Assembly: GCF_038024065.1 (NCBI RefSeq) | Contig: NZ_CP150667.1 | Coordinates: 3,541,501-3,605,500 of the forward strand | Origin: Polaribacter sejongensis | GTDB lineage: Bacteria > Bacteroidota > Bacteroidia > Flavobacteriales > Flavobacteriaceae | Reading direction: 5' to 3' | Length of the DNA stretch: 64,000 bases | Part shown: positions 1 to 64,000 of the stretch, piece by piece | Position numbering within the stretch: the stretch's first letter is position 1 | Layout of the letters: every line of letters starts with the position of its first letter | Notes under the pieces: model-generated | Databases searched by the model: none | What the model saw: only the letters and a program-made list of their open reading frames with translations | Told to the model about the DNA's origin: nothing | Program-made: the position numbers and the translations under genes

Positions 1-1255
1 AAATATAGATTCAGCACCTTCTGTAACATAAGCTCTTTGGGTGTTGTTAAAATTAATTGGTCCACCAGACTCATCACCTTGTATAAAGAAACCTTGTCCT
101 ATTGCTATGTATTTTGAAGGTGTTTTATAAGTCATATCATCGCTATCACCTGTACCACCTGTACCATTATTGTTATTAGAAGCTAAAGAACTAGCAGCTG
201 TAGAGGTAGTTAAATTTATAGCTGCGTATCCACCAATGTATCCACCAAATATATGTCCATCAATTCCTTCTCCTTCACCTAATTCACTTTCTTGGTGTTC
301 CCAGAAATAAAGAGTTCCTGTTGTACTGTCTAGATTGTCTTCTATAAATTTTCTAGTATTTATAGCAGAAGGGAAAGGGTTACCAATTAAGTAATCTTGA
401 TCAGTATCTATTTCAAATGCGGTATTAAAATCACCATCATTAGGTGTTCCTGAGAAAGTATAATTTTGTCCATCTTCTTTACCAGGTCCTTTAAAAATAA
501 ATCCATCACCTCTATTTATTATACCATCTTTATATTTATGTACATAGTTTATTCTACCATTAGTTTGAGGAGAATAGGTGTAAATCCAGTAATCTGCTAA
601 TGAAATACCTGTGCTAGTAAAAGAACCATCATAACCACCAACAAATGTTATGTCTTTTGGAGTACTTGGATCTGTACCATCTTTTAATACATCTTCTATA
701 GTGTAGGTGTTAGTTCCTGAATTAACAGGAGAACTCATGTACCCATATCTATATAAACTAGGTATATCTGAATTTTGATCTACTAAAAGTTTCCCCATAA
801 CACCAGTTGTTGTACTTGTAATTGTGCTAGTACCAGTGTGTGTTTGCACTAATTGAGCTAATGTACCTGCTAAACGAATATCACCATCTAAAGTAATATC
901 ATTTGTAACCACTAACAATTGATCTGTTACTTTTAATGTTTTACTTGCATCAATTTTAAGTTTTCTAGCGCTTAATCTGTTTGTTTCATGTTCAAAATCT
1001 TGATCAATTACCACAGAACGAGATCTATCTGGATACCCATTTGTATACAAATTGTTAGTAGCTGTTGAAGTAGTAATATCAATTCTATGTAAACCTAACA
1101 ACGTGTTTGCTTCTGTACTAGAAGATTCAATTTCTGAGATTAAAGGATCTTGCGGATGTCTTTTATCTCCTGCAACAGTTTCATCACCAATTGGTTGATA
1201 AGGTAAAATAGCATCATCTATAAATACTACCCATTCATTTGCATCGTAGTCTTTA
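1..1255. repeat. Long near-identical direct repeat, copy 1
   Basis: Position 1 corresponds to 5507. The match runs to about 1250 with only scattered substitutions and no frame change. It encodes the shared C-terminal region of the two giant proteins. Upstream of about 1255 the homologous lamin-tail-like regions are clearly diverged, so the high-identity block has a sharp edge. The left edge of the window cuts the repeat. Confidence 0.9.
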
Positions 1256-4200
1256 TTGTATATTAATGTTTCATCTATTCTTACTTTTGATGTTTTATCA
1301 GCAATTGCTTGAATGATATCATATCTGTTGTTGTAAGAAGAAGCATCATTGGTAGATGATAAAGTAACCATGTCATTAGCGCCTTCAATATTGGTTAATA
1401 CGTCGCTATTTATAACTCTTGTTAAATCAGAGTTATCAAAGTTAGTAATTGCATTATTAGTGCTTTTTAACAATATAGATTTACCAGCAGCTAATATATT
1501 TGGAAATGTATAGAAAGCATCTGGAACCGTGGTTTGTGTACCTGTTTTATCTACATATAATTGAACTTGAATAAGATTAGCAGCAATACTTTTAGTAGCA
1601 TGAATGTTTGTAATTTCTATCCATCTGTCTGTATTGCTATCATTATCATATTGATATACTTGAGTAATCATTGCAATTCCATCATCAGAAATATCTCTAT
1701 AATCTACATCTCCAAAAGTTAAGGCATCTGTATCAGCATCTGTAAAATTATCTGTTTGTGTGTTGTCAAAAATACCATTTACATCAGTATAACCTAAATC
1801 TGTATTACCTGTTTCTGCAAGATCGTTTAAACCATTAATACCAAAAGTACCTGTAGACATTCCGTTACCATCATTTGGCAAGCCTGTTCCAGATTCTATA
1901 ACATCAAATATACCATCGCCATCAGAATCTAAGTCTAAATAATCTGGTATTGTATCTGCATTTACAGTTGCATTTTCGTCTGTATTTGTTGGGTTTACTC
2001 CAATAATTGCACCAGATTCATAAGCATCGTCCATACCATTGTTGTTTGCATCTGTTATTCCTGCACCAAAACCACTAGGAGCGATATAACCTTTAGATGT
2101 TTGGCTTTCTATATTATCTGGAATTCCGTCATTATCTGCATCTAAATCTAAGTAATTTGCAACAGCATCTCCATCTGTATTTGTAGGTGTATTGCCTGTA
2201 CCTGCAGAACTTGGTATTCCATTGTTAGGGTCTATATCTCCATCTGCTTTACCATCTCTATCAGCGTCTATACCACCAGCTTCTATAACATCTGGAATAC
2301 CATCATTATCAGAATCTAAATCTAAAGAATTAGGGATACCATCTCCATCTTGATCATTAAAACTTGCTGGACATTCTAAAGTAGCAAAAACAATATTATC
2401 TACCCCAACATCATTCCCTGCAGAACCATTAGGTTGGTCGTTAAAAATTACAATATCTAAAGTAGTTTTTGTTGCTGTAAAGTTTAATGATACTCTTCTC
2501 CAAATATCATCATTAGGTTCTCCTGCCGCTGGTGATGATATTGTTTGTGTTGTTGCTCCAGAATCATCTTGTACTTCCAATCTAAAAATTGGCTTGTCAC
2601 TACATCCATTACATAAACCCGCTAAATCTAGTCTAAACCTATAATCTGCTCCAATAATTAAATTGGTTAAAGACTGACGATAAAACTCTGTATTAGCTTG
2701 ATTAATCATGTTTATAGCTAAATATCTACTGTTTGTAGAACCACCTGCTGGACCTGTAAATTGATCTATATTTGAATCTATATCTCCATTTTTGTCTGTA
2801 CGATTGTAGTCTGATAATCCTGAAGTGAGTGATGAAACTACGGCATAAGAACCATCTGGTATGGCACCAGAACTAGTATATGAATGATTTTCTACATTGT
2901 TATTTGTAGTTCTAGTAGTTCCTGTACCAAAGTCTTCGCTAGAAATTACAATAATTTCTACTTTTTCAGAAAGATCACAGTTTCCATCTTCTACACTGTC
3001 TATAATACCATCATTATCGCTATCTGCATCAATAGAATCTGGTATGCCATCATTATCTGTATCTATATTTACATTGATATCTCTGTAATCTACATCACCA
3101 ATAGCGGAGTTGGCATCTCCATCGGTATCTGTAAAGTTATCCGTTTGTGTGTCATCATACTTTCCGTTTACATCTGTATATAAATTATCTGTACCATCTG
3201 TCTCAATAGCATCTGCAAGTCCGTTTGTACCAACAGTCCCTGTTACTTTACCAGCACCATCGTTCGATAAATTGCTTCCGGATTCAACAATGTCAAATAA
3301 ACCATCACCATCAGCATCTAAGTCTAAATAATCTGGTTTAACATCTGCACCAGAAATAGCATTTTCATCTGTATTAATAGTTGTTAAACCTAATGAACCA
3401 GATCCGTCTGAATTACCATTAGGAGTTGCATCATAAGCGTCGTCTAAACCATCATTATCCGAATCGATTCCTGTAGGAGGGATATAACCTCTAGTAGTTT
3501 GTGCTTCAATATTATCTGGGATACCATCGTTATCTGAATCTAAATCTAACGAATTAGTGATGCCATCTCCATCAGTATCATTATCACAAATTTTACTTGA
3601 CGATAATTTAGAAAAAGGAATAGCACTTTTGGTAATGCTGCTGCTTGAGTATTGAACAGTTAGAGATTCGCCTCCACCGTTTTCAAAAAATAGTACTGTA
3701 ATGTCGTGTAAACCCGGTAATAAAGCGATACTTCCACTTTTTTCTGTAGGGCCATGGTTTCCGTCATTACTTACAATTTGATTATTATCTATAAATAGTT
3801 TAGAACCATCATCTGAGTTGGTGTAAAAAGTATACGTTTCTGAGGTTTCAATAGTTATAAAACCTGTATATCGTATACTAAAGGTATCACCATCTCCTGG
3901 TGTTTCTATAGCATAAAGAGCATCTACATCAAAATCTGTAACGGTACCCGTACCTTTTGCACCTGTTGTAGGTATGTTATCTACTGTAGAACCGGTAGGT
4001 ACACTATCATAAAACTCATAGTTTAAACGATTATTTCTAGAAGCAGCACAATTGTTATCTGTTTCGTTAACATCTAAAATTCCATCGTTATCATCATCAA
4101 TATCTATAGAGTCAATAATACCATCATTATCTGTATCTACTGTATCAGTGGTATTCGTTTTATTTGTTGATTTTCCTATAGAAGTAGTAATTAGAGTTTG

Positions 4201-4293
4201 TGAGTAACTATTTATTGTAAATAGAAATAACACATATAAAAACTGTGATTTTTTTAAACGAAATTTTTTCGTTTTATTAAGGGGGTTAATCAT
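1..4293 (-). CDS. Giant secreted adhesin-like protein with TSP3 and PA14 repeats (C-terminus outside the window)
   Basis: The frame is open from an ATG at 4293 to the left edge, giving 1431 visible residues. It opens with a signal peptide (basic NKTKKFRLKK, then a hydrophobic stretch ending SYSQT). Next come aspartate-rich, calcium-binding thrombospondin type 3-like repeats of the DxDxDGI kind, a PA14-like domain at about residues 110-225 (YTFYTNSDDGSKLFID), more TSP3 repeats, and a beta-sandwich stretch at about 425-640. A third block of TSP3 repeats and a lamin-tail-like domain (about 880-1000) follow. The last about 420 visible residues are nearly identical to residues 2493-2909 of the neighbouring 3155-residue protein. 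By that homology the missing end should carry a T9SS sorting domain. The likely role is cell-surface adhesion or ligand binding (inference). The two minus-strand genes are separated by a terminator, so they are probably transcribed separately. Confidence 0.85.
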   Translation of the reverse strand, partial: MINPLNKTKKFRLKKSQFLYVLFLFTINSYSQTLITTSIGKSTNKTNTTDTVDTDNDGIIDSIDIDDDNDGILDVNETDNNCAASRNNRLNYEFYDSVPTGSTVDNIPTTGAKGTGTVTDFDVDALYAIETPGDGDTFSIRYTGFITIETSETYTFYTNSDDGSKLFIDNNQIVSNDGNHGPTEKSGSIALLPGLHDITVLFFENGGGESLTVQYSSSSITKSAIPFSKLSSSKICDNDTDGDGITNSLDLDSDNDGIPDNIEAQTTRGYIPPTGIDSDNDGLDDAYDATPNGNSDGSGSLGLTTINTDENAISGADVKPDYLDLDADGDGLFDIVESGSNLSNDGAGKVTGTVGTNGLADAIETDGTDNLYTDVNGKYDDTQTDNFTDTDGDANSAIGDVDYRDINVNIDTDNDGIPDSIDADSDNDGIIDSVEDGNCDLSEKVEIIVISSEDFGTGTTRTTNNNVENHSYTSSGAIPDGSYAVVSSLTSGLSDYNRTDKNGDIDSNIDQFTGPAGGSTNSRYLAINMINQANTEFYRQSLTNLIIGADYRFRLDLAGLCNGCSDKPIFRLEVQDDSGATTQTISSPAAGEPNDDIWRRVSLNFTATKTTLDIVIFNDQPNGSAGNDVGVDNIVFATLECPASFNDQDGDGIPNSLDLDSDNDGIPDVIEAGGIDADRDGKADGDIDPNNGIPSSAGTGNTPTNTDGDAVANYLDLDADNDGIPDNIESQTSKGYIAPSGFGAGITDANNNGMDDAYESGAIIGVNPTNTDENATVNADTIPDYLDLDSDGDGIFDVIESGTGLPNDGNGMSTGTFGINGLNDLAETGNTDLGYTDVNGIFDNTQTDNFTDADTDALTFGDVDYRDISDDGIAMITQVYQYDNDSNTDRWIEITNIHATKSIAANLIQVQLYVDKTGTQTTVPDAFYTFPNILAAGKSILLKSTNNAITNFDNSDLTRVINSDVLTNIEGANDMVTLSSTNDASSYNNRYDIIQAIADKTSKVRIDETLIYNKDYDANEWVVFIDDAILPYQPIGDETVAGDKRHPQDPLISEIESSSTEANTLLGLHRIDITTSTATNNLYTNGYPDRSRSVVIDQDFEHETNRLSARKLKIDASKTLKVTDQLLVVTNDITLDGDIRLAGTLAQLVQTHTGTSTITSTTTGVMGKLLVDQNSDIPSLYRYGYMSSPVNSGTNTYTIEDVLKDGTDPSTPKDITFVGGYDGSFTSTGISLADYWIYTYSPQTNGRINYVHKYKDGIINRGDGFIFKGPGKEDGQNYTFSGTPNDGDFNTAFEIDTDQDYLIGNPFPSAINTRKFIEDNLDSTTGTLYFWEHQESELGEGEGIDGHIFGGYIGGYAAINLTTSTAASSLASNNNNGTGGTGDSDDMTYKTPSKYIAIGQGFFIQGDESGGPINFNNTQRAYVTEGAESIF

Positions 4294-4623
4294 GAAAGAA
4301 AATTTATTGCAAAAGTAGTGGATTATTAATCAATTGAAGTGTTATTAGGCTTTGACCTCTAAGATAATACTCTATATTATTTTAAATGTATACGTAATAT
4401 CCGTTTTTTTGGTTTTAGTATTCTTGTGTTTTTCTTAGATAATTATTTTTTTTTATGAATTAGATAATGATTCTTATTTTTTTTATGAAATTGATATAAA
4501 TAACCATTCATTATTTTTATTTTAAAAGAAGAAAATTTATTGATTTATTTTAAGTAAAACTGCATAAATGCTTTAAAATAGTAGTTTTATTTAGGTTTGT
4601 TAGAAACTATGACTATTTAATTT

Positions 4624-4668
4624 AACGTGTATATAAAAGTAAAGCAACTTTTTTTATACACGTTTTTT
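4624..4668 (+). terminator. Possible hairpin terminator of uncertain role
   Basis: Ten-base perfect arms AACGTGTATA and TATACACGTT enclose a 21-nt loop, and T residues follow on the plus strand. No plus-strand gene lies upstream, so its function is unclear. It may block antisense transcription. Confidence 0.4.
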
Positions 4669-4685
4669 TATATTATTTTTTGATA

Positions 4686-4730
4686 AAAAAAAACGAGTAA
4701 CAGAAATTTATTTCTGTTACTCGTTTTTAA
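4686..4730 (-). terminator. Strong intrinsic terminator of the 3155-residue adhesin gene
   Basis: A 17-bp perfect stem has arms AAACGAGTAACAGAAAT (4691-4707) and its complement (4710-4726). Read on the minus strand it is followed by a T run (A run at 4684-4693 on the plus strand). It lies about 40 bp past the TAA at 4766. T runs on both sides could let it work in both directions. Confidence 0.85.
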
Positions 4731-4765
4731 TTTAATCTACCTTAATTTATCAGTACAAGTATTTG

Positions 4766-7700
4766 TTATTCAATAATTACTTTTTTGTTAGTATCACCTT
4801 TATTAGTTCTCATTTTTACAATATAAATACCCGTTGGTATTTGTTTTTTGATATCTAATTGATACGTACTTTTTTGTTCTTTAATATTCCAAAGACTTAC
4901 TTTTTTACCAAGAATATCAAACAATTCTACTTTGTTAATTTCTATATCTTGATTTTTAGAGATTACAATATTGTTATTCTCATTGTCGGCATAAATACTT
5001 GTATATCCTTCTAAAATATCATCTTCTACACTAAGTACACTAGCATCTTTAAAAGCAAGTACAAAGCGATCTGTATAAACTCCTTTTTCTAAAGTTAAAG
5101 TAGCTTTTCCTTGTTTAACATTGTAAGATGTATTTGTCAGTTTATCTGTAATATAGATATCTCTATCAACATTTTGAATTTCATCTACCATTACATTCAC
5201 TTGTCCAGAATAATCAACAACTAGTTCTAAAGGAACTTCTAACTCGTTAGATATTTCTTGTACCCCAGCAATTACATAATTTGTATCATCATTAGGGAAT
5301 TTAAAATACATGTCTGTTTTACCAGTTTCATATACTTCCGAGTCATATCCTTTATTAAAAGCAAAAGAATTTGTTTCTTGAAAAGAGATTGCTATTTGGT
5401 TATGAAGTAATAATTCTTCCGTGTTTTTATATTCAAAACCTAATTTAATAATAGGCAATAAGTTTGTTGAAATTGCTGTTTTACTGCTTTTTCCACTTGC
5501 TTTAAAAAATATAGATTCAGCACCTTCTGTAACATAAGCTCTTTGTGTGTTGTTAAAATTAATTGGTCCACCATCGTCATCACCTTGTATAAAGAAACCT
5601 TGTCCTATTGCTATGTATGGTAAAGGTGTTTTATAGGCCATATCATCGCTATCGCCTGTACCACCTGTACCATTATTGTTATTAGAAGCTAAAGAACTAG
5701 CAGCTGTAGACGTAGTTAAATTTATAGCTGCATATCCACCAATGTATCCACCAAATATATGTCCATCAATTCCTTCTCCTTCACCTAATTCACTTTCTTG
5801 GTGTTCCCAGAAATAAAGAGTTCCTGTTGTACTGTCTAGATTGTCTTCTATAAATTTTCTAGTATTTATAGAAGAAGGGAAAGGGTTACCAATTAAGTAA
5901 TCTTGATCAGTACCTATTTCAACTATGGTATTAAAATCACCATCATTAGGTGTTCCTGAGAAAGTATAGTTTTGTCCATCTTCTTTACCAGGTCCTTTAA
6001 AAATAAATCCATCACCTCTATTTATTATACCATCTTCATATTTATGTACATAGTTTATTCTACCATTAGTTTGAGGAGAATAGGTGTAAATCCAGTAATC
6101 TGCTAATGAAATACCTGTGCTAGTAAAAGAACCATCATAACCATCAACAAATGTTATGTCTTTTGGATTGCTTGGATCTGTACCATCTTTTAATACATCT
6201 TCTATAGTGTAGGTGTTAGTTCCTGAATTAACAGGAGAACTCATGTACCCATATCTATATAAACTAGGTATATCTGAGTTTTGATCTATTAAAAGTTTTC
6301 CCATATCACCAGTTATTGTACTTGTAATTGTACTAGTACCAGTGTGTGTTTGCACTAATTGAGCTAAAGTACCTGTTAAACGAATATCACCATCTAAAGT
6401 AATATCATTTGTAACTACTAACAATTGATCTGTTACTGTTAACGTGTTACTTGCATCAACTTTAAGTTTTCTAGCGCTTAATCTATTACCAGTATGCTCA
6501 AAATCTTGATCAATTACAACAGAACGAGATCTATCTGGATACCCATTTGTATACAAATTGTTAGTAGCTGTTGAAGTAGTAATATTAATTCTATGTAAAC
6601 CTAACAAAGTATTAGCTTCTGTACTAGAAGATTCAATTTCTGAGATTAAAGGATCTTGCGGATGTCTTTTGTCTCCAGCAACAGTTTCATCACCAATTGG
6701 TTGATAAGGTAAAATAGCATCATCTATAAATACTACCCATTCACTAGCTGTGTAGTCTTTATTAGGTGTTAATGTTTCATCTATTCTTACAACAGAAGTT
6801 TTGTTCGTAACATTAGAAACAACATCGTATCTATTACCCCATGAAGAAGTACCTGTTGAAGAAGAAAGTGTAATGATGTCATTACCTCCTTCAAGATCTG
6901 TTAGGTTATCTACTTGTGGGTAAACAACATTATCTACAATTGTTGCTGTGCTTCTTAAATTTTCAATACCGTTTCCAGAGTTTTTAAACAATACAGATTC
7001 TCCACTTGCTAATAACGTTGTAACTGTATAAGTAACATCTGGAGTAACACCTGTTTGATCACCTGTTTTATCTTTATACAGCTGAATATTTATAGTATTT
7101 GCTGGAATTTCTGTTGTACCAATATTTGTAATTTCAATCCATTTTTCTGTACCAACTTGATATACTTGTGTAATCATAACATCTCCAGCAATATTTGCAG
7201 GAATAGACGTTAAATATAAAGTAGCTTGGTCACATGCTTGTGGAGTTCCATTATCACATATATTATAAATTACAGGTACCGTTCCGGTAAATCCAGCTTC
7301 AGGTACAAAAGTATAAGAACCGTCTGTGTTTATGGTTATCGAACCAATTCCAGAGATTACTTCTGGTGTACCAGGTGTAACTGGGCTTGTTGTACCATTA
7401 AAAGTAGCAGAAGCCGTAGTAATTGTTTGTGTATTTCCTTCTGGATCAAAGTCATTTGTAACAACATTTCCATTCATTGTAGTTCCTTGCTGAGCAGAAT
7501 TGGCATCATCATTAGCAAACGTGTTGTTTCCAAAATTGTTAATAACATTTATGCTAAGAATAGCTGTATTAGTACCACCATTACCGTCAGAAATGGTGTA
7601 CGTAATAGGTTCTAAAGTACCAACAAAAGTCAGCGTAGAAGAATATGTGTAGTCACCATTAGCCTCTATTGTAATATTACCAGCAGGAACTGAATTGCCA

Positions 7701-10700
7701 TTTTCATTAATTCCAAAAATTTCTATTTGACTGCCAACTGTTATATTCTCTAGATTGGTAGTACCAGTCCTTGTAAATGTTGCAGAAGTTACAGTAATAG
7801 CGTCACCGTCGGGATCACTGTCATTATTAAATAAGTTTGAACTTACTGTTGTATTTATTTCCGTAGTAGCTACGTCATTTTGTGCAGTTGGCGGATTATT
7901 AGCGCCTGTTTCAATGTTAATGTTCGGAATTACTTCAATAGATAATATTGCTGTGTCAATCGGTGTTCCATCACCTGTTCCAGTATAAGTAACAGGATCA
8001 ATAGTTCCTGTAAATCCTGCAGCAGGTATAAAAGTATACGTTCCGTCTGCATTAATAGTTAAAGAACCAGCGTTTGCAACTGCAGTACCGTTATCATGTA
8101 CACCAGCAACTTGTTTAGCAGTTCCTAAAGTAAATCCTGTTGCAGTAACACTTGTTACACCTTGGTCGTTTGTTATTAATTGACCATCAACAGGTGTGTC
8201 TTGCGGAGTTTGATTGATATCATTCTCTGCAATTACATCATCAGGAATAGACGTTAAATACAAAGTAGCTTCATCACATACTTGTGGAGTTCCATTATCA
8301 CATACACTGTATGTTACAGGGACTGTTCCCACAAAATTAGTCTCAGGAACAAAGGTATATGTCCCATCTGCGTTTAATGTTAACTTACCTACATTAGGAA
8401 TCGTTGTTTCTGTACCAACAGTTATTTCTGTTGTTGTACCGTTAAAAGTAGCAGAAGCCGTAGTAACTGTTTGTGTATTCCCTTCTGGGTCAAAGTCATT
8501 TGTAACAACATCACCATTCATTGTAGTTCCTTGCGGAGCAGAATTGGCATCGTCATTAGCAAACGTATTGTTTCCGTAGTTAGGAATCACATCTAAGTTA
8601 AGAATAGCGGTATCTGTTTCTCCATCAATATCTGTAATTGTGTATGTAATATCGTTTACAGTTCCTGTAAAACCAGTAGCAGGCGTAAAGGTATATTCTC
8701 CATTTACATCGAAGTTAATAGTACCAGCTACATCTACTGGGTTCCCGTTTTTATCTAATCCGGAAACAGTTTGTCCTGTAACAGGAAACGTAGTAACAGT
8801 AGTTGGAGTACTCGTAGCACCAGAATTGGTTGTTACGTTGGTTGTAAAACCAGTTACAGTAATCGTATCACCTGTATCAGGATCAGAATCATTGGTAAGT
8901 ATTGTAGAACTTACAACAGTATTTAATTCTGTAGTGCTTACATCATTCTGCGCCGTTGGCGGATTGTTACCGGCTGGCTGAATATTAGGTAATATTTCAA
9001 TAGATAAAGTAGCCGTATCTGTTGCACCACCAGCATTCTCACCTGTATATGTTACAGGATTAATAGTTCCTTTAAAACCTGCAGCAGGTACAAAAGTATA
9101 TGTTCCGTCTGCGTTGATAGTTAAAGAACCAGCGTTTGCAACTACATTTCCGTTATTATCTACACCAGCAACTTGTTTAGCAGTTCCTAAAGTAAATCCT
9201 GTTGCAGTAACAGTTGTTACACCTTGGTCGTTTATTATTAATTGACCATTAACAGTAGTGTCTTGCGGAGTTTGATTGATATCATTTTCAGCAGTAACAT
9301 CAGCAGGAATAGACGTTAAATATAAATTAGCTTGGTCACATGCTTGTACTGTTGGCGAGGTAACGGTATCACATTTAGTGTATGTTACAGGTACTGTTCC
9401 TACAAAGTCAGCATCAGGTACAAAGGTATATGTTCCATCTGCGTTTAATGTTAAATCCCCAACATTAGGAATCGTTGTTTTTGTACCAACAGTAATTGCT
9501 GTTGTTGTACCGTTAAAAGTAGCAGAAGCCGTAGTAACTGTTTGTGTATTCCCTTCTGGGTCAAAGTCATTTGTAACAACATCACCATCCATTGTAGTTC
9601 CTTGCGGAGCAGAATTAGCATCATCATTAGCAAACGTATTGTTTCCGTAATTAGGAATTACATTTAAGTTAAGAATAGCAGTATCTGTACCACCGTTTCC
9701 ATCAGAAACTGTATATGTAATATCGTTTATTGTACCTGTAAAATTGTTAGCAGGAATAAACTCATAAGTTCCAACTGCATTTACTTTAACAGTACCAGCA
9801 TTTGCAACAGCAACTCCATTTTCATCAATACCAGAAACCGTTTTAGCAGTTCCTAAGGTAAAAGAACTAACTACTCCAGCTTCATTAGTCGTTGTAGCTT
9901 CGGTAATAGTTATTATATCACCTGTATCAGGGTCAGAATCGTTAGAAAGTACTGTTGAAGTTACATCTGTATTTAACTCTGTAGTATTTACATCATTCTG
10001 TGTCGTTGGCGGATTGTTACCAGCTGGCTGAATGTTAGGTAATACTTCAATAGATAAAGTAGCTGTGTCAGTGCCATTACCTGCTCCTTTTCCAGTATAA
10101 GTAACAGGATCAATAGTTCCTGTAAACCCTGCAGCAGGTACAAAAGTATACGTTCCGTCTGCGTTGATAGTTAAAGAACCAGCGTTTGCAACTACATTTC
10201 CGTTATTATCTACACCAGAAACTTGTTTAGCAGTTCCTAAAGTAAATCCTGTTGCGGTAACACTTGTTACACCTTGGTCGTTTGTTATTAATTGACCATC
10301 AACAGTTGTGTCTTGCGGAGTTTGATTGATATCATTCTCTGCAGTAACATCAGCAGGAATAGAAGTTAAATATAAAGTAGCTTGGTCACATGCTTGTACT
10401 GTTGGCGAGGTAACGGTATCACATTTAGTGTATGTTACAGGCACTGTACCAACAAAATCAGTATCAGGAACAAATGTATAAGTTCCAATTGCATTAAGTG
10501 TTAATTTCCCAACATTAGGAATCGTTGTTTCTGTACCAATAGTAATTGGAGTTGAAGTTGTTCCTACTAAAGCAGAAGCAGTAGTAACTGTTTGTGTATT
10601 TCCTTCTGGATCAAAGTCATTTGTAACAACATCACCATTCATTGTTGTTCCTTGTGGAGCAGAATTAGCATCATCATTAGCAAAGGTGTTGTTTCCGTAA

Positions 10701-13700
10701 TTAGGAATTACATCTAAGCTTAAAATAGAAGTATCTGTACCACCGTTTCCATCAGAAACTGTGTATGTAATATCGTTTATTGTACCTGTAAAATTGTTAG
10801 CAGGAATAAACTCATAAGTTCCATCTGCATTTACTTTAACAGTACCAGCATTTGCAACAGCAACTCCATTTTCATCAATACCAGAAACCGTTTTAGCAGT
10901 TCCTAAGGTAAAAGGACTAACTACTCCAGCTTCATTAGTCGTTGTAGCTTCGGTAATAGTTATTGTATCTCCATCAGGATCAGAATCATTAGAAAGTATT
11001 GTAGAGTTTAAAGTTGTATTTAACTCTGTAGTATTTACATCGTTCTGTGCTGTTGGCGGATTGTTACCCGCTGGCTGAATATTAGGTAATACTTCAATAG
11101 ATAAGGTAGCGCTATCTGTTCCAATACCTGCTCCAGTTCCTAAATAAGTTACAGGGTCAATTGTTCCTGTAAAACCTGTAGTAGGAGTAAAGCTGTATGT
11201 TCCGTTTTCATTAAGAGTTAATAAACCTGCGTTTGCAACTACAGTTCCGTTTTCATCTACACCAGAAACTGTTGTAGGTGTCCCTAAAACAAATCCAGTA
11301 GCTTTTATACTTGTAATACCTTCGTCATTAGTTAATAAATCTCCATCAACAGTTGTGTCTTTCGGTGTTTGATTGATATCATTCTCTGCAGTAACATCTG
11401 TAGGAATAGAGGTTAAATATAAAGTAGCTTCATCACATTTTTGAGGTGATCCGGTATCGCATATCTCATATTTTACAGGTATTGTTCCTCTAAAAGTATC
11501 TAATGGCACAAATGTATAAGATCCATTTGAATTTAAAGTTAAAGAACCTACACCTGCAATTACAGTAGGCGTACCAATATTTATGGTTGTTCCGTTTACT
11601 GAAGCTGAATTTACCGTTTGTGTATCGCCTAAATCTGGATCAAAATCATTAGTCAACACATTACCATTCATTGTAGTTCCTTGCGGAGCAGAATTTGCAT
11701 CATCATTAGCAAACGTATTGTTTCCAAAATTAGAAATTACATTTAAGTTTAAAATAGCAGTATCTGTACCACCGTTTCCATCAGAAACTGTATATGTAAT
11801 ATCGTTTATTGTACCTGTAAATCCTGTTGCAGGAACAAACTCATAAGTTCCATCATCGTTTAATGTAAGTGAACCTGCATTTGTAACGGCAACTCCATTC
11901 TCATCAACACCAGCAACTGTTGTAGCAGTATCAATTGTTACATCATTAGAAGTAACTGTTAAATTATCTCCATCAGGATCAGAATCATTAGAAAGCATTG
12001 TAGAGTTTACAGTTGTATTTAATTCTGTAGTAGCTACATCATCTTGTGCTGTTGGCGGATTATTACCGCTAGGCAAAATGTTTGGTACTACTTCAATATT
12101 TAAAGTAGCTGTATCTGTTTCATTGTTAGCTCCTTCTCCGGTATAGGTTATTGGATTAATTGTACCTGTAAATCCTGTAGTAGGAGTAAAGGTATATGTA
12201 CCATCGTCTTTAATAGTAATTGAACCTGCATTTGCAACGGCAACACCATTTTCATCTACACCAGGCACGTTATTAATAGTTATTCCTGTAGTTCCTGTAG
12301 GAACAGCAGTTGCAGTCCCATTTATAATAACAGAAGTTACACTTGTTACATTTTCATCATTAGTTAATAATGCACCATCAACAGGCATGTCTTTTGGTGT
12401 TTGATTGATATCATTTTCTGTATTTACATCAGTATTACATTCTGGACTTTGAATATCTTTATTTTGAGATGTACCAATTCCTTGACCTACAGATGTACCA
12501 TTTACAACTGCATTAGGAACTCCTTGTGCAGTTACACCACCTTGGTTAACGTAATCTATTGCACCAGTACTTGTTAATTGATTTGCTGTAATGTTTCCCG
12601 TTCCTTCTAAAGCATCAAAACAACCGTCACCGTCACTATCTAAATCAAAAATATTTGGTATTCCATCATTATCATCATCACAAGGATCATTTTCAAGAGG
12701 AATAAGTTCACTTTCTACAACACCTCTTGCTCCCGCGTAAAATTCGGCTCTAATATCTATATAATCTAAAGATGAAATAACAGCATTAAACTGAGCTTGT
12801 GATATTCCAAAATTATCAGCTGTCAAAGGCACTGTAATTGTAAAATCTGTTACAACAGGAGTTATTGTAGAAGGAGCTGTTACTCCGTAAGGAGCTTCTG
12901 TTAAATCTATAGTGTATTGGGTAGTACCACTACCTATGCGAACATCTGTAGTTCCTCCGAAAAAAGGTTCACCAGGGTCTTCTGTAAAAATTCTAAAAAT
13001 TAAGTTATTACCATCTATATATGTGTGGTCTTTACCTTGTGTGTTTAACCTATAGTAAGTTACACCACTTGATTGGTCAATGTATCGTAAACCAGTTTCA
13101 TTATTATTTGGTCCTGCATCTGTAACTAAAGAGCTACCAGCAGCACCACCACCGACTACTGTTAAGTAGCCTGCGTTTGCATTAGATATAATTAAATCTT
13201 TGCTAAAGCTAAAGTTAGGGCATTCAACAATATCTAAAATGCCATCATTATCACTGTCATCATCGTTAACATCTGCAATACCATCACCATCCGTATCTTT
13301 TAAAATTGTTATTTTCACACTACCATTAGCTCCATTTGTTTGTGATGCACCAGTAGCTGCACCATTTAGACCACCAGTAATTGTACTACTAACATAAGTA
13401 GCAAGGGTAGTATTCACATAAGAACCACCACCACCACCAGAACCCTGAAAACCAGCAGCACCACCACCAGAGTAGCCAGCACCACCACCAGCGTAATTTG
13501 ATCCACCAGCTCCACCACCAGTAAGTCCTCTACCTCCATTACCACCGTTTGTTGATGTAGTACCTCCTAAAGCTAAAGTATAAAGTGTTAAAATTTTACT
13601 TCCACCGTTACTTTCACTTCCATTATTTCCATTTTGTTCTATTCCACCACCACCACCACTACGCGAATTCGATGTACCTCCATTACCATTAATACCACCA

Positions 13701-14233
13701 CTACCTCCTAAAGGAGTGTTGTTGTTAGTATTAGTCCCATTACGTCCGTTTGTAGTACTATTGGCTCCTAAGCCAACTGCATTAGTAGAATTATCACCAC
13801 CACCACCTCCACCAGCAACAAGTGCTAAAGTGCTGTTAATGTATATACCAGTACTACCACCACCACCACCTTGGTTACCACCACCACCGCCTTCTGCTAC
13901 TAAATATCTTATAACATCTCCATTATTAAGATTATAGATTGCAGTAGCATTAGCTCCATTACCACCAAAAGTATTGGTTCCGTTTCCACCATTACCTCCA
14001 GAGATAAGAAAAGATATTTGTTTTGGTCCGCCAGAAACGGTGTAAGAACCAGATTCCACTGTAGAAGTATTTACAACTTCGGTTTGAGAAAATGTTTTTG
14101 AATTTGAGAAAAATAAGAAACTAGCAAAAAGTAGTAGTTTTAAACCAGTTGTTGTTTTGGTCTTTAGCAATGAAAGAAAAACATTACCAGACTTACAAAG
14201 AGTTGTCCTTGTGTGTTTTTGAGGGGTAGCCAT
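4766..14233 (-). CDS. Giant T9SS-secreted repeat adhesin (Gly-rich head, cadherin/VCBS-like modules, LTD, type A sorting tail)
   Basis: This 3155-residue protein has a signal peptide at about 1-50 (hydrophobic LLLFASFLFFS, then SKTFSQ). Residues about 60-300 are a glycine/asparagine-rich domain with runs of G. A TSP3 repeat (DTDGDGIADVNDDDSDNDG) and a beta-rich domain follow. Residues about 606-2345 hold five composite modules of about 350 residues, each made of three cadherin/VCBS-like units starting ENDINQTP, NNPPTAQND and NTFANDDANSAPQGTT. Such units form elongated stalks, and the many DPDGD/DPEGN motifs suggest calcium binding. A lamin-tail-like domain spans about 2350-2470, followed by a long conserved region. 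The last about 85 residues (VELFDILGKKV ... GIYIVKM ... KKVIIE) are a typical T9SS type A sorting domain. The protein should be exported by the Sec and T9SS routes and anchored on the surface; adhesion is inferred from the architecture. Confidence 0.9.
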   Translation of the reverse strand: MATPQKHTRTTLCKSGNVFLSLLKTKTTTGLKLLLFASFLFFSNSKTFSQTEVVNTSTVESGSYTVSGGPKQISFLISGGNGGNGTNTFGGNGANATAIYNLNNGDVIRYLVAEGGGGGNQGGGGGSTGIYINSTLALVAGGGGGGDNSTNAVGLGANSTTNGRNGTNTNNNTPLGGSGGINGNGGTSNSRSGGGGGIEQNGNNGSESNGGSKILTLYTLALGGTTSTNGGNGGRGLTGGGAGGSNYAGGGAGYSGGGAAGFQGSGGGGGSYVNTTLATYVSSTITGGLNGAATGASQTNGANGSVKITILKDTDGDGIADVNDDDSDNDGILDIVECPNFSFSKDLIISNANAGYLTVVGGGAAGSSLVTDAGPNNNETGLRYIDQSSGVTYYRLNTQGKDHTYIDGNNLIFRIFTEDPGEPFFGGTTDVRIGSGTTQYTIDLTEAPYGVTAPSTITPVVTDFTITVPLTADNFGISQAQFNAVISSLDYIDIRAEFYAGARGVVESELIPLENDPCDDDNDGIPNIFDLDSDGDGCFDALEGTGNITANQLTSTGAIDYVNQGGVTAQGVPNAVVNGTSVGQGIGTSQNKDIQSPECNTDVNTENDINQTPKDMPVDGALLTNDENVTSVTSVIINGTATAVPTGTTGITINNVPGVDENGVAVANAGSITIKDDGTYTFTPTTGFTGTINPITYTGEGANNETDTATLNIEVVPNILPSGNNPPTAQDDVATTELNTTVNSTMLSNDSDPDGDNLTVTSNDVTIDTATTVAGVDENGVAVTNAGSLTLNDDGTYEFVPATGFTGTINDITYTVSDGNGGTDTAILNLNVISNFGNNTFANDDANSAPQGTTMNGNVLTNDFDPDLGDTQTVNSASVNGTTINIGTPTVIAGVGSLTLNSNGSYTFVPLDTFRGTIPVKYEICDTGSPQKCDEATLYLTSIPTDVTAENDINQTPKDTTVDGDLLTNDEGITSIKATGFVLGTPTTVSGVDENGTVVANAGLLTLNENGTYSFTPTTGFTGTIDPVTYLGTGAGIGTDSATLSIEVLPNIQPAGNNPPTAQNDVNTTELNTTLNSTILSNDSDPDGDTITITEATTTNEAGVVSPFTLGTAKTVSGIDENGVAVANAGTVKVNADGTYEFIPANNFTGTINDITYTVSDGNGGTDTSILSLDVIPNYGNNTFANDDANSAPQGTTMNGDVVTNDFDPEGNTQTVTTASALVGTTSTPITIGTETTIPNVGKLTLNAIGTYTFVPDTDFVGTVPVTYTKCDTVTSPTVQACDQATLYLTSIPADVTAENDINQTPQDTTVDGQLITNDQGVTSVTATGFTLGTAKQVSGVDNNGNVVANAGSLTINADGTYTFVPAAGFTGTIDPVTYTGKGAGNGTDTATLSIEVLPNIQPAGNNPPTTQNDVNTTELNTDVTSTVLSNDSDPDTGDIITITEATTTNEAGVVSSFTLGTAKTVSGIDENGVAVANAGTVKVNAVGTYEFIPANNFTGTINDITYTVSDGNGGTDTAILNLNVIPNYGNNTFANDDANSAPQGTTMDGDVVTNDFDPEGNTQTVTTASATFNGTTTAITVGTKTTIPNVGDLTLNADGTYTFVPDADFVGTVPVTYTKCDTVTSPTVQACDQANLYLTSIPADVTAENDINQTPQDTTVNGQLIINDQGVTTVTATGFTLGTAKQVAGVDNNGNVVANAGSLTINADGTYTFVPAAGFKGTINPVTYTGENAGGATDTATLSIEILPNIQPAGNNPPTAQNDVSTTELNTVVSSTILTNDSDPDTGDTITVTGFTTNVTTNSGATSTPTTVTTFPVTGQTVSGLDKNGNPVDVAGTINFDVNGEYTFTPATGFTGTVNDITYTITDIDGETDTAILNLDVIPNYGNNTFANDDANSAPQGTTMNGDVVTNDFDPEGNTQTVTTASATFNGTTTEITVGTETTIPNVGKLTLNADGTYTFVPETNFVGTVPVTYSVCDNGTPQVCDEATLYLTSIPDDVIAENDINQTPQDTPVDGQLITNDQGVTSVTATGFTLGTAKQVAGVHDNGTAVANAGSLTINADGTYTFIPAAGFTGTIDPVTYTGTGDGTPIDTAILSIEVIPNINIETGANNPPTAQNDVATTEINTTVSSNLFNNDSDPDGDAITVTSATFTRTGTTNLENITVGSQIEIFGINENGNSVPAGNITIEANGDYTYSSTLTFVGTLEPITYTISDGNGGTNTAILSINVINNFGNNTFANDDANSAQQGTTMNGNVVTNDFDPEGNTQTITTASATFNGTTSPVTPGTPEVISGIGSITINTDGSYTFVPEAGFTGTVPVIYNICDNGTPQACDQATLYLTSIPANIAGDVMITQVYQVGTEKWIEITNIGTTEIPANTINIQLYKDKTGDQTGVTPDVTYTVTTLLASGESVLFKNSGNGIENLRSTATIVDNVVYPQVDNLTDLEGGNDIITLSSSTGTSSWGNRYDVVSNVTNKTSVVRIDETLTPNKDYTASEWVVFIDDAILPYQPIGDETVAGDKRHPQDPLISEIESSSTEANTLLGLHRINITTSTATNNLYTNGYPDRSRSVVIDQDFEHTGNRLSARKLKVDASNTLTVTDQLLVVTNDITLDGDIRLTGTLAQLVQTHTGTSTITSTITGDMGKLLIDQNSDIPSLYRYGYMSSPVNSGTNTYTIEDVLKDGTDPSNPKDITFVDGYDGSFTSTGISLADYWIYTYSPQTNGRINYVHKYEDGIINRGDGFIFKGPGKEDGQNYTFSGTPNDGDFNTIVEIGTDQDYLIGNPFPSSINTRKFIEDNLDSTTGTLYFWEHQESELGEGEGIDGHIFGGYIGGYAAINLTTSTAASSLASNNNNGTGGTGDSDDMAYKTPLPYIAIGQGFFIQGDDDGGPINFNNTQRAYVTEGAESIFFKASGKSSKTAISTNLLPIIKLGFEYKNTEELLLHNQIAISFQETNSFAFNKGYDSEVYETGKTDMYFKFPNDDTNYVIAGVQEISNELEVPLELVVDYSGQVNVMVDEIQNVDRDIYITDKLTNTSYNVKQGKATLTLEKGVYTDRFVLAFKDASVLSVEDDILEGYTSIYADNENNNIVISKNQDIEINKVELFDILGKKVSLWNIKEQKSTYQLDIKKQIPTGIYIVKMRTNKGDTNKKVIIE
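5507..6760. repeat. Long near-identical direct repeat, copy 2
   Basis: This is the partner of bases 1-1255, coding for about residues 2493-2909 of the 3155-residue protein. Identity falls abruptly near 6740-6770, within the codons after the shared EWVVFIDDAILPYQPIG segment. Such a block is a substrate for gene conversion or for deletion between the two genes. Confidence 0.9.
7200..12420. repeat. Five tandem modules of about 1.05 kb inside the giant adhesin gene
   Basis: The conserved boundary encoding ENDINQTP recurs near 8210, 9270, 10320, 11370 and 12400, spacings of about 1062, 1050, 1048 and 1030 bp. Each module has three related sub-units of about 115 residues. Some parts of adjacent modules are almost identical (for example 9690-9930 and 10740-10960), showing recent duplication or homogenisation. 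The repeats lie in frame within one open reading frame and are not a CRISPR array. Confidence 0.92.
13400..14020. repeat. Glycine-codon low-complexity tract
   Basis: Runs of ccaccacca on the plus strand encode Gly-Gly-Gly clusters near the N-terminus of the giant adhesin. The tract resembles Gly-rich lectin-like heads of other bacterial surface proteins. It is prone to slippage and to assembly error. Confidence 0.75.
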
Positions 14234-14256
14234 AAGGGGAGTTTTATAAATGTATG

Positions 14257-14264
14257 CAAAAATA
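14257..14264 (-). promoter_or_regulatory. Candidate -7 element upstream of the giant adhesin
   Basis: TATTTTTG on the minus strand fits the Bacteroidetes -7 consensus TAnnTTTG and lies about 24 bp before the ATG at 14233. No clear TTG was found at the -33 distance, so this is tentative. Confidence 0.35.
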
Positions 14265-14414
14265 ATAATTATTATAGTAATTCTATTTGTTTTTTTTTGG
14301 CATAGGAACAGAAATTAAATCTCTTTTTTTGCAAAATTTGAGAAAACTGATAAAAATCATCTTTTAAACTTGGTTTTATTCAGAAATTTGTGGGTATAAT
14401 TAAAAGATTAAATT

Positions 14415-14831
14415 ATGAGAAGAGATGAGCCTATATCTACAATAATGGCAACAAATTTAGTTACCTTATGTGTTACTGATGATTTAGTTACTGCAGAAAA
14501 GTTATTTATAGAACACAAAATAAAACATATTCCGGTGGTTCGTGATAAAGAAATTATAGGAATGTTAAGTTATTATGATATTCAAACAGTAAGTTCTGCT
14601 GTTTTAAATGAAGACCAAACATCTGTAGATAGTTATATAAACAACAATTTTTCTATAGCACAAGTTATGGATAAAAGTATTACAGCAATTCCGCCATATA
14701 CATCTATTAAAGATGCGGCAGAATTATTAACAACAAAAGGATTTCATGCTTTACCAGTAGTTGAAGATTCTGAACTAGTAGGTATTGTTACTACTAGAGA
14801 TTTAGTGAAATATTTGGTAGCAAAATTATAG
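14415..14831 (+). CDS. Tandem CBS-domain protein
   Basis: This 138-residue soluble protein consists of just two CBS domains. The first covers about residues 5-60 (ISTIMATNLVTLCVTD ... IPVVRDKEIIGMLSYYDI) and the second about 78-138 (VMDKSITAIPPYTS ... ALPVVEDSELVGIVTTRDL). Paired CBS domains usually bind adenine nucleotides and act as energy or ligand sensors. No attached enzyme or channel domain is present, so the partner is unknown. The gene diverges from the giant adhesin gene across a 181-bp gap. It is monocistronic, with a good terminator right after the stop. Confidence 0.9.
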   Translation: MRRDEPISTIMATNLVTLCVTDDLVTAEKLFIEHKIKHIPVVRDKEIIGMLSYYDIQTVSSAVLNEDQTSVDSYINNNFSIAQVMDKSITAIPPYTSIKDAAELLTTKGFHALPVVEDSELVGIVTTRDLVKYLVAKL

Positions 14832-14859
14832 TGGTTTTTTATATTGGTTAGTTAGTAAG

Positions 14860-14890
14860 AAAGAGGCTTTTATAAGGCCTCTTTTTTTGT
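14860..14890 (+). terminator. Intrinsic terminator after the CBS gene
   Basis: Arms AAAGAGGC and GCCTCTTT flank a 9-nt loop and run into a T tract, about 30 bp after the stop at 14831. Confidence 0.85.
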
Positions 14891-14970
14891 TATAAAACGA
14901 ATAAGTGTGTGTTTTTAAGGTTTTTCATGAAATAGAAGTTTATATTATTCATATTTAATCTAAATAAATT

Positions 14971-15000
14971 TTGAGAATGTTAGTTTGAGTTTTATATTTG
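14971..15000 (+). promoter_or_regulatory. Bacteroidetes-type promoter of the PepSY membrane protein gene
   Basis: TTG at 14971-14973 and TATATTTG at 14993-15000 are separated by 19 nt. This matches the TTG-N19-TAnnTTTG class of the primary sigma factor. The ATG is 45 bp downstream. Confidence 0.7.
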
Positions 15001-15044
15001 CGTTTTTATTGAAAATAACACATTTTACTACATAATTTTTACTG

Positions 15045-16175
15045 ATGAAAAAAACAACTTCTTATTCTTTTAGAAAGTTAATAAACGATATTCATTTATG
15101 GTTGGGTTTAGCTAGTGGAATTATTTTATTTTTAGTGTGTTTAAGCGGAACAATTTTAACCTTTGAGCATGAGATAAAAGATTTTTTTGCTGATGACTTT
15201 ATCGTTGAAAAAACGGAAAATAAAGAATTGGTAAGTACTTTGGTAACAAACTTAAAAGTTGCTGAAATGGGGTTTGTAACAGGAGTAGCTATTGCTGCAG
15301 ATGAAAAGGAACCATATGTTTTTAACGTAAAAAAAGATTTAAAAGAGCGTCGTGGTTCTAAAGTATTAGTCAATCCTTTTTCTAGTGAAATAAAAACGGT
15401 ACAAAAAACAAGTGCAGATGCTTTTTTAATGTCGATGTTTAGATTACACAGATGGCTGTTGTTAGATATTAAAATAGGAAGGCCAATTGTGGGAATTGCT
15501 ACTATTATCTTTTTAATAATATCTATTTCTGGTCTTTATTTATGGTTTCCTAAAAAACTAAAATGGCGAAATATAAAACAAGGTTTTAAAATTAAAACCA
15601 AAGCAAATTGGAAACGCATAAATCACGATTTACACAATACCTTAGGTTTTTACGCATGTATATTTCTTGTAATTATGGGGATTACAGGTTTGTGTTGGTC
15701 TTTTGAAGGTTATAAAGAAGGTTTAGGAGATTTAATTGGAGCTAAAATTTTTAACCGTTCTAGTCCGAAATTGAAGGTAGAGAAGAACTCAGAAAATAAA
15801 GTAATTTCTGTTGATGAAGCAATACAAATAGCCAATAAAACGCTTGCTTATAAAGGAGATTTGTCTGTAACCTTTCCTAACAAAAAGAGTAATTACTATA
15901 GCTTTAGAAAAACCAATGAAGCTAACTTTTCTCCAGTAACATCAGATAGATTATATGTAGGTTCTTCTGGAGAAGTTTTAGCGGTAGATTATTTTAAAGA
16001 CAAACCCTTAAACGTACAATTTGCATCGTTAATAAAACCAATTCATACCGGAGATATTTATGGCTTGTTTTCTAAAATAATTTATTTTTTAGTATGTTTA
16101 ATCGCGACAAGTTTACCGGTTACAGGTACCATTATTTGGATAAATAAATTAAAGAAAACTAAAAAGGCTAAGTAA
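15045..16175 (+). CDS. PepSY-associated transmembrane helix protein
   Basis: This 376-residue inner-membrane protein belongs to the PepSY_TM family. An N-terminal helix (about residues 18-42, HLWLGLASGIILFLVCLSG) carries the family's HxWxG-like signature. Further helices lie at about 148-168, 200-222 and 345-367, with periplasmic PepSY-like loops between them. Family members are often iron-regulated and linked to siderophore uptake or to flavin/heme reduction; no iron-uptake gene is adjacent here, so the role is open. The gene is monocistronic behind a good promoter and ends in a lysine-rich tail. It converges with the nuclease gene at 16224 across 48 bp. Confidence 0.85.
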   Translation: MKKTTSYSFRKLINDIHLWLGLASGIILFLVCLSGTILTFEHEIKDFFADDFIVEKTENKELVSTLVTNLKVAEMGFVTGVAIAADEKEPYVFNVKKDLKERRGSKVLVNPFSSEIKTVQKTSADAFLMSMFRLHRWLLLDIKIGRPIVGIATIIFLIISISGLYLWFPKKLKWRNIKQGFKIKTKANWKRINHDLHNTLGFYACIFLVIMGITGLCWSFEGYKEGLGDLIGAKIFNRSSPKLKVEKNSENKVISVDEAIQIANKTLAYKGDLSVTFPNKKSNYYSFRKTNEANFSPVTSDRLYVGSSGEVLAVDYFKDKPLNVQFASLIKPIHTGDIYGLFSKIIYFLVCLIATSLPVTGTIIWINKLKKTKKAK

Positions 16176-16223
16176 TTTCTTATCTTTTAAGATTGAAATA
16201 AATACTGTTAATATGAATGTAAC

Positions 16224-17600
16224 CTATAAGGTAGCTTCATTATTATCCGTATTTTGTTTTTTTAAATACGCCGCAATAATACGCTGAATGTCTCTATTGT
16301 CTTTTTTAGGTTCTACAAAAAACTGGTAGTCTTCTGGGTTTTCTAATTCTTCTGATTTATGCATGTCTACATACCCAAAACCTTGATAAATTCCGTCTAA
16401 AATTAAAGCAAAACCGACTTCATTTTCTGTTCTTCCGGTTTCTTTAATCACTAAGTTTTCTGCGCCAATACCTACCGATTTAATCGCTTCTTTTACACGT
16501 TTGTTATAATCTTCTACGGTTTCTTTATCGCAACAAACACCTTTACATTCTTTTAGCTGATAATGGAAACAACTGGCAACATTGGTTTGTAAGTGACAAT
16601 ATTTTGGGCACAATTCAAACTCTTTGCAAAGCGCTTCTAAATGATTTCTACATTCTGTAACCGTATAATATTTCATAATAGGGTTGGGAGCTAATTTTAG
16701 TCGATTGTAGGCTAAATGGATAATTCCTTTTTGGTCTTCATAAGAAAATAAACCAATAGCTTCACTAGCTCTTCTTTGTGCTCTGTTAAATTTAGGGTAT
16801 CGGTGTTTTATTTCTGCAGATTCATGTAAGAGTGCTAATAACTCACTTCCTGTTTTTGTAAATGAAATGTCGGCAGTTTCCATGCACATGGTTTGCTCTT
16901 TTTTCTTTTTGTCATAAAAATGACTGATCACACGTTGCTTTATATTATTGGCTTTACCAACATAAATAACTTCTTTTTCTATATTTTTAAAGTAATAAAC
17001 ACCAAAAGTTTCGGGTAAATTATCGACAACTTTTTTGTCTAAAAGAGGCGGTAAGGTTGCTTGTCTAGATTTAGGGTTTAAAAAAGAATTGATGGTAAAA
17101 TTATCATCTCTTTCTATCAATCTTCTAAACAATTCGGTAGTAGCTTCTGCATCTCCTTTTGCACGGTGTCTACCAACAATAGGAATGTTTTCATGTGTAC
17201 AAATATTTCCTAAACTGTAAGAACTTAAACCAGGCATTATTTTTCTAGTTAAACGAACAGTACACAGTTTTTTTCGTTTAAAATCGAAGCCTAAATTTTT
17301 AAATTCTTCCTGAATAATATTATAATCGAAGTTGACATTATGCGCTACAAAAATAGTGCCTTCTGTTATTTCTGCTACCTTTTTTGCAATTTCGTAAAAT
17401 TTAGGGGCATTTCTAACCATGGCATTTGTAATACCTGTTAGATTGGTAATAAATGCAGGGATATTTTGCTCAGGGTTTACCAAAGAGGTGAACTCGTCTA
17501 TGACTTTTTTACCGTCAAAAACAAAAATGGATATTTCGGTTATTTTAGAACCTTTATATCCATTTCCTGTGGTTTCTATGTCAACGACTGTGTATAACAA
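16224..17600 (-). CDS. DEDDh exonuclease fused to a GIY-YIG (UvrC/Cho-like) nuclease
   Basis: This 458-residue two-nuclease protein has an N-terminal DnaQ-like 3'-5' exonuclease with motif I DIETTG (D7, E9), motif II HNVNFD (D92) and motif III H145...D150. A GIY-YIG domain begins near residue 200 (GVYYF ... VIYVGKANNIKQR, with R223), followed by a cysteine-containing UvrC/Cho-like region around 340-380 (ELCPKYCHLQ). Such fusions are annotated as DNA repair nucleases, so a role in lesion processing is likely but inferred. The start is a TTG at 17600: it directly abuts the TAA of rpe in the same frame, and no ATG precedes the catalytic DIETTG, so a later start would destroy the domain. Co-transcription with rpe is almost certain. 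Confidence 0.85.
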   Translation of the reverse strand: MLYTVVDIETTGNGYKGSKITEISIFVFDGKKVIDEFTSLVNPEQNIPAFITNLTGITNAMVRNAPKFYEIAKKVAEITEGTIFVAHNVNFDYNIIQEEFKNLGFDFKRKKLCTVRLTRKIMPGLSSYSLGNICTHENIPIVGRHRAKGDAEATTELFRRLIERDDNFTINSFLNPKSRQATLPPLLDKKVVDNLPETFGVYYFKNIEKEVIYVGKANNIKQRVISHFYDKKKKEQTMCMETADISFTKTGSELLALLHESAEIKHRYPKFNRAQRRASEAIGLFSYEDQKGIIHLAYNRLKLAPNPIMKYYTVTECRNHLEALCKEFELCPKYCHLQTNVASCFHYQLKECKGVCCDKETVEDYNKRVKEAIKSVGIGAENLVIKETGRTENEVGFALILDGIYQGFGYVDMHKSEELENPEDYQFFVEPKKDNRDIQRIIAAYLKKQNTDNNEATL

Positions 17601-18257
17601 TTATTCGATTGTCTTTTTTAAGTCGGCAATAGTTTGCGTAGGGTTTTCAGATCCGAAAACAAAACTACCTGCCACTAAAACATTTGCACCAGCTTCAATT
17701 AATGCATTTGCATTATAAGAAGTAACGCCTCCATCTATTTCTATCTTACATTCAGATTCAGTAAAATCGATTAAGTGTTTTAATTGACTTACCTTTTTGT
17801 ATGTGTTTTCTATGAATGATTGTCCGCCAAAACCTGGGTTTACACTCATTATACAAACTAAATCTAAATCTTCTATAATATCTTCTAAAACTGCAATTGG
17901 TGTGTGTGGATTTAAAGCAACTCCGGCTTTCATTCCTGCATCTTTAATTGCTTGAATTGTTCTGTGTAAATGTGTACAAGCTTCGTAATGTACAGTTAAA
18001 ATGTCTGCGCCTAAATCTGCAAATGTTTGTATGTACTGATCTGGGTTTACAATCATTAAATGTACATCTATTGTTTTTGTAGCGTGTTTAGCAATTGCTT
18101 TTAAAACTGGCATTCCAAAAGAAATGTTTGGTACAAAAACACCATCCATAATATCAATATGAAACCAATCTGCTTCACTATTGTTTACCATTTCTATGTC
18201 TCTTTGTAAGTTAGCAAAATCTGCTGCTAATACTGAAGGTGCAATTAAATTACTCAT
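17601..18257 (-). CDS. rpe: Ribulose-phosphate 3-epimerase
   Basis: This cytosolic enzyme of the pentose phosphate pathway interconverts D-ribulose 5-phosphate and D-xylulose 5-phosphate. At 218 residues it is full length for the family. The TIM-barrel motifs are intact: IAPSVLAADF near the start, WFHIDIMDG with the metal-binding His/Asp, HLMI, SVNPGFGGQ for phosphate binding, and EIDGG with the catalytic Asp. The last codon is followed at once by the TTG start of the exonuclease/GIY-YIG gene, so the two form an operon with zero spacing. Confidence 0.97.
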   Translation of the reverse strand: MSNLIAPSVLAADFANLQRDIEMVNNSEADWFHIDIMDGVFVPNISFGMPVLKAIAKHATKTIDVHLMIVNPDQYIQTFADLGADILTVHYEACTHLHRTIQAIKDAGMKAGVALNPHTPIAVLEDIIEDLDLVCIMSVNPGFGGQSFIENTYKKVSQLKHLIDFTESECKIEIDGGVTSYNANALIEAGANVLVAGSFVFGSENPTQTIADLKKTIE

Positions 18258-18456
18258 TTATTTGTTGTTGTGTTGTTATTTTTATGCGACAAAGGTAATT
18301 AATCGCAGGGCGATAGCCAAGAGTTAAATTTTGTGAAGTTTTCTTCGATATGAAAAATATTTGTTTTGGAAGCTTTCCTTTTGAGGTTAGGTTGTTGCTT
18401 GTATATTTTTTTATGCCTTTTTTCTTTTCTGTTGATGAATATTGAATTCTGCGCTA

Positions 18457-18477
18457 GCGCGAGCGTCCCGCTCGTGC
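18457..18477. repeat. REP-like GC-rich palindrome, copy 1
   Basis: Arms AGCGCGAGCG and CGCTCGTGCT form a stem with one G-T pair. It lies inverted relative to the similar palindrome 65 bp downstream. The arrangement resembles BIME-type REP doublets mobilised in trans by RAYT transposases (inference; no RAYT gene is in the window). Confidence 0.6.
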
Positions 18478-18541
18478 TAATACGACTAACTCTTTGTTAA
18501 TAATCATACTATTTTAGTCGTTTTGTAACATATTCATGGTG

Positions 18542-18561
18542 TACGAGCGAGACGCTCGCAC
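18542..18561. repeat. REP-like GC-rich palindrome, copy 2 (inverted)
   Basis: TACGAGCG - AGA - CGCTCGCA forms a stem whose reverse complement aligns with the palindrome at 18457-18477. Confidence 0.6.
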
Positions 18562-18671
18562 CAGCATTGAGAACACTATGCTTTCTATGTACCTAAGTAG
18601 TTACCTTTTTACGCTTGGTATAAGTTGCCGGAAATGTAAAATGTCTATTAAAATGTTTAGCCCCGATTGAA

Positions 18672-18692
18672 GCCTTTCGACTTCGCTCAAGA
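18672..18692 (+). repeat. Dispersed 21-bp repeat (copy A)
   Basis: The core CCTTTCGACTTCGCTCAA is identical, in opposite orientation, to bases 35435-35455. Both copies sit in intergenic DNA with other repeats. I have the impression that similar sequences are common in flavobacterial intergenic regions, but no search was run. Confidence 0.65.
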
Positions 18693-18756
18693 CAAGCTTT
18701 ATCCTTTTTTGTTTTTTTACAAAAAAGATATAGAGGAAAGCGGAAAATAACTTCAA

Positions 18757-18793
18757 ATAAAAAAAACTCCCAAAAATGAATTTGAGAGTTTTA
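18757..18793 (-). terminator. Intrinsic terminator of rpoD
   Basis: Imperfect 12-bp arms (AAAACTCCCAAA / TTTGAGAGTTTT, one mismatch) are followed on the minus strand by a T run. It lies 57 bp past the rpoD stop. Confidence 0.75.
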
Positions 18794-18849
18794 TATGTGT
18801 TTCATACTTTTAAAAGTATGATTGAGATACCTAATGCAATCTGCGATTA

Positions 18850-19713
18850 CTACCCAAGGTAAGTCATTAAAATTTTAGATCTAGATGTATGTTTTAATCT
18901 TCTAATTGCTTTTTCTTTAATTTGACGAACACGCTCACGAGTTAAATCGAAAGTTTCTCCAATTTCTTCTAAAGTCATTGGTTGGTGCTCACCTAAACCG
19001 AAGTATAATTTTACAACATCTGCCTCACGTGGAGTTAATGTTTCTAAGGCTCTGTTAATTTCTATTCTTAAAGATTCGTGTAATAAAACTCTATCTGGGT
19101 TTGGAGACTCACCAGAGTTTAAAACGTCGTATAAGTTAGAATCTTCACCTTCAATTAAAGGAGCATCCATAGATACGTGACGACCAGAATTTTTCATAGA
19201 TTCTTTTACGTCATTCACAGTCATGTCTAATTTCTTAGCAATTTCTTCCGGACTTGGAGGTCTTTCGTTTTCTTGCTCTAAGAAAGCATACATTTTGTTA
19301 ATTTTATTGATAGAACCAATTTTATTTAACGGTAAACGTACAATTCTAGATTGCTCTGCTAATGCTTGTAAGATAGATTGACGAATCCACCAAACTGCAT
19401 ACGATATAAATTTAAAACCACGTGTTTCATCAAAACGTTTAGCAGCTTTAATTAAACCTAAGTTTCCTTCGTTAATTAAATCGGGTAAAGTTAATCCTTG
19501 ATTTTGATATTGTTTTGCAACAGATACCACAAATCTTAAATTGGCTTTCGTTAATTTCTCTAAAGCTCTTTGGTCTCCAGCTTTAATAAGCTGTGCCAAT
19601 TCTACTTCTTCATCTGCAGTAATTAAGTCTACTTTTCCTATTTCTTGTAAATATTTATCTAACGATGCGGTTTCTCTATTAGTAACCTGCTTGGTAATTT
19701 TAAGTTGTCTCAT
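18850..19713 (-). CDS. rpoD: Primary sigma factor RpoD/SigA of the short Bacteroidetes type
   Basis: This 287-residue sigma-70 factor directs housekeeping transcription. Region 1.2 begins at about residue 16 ([16 protein letters not shown]). Region 2 includes [34 protein letters not shown] and the -10 recognition helix [11 protein letters not shown]. Region 3 is near 130-200, and region 4 ends with [20 protein letters not shown], the helix-turn-helix for the -33 element. It lacks the long N-terminal region 1.1 of proteobacterial RpoD, as is normal for Bacteroidetes. The TAnnTTTG promoters in this window are the class read by this factor. It diverges from an alternative sigma factor gene across 201 bp. 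Confidence 0.96.
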
Positions 19714-19914
19714 CTAATTCTCTATGACTTTTTAAAGGATTAATGTATTGCTACAATCTATTATACGTTGGTATTTAAGAAAATGTTACAAAAAGTTTCA
19801 TTATTTTTTTAAAAGTATGTTTTTTACCATTCACCGACATAAAATTGCCTGTCAACTTTTTTTTTAATTTAATAGTGACTTCTTTGATTTCTTTGTGTCA
19901 AAATAATAACTGAA

Positions 19915-20484
19915 TTGAAAACAATAGACGTTAAAGCTTTAAGCGACGAGGAATTAATCTTTAAAATAGTAGCAACAAACAACACACAATTGTTTGCTGT
20001 TTTATATGATCGATTTTCTAAAGTTGTTTATAATAAATGTTATGGTTTTTCTAAAAATAAGGAAGAAGCAGAAGATTTAACACATGATGTTTTTATCAGG
20101 TTATTTGTAAAATTAAAAACCTTTAAAGGTAACTCTAAGTTTTCTACTTGGTTATATTCTTTTACGTATAATTTCTGTGTAAATTATGTACAAAGAAATG
20201 ATTTTAAGAAGAAAGAAAAAGTTACGGTTGTTACAGATAATATACAAGATGATGATCTTTCGCAAGAAATTGATGATTTAACTTTATTTGAGTTAAAATC
20301 AGAAAAATTAGCAAAAGCATTGTCTTTAATTGATCCAACAGAAAAGATGATTCTTTTAATGAAATATCAAGATGATATGTCAATTAAAGAAATTAAAGAT
20401 TTTTTAAACATTGGTGAAAGCGCTGTTAAGATGAGAATTAAAAGAGCGAAACAAAAAGTTGTAAGAACGTATGAAGAGTTATAG
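19915..20484 (+). CDS. ECF-type RNA polymerase sigma factor
   Basis: This 189-residue group 4 sigma factor contains region 2 (about residues 22-95: YDRFSKVVYNKCYGF, EAEDLTHDVFIRLF, STWLYSFTYNFCVNYV) and region 4 (about 130-185: EKMILLMKYQDDMSIKEIKDFL, with the helix-turn-helix GESAVKMRIKRAKQ). The start is a TTG at 19915; the next in-frame ATG lies far inside the protein, so TTG is the only credible start. Two bases separate it from a 61-residue gene, which overlaps a mechanosensitive channel gene. No classical anti-sigma factor is present. This context suggests a membrane-stress or osmotic link, which is inference. Confidence 0.9.
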   Translation: MKTIDVKALSDEELIFKIVATNNTQLFAVLYDRFSKVVYNKCYGFSKNKEEAEDLTHDVFIRLFVKLKTFKGNSKFSTWLYSFTYNFCVNYVQRNDFKKKEKVTVVTDNIQDDDLSQEIDDLTLFELKSEKLAKALSLIDPTEKMILLMKYQDDMSIKEIKDFLNIGESAVKMRIKRAKQKVVRTYEEL

Positions 20485-20486
20485 TT

Positions 20487-20672
20487 ATGAACAATCCTTT
20501 TAAGAAAATTATACACCACCATAGTGTGCCTAAGGTTCTCAAAGAAAAAGTACTAAGCGATATCGGGATGATTAAATTCACTTTAGATATTGCTGATTTA
20601 TTTTTAGTGAAATATCCAAATACAATTGGCGATTTTTTAAGTAATGATAGTAAGGCTAATCGAAAAAAATGA
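20487..20672 (+). CDS. Small conserved-looking protein between a sigma factor and an MscS channel
   Basis: This 61-residue basic protein starts MNNPFKKIIHHHSVP and ends in a charged NRKK tail. It has one moderately hydrophobic stretch (MIKFTLDIADLFLV) that looks more like an amphipathic helix than a transmembrane segment. It starts 2 bp after the sigma factor stop, and its TGA overlaps the ATG of the channel gene (ATGA), so it is surely translated in the same operon. No known domain is recognised. The position would fit a small sigma-factor modulator, but nothing in the sequence proves this. Confidence 0.75.
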   Translation: MNNPFKKIIHHHSVPKVLKEKVLSDIGMIKFTLDIADLFLVKYPNTIGDFLSNDSKANRKK

Positions 20673-21511
20673 AAATAATGACCAACAAACTACTAGCAAT
20701 AAATGCTAATATCGATTTTAGTTTTCTACAAAAACTTTGGGATAATTTTACTGACTTTTTGCCGCAGTTATTAAAAGGAATTATATTTTTAATAATTGGA
20801 TGGCTTTTAATAAAGTTATTGCTTTACATTATAAAAAAAGCATTGGGTTTTACTAAATTAGATAGCTTACCTGAAAAACTACATGTAGATGAAATTTTTG
20901 GAGAATCATCTTTAAAAATTCAACCAACTAAAATAATTATTACCGCTATAAAATGGGTTTTAATTTTAGTTTTTATAATTGTAGGTGCAGAACTTTTAGG
21001 CTTAAGAATGGTTTCTGAACAATTAAGTAATTTAATTGGGTATTTACCGAGGTTAATTAGCGCCTTAGTTATTTTTGCAATAGGTATTTATATAGCAAAC
21101 ATACTAAAGAAAACGTTGTTTGCGATGTTTAAGTCTTTAGAATTAACAGGTGGGAATTTAGTAGGTAATATTGCTTTTTATTTATTAGCAATAATAGTTA
21201 CTGTTACTGCGTTAAACCAAGCAGGAGTTAATACAGATTTAATTACAAGTAACTTATCTATAATTCTCGGAGCAATTTTAGCTTCCTTTACCATTGCTTT
21301 TGGATTAGGTTCTAGAGATGTAATAAAAAGACTGTTATTTGGTTATTATACCAGAAAAAACATACAAGAAGGAGATAAAGTAAATGTTAATGACATAGAA
21401 GGTGTTGTTGGTATGATAGATAATATTTGTGTAGTGTTAATTACTGAAAAAGGAAAGGTAATTATTCCAATAAAAGAAATAGTAGATAATCAAATAGAAG
21501 TATTTAATTGA
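20669..21511 (+). CDS. Small-conductance mechanosensitive channel family protein (MscS/TM_helix type)
   Basis: This 280-residue inner-membrane protein has hydrophobic helices at about residues 33-58, 88-110, 124-150 and 165-185, plus a pore-lining helix around 195-220 (ILGAILASFTIAFGLGSRDVIKRLL). A beta domain follows (GDKVNVNDIEGVVGMIDNICVVL), typical of MscS, and the large C-terminal cytoplasmic vestibule is short. Family members release solutes on hypo-osmotic shock. The ATG at 20669 overlaps the upstream stop by 4 nt; an ATG 9 bp later is also possible. This is the last gene of the sigma-factor operon, and a strong terminator follows. Confidence 0.88.
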   Translation: MKIMTNKLLAINANIDFSFLQKLWDNFTDFLPQLLKGIIFLIIGWLLIKLLLYIIKKALGFTKLDSLPEKLHVDEIFGESSLKIQPTKIIITAIKWVLILVFIIVGAELLGLRMVSEQLSNLIGYLPRLISALVIFAIGIYIANILKKTLFAMFKSLELTGGNLVGNIAFYLLAIIVTVTALNQAGVNTDLITSNLSIILGAILASFTIAFGLGSRDVIKRLLFGYYTRKNIQEGDKVNVNDIEGVVGMIDNICVVLITEKGKVIIPIKEIVDNQIEVFN

Positions 21512-21577
21512 TTACTTTTAAATAATTGGTAGGATGTTGGGGGACAAACTACCAAATTTGTGAAATATCACAAAAAG

Positions 21578-21606
21578 AAAGAGACCGTTTTTACGGTCTC
21601 TTTTAC
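21578..21606 (+). terminator. Intrinsic terminator of the sigma factor/MscS operon
   Basis: Perfect 11-bp arms AAAGAGACCGT / ACGGTCTCTTT flank a 4-nt loop. It lies 66 bp past the stop at 21511. Confidence 0.88.
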
Positions 21607-21663
21607 TTTTATAAAAATCTCACAAGGCTTTGTCTCGGAAGTTCTTAAATTTAATATCTTGTT

Positions 21664-22278
21664 CTAAAAAAGCCCATTTATTTGAGCGTCTATCCTGTCT
21701 ATTATATAGCCTAAGTCTTCTTGGTTGTCTACAAAATCTAAGTTATCTACATCAATTATTAGTAATTTCCCTTTTGTATAGGTAGATATCCAAGCTTCAT
21801 AACGCTCGTTTAACCTACTTAAATAATCGATACTAATAGTGTTTTCATAATCTCTACCACGTTTATGAATTTGTCCTACTAAAGTAGAAATGTCTGCACG
21901 TAAATAAATTAATAAATCTGGAGGTGTAACCAAATTTTCCATCAACTCAAACAAAGAACTATAATTATTATAGTCTCTATTGGTCATTAGACCCATTGCA
22001 TGTAAATTAGGTGCAAAAATATGTGCGTCTTCATAAATAGTTCTATCCTGAATGATATTTTCACCAGATTCTCTTAATTCTAAAATCTGACGAAAACGAC
22101 TATTTAAAAAATAAACTTGTAAATTAAAAGACCAACGCTCCATTTCTGTATAAAAATCGTCTAAATACGGATTTTCATCAACAGACTCAAAATGAGGTTT
22201 CCATTTGTAATGTTTGGCTAATAATTTTGTTAGCGTGGTTTTACCAGCGCCTATATTTCCTGCAATTGCAACGTGCAT
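21664..22278 (-). CDS. Deoxynucleoside kinase
   Basis: This 204-residue cytosolic kinase of the dNK/dAK-dGK family phosphorylates deoxynucleosides for nucleotide salvage. It has the P-loop GNIGAGKTT (residues 7-15), the substrate-side motif ENPYLDDFY, the catalytic DRTIYEDAHIF segment (near 98-108), a lid with arginines (HKRGRDYE) and a C-terminal IDVDNLDF strand typical of the family. Which deoxynucleoside it prefers cannot be read from the sequence. The gene stands alone on its strand. Confidence 0.9.
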   Translation of the reverse strand: MHVAIAGNIGAGKTTLTKLLAKHYKWKPHFESVDENPYLDDFYTEMERWSFNLQVYFLNSRFRQILELRESGENIIQDRTIYEDAHIFAPNLHAMGLMTNRDYNNYSSLFELMENLVTPPDLLIYLRADISTLVGQIHKRGRDYENTISIDYLSRLNERYEAWISTYTKGKLLIIDVDNLDFVDNQEDLGYIIDRIDAQINGLF

Positions 22279-22506
22279 AAATTAAATTCTAATAAGATTA
22301 AACAGAGTTGCAAAAATAGGTAAAATAATAAACAGAAAAGGCGAACAGGTTAATTTATAACTAAAATTTATAGTGCTTATCATTTAAAAAATCATAAAAC
22401 TTTAAGAAATAAAGTTATTTTAAATTTTTTAATTAAACTTTCAGGTTTCTTTTGAGTCTTAATAAATGTAATCCTATTTATTTTATAGATCATTAAACTC
22501 AAACAC

Positions 22507-23361
22507 ATGAAATCATTATTTACATTCATTCTAGCGCTTGTTTCAATTATTACTTTTGGACAAAAAGATTTTCAGGGGAAAGCTATTTATATGTCTAAAA
22601 CCTCTATAGACTTAAGCAACTTTGCGCGAGGTGGAGAACAACTTTCTGAAGCAAGAAAGAAACAGCTTCAAGCAAGAATGAAATCTCAGTTAGAAAAAAC
22701 ATTTATTTTAAATTTTGATAAAAGCTCGTCTCTTTATAAAGAAGATGAAAAATTAGAAGCACCAACTACTAGTGGAGGCGGAAGAGGACGAGGATTTGGT
22801 GGTTTTACTAGTGGAGGAACTAAGTATAAAAATACCAAAGATAAAGTGGCATTAGAAGCTACCGAGTTTTTTGGTAAAAAGTTTTTAGTTTCTGACGTAA
22901 TGGAACAACCACAATGGGAGTTAGGCGGAGAAACAAAACAAATAGGTAGTTATCTTTGTTATAAAGCAACATTGCTTAAAGATGCAAACCCTTTAGATTT
23001 TTCTAACTTTAGAAGACCAGGAAGAGGTGAGGAAGCAGAAGAAAAATCAGAAGAAGAAAAAGAAGTAAAACAAATATTAGTTACTGCATGGTATACACCA
23101 CAAATACCTGTAAGCAATGGTCCTGGAGAGTATTGGGGTTTACCTGGTTTAATTTTAGAAATTAGCGAAGGAACTACTACTATTTTATGTACAGAAATTG
23201 TATTAAATCCTTCAGAAAAAGAAGCGATAGAAGCACCATCAAAAGGTAAAAAGATTACAAGAGAAAAATACACAGAAACCGTAACTAAAAAAATGGAAGA
23301 ATTAAGACAAAACTTTCAAAATAGAGGTAGAGGTGGTAACCGTGGTGGCGGACGTAACTAA
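22507..23361 (+). CDS. GLPGLI family protein
   Basis: This 284-residue exported protein has a signal peptide at about 1-18 (FTFILALVSIITFGQ). The family's name-giving motif GLPGLI lies at residues 211-216, inside GEYWGLPGLILEIS. The function of the family is unknown; members are restricted to Bacteroidota and often sit next to a TonB-type barrel, as here (30 bp upstream of the next gene). Two Gly/Arg-rich stretches are unusual: GGGRGRGFGG near residue 95 and a C-terminal RGRGGNRGGGRN tail. The pair probably acts together in the envelope. Confidence 0.9.
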   Translation: MKSLFTFILALVSIITFGQKDFQGKAIYMSKTSIDLSNFARGGEQLSEARKKQLQARMKSQLEKTFILNFDKSSSLYKEDEKLEAPTTSGGGRGRGFGGFTSGGTKYKNTKDKVALEATEFFGKKFLVSDVMEQPQWELGGETKQIGSYLCYKATLLKDANPLDFSNFRRPGRGEEAEEKSEEEKEVKQILVTAWYTPQIPVSNGPGEYWGLPGLILEISEGTTTILCTEIVLNPSEKEAIEAPSKGKKITREKYTETVTKKMEELRQNFQNRGRGGNRGGGRN

Positions 23362-23390
23362 ATTAACAAAAATAATTTTAAATATATAGA

Positions 23391-26120
23391 ATGAAAAAAA
23401 TAATATTCTTAGCCATTTTTATGGTTACCATTTTTACCAATGCCCAAGTAAAATTAACAGGTATTGTTAAAGATAGTATTGGAGAGCCTTTAGAAATGGC
23501 AAATGTTTTAGCTATAGATAAGGTTACCAATAAAATAGCGTCTTACGGATTTACAGATGAAAAAGGTTTCTATAAATTAAATGTAGATAAGAACATTACT
23601 GTTTTATTAAAAATAAGTTATGTAGGTATGCAATCTGCAGATTTTACATTAGAAACTAAGTCAGGTGACATTGTTACAAATGTAATGTTAGCTTTTGACA
23701 ATGCATTAGACGGTATAAATATTGTTTCTAAAATGCCGGTTACTGTAAAAGGAGATACAATTGTGTACAATGCAGATTCTTTTCAGAATGGTAGTGAAAG
23801 GAAATTAGAAGATGTACTAAAAAAATTGCCTGGTGTAGAGATAAATGATGATGGTGAAATTGAGGTAGAAGGCAAAACTGTAGAAAAAATAATGATCGAT
23901 GGTAAAGATTTCTTTGATGGCGATACAAAATTGGCTACTAAAAACATACCATCTAACGCTTTAGATAAAATAGAAGTTTTAAGAAATTATGCAGATGTAA
24001 GTCAACTTAGTGGTGTACAAAACAATCAGGATAGAGTTGCTATAAACATTAAGCTAAAAGAAGGTAAAAAGAATTTCTGGTTTGGTGATATAACTGCAGG
24101 AGCAGGAGATGCACCAGATGAAACCTTATATTTATTACAACCAAAATTATTTTATTACTCTCCAAAATACACCATTAATGTTATTGGTGATGTTAATAAT
24201 ATGGGAGAAGTTGTTTTAGATAGAGGAGATATTAGAAGCTTTAGTGGTGGTTTTAGAAGTCAAAGTCCGTCTAACGGAACCAACTTAAGTTTGGCAAGTG
24301 CAGGTATTGGTTTTTTAACTGCAAATGCTAGAAATGCGAATAGAATAGAGACCAAATTAATGGCTATGAATTTTAGTTATTCGCCAACTACAAAACTAGA
24401 TTTAAGCGGATTTTTAATATTTTCTAGTAATAGCAACGGACAACAAAATAATGTAGATACAGATTATATAGATGCTGAGACTCCAGATGAATATACCGAG
24501 AGCAGAACAGACCAAACAAGTAATACAGGACTAATTAAGTTGAGTGCTGGATATAAGCAAAATGCAAGAAAGCAATTTAATTATGATTTAATTGGTCGTT
24601 TTACAAACGAATTTAGAAAAGATGATGTTGTGTCTAATGTTTTAGGTAATATTACAGAAGATGAAAAAGCAACACCTTATACAATCAATCAAAATTTTAG
24701 TTATTTCTATACGGCAAATGAAAAAAATATCTTTGCATTAGAAGCAAAACATTTATTACAAGATGAGGATCCTTTTTACGTAGCGTCTTTAGATAAAGAT
24801 AATTATGTTGATGAGGCAGAAACCTTAGGTTTTACAGAGCCAAGTGCAACTAACGAGTATTATACATTAGAACAAGACAGACGTGTAAAGTCGAATCAAT
24901 TAGACGTAAAGTTAGATTACTATAATATTTTAAATGATAAGAGTAATTTAAACTTTGTAGTTGGTACCATACAAAGTAAGCAAAATTTTGATTCTAAGTT
25001 TTTCCAAGTTTTAGAAGATGGAAGCGAATCTACTCCAACAGGAACTATTCCAGAAGATGATGCTAGATCATTTACAAACGATACAGAATATGGTTTTTCT
25101 GATATTTATGCAGGGTTAAGATATCGTTTAAAAGCAGGTATTTTTACTTTTACACCTGGTTTTACATTACATGCATATGATGTTCAAAATACGCAGTATG
25201 AGACAGAGATCTTTGAAGATCAATTTCAGAAATTCTTTCCAGAATTATCTATAATCGCACAGTTTAAACAAAGTGAATCTTTACAGTTTTCTTACAAACA
25301 AGAAGTTAATTTTACAGATGTAAATCAACTTGCCAAAGGTATTGTAGCAAATAGTTATAGTTCTTTTTATTATGGTAATCACGAGTTAACCAATGCACAT
25401 TTACATAATGTGAATTTAAATTATTCTAGCTTTAACTTATTTAATTACACAAATGTATTTGCGAGACTTAATTACAAAAAAACGATAGATCAAATTAATT
25501 CAAATACAATTTTTGAACCTGGTTCTGTTGTGTCTACAAGTACTTCATTAAATTCACCTTTCGATAATGAGAGTTTTACGGGTTCCGCAAGAGTTGGTAA
25601 AACTTTTAATAAGATTAAAACATCATTAGGAGCTAATTATGGTTATAGTAAAACATTTCAGTCTTTAAATGATGAGTTTAATACTAATAAACTATTTTCT
25701 CAAAGTTATTCTGCAAGTGTAAGTACCAATTTTAACAAAGCTCCAAATGTGTCTTTAGGGTATAGATTAAGTTTGTCAGACCAAGATAATAGTTCTAGAG
25801 ATGCCGTTATAAAAGGTGTTACTAATGCACCTTCTATTAGTTTTGACGCTTATGTTTGGAAATCGTTAACGATTCGTTCGGACTTTTCTTACAATGAAGT
25901 AAAACAAGATGGAGTAGTTGCAAATACTTTTCAAAGTTTAGATGCTTCTTTTGCCTATAGAAAAGATAAAGATGCAAAATGGGAGTATGAGTTGGTAGGA
26001 AGTAACCTTTTAGCTTCTGGTTCTAGAGCTTCTGTAAATACTAGTAATATCGCTTTTACAATAAATGAGACCTTTGTTTTACCAAGGTTTATTAGTCTTA
26101 GAGTGAAATATCAATTATAA
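23391..26120 (+). CDS. Outer membrane beta-barrel protein (TonB-receptor-like)
   Basis: This 909-residue protein has a signal peptide at about 1-19 (IIFLAIFMVTIFTNAQ). A carboxypeptidase-regulatory-like beta domain at about 20-105 follows (VKLTGIVKDSIGEPLEMANV). A plug-like domain covers about 115-230 (EDVLKKLPGVEINDDGEIEVEGK, DKIEVLRNY), and a long outer-membrane barrel of the OMP_b-brl_3 type runs to the C-terminus. No obvious TonB box is seen. It forms an operon with the GLPGLI gene. Such pairs may serve uptake or surface assembly of an unknown substrate. It is not a SusC protein. Confidence 0.88.
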   Translation: MKKIIFLAIFMVTIFTNAQVKLTGIVKDSIGEPLEMANVLAIDKVTNKIASYGFTDEKGFYKLNVDKNITVLLKISYVGMQSADFTLETKSGDIVTNVMLAFDNALDGINIVSKMPVTVKGDTIVYNADSFQNGSERKLEDVLKKLPGVEINDDGEIEVEGKTVEKIMIDGKDFFDGDTKLATKNIPSNALDKIEVLRNYADVSQLSGVQNNQDRVAINIKLKEGKKNFWFGDITAGAGDAPDETLYLLQPKLFYYSPKYTINVIGDVNNMGEVVLDRGDIRSFSGGFRSQSPSNGTNLSLASAGIGFLTANARNANRIETKLMAMNFSYSPTTKLDLSGFLIFSSNSNGQQNNVDTDYIDAETPDEYTESRTDQTSNTGLIKLSAGYKQNARKQFNYDLIGRFTNEFRKDDVVSNVLGNITEDEKATPYTINQNFSYFYTANEKNIFALEAKHLLQDEDPFYVASLDKDNYVDEAETLGFTEPSATNEYYTLEQDRRVKSNQLDVKLDYYNILNDKSNLNFVVGTIQSKQNFDSKFFQVLEDGSESTPTGTIPEDDARSFTNDTEYGFSDIYAGLRYRLKAGIFTFTPGFTLHAYDVQNTQYETEIFEDQFQKFFPELSIIAQFKQSESLQFSYKQEVNFTDVNQLAKGIVANSYSSFYYGNHELTNAHLHNVNLNYSSFNLFNYTNVFARLNYKKTIDQINSNTIFEPGSVVSTSTSLNSPFDNESFTGSARVGKTFNKIKTSLGANYGYSKTFQSLNDEFNTNKLFSQSYSASVSTNFNKAPNVSLGYRLSLSDQDNSSRDAVIKGVTNAPSISFDAYVWKSLTIRSDFSYNEVKQDGVVANTFQSLDASFAYRKDKDAKWEYELVGSNLLASGSRASVNTSNIAFTINETFVLPRFISLRVKYQL

Positions 26121-26142
26121 AATAAGTAGTATTGTTTACTGA

Positions 26143-26173
26143 AAAAGAGCTCAATTTATTGAGCTCTTTTTCT
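26143..26173 (+). terminator. Intrinsic terminator after the outer membrane barrel gene
   Basis: Perfect arms AAAGAGCTCAAT / ATTGAGCTCTTT continue into a T-rich tract, 25 bp past the stop. Confidence 0.88.
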
Positions 26174-26195
26174 TTTCTTTCTTTATTTTAGCCGA

Positions 26196-26966
26196 ATGAG
26201 TGTAGTAACAAGCAAAACCTTTTTCCCTGCCTTTATAAAAACATTAGGTATCCTTTTTTTCTACATACTTATTGGTCTTTTTATAGACAGTGTTTATGTT
26301 ACCGGAAATTTTGGAGAGTCTCAATGGGTCGCAAATATTGTTATGGTAATTGTTTTTACGGTAACCTGTTTTAAAGTTTCACCAAGAATTAGAGAACAAC
26401 TGTTTTACGCAGTTTTATTAGGTTTTTTTGGGGAATATTTGTTTTCTGTAGCAATGGGTATGTATACGTATCGGTTAGAAAATGTGCCTCATTACATCCC
26501 TATGGGACATGCCTTAGTATATGCTGGAGTTTTGTTTTTTATGAAAACAGCTTTTACTAAAAATAACCATCAAAAATTAGAGAAAATACTAACAGTTATC
26601 ATTATACTATATGCTACCTTATTTCTTATTTTTAGAAATGATGTTTTTGGTTTTGTAATGACTGCAGGAACGCTGTTAATCTTGATAAAGAAACCTCGTG
26701 AAAGGCTGTTTTATTTAACCATGTATTTAGCAGTTGCGTTCTTAGAAATTGTGGGTACAACCTATGAGTGTTGGTGGTGGCCAGCTACGGCTTGGGGAAT
26801 CTTTGATTTCTTGCCAAGTCATAATCCTCCAACAGGAATTAGTTTTTTTTACTTTTTACTAGATTTAGGAACTTTATGGTTTTATAAAAAACGACATAAA
26901 GCTGCTTGGTTAAGAATGAAAAATATTAGAAAAATTAGACTAAATCTGTCTAAAGCCACAAACTAA
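26196..26966 (+). CDS. Conserved polytopic membrane protein of unknown function
   Basis: This 256-residue protein has about seven or eight hydrophobic helices, the first at about residues 11-35 (FIKTLGILFFYILIGLFID). A distinctive aromatic segment ECWWWPATAWGIFDFLP is followed by SHNPPTGISFFYF, and the cytoplasmic tail is basic (KKRHKAAWLRMKNIRKIR). I do not recognise the family. The ATG directly follows the preceding terminator, leaving little room for a promoter. The next gene is gldA, 48 bp downstream, so the two may be co-transcribed; a role in gliding is not implied. Confidence 0.75.
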   Translation: MSVVTSKTFFPAFIKTLGILFFYILIGLFIDSVYVTGNFGESQWVANIVMVIVFTVTCFKVSPRIREQLFYAVLLGFFGEYLFSVAMGMYTYRLENVPHYIPMGHALVYAGVLFFMKTAFTKNNHQKLEKILTVIIILYATLFLIFRNDVFGFVMTAGTLLILIKKPRERLFYLTMYLAVAFLEIVGTTYECWWWPATAWGIFDFLPSHNPPTGISFFYFLLDLGTLWFYKKRHKAAWLRMKNIRKIRLNLSKATN

Positions 26967-27014
26967 AAGTGTTTTTATATCGTTAATTTAAATGATCACT
27001 AATTTTCTTATTAC

Positions 27015-27908
27015 ATGTCTATAAAAGTAACATCGGTTTCCAAAGTCTATAAAATGCAAAAAGCATTAAATAATGTTTCTTTTTCTGCGGATAAAGGCCA
27101 AATAATTGGGTTTTTAGGTCCAAATGGTGCTGGGAAATCTACGATGATGAAAATCTTAACAGGTTTTATAAAACCGAATGAAGGCGAAGTTTTTGTTGAT
27201 GAAATAAATGTGTTACAAAATCCATTAGAAGCACAAAAATCTATTGGGTATTTGCCAGAGCACAACCCTTTGTATACCGATATGTATGTGCGTGAATATT
27301 TACAGTTTCAAGCAACTATTTTTAAGGTTGATAAAAGCCAAATAGAAATTTGTATTGAAAAAGTTGGGTTAACTGCAGAAGCACATAAAAAAACACATCA
27401 ATTATCTAAAGGATATCAGCAAAGAGTTGGTTTGGCAGCGGCAATTTTACACAACCCAAAAGTGTTAATTTTAGATGAGCCAACAACGGGTTTAGACCCT
27501 AATCAATTAGTAGAAATTAGAGCACTTATTAAAGAATTAGGAAAAGATAAAACGGTACTTTTTTCTACCCATATTATGCAAGAAGTAGAAGCGGTTTGCG
27601 ATCGTGTGATCATCATTAAAAAAGGAGAACTTTTAATTGATAAAAAACTAGCAGAGCTCAAAGAAAATAATCAGCAAGTAATAGAAGTTACGTTTGATTA
27701 TAAAATAGAAGAGCAATTCATAAAAAGGTTACCAAACGTGGTTTCTTATAAAAATAATTACGACAATACTTGGTTTATCACTTTTGAAAGTGAAGAAGAT
27801 ATGCGACCTGTTATTTTTGATTTTGCACAAGAAAACGGTTTAAAAATTCTTAGCTTAAATACTCAAAACAAGAATTTAGAAACGCTTTTTAGAGAGGTTA
27901 CCGCTTAA
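27015..27908 (+). CDS. gldA: Gliding motility ABC transporter ATPase GldA
   Basis: This 297-residue ABC ATPase has a Walker A motif GPNGAGKST (residues 35-43), a signature LSKGYQQRV, a Walker B motif LILDEPTTGLDP, an H-loop (STHIMQEVEAVCDR) and a C-terminal domain typical of GldA. In Flavobacterium, GldA works with the permease GldF and the auxiliary protein GldG in gliding motility; gldFG is usually at another locus, as appears true here. Its presence agrees with the T9SS-dependent adhesins in this window, since gliding and T9SS are linked in this phylum. Confidence 0.9.
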   Translation: MSIKVTSVSKVYKMQKALNNVSFSADKGQIIGFLGPNGAGKSTMMKILTGFIKPNEGEVFVDEINVLQNPLEAQKSIGYLPEHNPLYTDMYVREYLQFQATIFKVDKSQIEICIEKVGLTAEAHKKTHQLSKGYQQRVGLAAAILHNPKVLILDEPTTGLDPNQLVEIRALIKELGKDKTVLFSTHIMQEVEAVCDRVIIIKKGELLIDKKLAELKENNQQVIEVTFDYKIEEQFIKRLPNVVSYKNNYDNTWFITFESEEDMRPVIFDFAQENGLKILSLNTQNKNLETLFREVTA

Positions 27909-27919
27909 GTTTTTAAGCG
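27902..27919 (+). terminator. Hairpin overlapping the gldA stop codon
   Basis: CGCTTAA - GTTT - TTAAGCG forms a 7-bp stem that includes the stop codon. The following sequence is only moderately T-rich, so it is a weak terminator candidate. Confidence 0.4.
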
Positions 27920-28084
27920 ATAATTTTATAAAGTTTGTCACTTAGAAGTTATGAGAAGTCACATGACTGTGATTACACAAAACTTTGTAGTTTTATGAGA
28001 TTTCTCTTTCTGATTGAAATAACAAACTGTAAGTAAAACCTTCAAATTTGTTACTTGTTATGAAAGCTATTTAATTCAGAAATA

Positions 28085-28735
28085 TTATTTAGTCAAATAC
28101 TCATAAGCTTCCAATAAAGTTGGAAAAACTAAAACACTTCCTGCTTCTTTTAATTCTTCTTCAGAATATTGCGTTGTAATTCCAATAGCAACCATTCCTG
28201 CAGCTTTGGCCGCTTTTGTTCCTGTTAAACTATCTTCAAAAACCCAAATATCTTTAAAATCACTTTCTTTAAACCCTAATGTTTCTGCTAATAAAATATA
28301 TGCTTCAGGAGCAGGTTTTGGTTTTACATAATCTTGCACTCCAAAAACAGTAGTAAAGTTTAAGTTTAAATGATGAATGCTGTTTTTTAAAAACAGTTTA
28401 GTGGCGTTACTTGCAATCCCGTAAGGTATTTTTTCTTCGGATAAAAGACTTGTAAACTCTCTAACTCCTGGTAATAACTTAGGGACTTTAAAGTGTGTTT
28501 TTATATGTTCATCTTTTAAAAGGAATAATTCTTTAGTACGTTTTTCTTCACCAATAACAGAGCAAAAATATTCAGCAATAATCATTGGTGATTTTCCTGC
28601 ATGCGTTTTAGGAAACGGAGTAATGTCTTTATCAAATAACTCTTTAAAAGCGGAAGTCCATGCAGAATAATGGCTTTCAAAACTGTATACAATTACGCCA
28701 TCAAAATCAAATAAAAATCCTTTAGGTAATATCAT
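28085..28735 (-). CDS. HAD-superfamily phosphatase/phosphomutase (beta-phosphoglucomutase-like)
   Basis: This 216-residue protein has HAD motif I DFDGV (D10 nucleophile, D12 acid/base), an alpha-helical C1 cap at about 18-85, motif II S/T in PYGIASNATK, the motif III lysine in VKPKPAPEAY, and motif IV FEDSLTGTKAAKAAGM. This layout is that of the beta-phosphoglucomutase/sugar phosphatase subgroup. The ATG shares one base with the stop of the upstream flavoprotein gene (TAATG), so translation is coupled. The partner suggests handling of a phosphorylated sugar or sugar acid, but the substrate is not readable. Confidence 0.88.
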   Translation of the reverse strand: MILPKGFLFDFDGVIVYSFESHYSAWTSAFKELFDKDITPFPKTHAGKSPMIIAEYFCSVIGEEKRTKELFLLKDEHIKTHFKVPKLLPGVREFTSLLSEEKIPYGIASNATKLFLKNSIHHLNLNFTTVFGVQDYVKPKPAPEAYILLAETLGFKESDFKDIWVFEDSLTGTKAAKAAGMVAIGITTQYSEEELKEAGSVLVFPTLLEAYEYLTK

Positions 28736-30048
28736 TAGTTACTTGTTTTTTCGTTGAATATTTCCGTTAAATACGGATTTAAAAATTTGTTAGTTGGATC
28801 TAATTCTCTTCTTAAAAGTTTAAAATCTTCCCACTTTGTATACACTTTAGAAAGTTCTGCATCTTTAGCTGTAAAACGTTTTGCCCAATGTGGTTTCCCT
28901 CCGTGTTTTAAAAATATTTTTTCAATACTTTTAAAAGCTTCATAGGTATCTGCAGTTGCTGCATTTCTAGAAACACAACCCATTGTAACAGTGTCTTTTT
29001 CGTAAGCATAGCTTAACCAAGATTTGTCTTTGTACACAAAACGAACATCCATAGGAATATGAATAAATGATTTGTTACTCCACTTATTTATTTCTGTTTT
29101 TAGTTCTTCAAAAACTGTAGGAAAAACATCTAAACCAATCGTCCATTCTGCTAATTCTAAAGTAGATCCTCTAGATTTTGTAACGGTAGCTTGGTATAAC
29201 GAGCCTTTGTGTTCTTTTGTAGAGCTAAAAAAGCCTCTATATAAAAGTTTGTTTGCAATGGCTGTAATCCAAGGAAAAACGTGTGAATATTTATACAATA
29301 TTTTAGACGCCGTTCTTCTATGTTTTAAATATTTAGGACCTAAATCTTCTATAACTTCTGTGTTTGGGTCTATTTTATCACCTGTAATAACATATCCTTT
29401 ATCAGTATGAGGAAGCCACAAAATTCTTAGAAAATCATGTTTTTTTAGGCGTTCATTAATCTTAGGTAACCAAACACTATCATCTTCCGGACCTTCTTTA
29501 ACATGTAAAGTATAAATAGGTTCGCACTTAAAAGTTATTTCAGAAAACACACCAAAAACTCCCAAAGAAACTCTTATAGCATCAATTAAATCATCTTTGT
29601 CTGTAATAATTTTAATAGAGCCATCTGCAAGAACAATACTACATTTGGTCATGTACTCAGAAAGAAGTTTACCACTTGTTCCATGAGTTCCTGTTGCTAA
29701 AGCGCCACCAATTGTAATGGTATTAATATCTGGCAAGCAAGGAATACACCAACCTTTTGCTTCCACAGCCTCTAGAAAATCTCCTAAAATTACACCAGAT
29801 TGCACTGTAATTGTATGTTCAGTGTCATTAGAAGAAATAATTTTGTTATAAGTTCTAATGTCTATTAAGGTTGCGGCTCCAGAAGCAATATCAGCAGAAG
29901 ATTGTTTATTACCAAAAACACGAATTTTTTTTGATTTTTTGACAACTTCTTGCAACTCTTGTTCTGAAGTAATTTTATAAAGAGATTCGTAATTGTAGGT
30001 TAGATTTTCGTTCCAACTTGTCCAAACTCCATTTTTATTTTGTTTCAT
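28735..30048 (-). CDS. FAD-binding sugar-lactone/alditol oxidase-like protein
   Basis: This 437-residue flavoprotein is of the VAO/ALO type. The N-terminal FAD domain (about 20-190) contains IRVFGNKQSSADIA and ITIGGALATGTHGTSG. The C-terminal D-arabinono-1,4-lactone oxidase domain ends with GGKPHWAKRF and a FLNPYL segment typical of alditol and lactone oxidases. At residue 49, where alditol oxidases have the histidine that binds FAD covalently (GxxHSF), this protein has glutamine (GNKQSS). FAD is therefore probably held non-covalently. The reaction is inferred to be oxidation of a sugar alcohol or aldonolactone. It is coupled to the downstream HAD phosphatase gene. Confidence 0.82.
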   Translation of the reverse strand: MKQNKNGVWTSWNENLTYNYESLYKITSEQELQEVVKKSKKIRVFGNKQSSADIASGAATLIDIRTYNKIISSNDTEHTITVQSGVILGDFLEAVEAKGWCIPCLPDINTITIGGALATGTHGTSGKLLSEYMTKCSIVLADGSIKIITDKDDLIDAIRVSLGVFGVFSEITFKCEPIYTLHVKEGPEDDSVWLPKINERLKKHDFLRILWLPHTDKGYVITGDKIDPNTEVIEDLGPKYLKHRRTASKILYKYSHVFPWITAIANKLLYRGFFSSTKEHKGSLYQATVTKSRGSTLELAEWTIGLDVFPTVFEELKTEINKWSNKSFIHIPMDVRFVYKDKSWLSYAYEKDTVTMGCVSRNAATADTYEAFKSIEKIFLKHGGKPHWAKRFTAKDAELSKVYTKWEDFKLLRRELDPTNKFLNPYLTEIFNEKTSN

Positions 30049-30132
30049 CTATTTTGTAAAATATTAAACAAAAGTAAGCAATATAATTTTTTTAGAGTAT
30101 TTAGATCTAATTTAATTTATAAAAAATGCTAC

Positions 30133-30777
30133 CTACTGAATTTTGTTTTTTAAAACTAATCCCCAGAATTTTCCATAGAATTCTTCACTATTTGTTAGAT
30201 TCTTAATTCCATCAGAAAATAAAGCTATGATTTCTTTTTTTAATTTGGGGTCTTTATCAGTTAAACAATCGTTTTTATTTTCATCTAAGACAATAACTGA
30301 TGCGTATATGCTTTTTAAATCAACATCGCAATTAGTACATTCATGCCCGCCAGTGACTACATAAAAATAATTTTCTTTTTCTGGAAATAATTTTACCTTT
30401 TTCCAAATAAGAAAAGGTGTTCTTTCTCCTTTTATATATAGGTTTTTATCCCAATTTCCAAATTTTTCATACATAGATTTTCGAGTATAAAAAGAAGAAT
30501 ATGTGGCGTAAAATTTCAGCTCATTTGCAAAAATAGAATCTTTATTTTTTACTGTTTTAGATTTAGTAATTTCAAAAGATTTAAATCCGTTTTTATGTAT
30601 ATAATGGTGATTTCCTTTTTTTGAGTAATTGTCAACTATTTCGGGCTTTGGTATATAGATAGAATCAGGATTAGTAAATTCACTTCTATATATATTTGGT
30701 TTATAATCTGTAATTTTTAGAGCTGGAGCACAAGTCATAAAAATTAGCATAGAAAATAATGGATATAATTTTCTCAT
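30133..30777 (-). CDS. Hypothetical lipoprotein downstream of dnaE
   Basis: This 214-residue protein has a short signal peptide ending in a lipobox-like LIFMTC (Cys16). The mature part is rich in Lys, Asn and Tyr and contains GGHECTNCDVDLKS, whose two cysteines sit in CTNC spacing. No family is recognised. Its ATG overlaps the dnaE stop by one base (TAATG), so it is translated with dnaE. A functional link to replication is doubtful given its predicted envelope location. Confidence 0.7.
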   Translation of the reverse strand: MRKLYPLFSMLIFMTCAPALKITDYKPNIYRSEFTNPDSIYIPKPEIVDNYSKKGNHHYIHKNGFKSFEITKSKTVKNKDSIFANELKFYATYSSFYTRKSMYEKFGNWDKNLYIKGERTPFLIWKKVKLFPEKENYFYVVTGGHECTNCDVDLKSIYASVIVLDENKNDCLTDKDPKLKKEIIALFSDGIKNLTNSEEFYGKFWGLVLKNKIQ

Positions 30778-33700
30778 TAGTTTAACTTATATGCAATTTG
30801 CTGTGTATCTAAACTTGCTAGCAGCTCGTTGGTTATGTGAACCTTTGTATTTCTACTTGGCAAGCTAATTTCTAGTTTTTCTTTTTCGTCCCAAATAGTG
30901 AAATTTAAATTTTGTTTACCAGGTGTCTTCTTTAAAATGGATTCTAAGTTTAAAATAGAATCTTCTTTAATTTCACTTAAAGGAAGTTGAATGGTTACTT
31001 TTTTACAGAGTTCATCCATAATATCATGTAGCAATTTCATTTCTAAGAACTTTAACCTAGGTTCACCAACAACTCCTGTTTCTTTATTAGTCCAACCAGG
31101 TTGCACGGTAGTACGTATAAATAAAAATTGATTAGGTACTAGGAAGTGCTGCATTCTTAGGTAATCTTCTCCAAAAATCCTAAATTCATTACTATCACCA
31201 TAATCTTCAACCGTAAACATTGCCCAACCTTTTCCTGCTTTAGAAACTCTGTGTTGTACATCGGTAACAATTCCTGCAAAAGCTAAATTCATATTTACAA
31301 ATTTTGCTAAATCGGCTTTAAAGTATTTTAAAGAAGCGTTGCAGAATTTTATTTCATTTTTAAAATCATCTAAAGGATGTGCCGAAATATAAATACCAAT
31401 TACTTCTTTTTCTTGTTGCAATAATTCCATGGTTCCCCAAGTTTCACATTCTGGAATGTCTGGTTCTGGAAACTGCACAGTAGAAGCTTCTCCGAACATA
31501 GAAACCTGAGCAGAGTTTTCGTTTTCTTGATATTTATGTCCAAATTTCATGGCACGTTCTAAAAACGTCATTCCTTTTTCATCGGTAGCAAAATATTGCG
31601 CTCTGTGAGTATCTGTAAAAGAATCGAAAGCACCAGCTTTTATCAAACTATCAAAAGATTTTTTATTGGCAGCTCTTAAATCTACCCGTTTAGATAAATC
31701 AAAAATTGAATTATAATTTCCATTCTCTTCTCTCTCTTTAATAATAGCTCTCACTGCTCCGGCTCCAACACCTTTTACTGCTGCCATTCCAAAACGAACA
31801 GCACCTTCATTATTTACAGAGAATTTTAAAAATGATTCATTTAAATCTGGTCCAAAAACCTGTAACTCCATTCGCTTACATTCTTCCATAAAGAAAGAAA
31901 CAGCTTTAATATCTTTCATATTATTAGAAAGTACAGAAGCCATATATTCTGCAGGGTAATGTGCTTTTAAATACGCTGTTTGATAAGCGATCCATGCATA
32001 ACACGTAGAGTGAGATTTGTTAAAGGCGTAACTAGCAAAGGCTTCCCAATCCTTCCAGATTTTCTCTAATTTTTCTGGATCATGTCCTTTTGCAGCAGCT
32101 TGCTCTACAAACTTTGGTTTCATTTTATCTAGAACCGCAATTTGTTTTTTACCCATTGCCTTACGTAAAACATCGGCTTCACCTTTGGTAAAATCTGCTA
32201 GTTTTTGTGATAAAAGCATTACTTGCTCTTGGTATACTGTAATTCCGTAGGTTTCTGCCAAATACTCTTCCATGGCAGGTAAATCGTACTCAATATCTTC
32301 AGTTCCGTGTTTTCTATTGATAAAAGACGGAATGTATTCCATCGGACCAGGACGATATAATGCATTCATGGCAATTAAATCGGCAAAAACAGTCGGTTTT
32401 AAAGAACGCATGTGTTTCTGCATTCCTGGAGATTCATACTGGAAAATACCTACCGTTTCTCCTCGCTGGAACAATTCATATGTTTTTACATCATCTAAAG
32501 GAAACGTCTCTGGATCTAAAGTAATATCATGTCTTGCTTTTACAATTTTAACAGTGTCTTTAATTAAAGTCAGTGTTTTTAATCCCAAGAAATCCATTTT
32601 TAACAAACCTGCGTCTTCCACTACAGAGTTATCAAACTGGGTAACATACATATCGGAATCCTTTGCCAAAGCAACCGGAACATAATTGGTAATATCCCCA
32701 GGCGTAATAATTACACCACAGGCATGAATACCGGTATTTCTAACAGAGCCCTCTAAAATGGTGGCTTTGTTTATCGTTTCGGAAACCAAGTCGTTTCCGT
32801 AAGACATTTGTTTTAATTCTTCTATAAGAACTTTTTCTTCTGCACGTAAACCATCAACTTTACCTTTACTTTTAGCATCATCGCCAAAAATATTTTTTAG
32901 TTTAATTCCCGGAATTAATTTTGCAATTCTATCGGCTTCAAACAGCGGTAAATCTAAAACTCTGGCAGTATCTCTAATAGAAGATTTTGCCGCCATGGTT
33001 CCGTACGTAATAATCTGAGCAACTTGGTTTGCACCATATTTATCAATTACATAGTCCATTACACGTCCACGCCCTTCATCATCAAAATCAATATCAATAT
33101 CGGGCATCGATACACGTTCTGGATTTAAGAAACGCTCAAAAAGTAAATCGTATTTAATAGGATCTATATTTGTAATCCAAAGACAATAGGCAACTACGGA
33201 ACCCGCAGCAGAACCACGCCCAGGTCCCACGGCAACATCCATTCTTCTTGCTGCTCTAATAAAGTCTTCTACAATTAAGAAATACCCAGGATATCCCGTT
33301 TTTTCAATAACCTCTAATTCAAAATCTAAACGTTCTTTAATAGATTCTGTAATTTCTCCATATCGTTTTTTTGCACCTTCAAAAGTTAAGTGTTTTAAGA
33401 AATTGTTCTCTCCACGTTTTCCATTATCTTTTTCATCTTCCGGATCCTTAAATTCTTCTCCAATATTAAAAGCAGGTAATAAAACGTCTCTTGCAAGTGT
33501 AAATATTTCTACTTTATCTACAATTTCTTGAATGTTGCTTATGGCTTCCGGAATATCTGCAAACAACTTTTTCATTTCGTCCGTAGACTTAAAATAATAC
33601 TCGTCGTTAGGTAAACCGTATCTATAACCACGCCCTTTACCAATAGGTGTCGATTGCTTTTCGCCATCTTTTACACATAATAAAATATCATGTGCGTTGG

Positions 33701-35117
33701 CGTCTTTCTTTTCTAAGTAAAATGTATTATTGGTGGCAATAATTTTTACATCATGCTTTTTAGAGAACTTTAATAAAGTTTCATTTACAATTTTTTCATC
33801 CTGTTGGTCATGACGCATCAACTCAATATACAAGTCGTCGTTAAATTGTTCTTTCCACCAGATTAACGCTTCCTCAGCTTGTTTTTCTCCTAGATTTAAA
33901 ATTTTACTAGGAACCTCACCATATAAATTTCCTGTTAAAACAATAATATCTTCCTTGTATCTTTCTACAAGTTCTTTATCAATTCTTGGTACATAATAAA
34001 AACCATCTACAAAGGCTGCAGAAGACATTTTTGCTAAATTGTGATATCCGTTTTTATTTTTTGCTAATAAAACAACCTGATACCCGTTGTCTTTTTGCGA
34101 TTTATTTTTATGATCTTCACAGATATTAAACTCACAACCAATAATTGGTTTCATGGGAGTTTCTGCCGTTTTATTATGGTTTAAAACAGCATTCACAAAG
34201 TGAAAAGCACCCATCATGTTTGCAGTATCTGTCATAGCAACTGCCGGCATATTGTCTTTTGCTGCAGCTTTTACAATATTACCCAATTGCATGGTAGATT
34301 GTAAAACAGAATATTGTGTGTGATTGTGTAAATGCGAAAATTGTACGTTTTCTAACTCTGCTAAACCATCTGAAGTAGACTTAGTTGTTGCAGTACCTTT
34401 TAATTTTTCTAAACGTTGGCGAATTATATCGCTTTCCTTTTTTAGGTTGATGTGTTTTAAACCAATTACCTGAATCGGTTTTGGGTTCGCCTCAGAGAAA
34501 TTTTTAAAATAATCATCATCTACATCTAATTGCTCTTTGGTATATTCTCTTAAACGAATTAACTCTAAAAAACAACGAGTTGTAGCCTCAACATCGGCAG
34601 TTGCGTTGTGCGCTTCACCAAAACCAACACCAAATAAATGATTGTGTAATTCTGTTAAGGTTGGTAGTTTAAATTTACCACCACGACCCCCAGGAATCTG
34701 ACAGATAGTAGCCGTTTTCTCTGTACAGGTATCTAAAATTGGTAATGAATTTAAATTGTTTTCTACACCCAATCTATGGAATTCACATCCCATAATATTT
34801 AAATCGAAATTTAAATTCTGACCAACAATAAACTTCGTTTTAGCTAATGCTTCATTAAATAAAACCAAACCTTCACTTAAAGGAATACCTTGTTCCGCTG
34901 CTAATTCTGTAGAAATACCATGAATTCTTTCTGCATCGTACGGAATATTAAAGTTGTCTGGTTGTATTAGAAAATCGTTATGTTCTAACACATTTCCCAT
35001 CTCATCGTGGAGTTGCCATGCAATTTGAATACACCTAGGCCAGTTGTCCGTATCTGTAATAGGAGCATTCCAACTTTTAGGTAAACCAGTAGTTTCAGTA
35101 TCAAAAATTAAGTACAT
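30777..35117 (-). CDS. dnaE: DNA polymerase III alpha subunit with N-terminal 3'-5' exonuclease domain
   Basis: This 1446-residue replicative polymerase begins with a DEDDh proofreading domain (about residues 1-200) with FDTETTG at 3-9, GQNLNFDLNI and HNATADVEAT. A PHP domain starts near 257 (FSHLHNHTQYS). The family C polymerase core has GPGRGSAAGS and the catalytic PDIDIDF near residue 670. Helix-hairpin-helix and OB-fold regions lie in the last 400 residues (FAGIVTDVQHRVSKAGKGWAMF). Ordinary DnaE is about 1160 residues and relies on a separate epsilon subunit. PolC has its exonuclease inserted within the PHP domain, so this N-terminal layout differs from both. The start ATG at 35117 immediately precedes the exonuclease motif. 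Confidence 0.94.
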   Translation of the reverse strand: MYLIFDTETTGLPKSWNAPITDTDNWPRCIQIAWQLHDEMGNVLEHNDFLIQPDNFNIPYDAERIHGISTELAAEQGIPLSEGLVLFNEALAKTKFIVGQNLNFDLNIMGCEFHRLGVENNLNSLPILDTCTEKTATICQIPGGRGGKFKLPTLTELHNHLFGVGFGEAHNATADVEATTRCFLELIRLREYTKEQLDVDDDYFKNFSEANPKPIQVIGLKHINLKKESDIIRQRLEKLKGTATTKSTSDGLAELENVQFSHLHNHTQYSVLQSTMQLGNIVKAAAKDNMPAVAMTDTANMMGAFHFVNAVLNHNKTAETPMKPIIGCEFNICEDHKNKSQKDNGYQVVLLAKNKNGYHNLAKMSSAAFVDGFYYVPRIDKELVERYKEDIIVLTGNLYGEVPSKILNLGEKQAEEALIWWKEQFNDDLYIELMRHDQQDEKIVNETLLKFSKKHDVKIIATNNTFYLEKKDANAHDILLCVKDGEKQSTPIGKGRGYRYGLPNDEYYFKSTDEMKKLFADIPEAISNIQEIVDKVEIFTLARDVLLPAFNIGEEFKDPEDEKDNGKRGENNFLKHLTFEGAKKRYGEITESIKERLDFELEVIEKTGYPGYFLIVEDFIRAARRMDVAVGPGRGSAAGSVVAYCLWITNIDPIKYDLLFERFLNPERVSMPDIDIDFDDEGRGRVMDYVIDKYGANQVAQIITYGTMAAKSSIRDTARVLDLPLFEADRIAKLIPGIKLKNIFGDDAKSKGKVDGLRAEEKVLIEELKQMSYGNDLVSETINKATILEGSVRNTGIHACGVIITPGDITNYVPVALAKDSDMYVTQFDNSVVEDAGLLKMDFLGLKTLTLIKDTVKIVKARHDITLDPETFPLDDVKTYELFQRGETVGIFQYESPGMQKHMRSLKPTVFADLIAMNALYRPGPMEYIPSFINRKHGTEDIEYDLPAMEEYLAETYGITVYQEQVMLLSQKLADFTKGEADVLRKAMGKKQIAVLDKMKPKFVEQAAAKGHDPEKLEKIWKDWEAFASYAFNKSHSTCYAWIAYQTAYLKAHYPAEYMASVLSNNMKDIKAVSFFMEECKRMELQVFGPDLNESFLKFSVNNEGAVRFGMAAVKGVGAGAVRAIIKEREENGNYNSIFDLSKRVDLRAANKKSFDSLIKAGAFDSFTDTHRAQYFATDEKGMTFLERAMKFGHKYQENENSAQVSMFGEASTVQFPEPDIPECETWGTMELLQQEKEVIGIYISAHPLDDFKNEIKFCNASLKYFKADLAKFVNMNLAFAGIVTDVQHRVSKAGKGWAMFTVEDYGDSNEFRIFGEDYLRMQHFLVPNQFLFIRTTVQPGWTNKETGVVGEPRLKFLEMKLLHDIMDELCKKVTIQLPLSEIKEDSILNLESILKKTPGKQNLNFTIWDEKEKLEISLPSRNTKVHITNELLASLDTQQIAYKLN

Positions 35118-35321
35118 AAATCTGTGTAAATGTTGAAGCGTTTAACTATTTAAAAGAACATGTAAAAATAGAAAATTGTTCTTACAAATGACGGATGAGT
35201 TCGTTTTGTTTATCAACAAATTTTCTCTTAGGCTAGTGCTCGTTTGTAACTGGTTTCGTATCAGAAATTAGTACTTAATTACACTAGTTATAACCGAGGG
35301 AAAGAATATGTCTGTTTTTTT

Positions 35322-35405
35322 GGGCGTGCCCATTTTTTAATACACCAAGTTAGTAGGATAAATTTTTGTCTTAAAAATGGTCAGGCTATCCGTTGCAAGT
35401 CCGCG
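35322..35405 (+). repeat. Dispersed GGGCGT/GGTCRGGC element, copy 1
   Basis: GGGCGTGCCC near 35322 and GGTCAGGCTATCCG near 35379 resemble, with a longer spacer, GGGCGTTACC ... GGGTCGGGCTTTCGC on the minus strand at 36590-36620. The match is degenerate and partly recognised by eye. Confidence 0.45.
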
Positions 35406-35434
35406 TTCGTACCTCACTGTGGGATTGGAGTTAA

Positions 35435-35455
35435 TCTTGAGCGAAGTCGAAAGGC
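35435..35455 (-). repeat. Dispersed 21-bp repeat (copy B)
   Basis: This is the exact reverse complement of bases 18672-18692. Confidence 0.65.
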
Positions 35456-35626
35456 TGCTATCCTTCACGCTGAGGTTGTTTGTAATTAATATGGTTATAT
35501 AAAAAAGTCTTTGATTTCACTCATTACAAACGAGCGTTAGTGTGTGTGTTTATTTCGATATTCTTACTTTATAAAAGCATCAAGTTTGTCACATTAGTTT
35601 TCTATTGTAAAAAAGTAGACCCTTCA

Positions 35627-35663
35627 GGTTTTTAAAACCTGAAGGGTCTTTTCGCTTACTTTT
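35627..35663. terminator. Strong GC-containing hairpin
   Basis: AGACCCTTCAGGTTTT is followed by AAAACCTGAAGGGTCT and then TTT, giving a near-perfect stem of about 13-15 bp. No plus-strand gene precedes it. It may be a second terminator for minus-strand transcripts or a repeat-derived hairpin. Confidence 0.55.
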
Positions 35664-35724
35664 ATAAAATTAAGAAGGCAGATGAAATTATTTACTAATG
35701 CTTGTAAGTAACAAGTCTGAGCAT

Positions 35725-35757
35725 AAAAAAGCCAATCCATTTAAGGATTGGCTTTTT
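35725..35757 (-). terminator. Intrinsic terminator of the ferritin-like gene
   Basis: AAAAAGCCAATCC and GGATTGGCTTTTT form a perfect stem with T runs on both strands, 56 bp past the stop of the gene ending at 35813. Confidence 0.85.
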
Positions 35758-35812
35758 AAACTGTTTCATAAAAATATGAATAATAGATTTATAACCTATT
35801 TATATTTTATGA

Positions 35813-36259
35813 TTAGGCTAACTCTTCTTTCACCATCAGTAAATTAATAGCAGCTTGAATTTTTTGTTGCTGCTCTTCTAGCATTTTTTTTGTGGAAGGA
35901 GCAAAAACATCATCTAGTAATATTTCTTTATACTCTTCTAAATTTGCTTTTTCACCTCTAATAGATTCTTCTAAAATTGCCTCTTCATCATTTGAGCTAA
36001 ATAGCGATTTTAGAGTCATCCAATTTCGGTGCATTGTTCCTTTAAAAGAACCATCATCTTCTGGTATTTGTCCGTGTACAAGAATTTCTGTTCTAAGTTC
36101 TTTTGCAAACTGACTTCTTTCTGAGGCTCTATTTTTAAAGAAAATCTTTAATTTGGGACTTTCTACATTTTCTGCAGCGTTTAGATATCCTTTTTCGGCA
36201 TCATAATTTTTCTCTAATAATTCGTTTAATTTGTTCGAAATTTTTTCTGTGTACTTCAT
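35813..36259 (-). CDS. PA2169-type four-helix-bundle protein (ferritin-like, DUF2383)
   Basis: This 148-residue all-helical cytosolic protein matches the PA2169/DUF2383 family. Helical regions include NKLNELLEKNYDAEKGYLNAAENV, FFKNRASERSQFAKELRTEI and EESIRGEKANLEEYKEIL, with glutamates spaced as in ferritin-like bundles (E-x2-Y/R patterns). The family is usually linked to stress survival, with no established enzyme activity. A terminator follows. The ATG at 36259 is preceded by an A/T-rich stretch without a clear promoter. Confidence 0.85.
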   Translation of the reverse strand: MKYTEKISNKLNELLEKNYDAEKGYLNAAENVESPKLKIFFKNRASERSQFAKELRTEILVHGQIPEDDGSFKGTMHRNWMTLKSLFSSNDEEAILEESIRGEKANLEEYKEILLDDVFAPSTKKMLEEQQQKIQAAINLLMVKEELA

Positions 36260-36555
36260 GTTGTCATTTTCATTTTAAAATTCCAATAGCTTGTTTTAAG
36301 ATGTGTATTGTTTAGCATCTGATACAAAACTATAAAATATTAGAGAGAGTCATGAGTCCATAAGATTTTGATTTTAACTCATTTGATTTTGTGTAGTGAT
36401 ATTTTGTTTTTTCTACGACTGGGGAAATCATAAATATTTTGTTCGTTGTGTTGTTATCATTGTTGTGTTATCACTGTTATGCGACTTCTCTCTGCGCTCG
36501 AAGTGACAAGTTTGTGGAGCATGAGTGTCTGCGTTAGGGATAGAGCGGTCTATTT

Positions 36556-36620
36556 GAGCTCTCCCACATTTTTTGTGGGAAGCGAGTAGCGAAAGCCCGA
36601 CCCTTGTGGTAACGCCCTAA
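36556..36620 (-). repeat. Dispersed GGGCGT/GGTCGGGC element, copy 2, with hairpin
   Basis: Read on the minus strand it starts GGGCGTTACCACAAGGGTC followed by GGGCTTTCGC. It contains a perfect hairpin TCCCACA (36562-36568) / TGTGGGA (36574-36580). A related, more degenerate copy is at 35322-35405. Confidence 0.5.
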
Positions 36621-36661
36621 AAAATATTGATATTTAGCGTTTTAGTTTAAAAAAGGTTTTG

Positions 36662-36669
36662 TACTTTTG
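36662..36669 (+). promoter_or_regulatory. -7 element of the rpsP-rimM promoter
   Basis: TACTTTTG matches TAnnTTTG and is followed by a GC-rich start region (CGCCCAC). The -33 TTG is weak. It lies 70 bp before the rpsP ATG. Confidence 0.6.
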
Positions 36670-36738
36670 CGCCCACTTACTACGAGATAGTGAGATTTTT
36701 AATAATCAAGGTCGAGAACCTTAACAAATTAACAAATT

Positions 36739-37275
36739 ATGTCTGTAAAGATTAGATTACAAAGACACGGTAAAAAAGGGAAACCATTCTATTGGATCGT
36801 TGCCGCTGATGCTCGTGCAAAAAGAGATGGTAAATACTTAGAAAAAATTGGTACTTACAATCCTAACGTTAACCCTGCAATTATTGATTTAGATGTAGAT
36901 TTAGCTGTAACTTGGTTACAAAATGGTGCACAACCAACTGATACTGCAAAAAACATTTTATCTTATAAAGGTGCAATGTTAAAGAATCATTTAGCTGGTG
37001 GTGTAAGAAAAGGTGCTTTAACTCAAGAGCAAGCAGATGCAAAATTTGCAGCGTGGGTAGAGGCAAAAGCTACTAAGATTTCTGATAAAGAAGCTGGTTT
37101 ATCTAAAGCACAATCTGAGGCGAAAGCAGCAGCATTGGCAGCAGAAAAAGCAGTAAATGAAGCAAGAATTGAAGCAGCTAAACCAGTTGTTGAAGAAGTA
37201 GCAGAAGAGGTTGTTGCTGAAGCTGAAGAGGCTCCAGAAACTATTGATGATGCAGCAGCAAAAGCAGCAGAATAA
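36739..37275 (+). CDS. rpsP: 30S ribosomal protein bS16 with an Ala/Glu-rich tail
   Basis: The first about 85 residues are a standard bS16 core: VKIRLQRHGKKGKPFYWIVAADARAKRDG and KIGTYNPN, plus WLQNGAQPTDT. The protein is 178 residues against about 80-90 in E. coli. The extra C-terminal part is helical and rich in Ala, Lys and Glu, becoming acidic at the end (VVEEVAEEVVAEAEEAPE). Long tails of this kind are common in Bacteroidetes bS16. It is co-transcribed with rimM, 19 bp downstream, the usual pairing for ribosome assembly. Confidence 0.97.
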   Translation: MSVKIRLQRHGKKGKPFYWIVAADARAKRDGKYLEKIGTYNPNVNPAIIDLDVDLAVTWLQNGAQPTDTAKNILSYKGAMLKNHLAGGVRKGALTQEQADAKFAAWVEAKATKISDKEAGLSKAQSEAKAAALAAEKAVNEARIEAAKPVVEEVAEEVVAEAEEAPETIDDAAAKAAE

Positions 37276-37294
37276 ATTATAAATTATTACGAAG

Positions 37295-37822
37295 ATGCGT
37301 AAAGAAGATTGTTTTTATTTAGGCAAAATCGTTACAAAATATAGTTTTAAAGGTGAAGTTGTTATCAAATTAGATACCGACGAGCCTGAGTTGTATACAG
37401 AAATGGAATCAGTTTATGTCGAATTCGGCACAAACTTGGTTCCATTTTTTATTGATAAAAGTTCACTACATAAAGGGAATCAGTTACGTGTTCAGTTTGA
37501 GGATGTTTATTCTGATGAGGAAGCAGATTCTATCTTAAAATGTGGTGTTTATTTACCAAATACAATGTTGCCAGAATTAACGGGCGATAAATTTTACTAT
37601 CATGAAGTAATCGGTTTTACAGTTGTTGATGCTAATTTTGGAGAAGTTGGACAAATTGTTCATATAAACGATAAAGCAGCGCAACCACTTTTTGAAATTG
37701 ACAGAGAAGGAACAGAAATTTTTATTCCGATGGTAGATGATTTTATCAAAAAAGTAGATAGAGAGAACAAAACAATACAGGTAGATACTCCAGAAGGATT
37801 AATTGAGTTGTATTTGTCTTAA
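37295..37822 (+). CDS. rimM: 16S rRNA processing/ribosome maturation factor RimM
   Basis: This 175-residue protein has an N-terminal RimM barrel (YLGKIVTKYSFKGEVVIKLDTD, about 6-88) and a C-terminal PRC-barrel (about 98-172: FYYHEVIGFTVVD, FIPMVDDFI). It assists maturation of the 30S head and binds uS19. Its position directly after rpsP is classical. The stop is 5 bp before the tRNA-Ser gene, so mRNA and tRNA may be processed from one transcript. Confidence 0.96.
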   Translation: MRKEDCFYLGKIVTKYSFKGEVVIKLDTDEPELYTEMESVYVEFGTNLVPFFIDKSSLHKGNQLRVQFEDVYSDEEADSILKCGVYLPNTMLPELTGDKFYYHEVIGFTVVDANFGEVGQIVHINDKAAQPLFEIDREGTEIFIPMVDDFIKKVDRENKTIQVDTPEGLIELYLS

Positions 37823-37827
37823 AATAA

Positions 37828-37914
37828 AGAGAGGTGTCTGAGTGGTCGAAAGAGCTACCTTGGAAAGGTAGTGTACTGGTAACGGTACCGAGGGTTCGAA
37901 TCCCTTCCTCTCTA
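37828..37914 (+). tRNA. tRNA-Ser(GGA)
   Basis: A class II tRNA of 87 nt. The acceptor stem AGAGAGG / CCTCTCT pairs perfectly. The anticodon stem CTACC/GGTAG encloses loop TTGGAAA with anticodon GGA at 37862-37864. A long variable arm precedes the T arm (GAGGG TTCGAAT CCCTT). The CCA end is not encoded. Confidence 0.95.
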
Positions 37915-37924
37915 CTGAAAAATT

Positions 37925-37961
37925 AAAAAACCCTATAAGCAAATTGTTTATAGGGTTTTTT
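37925..37961 (+). terminator. Intrinsic terminator after tRNA-Ser
   Basis: AAAAAACCCTATAA and TTATAGGGTTTTTT form a perfect 14-bp inverted repeat with a 9-nt loop and a T run. Confidence 0.9.
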
Positions 37962-38610
37962 CGGTTTTAATATTTTATATACCTATTATTTGTCTAAATT
38001 TTAGGTGTGTGAAATTTGTGCTAAGATTAAAGAAATATAGTAGTTAATAAACTTCATTAAATTAATCTACAGATATTAAATATCTGCACCTTATTTTTTA
38101 AAAAGTGTGTTCATTTTTTTATTCTTATTGTAATGTAAGAATGAAAATGTATACAGCCATTTTTTTACTCTTTACTTTTTTTTGATAATAAATATATAAA
38201 ATATAAAGATATCGTAATTTGTTACCTATGATTTTAAGTAATTAAAAAAATAAGTGCAAATTAAAAAGATATTACTAATATTTGTTAAAGAATATAATAC
38301 ACTTCTTAATACATAGTTTTAAAAGATTTTTTTGAAGTTTTTTTATTAAAAAGCATTCAAGTCTATCTAAATACTTTTAAGGTTTGTCGTGTTGTTGTGA
38401 AAATTACTATTTAAAAAGTAGGGAATCTCTTGTAAACATTGTATAAACGAGTAGTTTATTGTGCTTTTTGTATCTAAAAAAAAATACATATAAATCTATA
38501 TTTTTGAGTAAAATGTCCATACCAAAAATAAACTACTGAACTAATTTTAACGAAATATTAATAATTATTATAACGATTAACTAAAAATTATTTTAACTAA
38601 ACTATTTAAA
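37962..38610. other. Long AT-rich region upstream of susC
   Basis: No coding frame or strong hairpin is seen in 649 bp. The only clear signal is the operator/promoter at 38494-38549. This region separates the housekeeping block from the polysaccharide utilization locus. Confidence 0.6.
38494..38549 (+). promoter_or_regulatory. PUL operator/promoter E (susCD operon)
   Basis: Half-sites ATCTATA (38494-38500) and GTCCATA (38515-38521) are 21 bp apart, and the -7-like TAATTTTA (38542-38549) starts 27 bp after the second. The spacing is identical to the other four PUL promoters. Each of half-site 1 and the -7 element deviates by one base from the consensus. Confidence 0.65.
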
Positions 38611-41600
38611 ATGGAAAAACTTAAACTCTTATTAATTGCCTTTATTATAGGTTTTTCATCTTTAACATTTGCACAAGATTCTGTATCTGGTGTTGTAACA
38701 GATGAACAAAACCAACCAATTCCGGGAGTTAGTGTCTTTATTAAAGGGACCACTATTGGAACAACTACAGATTTTGATGGTGAATATCAAATCAAAGCGA
38801 GTAAAAGTAATGTTATTGTCTTTTCTTATTTAGGCTTTAAAACGTTAGAAATTACTTATAACGGACAATCACCTTTAACAGTTCAATTAAAGGAAGATAC
38901 TGCAACATTAGAAGAAATTGTAGTAGTAGGTTATGGTTCTGTTAAAAGGTCTGACTTAACAGGTGCTGTTTCATCTATAGGAGCATCTGAATTAACAGAA
39001 CAGAAGAAAACAGATATTGGGCAAGCTGTTAAAGGACAAGTTGCTGGGGTAGATGTTAGATCGCTTAGCAATAAACCAGGTGCACCTCTTAGTATTAGAA
39101 TTAGAGGTAATACTGCTATTAGAAATGATGCATATGTTGGTCGTGACGGAGCAAGTGATGATCCTACTTTGGATAGAACAAAACCATTATATGTGGTAGA
39201 TGGTATTTTCTTTGAAGATATAAATATTTTAAATCCAGCAGATATTCAACAAATGGATATTTTGAAGGATGCATCTGCAACGGCTATATATGGTTCTCGT
39301 GGAGCAAACGGTGTAGTTATTATAACAACCAAAAATGGTGTAGAAGGAAAAACAGTTTTTACATATGAGGCAACAATGGGGTTTAGAACTGTAGCAAATG
39401 AGCCAGATTTTTTTACAGGTGATGAATATGTAGCTTTTGTAGATGATGTTATAAGAAGTAGAGAGTTTGGAAAATTATTTAATTCAGGAACGCCTACTGT
39501 AGCAGATTATAATAATATAGATGTGTCTTCTTTTATAAACACAGAAATAAGAACAACAAATGAAGAAGCTAGTAATGTAGCTAACAGACGTTATACAAAC
39601 TGGATAAAAGATTATCAAAAAACAGGCTTGCAAACGAGTCATAATTTTGGGATGTCTGGTGGAACAAATGGTTTGGTATATAGTGCTAGTTTAGGGTATT
39701 TAAGTGATGAAGGTGTTATAGGTATAGAAGCTTATGAACGTTATAATTTAAGCCTTTCACTTTCTAAAAGAGTGTCTGATAAGTTAACTGTAGGCTTAAA
39801 ATCTTATTTGGCTTTTTCTGAAAGAGAAGAAGGAAGTAGAGAATTATATAGAAGTACACAACGTTTAGCACCAACAGTAAACTCTCGTGATACAGATGGT
39901 AATCTTATTTTATTTCCAGATGATCAAGATACCCGTTTTACAAATCCTTATTACGATGCAAATGGAGAATGGACTGTAAATACAAAATCTTTAGATGTTA
40001 TAGCAAATGTGTTTGTAAACTATAAGCCTACAGATTGGGTTAGTTTTAAAACGCAATTTGCACCAAATATTAAAACGACCAGATTTGGAGAGTTTAGAGG
40101 TTTGTACACTAAAGCTGCTCGTAATGATCCTAGTAGAATACAATCACACTATGATACTTATTTTAATACATCTTATAGTTGGGATAATATTGTTGATTTT
40201 AATTTTGATGTTGCAAAAGGTCACAATCTTAAAGCAACACTTATTTCTTCATTGTATTATAACCAAAGAGAGAATGGGAAAATAGAAACTAGAAATTTTG
40301 ATACCAATGAATATTTGTTTTATAATACAGAATCTGGTACAGATATAAGAGATTATGATACTGAATATGTTAAAGAATCATTAGCGTCTTTTGCAGGAAG
40401 AATAAATTACAGCATTAATGATAAGTATCTTTTTACTTTTTCTGGAAGGTATGATGGTTCTTCTAAATTAGCAACAGATAATAAATGGGCATTCTTTCCA
40501 TCAGCAGCTTTTGCTTGGAAAATATCAGATGAAGATTTTATACACAATACAGATTGGTTAAGTAACTTAAAATTACGTTTAAGTTATGGTGAAGCAGGTA
40601 ATGATACTTCTGTTAGTGCATATGATTCTCTTGCTTTTTTAAGTAATAATGATTATTTATTTGGAGAATCTGCAGCAAACGGTGTTAGTGTATCTGGTTT
40701 ACCTAATAGTAATTTAACTTGGGAACGTACAAAAGAATTTAATATTGGTTTAGATTTTGGTATTATACAAAATAGAGTAGCATTGTCTTTAGAACTTTAT
40801 AATAAAAAAACAGTGGGTAGTATTTTTGGAAGAACATTATCTCCTATTTCTGGTTTTAGTGCTGCAATTGGTAATTTTGGTTCTGTAAGAAATAGTGGTA
40901 TAGAAATTACTTTAAATACAAGAAATATTCAAACAGATAACTTTAGCTGGAGAACTAGTTTTAATTTTGCTAAAAACAAGAATGAGATTCTTGAATTAGA
41001 TGGAGATTTAGATTTATTGCCTTACGAAGATCATGGTGTTTTACAGGTAGGACAACCAGCTGATGCTATTTGGAGTTACCAAAGAGATGGTATTTGGCAA
41101 TTAGATGAAATTGCAGAAGCAGATGTTTATGGTCAAGATCCAGGACAACGTAAATATGTAGATCAAAATAATGATGGTGTATTAAATGATGAAGATAAAG
41201 TTGTCTTAGGTCAATTATCTCCAGATTGGACGGCGGGTCTTACAAATACATTTACGTATAAAAATTTAGATCTTTCAATTCAAGCCTATACAAGACAAGG
41301 TAGTTATGGTCATTCAGAATTTAATTCACTATCTGTGCCATGGAATGGTGATGATGCTACTTTTAATAAAGTTGATTTAGATTATTGGACACCTAATAAC
41401 CCAGATTCAGAAAATCCAGCTTTAGAATATGGTGCAAATGGAGATTACTATACAGATTTCGATTTTGTTCGTATTGGTAATATTGGTTTAGGATATCAAT
41501 TTTCTGATAAGATGTTAGATAAATTACAAATGTCGAGTTTACGTTTATCAGTAAATATTCAAAACCCATTTACATTTACAGATTATGAAGGTTCAGATCC

Positions 41601-41679
41601 AGAAACAGGACTTCAAAACAATTATAATGGAGGATATTTGACTAAAACAGTATTATTCGGTCTTAAATTATCTTATTAA
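38611..41679 (+). CDS. SusC-type TonB-dependent outer membrane glycan importer
   Basis: This 1022-residue importer has a signal peptide at 1-21 (LLLIAFIIGFSSLTFAQ). A carboxypeptidase-like beta domain at about 23-100 follows (VSGVVTDEQNQPIPGVSVFIKGT ... DFDGEYQI). The TonB-box region VVVGYG lies at 104-109, a plug at about 115-230 (GQVAGVDVRS, IRIRGN, PLYVVDG, DASATAIYGSRGANGVVIITTK), and a 22-strand barrel ends with a short C-terminal strand (FGLKLSY). It imports oligosaccharides with the SusD protein encoded 18 bp downstream. This is the first gene of the PUL; its promoter carries the PUL operator, so it is likely induced by the glycan. Confidence 0.96.
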   Translation: MEKLKLLLIAFIIGFSSLTFAQDSVSGVVTDEQNQPIPGVSVFIKGTTIGTTTDFDGEYQIKASKSNVIVFSYLGFKTLEITYNGQSPLTVQLKEDTATLEEIVVVGYGSVKRSDLTGAVSSIGASELTEQKKTDIGQAVKGQVAGVDVRSLSNKPGAPLSIRIRGNTAIRNDAYVGRDGASDDPTLDRTKPLYVVDGIFFEDINILNPADIQQMDILKDASATAIYGSRGANGVVIITTKNGVEGKTVFTYEATMGFRTVANEPDFFTGDEYVAFVDDVIRSREFGKLFNSGTPTVADYNNIDVSSFINTEIRTTNEEASNVANRRYTNWIKDYQKTGLQTSHNFGMSGGTNGLVYSASLGYLSDEGVIGIEAYERYNLSLSLSKRVSDKLTVGLKSYLAFSEREEGSRELYRSTQRLAPTVNSRDTDGNLILFPDDQDTRFTNPYYDANGEWTVNTKSLDVIANVFVNYKPTDWVSFKTQFAPNIKTTRFGEFRGLYTKAARNDPSRIQSHYDTYFNTSYSWDNIVDFNFDVAKGHNLKATLISSLYYNQRENGKIETRNFDTNEYLFYNTESGTDIRDYDTEYVKESLASFAGRINYSINDKYLFTFSGRYDGSSKLATDNKWAFFPSAAFAWKISDEDFIHNTDWLSNLKLRLSYGEAGNDTSVSAYDSLAFLSNNDYLFGESAANGVSVSGLPNSNLTWERTKEFNIGLDFGIIQNRVALSLELYNKKTVGSIFGRTLSPISGFSAAIGNFGSVRNSGIEITLNTRNIQTDNFSWRTSFNFAKNKNEILELDGDLDLLPYEDHGVLQVGQPADAIWSYQRDGIWQLDEIAEADVYGQDPGQRKYVDQNNDGVLNDEDKVVLGQLSPDWTAGLTNTFTYKNLDLSIQAYTRQGSYGHSEFNSLSVPWNGDDATFNKVDLDYWTPNNPDSENPALEYGANGDYYTDFDFVRIGNIGLGYQFSDKMLDKLQMSSLRLSVNIQNPFTFTDYEGSDPETGLQNNYNGGYLTKTVLFGLKLSY

Positions 41680-41697
41680 TTTTAAACTATATAAAAG

Positions 41698-43344
41698 ATG
41701 AAAATTTTAAAAAACATAAAATATTCAATAGGTATACTAAGTTGTATAATGCTATTAAATGCTTGTGAAAGCTATATTGAAGAGAAGATATACTCAGATA
41801 TAACAAGCGAAAACTTTATTACCGAAGATACTGCAGATCAATTAGTGGTAGGTGTTTATACTCAAGTGCGTTCGGTTTATAAAAATTACGGTTATAAATT
41901 TCAAGGTACTGATATCTTTACTAATCAAAATGATGTAACTGCTACGAGTTCTGCTAATGACTATGTTGGTTTTACGGCTCCAAACACTAACAGCGTTTGG
42001 TCTAATAATTACGATGTTATTGCAAAGTCTAATACAGCAATTAATCGTTATGAAAACCAAATAGATTGGAGTACTCCAAGATTAGCAGATAAAGCTTATG
42101 GTATTGCGCAAGCGAAAGGATTAAGAGCATTAGCTTTTTTTAATTTAGTACAACAATTTGGAGGTGTAGTATTAGATTTAGAAGAGCCACAAACTATTCG
42201 TTCAGATTATACGCGTTCTACAGAAGAAGAAACGTATACACTTATAATAGAAGAATTAGAAGCGGCAATTCCAGATTTAGAAGTTGCTCCAGAAGCAGGA
42301 CGTTTTTCTAAAAGAGCTGCGCAACACTTATTAGCAGAGGTATATTTAACTAGAGCGTATAAATCTTATGGTTTAAGTACAGATTTTGCAACTGCAGCAG
42401 CTTTAGCAGAATCAGCAATAGGTTCTTATGATATTAGAAGTCAGTCTTTTGCTCAGGTTTTTGATTTTAATAATCAAGTAAATGATGAGGTTTTATTTGC
42501 AGCACAATGGGGATCAGAAGGTATTACAGCAGATAAAAATAATAATAAGCATGCGCTTTTTATGTATCAAGTTTTTAACTTACCAGGTATATCTAGAGTT
42601 AATTCTTATGGGTTAAAAAGTGGAAGTGATATGCCAACACCATTTTTCTATTCTTTATTTGCAGATAATGATTCTAGAGAAGATGTTACTATACATCGTG
42701 CTCTTATTGCAAATGAAGATGAAACAGGAGGTATAGCGCCTATATCTGTTGGTGATACTATTGTTTATTTTCCAAAAGTAGCATTAAGTGCGGCAGAATT
42801 AGCAGATCATTTAGATCGTCATTGGGTATATCAACCAGATCAATATGGCTTTGGTAGACCAACAGATGTTCCTGGGACCACTTTCTTATATTCTGAAAAT
42901 ACAGAATTTACAAACTTTCCAATTTTTAAGAAATTTGATGATCAAGATTTTAGTGAGGATGGAGAGGGATCTCGTGATACTTTTATCTTTAGAGTAGCAG
43001 GAACACATTTAATAGCTGCAGAAGCATATTTAGGAGCTAATAATTTAGCATCAGCATTAAATCATATTAACATAGTTAGAGAGCGTGCTACAGGAGTTGC
43101 TAACGAATATACCTCTATAACTATAGATGATATTTTAAATGAACGAGCATTAGAACTTGCGGCTGAAGATGATAGATGGGCTGTTTTAAAAAGAACAGGT
43201 AAATTAGAAGAAAGAATTAAACTTTATAATCCGGCAGTAATAGATCATGGCGCTTTTGATGCTAGTATTCATTTATTACGTCCAATTCCAGATCAAGAAT
43301 TAACACTTTCTCCTGATACTATGGTGCAAAATCCTGGATACTAA
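41698..43344 (+). CDS. SusD-type glycan-binding lipoprotein
   Basis: This 548-residue lipoprotein has a signal peptide ending in lipobox LLNAC (Cys23). A SusD-like N-terminal region with TPR helices (about 90-240, AKGLRALAFFNLVQQFGG, RAAQHLLAEVYLTRA) is followed by the RagB/SusD C-terminal domain, with HLIAAEAYLGANN, ALNHINIVRERA and the typical ERALELAAEDDRW motif, ending QNPGY. It forms the lid of the SusC transporter and captures the glycan at the surface. It is co-transcribed with susC, and a strong terminator lies downstream. Confidence 0.95.
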   Translation: MKILKNIKYSIGILSCIMLLNACESYIEEKIYSDITSENFITEDTADQLVVGVYTQVRSVYKNYGYKFQGTDIFTNQNDVTATSSANDYVGFTAPNTNSVWSNNYDVIAKSNTAINRYENQIDWSTPRLADKAYGIAQAKGLRALAFFNLVQQFGGVVLDLEEPQTIRSDYTRSTEEETYTLIIEELEAAIPDLEVAPEAGRFSKRAAQHLLAEVYLTRAYKSYGLSTDFATAAALAESAIGSYDIRSQSFAQVFDFNNQVNDEVLFAAQWGSEGITADKNNNKHALFMYQVFNLPGISRVNSYGLKSGSDMPTPFFYSLFADNDSREDVTIHRALIANEDETGGIAPISVGDTIVYFPKVALSAAELADHLDRHWVYQPDQYGFGRPTDVPGTTFLYSENTEFTNFPIFKKFDDQDFSEDGEGSRDTFIFRVAGTHLIAAEAYLGANNLASALNHINIVRERATGVANEYTSITIDDILNERALELAAEDDRWAVLKRTGKLEERIKLYNPAVIDHGAFDASIHLLRPIPDQELTLSPDTMVQNPGY

Positions 43345-43389
43345 TAACAGTATAAAAATAAGTTTGTTTTGAGCTGGTTTTGAAATATG

Positions 43390-43412
43390 GACAGGTATAA
43401 AAGTTACCTGTC
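43390..43412 (+). terminator. Hairpin after susD with ACAGGTA stem
   Basis: GACAGGTA / TACCTGTC with a 7-nt loop and no T tract. Its core repeats in the terminator 90 bp downstream. It may be a 3'-end stabiliser or an older copy of the terminator. Confidence 0.5.
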
Positions 43413-43502
43413 TATACTTCAATAAGTAGTTAAAATAAAAAATACTATAAACTTATTTCTTAAGAAGAAGTAAATCTTTAATCAATTTTAATTGATGTTT
43501 AT

Positions 43503-43539
43503 ACAGGTAGAAGTTAATAGCTTCTACCTGTTTTTTTTT
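43503..43539 (+). terminator. Strong terminator of the susCD operon
   Basis: Perfect arms ACAGGTAGAAG / CTTCTACCTGT with a 7-nt loop are followed by nine T residues. Confidence 0.9.
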
Positions 43540-43623
43540 GTGCAATACTTTTTTATCAATATCACTTTAATAACGGTTCTAAAACTGTAGATTTTCTTCT
43601 GTTTTTATATCAATGAATGATAT

Positions 43624-43679
43624 ATCCATATATTTCTATTATAAATCCATATTAAAAAAAAGTTTAGAAAGTAACTTTG
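43624..43679 (+). promoter_or_regulatory. PUL operator/promoter A (GH3-GH88 operon)
   Basis: ATCCATA at 43624-43630 and at 43645-43651 are 21 bp apart. The -7 element TAACTTTG at 43672-43679 starts 27 bp after the second half-site and matches TAnnTTTG fully. There is no good -33 TTG; the proximal half-site covers that position, as expected for an activator-dependent promoter. Confidence 0.75.
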
Positions 43680-43702
43680 AAATTGAATTATAATTGAATA
43701 AA

Positions 43703-46123
43703 ATGAAAATATTTAAATTTTTTGTACCTGTTTTTTGTTTGGTTTTTTTAACATCTGTAGTGGTTTTAAAAAAGAAGAAAGATATCTATAAAAAAGGATG
43801 GATTGATTTTAATAAAAATGGAGTTAAGGATATTTTTGAAGATCCTACCCAAAGAATAGATGCAAGAGTAGCTAGTCTTTTATCTCAAATGACTGTTAAT
43901 GAAAAAACAGCTCAAATGGTTACTTTGTATGGATATTCTAGAATTTTACAAGATGAATTACCTACTGAAGAATGGAAAAATAGTGCTTGGAAAGATGGAG
44001 TAGCTAACATTGATGAGCATTTAAATACGATTCAAAATCGTCCTTCAACATATAACGATTATTCATTTCCGTATAGCAGTCATGCAGAAGCTATAAATAC
44101 CATTCAAAAATGGTTTATAGAAGAAACAAGACTTGGTATACCTGTAGATTTTACGAATGAAGGAACACATGGTTTAACACATGATAGAGCAACTCCGTTA
44201 CCTGCTCCTATAGGAATTGGTAGTACTTGGAATACGGAATTAGTAAATAGAGCAGGGAAAATTATTGGAAGAGAAGCCAAAGCACTTGGTTATACCAATG
44301 TATATGCGCCTATTTTAGATGTTGCAAGAGATCCTAGATGGGGAAGAATTGTAGAGAGTTTTAGTGAAGATCCATTTCTAATTTCTGAATTAGGAATACA
44401 AATGACAAAAGGAATTCAATCTGAAGGAGTAGCTTCTACATTAAAGCATTTTGCCGTATATAGTGTACCTAAAGGCGGGCGAGAAGGAAAAGCGAGAACA
44501 GATCCACATGTTGCTCCAAGAGAGTTACATCAAATGTATTTATATCCTTTTAAAAAGGTTATTGAAGAGGCAAAGCCTATGGGGATAATGAGTAGTTATA
44601 ATGATTATGACGGAGTTCCGGTTACTGGTAGTCATTATTTTTTAACAGAATTATTAAGAAATCAATATGGGTTTGATGGCTATATTGTGTCAGATAGTGA
44701 TGCCGTTAAGTTTTTATCCTCTAAACATCATGTAGCAAAAGATTATAAAGAATCTGTTAGGCAAGTTGTAGAAGCAGGTTTAAATGTCAGAACCAATTTT
44801 AAATCACCAGAATCTTATTTAGAACCATTACGCGAACTAATTAAAGAAGGTGCAATATCAATGAAGACTATAGATACTCGTGTAGCCGATGTTTTGTCTG
44901 TAAAATTTAGATTAGGCTTATTTGATCAACCTTTTGTAGAAAATCCTAAAGAATCTAACAAGTTAGTTCATACAGAAGATGATGAGGAGTTTGCAAAGAA
45001 AATTAGTAGAGAATCATTGGTTTTGTTAAAGAATGAAGATAATTTATTGCCATTAAACATTAAGAACTACAAAAATATTTTGGTTACAGGTCCGTTAGCG
45101 GATGAAGTAAGTTTTACGTATAGTAGATATGGACCTGCAAACAATCCTGCAACTTCTGTTTATAAAGGAATAAAAGAATATGCAGGCAATAACCTAAATG
45201 TAAATTATGTAAAAGGATGTAATGTAGTAGACCCTAATTGGCCAGGGAGTGAAATTATACCAACAGAACTTTCTGCAGAAGAACAACAAGGTATAGATGA
45301 CGCAGTTGCAAAAGCAAACGAGTCTGATATTATAATAGCCGTACTTGGTGAAGATGAAAAAAGAGTAGGAGAATCTAGATCTAGAACAAGTTTAGGTTTA
45401 CCAGGTAGACAATTTCAACTAATACAGGCTTTATATAAAACAGGAAAACCGGTTGTTTTAGTTTTGGTTAATGGACGTCCGTTAACTATTAATTGGGAAG
45501 ATAAATTTATACCAGCTATTTTAGAAGCTTGGTTTCCTGGACCATCTGCAGGAGAAGTAATTGCCGAAACTTTATTTGGAGATTATAACCCAGGAGGAAA
45601 GTTACCAGTTACGTTTCCTAAAGCTGTAGGTCAAATTCCATTAAATTTTCCATTTAAACCAGGTTCTCAAGCAAGTCAACCAGGAGAAGGACCAAATGGT
45701 TATGGAAATACAAGAGTTTTAGGGCCTATTTATCCCTTCGGATTTGGATTAAGTTACACTACGTTTGATTATAGCGATTTAAAAGTAAGTCCAACAAAAG
45801 GGAAGGTTAAATCTGATATTCATGTTTCATTTAAAATTAAAAATACAGGAAAGAGAGAAGGAGATGAGGTTGTTCAACTGTATTTAAAAGATGAAGTGAG
45901 TAGCGTAACTACGTATGAATCTCAATTAAGAGGTTTTAAACGAGTTCATTTACTTTCAGGGGAAACAAAGACAGTAAACTTTGTATTGCATTCAGATGAT
46001 TTAGAACTGTTAGATAAAGATATGAATTGGGTTGTAGAGCCAGGAAGTTTTAAAATAATGATTGGAAGTTCTTCTGAAAACATTCATTTAACAAAAGGGT
46101 TTGAAATACTACCAATTGATTAA
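43703..46123 (+). CDS. Glycoside hydrolase family 3 enzyme (exo-beta-glycosidase), copy 1
   Basis: The ATG at 43703 is preferred; an in-frame TTG lies 9 bp upstream. From the ATG the protein is 806 residues. It has a signal peptide (about 1-20), a short segment GWIDFNKNGVKDIFEDP found in many Bacteroidetes GH3 enzymes, a TIM-barrel domain with PILDVARDPRWGR, STLKHFAVYS and the nucleophile Asp331 in IVSDSDA, an alpha/beta domain with IIAVLGEDE, and a C-terminal fibronectin III-like domain. GH3 enzymes release terminal beta-linked sugars (glucose, xylose); specificity cannot be fixed. It is closely related to the GH3 at 47628 and is followed after 72 bp by a GH88 gene in the same operon. Confidence 0.92.
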   Translation: MKIFKFFVPVFCLVFLTSVVVLKKKKDIYKKGWIDFNKNGVKDIFEDPTQRIDARVASLLSQMTVNEKTAQMVTLYGYSRILQDELPTEEWKNSAWKDGVANIDEHLNTIQNRPSTYNDYSFPYSSHAEAINTIQKWFIEETRLGIPVDFTNEGTHGLTHDRATPLPAPIGIGSTWNTELVNRAGKIIGREAKALGYTNVYAPILDVARDPRWGRIVESFSEDPFLISELGIQMTKGIQSEGVASTLKHFAVYSVPKGGREGKARTDPHVAPRELHQMYLYPFKKVIEEAKPMGIMSSYNDYDGVPVTGSHYFLTELLRNQYGFDGYIVSDSDAVKFLSSKHHVAKDYKESVRQVVEAGLNVRTNFKSPESYLEPLRELIKEGAISMKTIDTRVADVLSVKFRLGLFDQPFVENPKESNKLVHTEDDEEFAKKISRESLVLLKNEDNLLPLNIKNYKNILVTGPLADEVSFTYSRYGPANNPATSVYKGIKEYAGNNLNVNYVKGCNVVDPNWPGSEIIPTELSAEEQQGIDDAVAKANESDIIIAVLGEDEKRVGESRSRTSLGLPGRQFQLIQALYKTGKPVVLVLVNGRPLTINWEDKFIPAILEAWFPGPSAGEVIAETLFGDYNPGGKLPVTFPKAVGQIPLNFPFKPGSQASQPGEGPNGYGNTRVLGPIYPFGFGLSYTTFDYSDLKVSPTKGKVKSDIHVSFKIKNTGKREGDEVVQLYLKDEVSSVTTYESQLRGFKRVHLLSGETKTVNFVLHSDDLELLDKDMNWVVEPGSFKIMIGSSSENIHLTKGFEILPID

Positions 46124-46195
46124 TTTTAACTGCATAAGTTCATTCTAAGTTAGAATATGTAAATCATTATAAAAACAGTTATTGTACTCATAAAT

Positions 46196-47410
46196 ATGAT
46201 AAATAGAAGCTTTATTAATAAAATTTCGGTGTTGTTTGTTTTAATGTTGATGTCAAAATCAATGTTTTCTCAAGAGCAAAATAAAGATCAATTTGATTAT
46301 CAAAAAGTATTAGATTATTGTATTGATAAGAGTTTACATACTGTTTCTTCTTTTAATGATAACGATAAATTTCCAAGATATATAGAAACGGATGCTACAC
46401 ATTGGGAGTCTGATAAAGTAGAGAATTGGATTAGTGGTTTTTGGCCAGGTATTTTATGGTATTCGTTTGAGGCCTCTAACAATCTAGCATTAAAACAAAG
46501 TGCAGCGTTATATACCCAAAAGCAACAGGTTGTAATGGATAAGCCTATTCGTAGTCATGATTTAGGATTTATGCTTTATTGTAGTTATGGTAATGGGTAT
46601 AGGCTCACAAAAAACTCTGCCTATAAAACCTTGCTTTTAAGTGCAGCAGATTCCTTGGCAACACTTTATAATCCTACAGTTGGCACTATACTTTCATGGC
46701 CATCTAAAAGAAAAAATAACAATTGGCCTCATCATACTATTATAGATAATATGATGAATTTAGAACTTTTGTTTTGGGCTGCTAAAAATGGAGGTGCTAA
46801 AAACTTGTATAATATTGCTGTTAAGCACGCAGAAACAACAATGAAACATCATATTCGTACGGATAATACAACCTATCATGTGGTTTTTTATAACGATAAA
46901 AATGGTGATTTTATCAAAGGAAAAACACACCAAGGATATACTGATGATTCATTATGGGCTAGAGGACAAGCATGGGGAATTTATGGTTTTACGATGTGTT
47001 ATCGGGAAACAGGAAAAGTAGAATTTATGGAAACAGCTATAAAGTTGGCTGATGCTTATATTAAAAACTTACCCAATGATTTAATTCCGTATTGGGATTT
47101 TAATGACCCAAGTATTCCTAATACTCCTCGTGATGCTTCTGCAGCTGCTGTTGTAGCGTCTGCTTTATTAGAATTATCCAGTTTAAATACAGATGCTTTA
47201 ATATCAGAAAAATACAAGGGTATTGCTATTAAAATGTTGCAATCATTGTCTTCGGATATGTATTTAAGTAAAGATAAAAATAATGCTTTTTTATTGCATT
47301 CTACTGGGAATAAACCCAAAAATAGAGAAGTAGATGTGTCTATAATTTATGCTGATTATTATTATATAGAAGCTTTATTGTTATTAAAAAAGATAAGTTT
47401 AAAAGGATAA
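46196..47410 (+). CDS. GH88 unsaturated glucuronyl hydrolase
   Basis: This 404-residue periplasmic enzyme has a signal peptide at about 1-25 (VLFVLMLMSKSMFSQ). It adopts an alpha/alpha barrel with family motifs WISGFWPGILWY, SHDLGFMLY with Asp122, IIDNMMNLELLFWA with Asp184, and HQGYTDDSLWARGQAWGIYGF. The two aspartates are 62 residues apart, as in characterised GH88 enzymes (about 61). GH88 removes the 4,5-unsaturated uronic acid that a polysaccharide lyase leaves at the non-reducing end. Its presence predicts that the PUL substrate is a uronic-acid polymer cut by a lyase, consistent with the heparinase-type gene downstream. Confidence 0.9.
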   Translation: MINRSFINKISVLFVLMLMSKSMFSQEQNKDQFDYQKVLDYCIDKSLHTVSSFNDNDKFPRYIETDATHWESDKVENWISGFWPGILWYSFEASNNLALKQSAALYTQKQQVVMDKPIRSHDLGFMLYCSYGNGYRLTKNSAYKTLLLSAADSLATLYNPTVGTILSWPSKRKNNNWPHHTIIDNMMNLELLFWAAKNGGAKNLYNIAVKHAETTMKHHIRTDNTTYHVVFYNDKNGDFIKGKTHQGYTDDSLWARGQAWGIYGFTMCYRETGKVEFMETAIKLADAYIKNLPNDLIPYWDFNDPSIPNTPRDASAAAVVASALLELSSLNTDALISEKYKGIAIKMLQSLSSDMYLSKDKNNAFLLHSTGNKPKNREVDVSIIYADYYYIEALLLLKKISLKG

Positions 47411-47546
47411 TTAGTAAAAAGTTTCCTAATCTTAAAGTGAAATTACAAAGGAAAGCAATTTGTTAACTTACTTTTTCTACTATTTGTAATTCATATATTT
47501 TAATAAGCGTTGTCTTTTCTTGCTATTTCACTGGTTTGAACTATAT

Positions 47547-47602
47547 ATCCATATATAAAAGAAATAAATCCATATTGTCTAAATGACTAAATGGTAGTTT
47601 TG
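47547..47602 (+). promoter_or_regulatory. PUL operator/promoter B (second GH3-lyase operon)
   Basis: ATCCATA at 47547-47553 and 47568-47574 (21 bp apart) and -7 TAGTTTTG at 47595-47602, all at the same spacing as promoter A. Flanking bases are also like promoter A (TATATCCATATAT and TAAATCCATATT), fitting duplication together with the GH3 gene. Confidence 0.75.
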
Positions 47603-47627
47603 AGTATCAAACTGAAAAATATAAGAA

Positions 47628-50060
47628 ATGGTTTTACTTAACAAGAAAATAATAAAGTTGTTGGCTCCTATTTTTTGTTTACTTTTTTTAACATCGGCAG
47701 ATGGCTTAAAAAATAAACAAGATATCTACAAAAAAGGATGGATTGACTTTAATAAAAATGGAGTTAAGGATGTTTTTGAAGATCCTAAACAAACAATAGA
47801 CACAAGAGTAGCAGATCTTTTGTCGCAAATGACAATGGAAGAAAAAACATGTCAGATGACAACGCTATATGGTTTTTCTAGAGTTTTAGAAGATGAATTG
47901 CCTACAGCTGAATGGAAAAATCGTGTTTGGAAAGATGGAATAGCAAATATTGACGAACATCTTAATACGATTGCGAACCGTCCATATACTAATACAGAAC
48001 ATGCCTTTCCATATAGCAACCATGCAGAAGCTATTAATACCATTCAAAAATGGTTTATAGAAGAGACTAGACTAGGAATTCCTGTAGATTTTACAAACGA
48101 AGGAGTACATGGTTTATGTCATAAAAAAGCAACACCACTTCCTGCGCCAATAGGTATTGGTTCTACTTGGAATAAGGAGTTGGTTTACAAAGCTGGTCAA
48201 ACTGTTGGTCGTGAAGCAAAAGCATTAGGTTATACTAATATTTATGCACCAATATTAGATATTGCTCGTGATCCTCGTTGGGGAAGAGTAATTGAATGTT
48301 ATGGAGAAGATCCTTTTCATATTGGAGAATTAGGTGTAGAAATGTCTAAAGGAATTCAATCACAAGGAGTTGCTTCTACAATTAAACATTTTGCTGTTTA
48401 TAGTATTCCTAAAGGAGCTAGAGATGGTGAAGCAAGAACAGATCCACATGTTGCTCCTAGAGAAATGCATCAAATGCATTTATACCCTTTTAAAAAGGTA
48501 ATTAAAGAAGCAAAACCGATGGGTGTTATGAGTAGTTATAATGATTATGATGGTGTGCCAATTACAGGTAGTCATTATTTTTTAACAGAACTATTAAGAG
48601 AAGAATATGGTTTTAAAGGGTATGTAGTTTCAGATAGTGATGCTGTAGAGTATTTAAACGAAAAACATAATGTTGCTGAAGATTACAAAGAAGGTATTCG
48701 TCAAGTTGTGGAAGCTGGGTTAAATGTACGTACTCGTTTTAGAACTCCAGAATCTTATATTGAGCCATTACGTGAATTAATTACGGAAGGCAAAATTTCT
48801 ATGGAGGTTATTGATGAAAGAGTAGCGGAAGTATTAACCGTAAAATTTAGATTAGGATTGTTTGATCAACCGTATGTAAAGGATACAGAGTTAGCTAATA
48901 AAATTGTTCATACAGATAAGGATGAAGAGTTTTCTAGACAAATTACTAGAGAATCTTTAGTGTTACTAAAGAATGAAAATAATTTATTGCCTTTAGATCT
49001 TTCTAAACTTAAAAATGTATTAGTTACAGGTCCTATGGCAGATGAAATAAACTATACATTTAGTAGATACGGTCCTTCTAGTAATAATTCTGTTTCTGTT
49101 TATAAAGGGATTAAGAAATACGGTAAAGGAAAAATAAATGTTAATTACGTAAAAGGTTGTGAAGTTATTGATGCAAGTTGGCCAGAAAGCGAATTAATGG
49201 ATGTGCCGCTTTTATTGGAAGAAAAAGTAGGTATTGCAGCAGCAGTAGAACAAGCTAAAAAATCTGATGTTATTATTGCTGTAATGGGAGAAGATGAGGC
49301 AGCAGTAGGAGAGAGTAAAACACGTACCAATTTAAATTTACCAGGTCGTCAATTAGATTTACTAAAAGCATTGTATGCTACTGGAAAACCTGTTGTTTTG
49401 GTAATGATAAACGGAAGACCATTAACCATTAATTGGGAAGATAAATATTTACCAGCAATTTTAGAAACTTGGTTTCCTGCAGCGTCATCTGGAGATGTTA
49501 TTGCAGAAACTTTATTTGGAGATTATAACCCAGGAGGAAAATTATCTGTTACGTTTCCTAAATCTACAGGTCAAATACCATTAAATTTTCCTTTTAAAAG
49601 AGGATCACAAGCAGGTCAGCGTGAAATTCCTGGAAACGGATACGGGTTAACAAGAGTAATTGGACCAATTTATCCGTTTGGGTATGGTTTAAGTTATACT
49701 TCTTTTGAATATAGTGATTTGGTAGTAAAACAAGATACAAAGCTTAATCAATCTGATGTTCATGTTTCATTTAAAGTGAGCAATACAGGTAAAAGAGAAG
49801 GAGATGAAATTGTACAACTTTATATAGAAGATTTGGTAAGTAGTGTTACCACTTATGAATCTCAATTAAGAGGTTTTGAAAGAGTAAAGTTATTACCAGG
49901 AGAAACTAAAACGGTTAATTTTACACTTCATCCTTCAGATTTAGAATTACTAGATAAAGATATGAATTGGTCTGTAGAGCCAGGTAAATTCAATGTAAAA
50001 ATAGGAAGTTCATCTACAGAAATAGAATTAAATGGAAGTTTCGAAGTGCTTTCATATTAA
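47628..50060 (+). CDS. Glycoside hydrolase family 3 enzyme, copy 2
   Basis: This 810-residue protein is strongly similar to the GH3 at 43703 along its whole length, sharing the GWIDFNKNGVKD segment, the barrel motifs PILDIARDPRWGR and STIKHFAVYS, and the nucleophile Asp336 in VVSDSDA. The alpha/beta domain has VIIAVMGEDEAAVGES, and a fibronectin III-like C-terminus follows. An N-terminal signal peptide (LLAPIFCLLFLTSADG) is present. The two copies probably arose by local duplication, separated by the GH88 gene. They may differ in linkage or subsite preference. A lyase gene follows 132 bp downstream without its own operator. Confidence 0.92.
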   Translation: MVLLNKKIIKLLAPIFCLLFLTSADGLKNKQDIYKKGWIDFNKNGVKDVFEDPKQTIDTRVADLLSQMTMEEKTCQMTTLYGFSRVLEDELPTAEWKNRVWKDGIANIDEHLNTIANRPYTNTEHAFPYSNHAEAINTIQKWFIEETRLGIPVDFTNEGVHGLCHKKATPLPAPIGIGSTWNKELVYKAGQTVGREAKALGYTNIYAPILDIARDPRWGRVIECYGEDPFHIGELGVEMSKGIQSQGVASTIKHFAVYSIPKGARDGEARTDPHVAPREMHQMHLYPFKKVIKEAKPMGVMSSYNDYDGVPITGSHYFLTELLREEYGFKGYVVSDSDAVEYLNEKHNVAEDYKEGIRQVVEAGLNVRTRFRTPESYIEPLRELITEGKISMEVIDERVAEVLTVKFRLGLFDQPYVKDTELANKIVHTDKDEEFSRQITRESLVLLKNENNLLPLDLSKLKNVLVTGPMADEINYTFSRYGPSSNNSVSVYKGIKKYGKGKINVNYVKGCEVIDASWPESELMDVPLLLEEKVGIAAAVEQAKKSDVIIAVMGEDEAAVGESKTRTNLNLPGRQLDLLKALYATGKPVVLVMINGRPLTINWEDKYLPAILETWFPAASSGDVIAETLFGDYNPGGKLSVTFPKSTGQIPLNFPFKRGSQAGQREIPGNGYGLTRVIGPIYPFGYGLSYTSFEYSDLVVKQDTKLNQSDVHVSFKVSNTGKREGDEIVQLYIEDLVSSVTTYESQLRGFERVKLLPGETKTVNFTLHPSDLELLDKDMNWSVEPGKFNVKIGSSSTEIELNGSFEVLSY

Positions 50061-50093
50061 TTAGAATTTATAGAAAAAAGGCATTGATTAAAT

Positions 50094-50165
50094 ACCGATT
50101 TTTAATTGAAATGTAAATTGTAAGATGTTTTTCTTATGTGATTACATCGATTAGAAATCGGTGTT
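50094..50165 (+). terminator. Possible long hairpin between GH3 and lyase genes
   Basis: ACCGATTT (50094-50101) pairs with AAATCGGT (50155-50162), with an inner GATGT/ACATC stem. The T tract is poor. It might attenuate expression of the downstream lyase gene rather than end the transcript. Confidence 0.35.
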
Positions 50166-50192
50166 TTATTGTAACAATAAATTGATAAACGT

Positions 50193-52994
50193 ATGAATTA
50201 TAAAATAATATTAATAGGTGCTTTCATATTTAATTTTGGGTATTTAGTTAGCCAGAATAAAAGTCATCCGCGTATTTATACTGGCAATACAAGTAATGTA
50301 GCGTTTTTAAAATCCACCGAAGGTGTAGTTTGGAAAGCGCAATTAATTCAAAAAAAGAAAGAAAATCTAGAGGTATATCTAGAGAAATGTAAAGTTGACC
50401 CAGAATGGTTGGTTTCTCGTTTACAAATGAATTGGAAAACGAAGCACACTAAAGTTTTTTTACACGGAGGTAATTTTTCTCATTCTACAGGATCTGCACC
50501 GGTTCCAACAGTTCGTTTTTCTGGAACTAGAGATTGGGCAACAGATTATTTAACGCCAAAGTTAGAAGAAGTTATACCTTATTTAGATGATGAAAGAGGG
50601 ATGTTTCTTAAAAATAAAAACACGGGTAAAAAGGAGTGGGTGCATCCGTCTAAAGTAGGGTTTGCTATCGAAAGAATTAATCAAAAAATAATGTTATTGG
50701 TAGAAGATGCTGCTTTTTTGTATTGGCTTACTGGTGAAGAAAAATATGCCAAATTTGCAGAACCAATCTTTTTAAAATACACTGAAGGAATGTATTATAG
50801 AGAGCCGCCTTTAGATCTAGATAATACGGTGCAACAAGGTGTTTCTGGTTTGTCTACTTTTGAGGTAATTCATGATAAAATAATTGCGAATCTTACTATT
50901 AGTTATGATTTTTTACATTCTTATTTACAAGAAAATAATAGAGATTTAAGTAAAACTACAGCTGTTTTTCAGAAATGGGGAGATCAGATGATAAAAAACG
51001 GAATTCCAGACAATAATTGGAATCTTTTTCAGGCAAGGTATTTAACATATATTGCTTTAGCTTTAGAAAGTGATAAGGAATATGATAATGGAAAAGGGCA
51101 AGAATATTATTTAAAGTATACTTTTAATCAATCTACAAAAAGACAATGGTCTATAAAAGAAGCTGTTTCTGGTTATGATCAAAAAACAGGAATATGGGCA
51201 GAATCTCCATCTTATTCACTACACGTAACTACCACGTTACTTCGCTTACTTACTCTTCTAGATAATGTTACTCAACAAGATGAGCTTTCTAATTTTCCTG
51301 TTGTAGAAAAAGCTGCATTAGCTGCGTTTCAATATCTTTTTCCTAGTGGTTATACAGTTGCTTTTGGTGATGCGCGTCATGATATTATTCCTCCAGAAAA
51401 CTTTGAATTATTAATTACTAATTATCGAAAGTATCATAAAGAAGAAAAAGAATTGGTAATATCTGGTTTGCTTAAACAGTTAATAAAAAAAGAAGAGTAC
51501 AAAAGAGATAGTAAAGACCTTTTTCAGCTGTTTTTTTATGTAAATAAGCTTAAAAAAACAAATGATTTAGAGATTAAAGAACTCTCTGAGAGTTTAATAA
51601 CACCAACTTTCTATGCGCCCAATGTAAGCATGTTTGTGCAACGAATGGGAGAAGGTGAGCAAGCAATGATGGTTTCTACTGTGGGAGCTTTTGGAAATCA
51701 TGCGCACGTAAACGGAATTTCAATGGAACTATACGCTAATAATTATGTATTGGGTCCAGATATGTCTAAAGGGCCAAGTTATTGGCATCCAGATCATCGA
51801 GAATATTACTCTCAATTTCCTGCTCATAATACTGTTGTAGTCGATGGAATTTCTTCTTACGGTAGAATGAGAGGTTATCATCCATATACGTTAAATAACC
51901 ATTATCCAAAGTCAGCAGAATCTAAAATAGCATTTGATAAAGTGAGTTATGCTAATGTTTCTTTGGTAGAACCAAAAACAATGTCAGATCAACAAAGACT
52001 TACAGCTATGATAAAGTCTGAGTCTGGTAAAGGGTATATTATTGATGTTTTTAGATCTAGAAAGAAAAATTTATCAACACAAAAACACGAATATTTCTAT
52101 CATAATTTAGGTCAAAATCTTGATGTTTTTGATAACAAGAATCAACCTTTAAAATTAGTAACAACCAAAGAACTTGGAAGCGAACATGGAGACATGAAGG
52201 CTTATGATTATTTGATTGATAAAAAGAGTGCTGCTACTTCTAAAAACATCAATGCTTTGTTCACTTTAAAAAGTAAAGGCAAACCAGATAATTTAATGAA
52301 GATGTGGATAAAAGGAGAAGAAAAGCAGATTGTTTTTACTGTTGATGCTCCTAAATCTAATGCAATAACAAAAGGAACAGCTCCAGTTGAAGTGTTGAAG
52401 CAGAAAATGAAAACGCTTATTTTAAGAAGGGAAACCGAAGCGTGGAGAAATCCTTTTGCAGTAATTTTTAACCCTTATATGGATGGAGGTGAAAACCCTA
52501 TTTCTAGCGTAGAATATCCTAGTTTAACTGAAACTCCAGATGCTCAAAAAATAGTAGTTACTCATAAAGATTTAAAAACAAAGGATGTTATTATAGCAAA
52601 TGCATCACAAAATGATATTGCGTTAGATGATGATTTGTATCAAAACGGACTTTTGTCAGTTATTAGACATTCTGATACAGAAAAGGCTCCTACATTTTTA
52701 TTCGTTTCTGATGTTTATAAATTTGATTATAAAAATTGGGGTATTTTATCTTATGCAAAAGCAGTTTCGTTAAGTATAGAAAAAACAGTGGAAGGTTATG
52801 TTATACAAAACGATAATCCTGTTGTAATTAAAATACCATATATAGACGGTCATCACCCTTATAAATTAAAAATTTATGACGACGGAAAACTAATAGAACA
52901 ACGAGATGTTTTTGTAAACCGAAATAACCCAAATCAAGTTGATTTTAGATTGAATAAAGCTTACAAAAAAGTAGTTGTTGTATTAAAAAATTAG
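50193..52994 (+). CDS. Heparinase II/III-family polysaccharide lyase candidate
   Basis: This 933-residue protein has a signal peptide at about 1-21 (ILIGAFIFNFGYLVSQ). An N-terminal alpha/alpha toroid (about 150-480) contains RINQKIMLLVEDAAFLYWLTGEEKYA and AESPSYSLH. A heparinase II/III-like beta-sandwich begins near residue 495 with GNHAHVNGISMELYANN, followed by YWHPDHREYYSQFPAHNTVV, where conserved His and Tyr residues fit the family active site. Such enzymes cleave uronic-acid glycosidic bonds by beta-elimination, producing the unsaturated ends that GH88 removes. The length recalls the ulvan/heparan-active PL37 type, but family assignment needs a profile search. Its substrate is inferred only from context. 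Confidence 0.82.
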   Translation: MNYKIILIGAFIFNFGYLVSQNKSHPRIYTGNTSNVAFLKSTEGVVWKAQLIQKKKENLEVYLEKCKVDPEWLVSRLQMNWKTKHTKVFLHGGNFSHSTGSAPVPTVRFSGTRDWATDYLTPKLEEVIPYLDDERGMFLKNKNTGKKEWVHPSKVGFAIERINQKIMLLVEDAAFLYWLTGEEKYAKFAEPIFLKYTEGMYYREPPLDLDNTVQQGVSGLSTFEVIHDKIIANLTISYDFLHSYLQENNRDLSKTTAVFQKWGDQMIKNGIPDNNWNLFQARYLTYIALALESDKEYDNGKGQEYYLKYTFNQSTKRQWSIKEAVSGYDQKTGIWAESPSYSLHVTTTLLRLLTLLDNVTQQDELSNFPVVEKAALAAFQYLFPSGYTVAFGDARHDIIPPENFELLITNYRKYHKEEKELVISGLLKQLIKKEEYKRDSKDLFQLFFYVNKLKKTNDLEIKELSESLITPTFYAPNVSMFVQRMGEGEQAMMVSTVGAFGNHAHVNGISMELYANNYVLGPDMSKGPSYWHPDHREYYSQFPAHNTVVVDGISSYGRMRGYHPYTLNNHYPKSAESKIAFDKVSYANVSLVEPKTMSDQQRLTAMIKSESGKGYIIDVFRSRKKNLSTQKHEYFYHNLGQNLDVFDNKNQPLKLVTTKELGSEHGDMKAYDYLIDKKSAATSKNINALFTLKSKGKPDNLMKMWIKGEEKQIVFTVDAPKSNAITKGTAPVEVLKQKMKTLILRRETEAWRNPFAVIFNPYMDGGENPISSVEYPSLTETPDAQKIVVTHKDLKTKDVIIANASQNDIALDDDLYQNGLLSVIRHSDTEKAPTFLFVSDVYKFDYKNWGILSYAKAVSLSIEKTVEGYVIQNDNPVVIKIPYIDGHHPYKLKIYDDGKLIEQRDVFVNRNNPNQVDFRLNKAYKKVVVVLKN

Positions 52995-53320
52995 TGCTTA
53001 GTAATATAGGTTTGAGTTAACGGAATAAGGCAGAGTAAAAATTGTAAAACATTTTTATGTTTTTATTAAAACCCTTCATATCTAAAACGGTTACTATTTG
53101 CAAATTAGATATATAATTTATTTGTTTTTTTAAAATTATTAATACGTATGTTACTTATAATGAGGCGGTAATGTTTAGTCCATACTTGTGATTAAAAAAT
53201 CCATAGCTAAATTAAAGTCTAGTTCTATTTTTGAAATATAAAGAAGCGTTTCTTCTGTAAAATTTATCAGCAATAAAAAATTAGAAACATTTTTTTTGAT
53301 TACCTAAATTGTTAAGAAAT
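52995..53320. other. Region upstream of the GH115-like operon
   Basis: AT-rich and without a coding frame. The only recognised signal is operator/promoter C at 53178-53233. No clear terminator for the preceding lyase gene is seen. Confidence 0.6.
53178..53233 (+). promoter_or_regulatory. PUL operator/promoter C (GH115-like to GH78 operon)
   Basis: GTCCATA at 53178-53184 and ATCCATA at 53199-53205 are 21 bp apart. TATTTTTG at 53226-53233 is a perfect TAnnTTTG starting 27 bp after the second half-site. This heads a five-gene operon. Confidence 0.75.
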
Positions 53321-55369
53321 ATGATTATTAAATTGAAATGGAAAAAGGTTAAGCTGCTATTTATAATAGTTCTCTTTTCAATTAACACCCAGTTGTCTGC
53401 TCAAAAAAAGGTGTACTTGGTGCAAGGTGTAAAAGCCAATAAAGTTGAAAAAAGTACTGTGCTTGATTTTAAAAAAGATTTATTAAAAGTAATTAATAAA
53501 GAAGTTTTAATAATTACAGATACGGTTAAAACGCCAAAAGACGGAGTTGTTTTTTTGTTAGGTACCATAGAATCTAATAAAAAAATAGCGAAACTTTCTA
53601 AAACGAAAGAGATTAATTTATCGTCAAAATTCCCTGGATCTCGTGGAGGATTATGGGCCAAATTAAATTCTAAAAAACAAAGTAAAGTAATTGTAATTGC
53701 TGGTTCTGATGTAGAAGGATTACAGTATTCTATTTATGATTATTCTCATCAGATTTTAGGTGTTGATCCTTTTGAATATTGGACAGGAAAGATTCCTGAA
53801 AAGAATAAAAAATTAGACTTATTTAACTTCAAAAATAAAATAATCAGTCCCCCTTTAGTACCAATAATGTGTTATTTTGAAAATGATGTAGACGAGTTAG
53901 CAAACTATAGAGGCAAGTTGTTAGAATACGACTGGGAATCTTATACAGAGATGATTAACTCTTTAGTGCGAATTCGTTATAACAGCATTCAGTTTTTTGA
54001 TATGTTAGGTCGACCTGAATTTTTTGTACGTCCGGAGTATAAAAAAATAAGTCCAAATTATCAGATTGATGTAGCGTATCTCGACAAAATGATAGACTAT
54101 GCACATCTTAAAGGAATGAAGGTGCAAATAGATTTGTCTTTAGGATATCAAATGAAATCATTGTCTATAGATGAATCTTATTGTTGGTCTACTTATAAAG
54201 ATAAGTGGATAGAAGCATGGAAATATTATTTTGAAAAAACGCCAGTAGGAAAAGCGGATATTTTTTCATTACGACCTAGGCACCAAGTTTGGGATTGGGA
54301 ATATAATAGTAATTGTGGAGAAGATAAAACAACAGTTTTTAACGAAGTATATAAAGAATTAGACAAGCTAATAGACCATTATAAACCAGAAGCTACAAAG
54401 ATTGCCTTTTGTTATCATGATGGAATGGAAATGTTTAATGGCGATTTTAATCCCCCAAAAGATTGGATTGTTGTTTGGTGTGATGATGGTTTTGGAGATT
54501 TCGATTATCTACCAAAGAGTACAAAAGGATACGATTTTGGAACTTATATGCATGCAGGTTTCTGGAAAAATCATACCGTTCATAATCCTTATCCTAAGAA
54601 AGTGGATACAGTGATGAAGAAAATGTTTAAGGATTATGGAGCCGATAAGTATTGCCAAGTAAACGGACAAAATTTTAGACCTTTTTTATTAAACTTAGAA
54701 GCTTATAGTGAGGTAAGTAATAATCCAAAAGAGTTTGATGGAGAGATGTTTTATAAGTCATGGACCGAGAGATATTTTAGTAAAGATGCTGCTAAACATG
54801 CTGTAGCATCAATGAAAGTATTGCATAAAACACAAGTAGGTCGTAATGGTTACGTACAGCATTTATGGGGAATAAAAAAAACGACTTCTTATCTTTCTAA
54901 TTCTCCTTTAGAGCGTCCCGGTAAAACTCCTATACCTTATAATTATGATAGAGTTTATGAAGATATAGATAATTTAAAACGAGAATTAAATATGTTTCAA
55001 GAAGCTGTTAAAGCAGCAAAACTTGGCGCAAAGGTTAATAAAAAAAACAAAGATTTTTATAATTCTTATATTCTTTTACCTGTAACATTATACTCAGATT
55101 TAATAACGTTTGAACGTACATTGCACCAGATAGCTTTATTAAAGAAAGAGTTTGAAGAAACGTGTAAAAAAGAATCAATAGTAAAAGCATTATTACTTTT
55201 AGATAAGGCAGAAACTCAATTAGAGTTGGTGTACAAGAATAGTTTAGAAGGTGATAAAAATGAGAAGTGGGCCAACTGGTATAACCCAGAAATTAGAAGA
55301 CCAAATAACGGTTTTCCTAAGATGGAAGATATTTCAAAAATAAGAAAAGTACTAAAAGAGATAGAATAA
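53321..55369 (+). CDS. GH115-like protein (putative alpha-glucuronidase)
   Basis: The ATG at 53321 is preferred over an in-frame TTG at 53309; the product is then 682 residues with a signal peptide (LLFIIVLFSINTQLSAQ). The N-terminal part resembles the GH115/GH67-type beta domain: VIVIAGSDVEGLQYSIYDYS followed by LGVDPFEYWTGK is close to the family's IAGSDxRGTIYGIYD. A barrel-like middle region includes RIRYNSIQFFDMLGRPEF, KIAFCYHDGMEMF and WIVVWCDDGFGDF. The C-terminal 150 residues are helical. Typical GH115 enzymes are longer (about 850-1000) and remove alpha-linked glucuronic acid. The assignment is tentative; a new family related to GH115 is possible. This is the first gene of a five-gene operon. 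Confidence 0.55.
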   Translation: MIIKLKWKKVKLLFIIVLFSINTQLSAQKKVYLVQGVKANKVEKSTVLDFKKDLLKVINKEVLIITDTVKTPKDGVVFLLGTIESNKKIAKLSKTKEINLSSKFPGSRGGLWAKLNSKKQSKVIVIAGSDVEGLQYSIYDYSHQILGVDPFEYWTGKIPEKNKKLDLFNFKNKIISPPLVPIMCYFENDVDELANYRGKLLEYDWESYTEMINSLVRIRYNSIQFFDMLGRPEFFVRPEYKKISPNYQIDVAYLDKMIDYAHLKGMKVQIDLSLGYQMKSLSIDESYCWSTYKDKWIEAWKYYFEKTPVGKADIFSLRPRHQVWDWEYNSNCGEDKTTVFNEVYKELDKLIDHYKPEATKIAFCYHDGMEMFNGDFNPPKDWIVVWCDDGFGDFDYLPKSTKGYDFGTYMHAGFWKNHTVHNPYPKKVDTVMKKMFKDYGADKYCQVNGQNFRPFLLNLEAYSEVSNNPKEFDGEMFYKSWTERYFSKDAAKHAVASMKVLHKTQVGRNGYVQHLWGIKKTTSYLSNSPLERPGKTPIPYNYDRVYEDIDNLKRELNMFQEAVKAAKLGAKVNKKNKDFYNSYILLPVTLYSDLITFERTLHQIALLKKEFEETCKKESIVKALLLLDKAETQLELVYKNSLEGDKNEKWANWYNPEIRRPNNGFPKMEDISKIRKVLKEIE

Positions 55370-55420
55370 TATTAATAGATTATAACCAGTTTTTAGGCTA
55401 GTTATATTAAACAGAAAAGA

Positions 55421-57754
55421 ATGAATAAGACGAAAATAAAATACTTAAAAAAAATTAAAGGCATATTTTTGGGTTTAGGAATTTTTGGATTATTACTGCT
55501 AAATAGTTGTGGCTCATCAGAAATAAAAGAAACTACAGCGGTTGTAGAGCTTGTTGATCTGGTTTATCCTTTGTTAGATACAGAGAATTCTCGATGGTTT
55601 TTCTTCTCATCTGCAAGTCGTCCTTTTGGTATGGTTAATTTAAGTCCGGATACTCAAGTAGGCGGAGCATGGGGAAGCGGTTATCGTTATAAAACGGATA
55701 CTATAAAAGGGTTTAGTCATATTCATGCTTGGCAACTTTCTGGATTATCTGTAATGCCTGTTGCTATTAATAATGATAATAGAAAAACAATTTATACAGA
55801 TTTCTACTCTAAATTTAATCACGAAACGGAAGAAGTATCTCCAGGATATCATCAAGTTTTTTTAGATAGATCTCAAACTAAAGTAGAATTAACAAGTACA
55901 AAACGAGTTGGTTTTCATCGTTATAATTTTTTAGAAGAAAAACAGAAAGCTATTTTATTTAGCTTGAATGGAAAGTTAGGTCCTTGTATTATTACCGATG
56001 GAAAACTGATTAAAACAGGAGATTATGAGTTGTCTGGAGAATTGGTAAATGCACCAACAATTAGAAGACCAAAACCAACTAAAGTGTTTTTTAGTGTTCA
56101 ATTAAATACTAAAGTTAAAGCTGTAACTAAAGATACTGAAACTGGAAATTATCTTATAGATCTTTCTGATGACAAAGCAGAAGTACTTATGAAAGTTGCT
56201 ATTTCGTACACGTCTGTTAAAAACGCATCAGAAAACATGAAAGCAGAGTTAGACCATTGGGATTTTGATACTGTAATAAAAGAATCAAGAACCGAATGGA
56301 ATGAGATGTTAGGTAGAATTAAAGTAGAAGGAAATTCTGAAACAGCACAAAGAAGATTCTATACAGATTTATGGCATGGTTTACAAGGTAGAAGAACTAT
56401 TAACGATGCTAATGGTGCGTACCCAGATAATACTGGAGATGCTTTTAGAATTGGTCAATTACCTGTAGATGCTAACGGAAAACCTTTGTTTAACCATTAT
56501 AATACGGATGCTTTTTGGGGTGCACAATGGACTATAAACACCCTTTGGGGTCTAGTATATCCAGAGATAATGGATGAGTTTGTGAATTCTTTAATGCAAT
56601 ATTATAAAGATGGAGGTATTGTTCCTCGTGGACCTTCTGGTGGTAATTATACGTATGTAATGACCGGATCTTCCGCTACGCCATTTATGGTTAGTGCCAT
56701 ACAGAAAGGTATTGTTACTGATAATTTAGAAGGTATTTACCAAGCATTAAAAAAGACACACATGCCTGGTGGAATAATGGAAAAAGCAGGTTATGAACAC
56801 AAAACATCATTAGGAGGTGGTTTAAAATATTACTTAGAAATAGGATATGTTCCTTACCCAATTCCAGAAGGTAAATTTGGTCATCATCAAGATGGAGCTA
56901 GTTTAACAATGGAGTATGCGTATCAAGATTTTACGTTGGCGCAATTGGCTAAGAAACTTGGTCATAAAGAAGATTATGAATACTTTTTAAAAAGATCTAC
57001 TAATTATAAAAACACTTTTGATACTGCATCTGGTTGGATGCGTCCACGTGAGGTTAACGGAAAATGGCATGGAGATTTAGATCCTTATATGTATGAAACT
57101 GGGTTTAATGAATCTAATGGAGCGCAATCAACTTGGTTTGTACCTCATGATCTTGCTGGTTTAGCAGATTTAATGGGTGGAAAAGAAAAAGCAATAGCAC
57201 AATTAAATACTCAGTTCAAAACTGCAGAAAAAATTGGTTTTACTTCTGGTAGCTCTCATGATAGAGAATTACATCCAGAATATAGAAGAATTCCTATCAA
57301 TTACGGAAATCAACCTTCTATGCAAACAGCACAAATATTTAATCAATTAGGTCGTCCAGATTTAGCTCAATTTTGGACACGCAAAGTAGTAAAAAGTGTG
57401 TTTTCTGGGTTGGGTCCAAATACTGGGTTTAATGGTGATGAAGATCAAGGTTTAATGGGGAGTTTATCTGTATTATTAAAGGTTGGTTTATTTCAAATGA
57501 ATGGAGGAACTGAGAAAAATCCAGAGTACCAAATTGGAAGCCCAATTTTTGATAAAGTAACAGTCCAATTAAATCCTGATTATTATAAAGGGAAAGAATT
57601 TGTTATTGAAACAAAAAATAATTCAGAAGAAAATTTTTATATTAAAGACGTAAAACTAAATAATCAATCGATAGATAATTTAAATATTAGTCATGAAGAT
57701 ATTATAAATGGAGGTTCTTTGGTTTTAGAAATGACAAATACATTAAGCGAATAG
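55421..57754 (+). CDS. Divergent GH92-family glycosidase, lipoprotein
   Basis: This 777-residue protein has a lipobox LLNSC (Cys30). The GH92 N-terminal domain shows VYPLLDTENSRWFFFSSASRPFGMVNLSPDT and GYRYKTDTIKGFSHIH. The C-terminal (alpha/alpha)6 domain carries FWGAQWTINTLWGLVYP, the TMEYAYQDF segment with Glu498, INYGNQPSMQTAQIFNQLG and GFNGDEDQG. GH92 enzymes are calcium-dependent exo-alpha-mannosidases. Here the usual NDDCGQMSAWYV-like motif is replaced by GDEDQGLMGSLSVLL, so specificity may differ from alpha-mannosides. It lies 51 bp after the GH115-like gene and 28 bp before the GH29 gene. Confidence 0.8.
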   Translation: MNKTKIKYLKKIKGIFLGLGIFGLLLLNSCGSSEIKETTAVVELVDLVYPLLDTENSRWFFFSSASRPFGMVNLSPDTQVGGAWGSGYRYKTDTIKGFSHIHAWQLSGLSVMPVAINNDNRKTIYTDFYSKFNHETEEVSPGYHQVFLDRSQTKVELTSTKRVGFHRYNFLEEKQKAILFSLNGKLGPCIITDGKLIKTGDYELSGELVNAPTIRRPKPTKVFFSVQLNTKVKAVTKDTETGNYLIDLSDDKAEVLMKVAISYTSVKNASENMKAELDHWDFDTVIKESRTEWNEMLGRIKVEGNSETAQRRFYTDLWHGLQGRRTINDANGAYPDNTGDAFRIGQLPVDANGKPLFNHYNTDAFWGAQWTINTLWGLVYPEIMDEFVNSLMQYYKDGGIVPRGPSGGNYTYVMTGSSATPFMVSAIQKGIVTDNLEGIYQALKKTHMPGGIMEKAGYEHKTSLGGGLKYYLEIGYVPYPIPEGKFGHHQDGASLTMEYAYQDFTLAQLAKKLGHKEDYEYFLKRSTNYKNTFDTASGWMRPREVNGKWHGDLDPYMYETGFNESNGAQSTWFVPHDLAGLADLMGGKEKAIAQLNTQFKTAEKIGFTSGSSHDRELHPEYRRIPINYGNQPSMQTAQIFNQLGRPDLAQFWTRKVVKSVFSGLGPNTGFNGDEDQGLMGSLSVLLKVGLFQMNGGTEKNPEYQIGSPIFDKVTVQLNPDYYKGKEFVIETKNNSEENFYIKDVKLNNQSIDNLNISHEDIINGGSLVLEMTNTLSE

Positions 57755-57782
57755 ATATCATTAATTATATAAAGTACTTAAA

Positions 57783-59084
57783 ATGAAGAAAAAAATAAAT
57801 TTAATACTTGTACTGTTCATAACTTGTTTTTCTGTTTTTGGACAGCTTAAGAATAAACCCCAACTAGATGAAGATTTTATGGATATGGGTTTTGGAATTT
57901 TTGTGCATTGGAGTATGGATTCTCAATTAGGAAGTGTGATAAGTCACTCTTTAGTTGGAGCCTCAGACAATTATGTAAATAAATATTTTAATGAACTTCC
58001 AAAAACATTTTATCCAGATAAATTTGATGCGGAAGAATGGGCTCGTTTATTTAAAATATCCGGAGCAGAATATGTAGTTTTTACTGCAAAGCATCATAAT
58101 GGTTTTTGTATGTGGGATACCAAAACAACCGATTTTAATATTATGAATACTCCTTACGGAAAAGATATTGTTGCAGAACTTGTTACAGCTTTACGTAAAT
58201 ACGATTTAAAAGTAGGTATTTATTTTTCTCCAGAAGATTTTAGTTTTATCCATAAACAAGGACACTTAATTTCTCGAAAAGGACCAATGACACAAATTGG
58301 AGCCAATAAAGAGCTTTTTGAATATGATAAAGCTCAGGTTAGAGAGTTAATTAATAATTATGGACCAATAGATGTTATGTTTTTTGATGCATTTCAATCT
58401 AAACCTATGGCGCAGTATGTTCATAAAATAGCTCCGGAAATTGTTGTTACTAGAGGTGAAATGAAAACACCAGAACAATCTATTCCTGGTGGAGCAATGC
58501 CAGGGCCTTGGGAAACCTGTATGACTATGGGAACACAATGGCAGTATAAACCTACCAATGATGTTTATAAAGATGGTTCTGAATTAATAGAGAAATTGAT
58601 AGAAATTCGTGCAAAAGGCGGAAATTTCTTGATGAATATTGGTCCTAAACCAAATGGTGAAATCCCAAAAGAGCAAGAAGAGCGTTTACGTGAAATTGCA
58701 TTGTGGATGTATGTTAACGAAGAAGGTGTTAAAAATGTGAGAACAGTTCCAACAATAATTAAAGATGGAGATATGTGGTTCACAAAAGGTAAAGATGATA
58801 AAACAGCTTATGTTTTTATTACGGGACAAAAAAATTGGTTTAAAGGTGGTAGAAGAAATTTTCTTCTGAAAAATATGAGAGCTACATCAAAAACTACGGC
58901 TTCTGTATTAGGTCAGAATGATTTAGTGGTAGAATACTGGCCAGAAAACTTACCAACTACAAGGTATATTCAACATAAAGAATTATTAGAGATTTCTGTA
59001 AGTAGAGCCCAACGCCTCTATAATAATAAAATTTGGCACAATCCAATTGTTGTTAAATTAACAGATGTTGAATTTATTAAATAA
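57783..59084 (+). CDS. GH29 alpha-L-fucosidase family enzyme
   Basis: This 433-residue periplasmic enzyme has a signal peptide at about 1-20 (NLILVLFITCFSVFGQ). The TIM barrel shows GFGIFVHWSMDSQLGS, YVVFTAKHHNGFCMWDTKTTDFNI, KVGIYFSPEDF and IDVMFFDAFQSK, with the likely nucleophile Asp202. ETCMTMGTQWQY and GGNFLMNIGPKPNGEIP follow, and a small beta domain closes the protein. GH29 releases alpha-linked L-fucose, though some members act on alpha-L-galactose-like sugars. The short length lacks extra C-terminal CBM domains. It is part of the GH115-like/GH92/GH29/GH3/GH78 operon. Confidence 0.88.
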   Translation: MKKKINLILVLFITCFSVFGQLKNKPQLDEDFMDMGFGIFVHWSMDSQLGSVISHSLVGASDNYVNKYFNELPKTFYPDKFDAEEWARLFKISGAEYVVFTAKHHNGFCMWDTKTTDFNIMNTPYGKDIVAELVTALRKYDLKVGIYFSPEDFSFIHKQGHLISRKGPMTQIGANKELFEYDKAQVRELINNYGPIDVMFFDAFQSKPMAQYVHKIAPEIVVTRGEMKTPEQSIPGGAMPGPWETCMTMGTQWQYKPTNDVYKDGSELIEKLIEIRAKGGNFLMNIGPKPNGEIPKEQEERLREIALWMYVNEEGVKNVRTVPTIIKDGDMWFTKGKDDKTAYVFITGQKNWFKGGRRNFLLKNMRATSKTTASVLGQNDLVVEYWPENLPTTRYIQHKELLEISVSRAQRLYNNKIWHNPIVVKLTDVEFIK

Positions 59085-59150
59085 ACTTTATTCTATTAAA
59101 AGAATAAATAGATACGATTATAGTAGGTTACTATCTTTAAACTAGATTTT

Positions 59151-61706
59151 ATGAGAAAAATATTAAATATTTTGGTAATTATGTTGTTGCCGTTTTATGT
59201 GTTTAGTCAAGCTAAATATCCTTTTAATAACCCAGATTTACCAATAGATACTAGAGTAGAAGACTTATTAGGTAGGTTAACAATTACAGAAAAGGTATCT
59301 TTACTTGTTAGTACTGCAGAAGAAATAAAACGTTTAGAGGTAGATAAATATTACCATGGTAATGAAGGATTACATGGGGTTGTTAAAGGAGGTCGTTTTA
59401 CGGTGTTTCCTCAAGCTGTTGCACTTGCTTCAACCTGGAATCCTAATCTTATTCATAATGTAGCAACTGCTATTTCTGATGAAGCGAGAGCAAAATGGAA
59501 TTTCTATAATCAAGGAAAAGATCAACTAAACCCATATAGTGATTTATTAACCATGTGGTCGCCTACAATTAATATGGCAAGAGATCCACGTTGGGGACGT
59601 ACTCCAGAAACTTATGGAGAAGATCCATTTTTAACAAGTAAAATAGGGCTTTCATTTGTTACAGGTTTACAAGGTGATGACGATAAATATTTAAAAGTAG
59701 TTTCTACACCCAAGCATTTTGTAGCCAATAATCAAGAAGAAAATAGATTTGCTTATAATGCAGAAATATCAGAAAGAGCCTTAAGAGAATATTATTTACC
59801 CGCTTTTAAAACGGCTATTGTAGAAGGAAAAGCACAATCTATAATGAGTGCTTACAATGCAATAAACGGAATTCCAGCTACAGCAAATTCTTGGTTGTTA
59901 AATGATGTTTTAAGAAAAGAATGGGGCTTTAAAGGATATGTTGTTAGTGATTGCGGAGCGCCTACTTATTTAAAAAAATCACATCATTTTGTTAGTAATG
60001 ATACTTTAGCGGCTAAAGCAGCTATTGAGGCTGGTTTAGATTTAGAGTGTGGCGATAATATTTATAAAAAATATCTAATTCTTGCATTAGAACAAGGATT
60101 AATTACGGAAGAATTAATTAATCAATCTGTTAGAAGAGTCTTAGAATCTCGATTTAAATTGGGTATTTTTGATCCGGCAGAAGGAAACCCTTACACAAAA
60201 ATATCACCAGATGTAATTGGTTCACAAAAACATCAAGATCTTGCGTTAGAGACTTCTCGTCAATCTATAGTATTACTTAAAAACCAAAAGAATATATTAC
60301 CTTTAAATGCGAATAAAATCAAAAAAATAGCTGTTGTTGGTTTCAATGCAAACCAAGTAGTTTTTGGAGACTATAGTGGATTGCCTGTTATTTCTCCAAT
60401 ATCACCAGTTAAAGGTATTCAAAATAAAGTAGGAAAAGATATTGAAGTTCAATTTGTAAAATGGAAAACTGCAGCTAGAAACTTAAACCTTTTAGAATCA
60501 GAATATTTACGTAATGATAAGAATGATGATAAAGGGTTGTTTGCAGAATATTATGACGATAAATTTTTAGAAGGAACTCCAAGAACAAGAACCGATAAAG
60601 TAGTTAATTTCGACCCTGTTAATCAACCACCAGATTCATATAGTAATTACCGTCACAAATCTATGAGATGGACAGGTTATATTACGCCTAATATTACTGG
60701 ATCTTATAAAATAGGAGTTAATTCTGATGATGGAGTTCGTTTATGGTTAAATGATAAATTAGTTGTTGATGAATGGCACAATAGAGGTAAAACGACCGAC
60801 CAAGTAGATATTAAAATGGAAGCTGGTAAAAAATACAGCATTAAGTTAGAATATTTTGATAATGGAGGAGATGCTATTTGCCAATTATTATGGAAAGTTC
60901 CAGGTGGTTCTGGTGATATATATGAAGAGGATTGGAAAGCTGCCAGAACTAGCGATTATGTTATTGCTGTAATGGGAATTAATAAAACTATAGAAAAAGA
61001 AGGAAAAGATAGAACTGAGTTAGGGTTACCTGAAGATCAAGTAAACTACTTAAAGAAAATGTACAGCATAAACAAAAATGTAGTTGTTGTACTTGTAGCA
61101 GGAAGCTCATTATCTGTTAATTGGATGGATAAAAATGTGCCTGCAATTGTAGAAGCTTGGTATCCTGGAGAAAGTGGTGGTACAGCTATTGCTGATGTGT
61201 TATTTGGAGATTATAATCCTGGAGGACGTTTGCCTTTTACCTTCTATAAATCTGAGAAAGATTTACCATCAATGGATGATTACGAAGTAACAAATGGTAG
61301 AACTTATATGTATTTTGAAGGTGAAGCCCTTTATCCTTTTGGATATGGTTTAAGTTATACTTCTTTTGAATACAATAATATGTCAATTGATAAAAAAGAC
61401 GATACTATTACTGTTTCTATGACTGTAAAAAATACAGGTAAATATAAAGGAGATGAGGTTGTTCAGTTGTATGTAAACGATGTGAAATCATCTGTAAAAA
61501 GACCTATTAAACAGTTAATTGGTTTTGATAGAGTTTCGCTTAAAGTTGGTGAAGCAAAAACAATATCATTCGAAGTTTCAAAAGACAAATTAATGTTTTG
61601 GGACGAAGAAAGTGATCAGTGGGTTTTTGAAGCAGGTAAATTTGAATTTATGCTAGGAGCATCTTCAAGTGACATCCGTTTAAATAAAACGTTTAAGATA
61701 AAATAG
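59151..61706 (+). CDS. GH3 enzyme with inserted PA14 domain
   Basis: This 851-residue protein has a signal peptide at about 1-20 (ILVIMLLPFYVFSQ). The barrel contains HGNEGLHGVVKGG, PTINMARDPRWGRTPETYGEDP, VSTPKHFVANN and the nucleophile Asp267 in VVSDCGAP. A PA14 domain at about residues 460-590 is inserted in the alpha/beta domain (GLFAEYYDDKFLEG ... GSYKIGVNSDDGVRLWLND), followed by VIAVMGINKTIEKEGKDR and a fibronectin III-like end. PA14-bearing GH3 enzymes are usually beta-glucosidases or beta-xylosidases, where PA14 shapes the substrate pocket. It is clearly a different GH3 subgroup from the two upstream copies. Confidence 0.92.
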   Translation: MRKILNILVIMLLPFYVFSQAKYPFNNPDLPIDTRVEDLLGRLTITEKVSLLVSTAEEIKRLEVDKYYHGNEGLHGVVKGGRFTVFPQAVALASTWNPNLIHNVATAISDEARAKWNFYNQGKDQLNPYSDLLTMWSPTINMARDPRWGRTPETYGEDPFLTSKIGLSFVTGLQGDDDKYLKVVSTPKHFVANNQEENRFAYNAEISERALREYYLPAFKTAIVEGKAQSIMSAYNAINGIPATANSWLLNDVLRKEWGFKGYVVSDCGAPTYLKKSHHFVSNDTLAAKAAIEAGLDLECGDNIYKKYLILALEQGLITEELINQSVRRVLESRFKLGIFDPAEGNPYTKISPDVIGSQKHQDLALETSRQSIVLLKNQKNILPLNANKIKKIAVVGFNANQVVFGDYSGLPVISPISPVKGIQNKVGKDIEVQFVKWKTAARNLNLLESEYLRNDKNDDKGLFAEYYDDKFLEGTPRTRTDKVVNFDPVNQPPDSYSNYRHKSMRWTGYITPNITGSYKIGVNSDDGVRLWLNDKLVVDEWHNRGKTTDQVDIKMEAGKKYSIKLEYFDNGGDAICQLLWKVPGGSGDIYEEDWKAARTSDYVIAVMGINKTIEKEGKDRTELGLPEDQVNYLKKMYSINKNVVVVLVAGSSLSVNWMDKNVPAIVEAWYPGESGGTAIADVLFGDYNPGGRLPFTFYKSEKDLPSMDDYEVTNGRTYMYFEGEALYPFGYGLSYTSFEYNNMSIDKKDDTITVSMTVKNTGKYKGDEVVQLYVNDVKSSVKRPIKQLIGFDRVSLKVGEAKTISFEVSKDKLMFWDEESDQWVFEAGKFEFMLGASSSDIRLNKTFKIK

Positions 61707-61747
61707 GTTCTACCCTTTATGAGTCTAATTGTATAAAAAATAAATTA

Positions 61748-63607
61748 ATGAAATTAAGATCTAAAAGAAAGTATTATTTTTTACAAGCCATCTTTTTATT
61801 ATCATTCACTTTTGTTCAATCTCAAATTACAAGTGCGCCAACAGAAAATGATTTTGAAACAGAACTCGTTAAGCCTGTAAAAGTAATAAAGGTAGCAGAA
61901 GGTCATTATTTTATCGATTTTGGTAAAGCTTATTTTGGTACAGTTGTTATGCATTCTAAAAAACAACAAAACGATAGTTTGATTGTTCATTTAGGCGAAA
62001 AATTAAATGATAATAAACTAATTGATAAAACACCAGGGGGAACAATACGTTATCAAAAAGCAAAGTTAAATCAATTAGATGCTAATCAAAATATAGTTAT
62101 CAGCCTAAAGGCTGATAAAAGAAACACAAAAGTAGGTGCCATTCAATTGCCTAGTTCTTTTGGGGTAATTATGCCTTTTAGATATTGTGAAATAGAGAAT
62201 CTTAAAATTCCAATTGAGGAATTAGATATTTATCAAAAAGGATATTATTATAAATTTGATGATGAAGCAGCTATTTTTAAATCATCAGATACTATATTAA
62301 ATGCAGTTTGGGATTTAGGTAAACATACTATAAAGGCAACAAGTTTTACAGGTTATTATGTAGATGGAGATAGGGAACGTATTCCGTATGAAGCTGATGC
62401 ATACATCAATCAGTTAAGTCATTATGCTTTAGATAGTGAATATTCGTTAGCACGTAGAACAAATGAATACTTTATAAATCATCCTACTTGGCCAACAGAA
62501 TGGCTTCTTCATACGGTATTATTGTTTTATCAAGATTACATGTATACAGGAGAAGTGGAAATGCTAGAGAAGTATTACGATGTTCTAAAGACAAGAACTT
62601 TAATGGACTTAGAACGTAAAGATGGTTTAATTAGCTCTAAATCTGATAAATTAACAGGCGATTTTAAGTTAGAACTAGGTTTTACAAAACCAGATACTAG
62701 AGTTAGAGATATTGTAGATTGGCCAGCAGGACAAAAAGATACAGGATGGAAATTAGCCAATAAAAATGGAGAACGAGATGGATACGAAATGGTGGCTATT
62801 AATACCGTAGTTAATTCATTTTACTATTACAATTTACACTTAATGTCTAAAATTGCTGATGCTCTTGATAAAACAGAAGATGTTGCCTTTTTTAGACAGA
62901 AAGCAGCACAAGTTAAAGAAGTTATAAATAATAAATTATTTGATGAATCTAGAGGGATATATATTGATGGGGAAGGATCCTCTCATGCTTCTCTGCATGC
63001 TAATATGTTTCCTTTAGCATTTGATCTTGTACCAGATAAATACAAAAAAACGGTAACAGAATTTATTAAAACAAGAGGAATGGCTTGCAGTGTTTATGGG
63101 GCACAATATTTATTAGAAGGTTTATACAAAGCCAATGAAGCAGAGTATGCATTAGAACTGATAACAGAAACAGAAAGTGATCGTTCTTGGTGGAATATGA
63201 TTAAAATTGGTTCTACAATGGCGTTAGAAGCTTGGGATATGAAATACAAACCAAATTCTGACTGGAACCATGCTTGGGGTACTGCACCTACAAATATAAT
63301 TTCTCGTTACATGTGGGGAATTACACCAAAAACACCAGGTTTTAATACTGTTCAAATTAAACCTCAATTACATACTTTAAGTTCTTCAGAAATAAAAGTA
63401 CCAACAATTAAAGGAAGTATAGAAGCTAAGTTTAATTTAACAAAGAAAGGTTATGAACGTTACCAAATAGCACTTCCTAAAAACATGAATGGCGAGTTTG
63501 TTATTCTTAACAATGTAAGTAAAGTTATTTATAATGGTAACCCTATTAATAAAACTGAAATAATTACACTTAAAACGGGTGTAAATACAATCATTCTTGT
63601 AAAATAA
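61748..63607 (+). CDS. GH78 alpha-L-rhamnosidase
   Basis: This 619-residue exported protein has a signal peptide at about 1-25 (YYFLQAIFLLSFTFVQS). A beta-sandwich domain (about 40-150) precedes the (alpha/alpha)6 rhamnosidase barrel, with DGDRERIPYEAD at 206-217 (Asp208, Glu210 and Glu215 are candidate catalytic acids), PTEWLLHTVLLFYQDYMYTGE, DWPAGQKDTGW, SDRSWWNMI and DWNHAWGTAPTNIISRYMWGI, then a short C-terminal beta domain. It is shorter than many GH78 enzymes (about 900-1000) because extra N-terminal beta domains are absent. It removes terminal alpha-L-rhamnose. It is the last gene of the promoter C operon. Confidence 0.9.
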   Translation: MKLRSKRKYYFLQAIFLLSFTFVQSQITSAPTENDFETELVKPVKVIKVAEGHYFIDFGKAYFGTVVMHSKKQQNDSLIVHLGEKLNDNKLIDKTPGGTIRYQKAKLNQLDANQNIVISLKADKRNTKVGAIQLPSSFGVIMPFRYCEIENLKIPIEELDIYQKGYYYKFDDEAAIFKSSDTILNAVWDLGKHTIKATSFTGYYVDGDRERIPYEADAYINQLSHYALDSEYSLARRTNEYFINHPTWPTEWLLHTVLLFYQDYMYTGEVEMLEKYYDVLKTRTLMDLERKDGLISSKSDKLTGDFKLELGFTKPDTRVRDIVDWPAGQKDTGWKLANKNGERDGYEMVAINTVVNSFYYYNLHLMSKIADALDKTEDVAFFRQKAAQVKEVINNKLFDESRGIYIDGEGSSHASLHANMFPLAFDLVPDKYKKTVTEFIKTRGMACSVYGAQYLLEGLYKANEAEYALELITETESDRSWWNMIKIGSTMALEAWDMKYKPNSDWNHAWGTAPTNIISRYMWGITPKTPGFNTVQIKPQLHTLSSSEIKVPTIKGSIEAKFNLTKKGYERYQIALPKNMNGEFVILNNVSKVIYNGNPINKTEIITLKTGVNTIILVK

Positions 63608-63716
63608 GAACCTTAAATAAAAGAGTAAATAAGGTTCATCTAATTTCATGAAAATGGAGTTAGGTTAACCTGTTTATTGCACTTACATCAAATTATAGTC
63701 TAAAAAGTAGTTATTT

Positions 63717-63772
63717 GTCCATATATATGAAGGATTCATTCATATAGAAGTGATCTTTTTTCTTGAGATTTG
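63717..63772 (+). promoter_or_regulatory. PUL operator/promoter D (PI-PLC-like gene)
   Basis: GTCCATA at 63717-63723 and ATTCATA at 63738-63744 are 21 bp apart. GAGATTTG at 63765-63772 starts 27 bp after the second half-site and keeps the TTTG of the -7 element. It is weaker than A-C in single bases but exact in spacing. Confidence 0.6.
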
Positions 63773-63796
63773 TGATAGGACCTATAATTTATTTAA

Positions 63797-64000
63797 ATGA
63801 TCTTATTAAAAAATAACTACTCATTTTTAGCGGCTTATTTAATTTTCTCAATATTTACTTCTTGTGTAGAAAATAAAGCAGCGCTTAAGTTAAATGACAT
63901 ACAAGTTATCGGTAGCCATAATTCTTATAAAATCACTATCGAAAAACCACTTTGGAATTACTTATTCTCGCAAGATTCAACAAAGGCAAAATCATTACAA
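63797..64000 (+). CDS. PI-PLC-C1-like calcium-dependent phosphodiesterase lipoprotein (N-terminal part only)
   Basis: Sixty-eight residues are visible from the ATG at 63797 to the right edge. It has a signal peptide with lipobox IFTSC (Cys23). The mature start, LNDIQVIGSHNSYKITIEKPLW, matches the N-terminal GSHNSYK active-site strand of the bacterial calcium-dependent phosphoinositide-specific phospholipase C-like family, in which the His is catalytic. Only the first part of the domain is seen, so the rest of the active site cannot be checked. The gene has its own PUL-type operator (63717-63772), placing it in the PUL regulon. A role in glycan or phosphodiester cleavage is open. Confidence 0.7.
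   Translation, partial: MILLKNNYSFLAAYLIFSIFTSCVENKAALKLNDIQVIGSHNSYKITIEKPLWNYLFSQDSTKAKSLQ

What the first reader, a model, noticed from the sequence alone, without database searches (positions are those of the whole stretch)
38494..63772. Identical 56-bp operator/promoter architecture at five PUL promoters
Five upstream regions (38494, 43624, 47547, 53178, 63717) share RTCCATA-N14-RTCCATA-N20-TAnnTTTG. The two half-sites are always exactly 21 bp apart, and the -7 element always starts 27 bp after the second half-site. These five sites head every transcription unit I infer in the PUL, and no gene inside a unit has one. A direct repeat at 21 bp with the proximal half-site over the -33 region is the layout known for AraC-type activators. 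The DNA-binding domain of hybrid two-component PUL regulators is of that type. Single RTCCATA hits occur elsewhere (for example 18145, 31011, 36356), but the one checked in detail (36356) has neither the partner nor the aligned -7.
Basis: partly seen in the sequence, partly recalled or inferred. Interest (0 to 1): 0.88.

Follow-up and report, generated by a model that had tools for sequence, protein, structure and literature searches.

The report
Shared switch sites for sugar-degradation genes
Six promoters of one glycan-degradation gene cluster in a flavobacterium carry the same AraC-type operator, most likely bound by a membrane sugar-sensing regulator encoded in the cluster; the kind of site is known, but its recognition element matches that of the classic E. 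coli arabinose regulator.

Summary
In detail: three sites exact, two with two mismatches each, spacing invariant. Genome-wide, all six matches with at most two mismatches lie in this PUL. The sixth, just past the window, starts 8 bp after the stop of a hybrid two-component regulator (HTCS). All 18 scanned genomes with an HTCS ortholog carry the motif within 25 kb of it, including 8 that gave no site to the pattern. In intergenic DNA of 63 loci of other HTCSs no RTCCAT pair is 21 bp apart. Direct repeats about 21 bp apart are the published HTCS layout (PMC3878776, passages): a new member of a known kind.

Added here: a central TTTTGA, a fixed register to the -7, and a link to E. coli AraC. AraC binds TAGC-N7-TCCATA; the proximal half here is TTTTGA-N7-RTCCAT. 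The second-HTH helix DxLYFS[R/K] is in 17 of 18 orthologs and AraC, in none of 72 other domains. A dissimilar soluble AraC-type regulator with this helix also has RTCYAT repeats at 21 bp (5 of 5 loci).

Recurrent neighbours (PI-PLC, phosphatase, GH115, GH92, MIOX) suggest an inositol-phosphate glycan substrate. No bench test.

The parts
38494..38549 (+). Operator/promoter 1 (susCD): box1 38494-38500, TTTTGA 38502-38507, box2 38515-38521, -7 38542-38549
   Evidence: 2 mismatches to consensus; genome-wide specific
43624..43679 (+). Operator/promoter 2 (GH3, GH88-like): box1 43624-43630, poor centre 43632-43637, box2 43645-43651, -7 43672-43679
   Evidence: exact match
47547..47602 (+). Operator/promoter 3 (GH3, Hepar_II_III-like): box1 47547-47553, poor centre 47555-47560, box2 47568-47574, -7 47595-47602
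   Evidence: exact match
53178..53233 (+). Operator/promoter 4 (GH115-like, GH92, GH29, GH3-PA14, GH78-like): box1 53178-53184, centre TTGTGA 53186-53191, box2 53199-53205, -7 53226-53233
   Evidence: exact match
63717..63772 (+). Operator/promoter 5 (PI-PLC, GH115, metallophosphatase and the HTCS itself; the last three lie outside the window): box1 63717-63723, centre ATATGA 63725-63730, box2 63738-63744, -7 63765-63772
   Evidence: 2 mismatches; gene order
38611..41679 (+). SusC-like TonB-dependent transporter, unit 1
   Evidence: Pfam, NCBIfam TIGR04056
41698..43344 (+). SusD-like lipoprotein, unit 1
   Evidence: Pfam
43694..46123 (+). GH3, unit 2
   Evidence: Pfam
46196..47410 (+). GH88-like, unit 2
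   Evidence: Pfam
47628..50060 (+). GH3, unit 3, 73% identical to the GH3 of unit 2
50193..52994 (+). Heparinase II/III-like protein, unit 3
   Evidence: Pfam, weak
53309..55369 (+). GH115-like, unit 4
   Evidence: Pfam
55421..57754 (+). GH92, unit 4
   Evidence: Pfam
57783..59084 (+). GH29 alpha-L-fucosidase family, unit 4
   Evidence: Pfam
59151..61706 (+). GH3 with PA14 domain, unit 4
   Evidence: Pfam
61748..63607 (+). GH78-like, unit 4
   Evidence: Pfam
63797..64000 (+). Start of the PI-PLC-C1 gene, first gene of unit 5; runs past the window end

Best explanation
The 56-bp element is an activator operator plus a main-sigma promoter. Its likely binder is the HTCS at C1:3611176-3615156. Inferred mechanism: its periplasmic sensor meets an oligosaccharide from the target glycan; the receiver domain is phosphorylated; two AraC-type DNA-binding domains then sit side by side on a 21-bp direct repeat and help RNA polymerase at promoters that have a -7 element (TAnnTTTG) and rely on the activator in place of a -33 element. 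The proximal half-site reads TTTTGA-N7-RTCCAT (A-box, N7, B-box). The first HTH would read TTTTGA and the second HTH (recognition helix D-P-L-Y-F-S-R) would read TCCAT next to the -33 region, much as AraC does at araI1-I2. Six such sites would switch on the whole PUL, including the HTCS gene in unit 5 (positive feedback). Shown here: sites, spacing, specificity, conservation with the HTCS, recognition-helix correlation. Inferred: operons, binding, phosphorylation, activation, start sites, and which HTH reads which box.
For: All 6 genome-wide matches with at most 2 mismatches are in the PUL. The HTCS has all the domains. 18 of 18 genomes with an ortholog have the extended motif at up to 3 mismatches, 17 of 18 at up to 2, nearest hit within 25 kb on the same contig; 55 hits against 5 for the reversed control; 39 of 55 within 30 kb of the ortholog (my count from both tables). 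Ten of the 18 genomes had given sites to the pattern; the other 8 were blind and 8 of 8 hit (7 at up to 2 mismatches). In 146 genus genomes 3 have the ortholog and all 3 have the motif at up to 2 mismatches (one of them, G026, blind); 3 of the other 143 have a hit, two of them beside a soluble AraC with the same helix; Fisher p 4e-5. In loci of 18 genomes 14 of 25 intergenic [AGT]TCCAT pairs are at exactly 21 bp and no other separation exceeds 1; in 63 loci of other HTCSs 0 pairs are at 21 (with RTCYAT 14 of 19 and 0 of 18). DxLYFS[R/K] in 17 of 18 orthologs and 0 of 72 others. Soluble AraCs with this helix: 12 of 14 RTCYAT pairs at 21 bp, -7 (up to 1 mismatch) at exactly 48 in 9 of 12. AraC binds TAGC-N7-TCCATA (PMC4514859, passages; K-12 DNA).
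Against: No expression or binding data. Of the six own sites two have a perfect central TTTTGA, two a partial and two a poor one, and no second copy is conserved, so the half-site is not a clean repeat of both boxes. G158 has only 3-mismatch hits. 16 of the 55 hits lie away from the ortholog. In the genus, single hits are near background: the original pattern at up to 1 mismatch gave 5 hits in 2 genomes against 5 control hits in 5 genomes, the extended one 10 hits in 6 genomes against 3 control hits. In loci of other HTCSs the core pattern also exceeds its reversed control at 1-2 mismatches (5 against 0) and at 3-4. The word search in 10 own-genome stretches with other HTCSs gave no clear 21-bp repeat. 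Sites 2 and 3 may stem from a duplication.
Confidence: 0.88

Rival explanations
1. Another AraC-type regulator of the genome (another HTCS, or the 341-aa AraC-type protein at C1:3636386) binds the sites.
For: The genome has ten or eleven further HTCS-like genes and several AraC-type proteins; one AraC-type gene lies about 21 kb downstream of site 6.
Against: The motif follows orthologs of this HTCS in 18 of 18 genomes; intergenic DNA of loci of other HTCSs has no RTCCAT pair at 21 bp; the downstream AraC has a different second recognition helix (sequence).
Confidence: 0.05
2. The repeats are copies of one promoter spread by duplication, kept by descent without a common regulator.
For: Units 2 and 3 begin with GH3 genes 73% identical, with similar flanks at those two sites.
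Against: The other sites share little beyond the boxes, the centre and the -7. The same positions are conserved over 34 non-redundant sites from Bacteroidota of several genera.
Confidence: 0.03
3. The HTCS binds these sites but mainly represses, or the direct repeat serves a different purpose such as looping.
For: AraC itself represses without inducer (recalled).
Against: All six sites have the proximal box at one fixed distance from the core promoter, a class II activator layout (araBAD I2 at -35 to -51, PMC11434276 figure legend). HTCSs are described as inducing their PUL genes (passages).
Confidence: 0.04

Closest known systems
HTCS operators of Bacteroides thetaiotaomicron (Ravcheev et al. 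2013, PMC3878776)
   Same: Direct repeat of two conserved sites, average distance 21 bp, in promoter regions of genes near the HTCS gene (passages).
   Different: Six sites in one PUL, another taxon; the half-site sequences of that paper are in figures and supplements that I did not see; register to TAnnTTTG is not described in the passages that I saw.
E. coli AraC at araBAD I1-I2
   Same: 21-bp direct repeat; B-box TCCATA; second-HTH helix D-x-L-Y-F-S-R; proximal half-site next to the -35 region.
   Different: A-box TAGC in AraC, TTTTGA here; regulator is a membrane HTCS; DBD identity about 25%; promoter has the Bacteroidota -7.
Soluble AraC-type regulators (290-295 aa) of five genomes of the same genus
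   Same: Helix DPLYFSR and RTCYAT repeats at 21 bp, mostly with the same -7 register.
   Different: Soluble regulator at another locus, DBD 23-27% identical to the HTCS.

Membership tests
HTCS (AraC-type hybrid two-component system) | Propeller sensor (Reg_prop, Y_Y_Y), HisKA, HATPase_c, receiver and AraC HTH in one protein | tested here: met
   Pfam; the periplasmic place of the sensor is inferred
HTCS (AraC-type hybrid two-component system) | Gene lies in or next to a PUL with susCD | tested here: met
HTCS (AraC-type hybrid two-component system) | Phosphorylation-dependent DNA binding | not testable with these tools
   Shown for BT4124 and BT4663 by others (PMC11253607, passages)
HTCS operator (Ravcheev 2013) | Two conserved sites as direct repeat, about 21 bp apart | tested here: met
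HTCS operator (Ravcheev 2013) | Conserved with the orthologous HTCS in other genomes | tested here: met
   18 of 18 genomes, 8 of them blind; plus G026
AraC class II activator promoter | Proximal half-site next to or over the -35/-33 region at fixed distance from the core promoter | tested here: met
   Box-to--7 distance peaks at 48 (16) and 27 (13), other distances at most 4; the position relative to the start site is inferred
AraC class II activator promoter | Transcription start and activation at this promoter | not testable with these tools
   No expression data
E. coli AraC half-site | A-box TAGC | tested here: not met
   TTTTGA in its place
E. coli AraC half-site | B-box TCCATA | tested here: met
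   T-C-C-A-T is conserved over the relatives, the last A is not

The most novel reading that the evidence does not exclude
The second recognition helix D-x-L-Y-F-S-R of AraC-type proteins reads TCCAT wherever it occurs. At least three lineages that share little else (E. coli AraC, this HTCS group, a soluble flavobacterial AraC) have the same helix and the same box on the same 21-bp frame. Operators of many uncharacterised PUL regulators could then be predicted from one helix.
Probability: 0.6. Interest if true: 0.75.

Novelty: new member of a known kind. Interest (0 to 1): 0.58.

Why it matters
It gives a complete, testable regulon for one PUL: six predicted operons, one regulator, one site. 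The helix-to-box correspondence would let operators of AraC-type PUL regulators be predicted from protein sequence. The recurrent neighbours point to an inositol-phosphate glycan as substrate, which would be an unusual diet for a PUL.

Tried and rejected
Generalising the exact geometry to all HTCSs: in 63 other HTCS loci lag 21 is the best self-repeat distance upstream of TAnnTTTG, but the offset to the -7 is mostly 33-42 and the words differ. So 21 bp looks general and the 27-bp offset does not. In the 10 own-genome stretches of other HTCSs the signal is unclear. A lag-21 excess in ortholog loci by plain self-identity was not unique (other lags reach 14-17).

I first took 8 ortholog loci as lacking the motif; whole-genome scans found it beyond the 10-kb flanks or weak. 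TTTTGA as a second full repeat: rejected, since no copy is conserved at -13 or +29. Two of the 34 sites (in L196 and L197) are probably chance and were left in the counts; 4 near-duplicates of 38 were dropped there.

In one search the loose codon pattern gave mostly unrelated genes. I followed three genomes whose matches read D-P-L-Y-F-S-R (G042, G039, G026) and two own-genome matches (L250, L251), where the helix scan found no AraC-type gene and no intergenic site. A match reading D-P-F-Y-F-S-R in G021 and other possible D-x-L-Y-F-S matches were not followed. The G070 hit has no such regulator in the 20 kb read and is taken as chance. MIOX was not found in the own genome (no positive control).

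A PUL for inositol-phosphate glycans was looked for in two paper searches (12 of 135 and 10 of 93 papers listed, titles and starts of abstracts only); none of the listed titles describes one.
Full report
Observation. The window has five matches to RTCCATA-N14-RTCCATA-N20-TAnnTTTG at up to 3 mismatches, at the stated places; 0.04 are expected in shuffles. Three are exact and two have two mismatches. Spacing is invariant. In the whole genome (4.50 Mb, one contig; the window is C1:3541501-3605500) the full pattern has 6 matches with at most 2 mismatches, all in this PUL. With the 6 places of exactly 3 mismatches the total is 12, against 11 for the reversed pattern, so the 3-mismatch tier is noise. 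Without the -7 element the pair at up to 2 mismatches is not enriched (145 against 267), so the register to the -7 is part of the signal.

The PUL runs past the window. Unit 5 (site 63717) holds a PI-PLC-C1 protein, a GH115, a metallophosphatase and an HTCS of 1326 aa. The sixth site (C1:3615164, 1 mismatch) starts 8 bp after the end of the HTCS stop codon, in front of a ROK kinase and an MFS transporter. After that comes a second, ECF-sigma/FecR-type SusCD locus (by reading the translations; no family search). So all six units that I infer have a site, and the HTCS gene is itself in one of them. Units are inferred from gene spacing.

Conservation. Of these, 15 full-length at 45-54% identity and one partial at 65% form an ortholog group; the others have 27-33%. 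DBD identity is 67-81% in the group and at most 48% among the others listed. In the fetched loci of 18 genomes (own, G046, 16), 14 of 25 intergenic [AGT]TCCAT pairs are 21 bp apart and no other separation occurs more than once; box-to--7 distances peak at 48 and 27. In 63 loci of other HTCSs no pair is at 21.

Whole-genome scans of these 18 genomes with the extended pattern find it in 18 of 18 at up to 3 mismatches and in 17 of 18 at up to 2 (55 hits against 5 control hits). By my reading, the nearest hit is on the contig of the ortholog and within 25 kb in every genome, and 39 of 55 hits lie within 30 kb. The pattern was built from sites of the own genome, G046 and eight of the loci. The other eight genomes (L070, L071, L073, L076, L078, L080, L081, L082) were blind: 8 of 8 hit, 7 at up to 2 mismatches, and G158 (L081) only at 3.

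In 146 genomes of the genus the ortholog occurs in 3 (G000, G046, G026; E up to 1e-250) and all 3 have the extended motif at up to 2 mismatches; of the other 143, three have a hit; the reversed control has 3 hits in 3 genomes. The original pattern at up to 1 mismatch gave 5 hits in 2 genomes and 5 control hits in 5 genomes: single hits are near background there, and it is the clustering beside the HTCS that is not. The core pattern without the -7, at up to 1 mismatch, has 13 matches in the ortholog loci and 0 controls; in loci of other HTCSs it has 1, and 4 more at 2 mismatches, with 0 controls.

The site. From 34 non-redundant sites (at least two probably chance) the consensus is [R/T]TCCAT-N2-TTTTGA-N3-A-N3-RTCCAT-N21-TAnnTTTG. 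TTTTGA occurs once, between the boxes. Of the six own sites two have it perfectly, two partly (TTGTGA, ATATGA) and two poorly (43624, 47547). AraC-type DBDs bind A-box then B-box with their first and second HTH (MarA: PMC8279559, passages). [quoted passage not shown] the K-12 sequence shows TAGC-N7-TCCATA and a TAGC repeat at 21 bp. The proximal half here, TTTTGA-N7-RTCCAT, has a like form and shares the B-box. This is inference.

Recognition helix. The second-HTH helix is GFNDPLYFSRVFKK here and GFDDQLYFSRVFKK in AraC (2k9s); an HTCS in the PDB (12aw) has GFNDPKYFSKCFKK. A pattern scan of the DBDs caught 91 of 94 sequences. Leu at that place occurs in 17 of 18 orthologs (L072 has Phe) and in AraC, and in 0 of 72 others (Ser 30, Lys 26, rest 16). 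Two genus genomes with motif hits but no HTCS ortholog (G015, G059) proved to carry, about 190 bp and 1.8 kb from a hit, a 295-aa soluble AraC-type protein with GF[E/N]DPLYFSRIF. Three more genomes found through a codon pattern for the helix have the same kind of regulator. In these five loci 12 of 14 intergenic RTCYAT pairs are 21 bp apart, and a -7 with at most 1 mismatch lies at exactly 48 in 9 of 12; the single pair of G042 has none. Their DBDs are 23-27% identical to the HTCS and 25-29% to AraC and form a separate clade. The five are relatives of each other, so this is one further lineage, not five. G026, G039 and G042 were picked through the helix and then tested for the repeat; G015 and G059 were picked through the motif and then found to have the helix.

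Known kind. Ravcheev et al. 2013 (PMC3878776, passages) predicted direct-repeat motifs for 16 B. thetaiotaomicron HTCSs with an average distance of 21 bp. Phosphorylation-dependent binding of two HTCS receiver-DBDs to such promoters has been shown (PMC11253607, passages). TAnnTTTG as -7 of the main Bacteroidota sigma factor, with no -33 motif found in Flavobacterium johnsoniae, is stated in PMC7366714 (passages). The finding is therefore a new member of a known kind. The helix-to-box rule across lineages was not seen in the papers listed (listings, and passages of PMC4514859, PMC11434276 and PMC8279559); that is a limited search.

Substrate. In the flanks of 17 orthologs (10 kb each side or less; 80 kb for G046) the recurrent neighbours are the metallophosphatase (11 of 17 loci), GH92 (9), MIOX (6), PI-PLC (5), GH115 (5) and GH29 (5, two of them at 32-33% identity) (at least 30% identity over 40% of the query). 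In all six MIOX loci the first gene after the operator is the one that holds the MIOX match; Pfam confirms MIOX in the three that I scanned (L079, L083, G046). PI-PLC, phosphatase, alpha-glucuronidase and inositol oxygenase together suggest a glycan on inositol phosphate, for example glucuronosyl-inositol phosphoceramides of algae. This is inference; the two GH3 queries, GH88 and GH78-like were not found in these flanks. MIOX itself was not found in the own genome.

Noticed in passing
window 63797-64000 and L033:298-6155; ortholog loci L069, L075, L077, L079, L083, G046: The recurrent neighbours of this HTCS (PI-PLC-C1, metallophosphatase, GH115, GH92, and MIOX right behind the operator in six loci) suggest a PUL for glycosyl-inositol-phosphate lipids or similar.
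   Followed up: partly
L033:12738-19488 (C1:3617737-3624487): A second SusCD locus with an ECF-sigma-like and a FecR-like gene follows directly (read from the translations, no family search).
   Followed up: no
window 43694-46123 and 47628-50060: Tandem GH3 genes, 73% identical, each with its own operator.
   Followed up: partly
L211-L213 (G015), L214-L215 (G059): A soluble AraC-type regulator with helix DPLYFSR near SusCD genes (G015); several RTCYAT repeats in intergenic DNA around it.
   Followed up: partly
G155:C3:468363 and 500639; G161:C4:388784 and C2:3: Two genomes have two orthologs of the HTCS (52% and 51%; 48% and a 65% partial), the pair in G155 about 28 kb apart on one contig.
   Followed up: no
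window 4766-14233, - strand: A very long ORF of 3155 aa, not examined.
   Followed up: no
L098, L101, L103: Other HTCS loci show a 21-bp repeat with AAAAGGAA-like words in front of TAnnTTTG, a different word on the same frame.
   Followed up: partly
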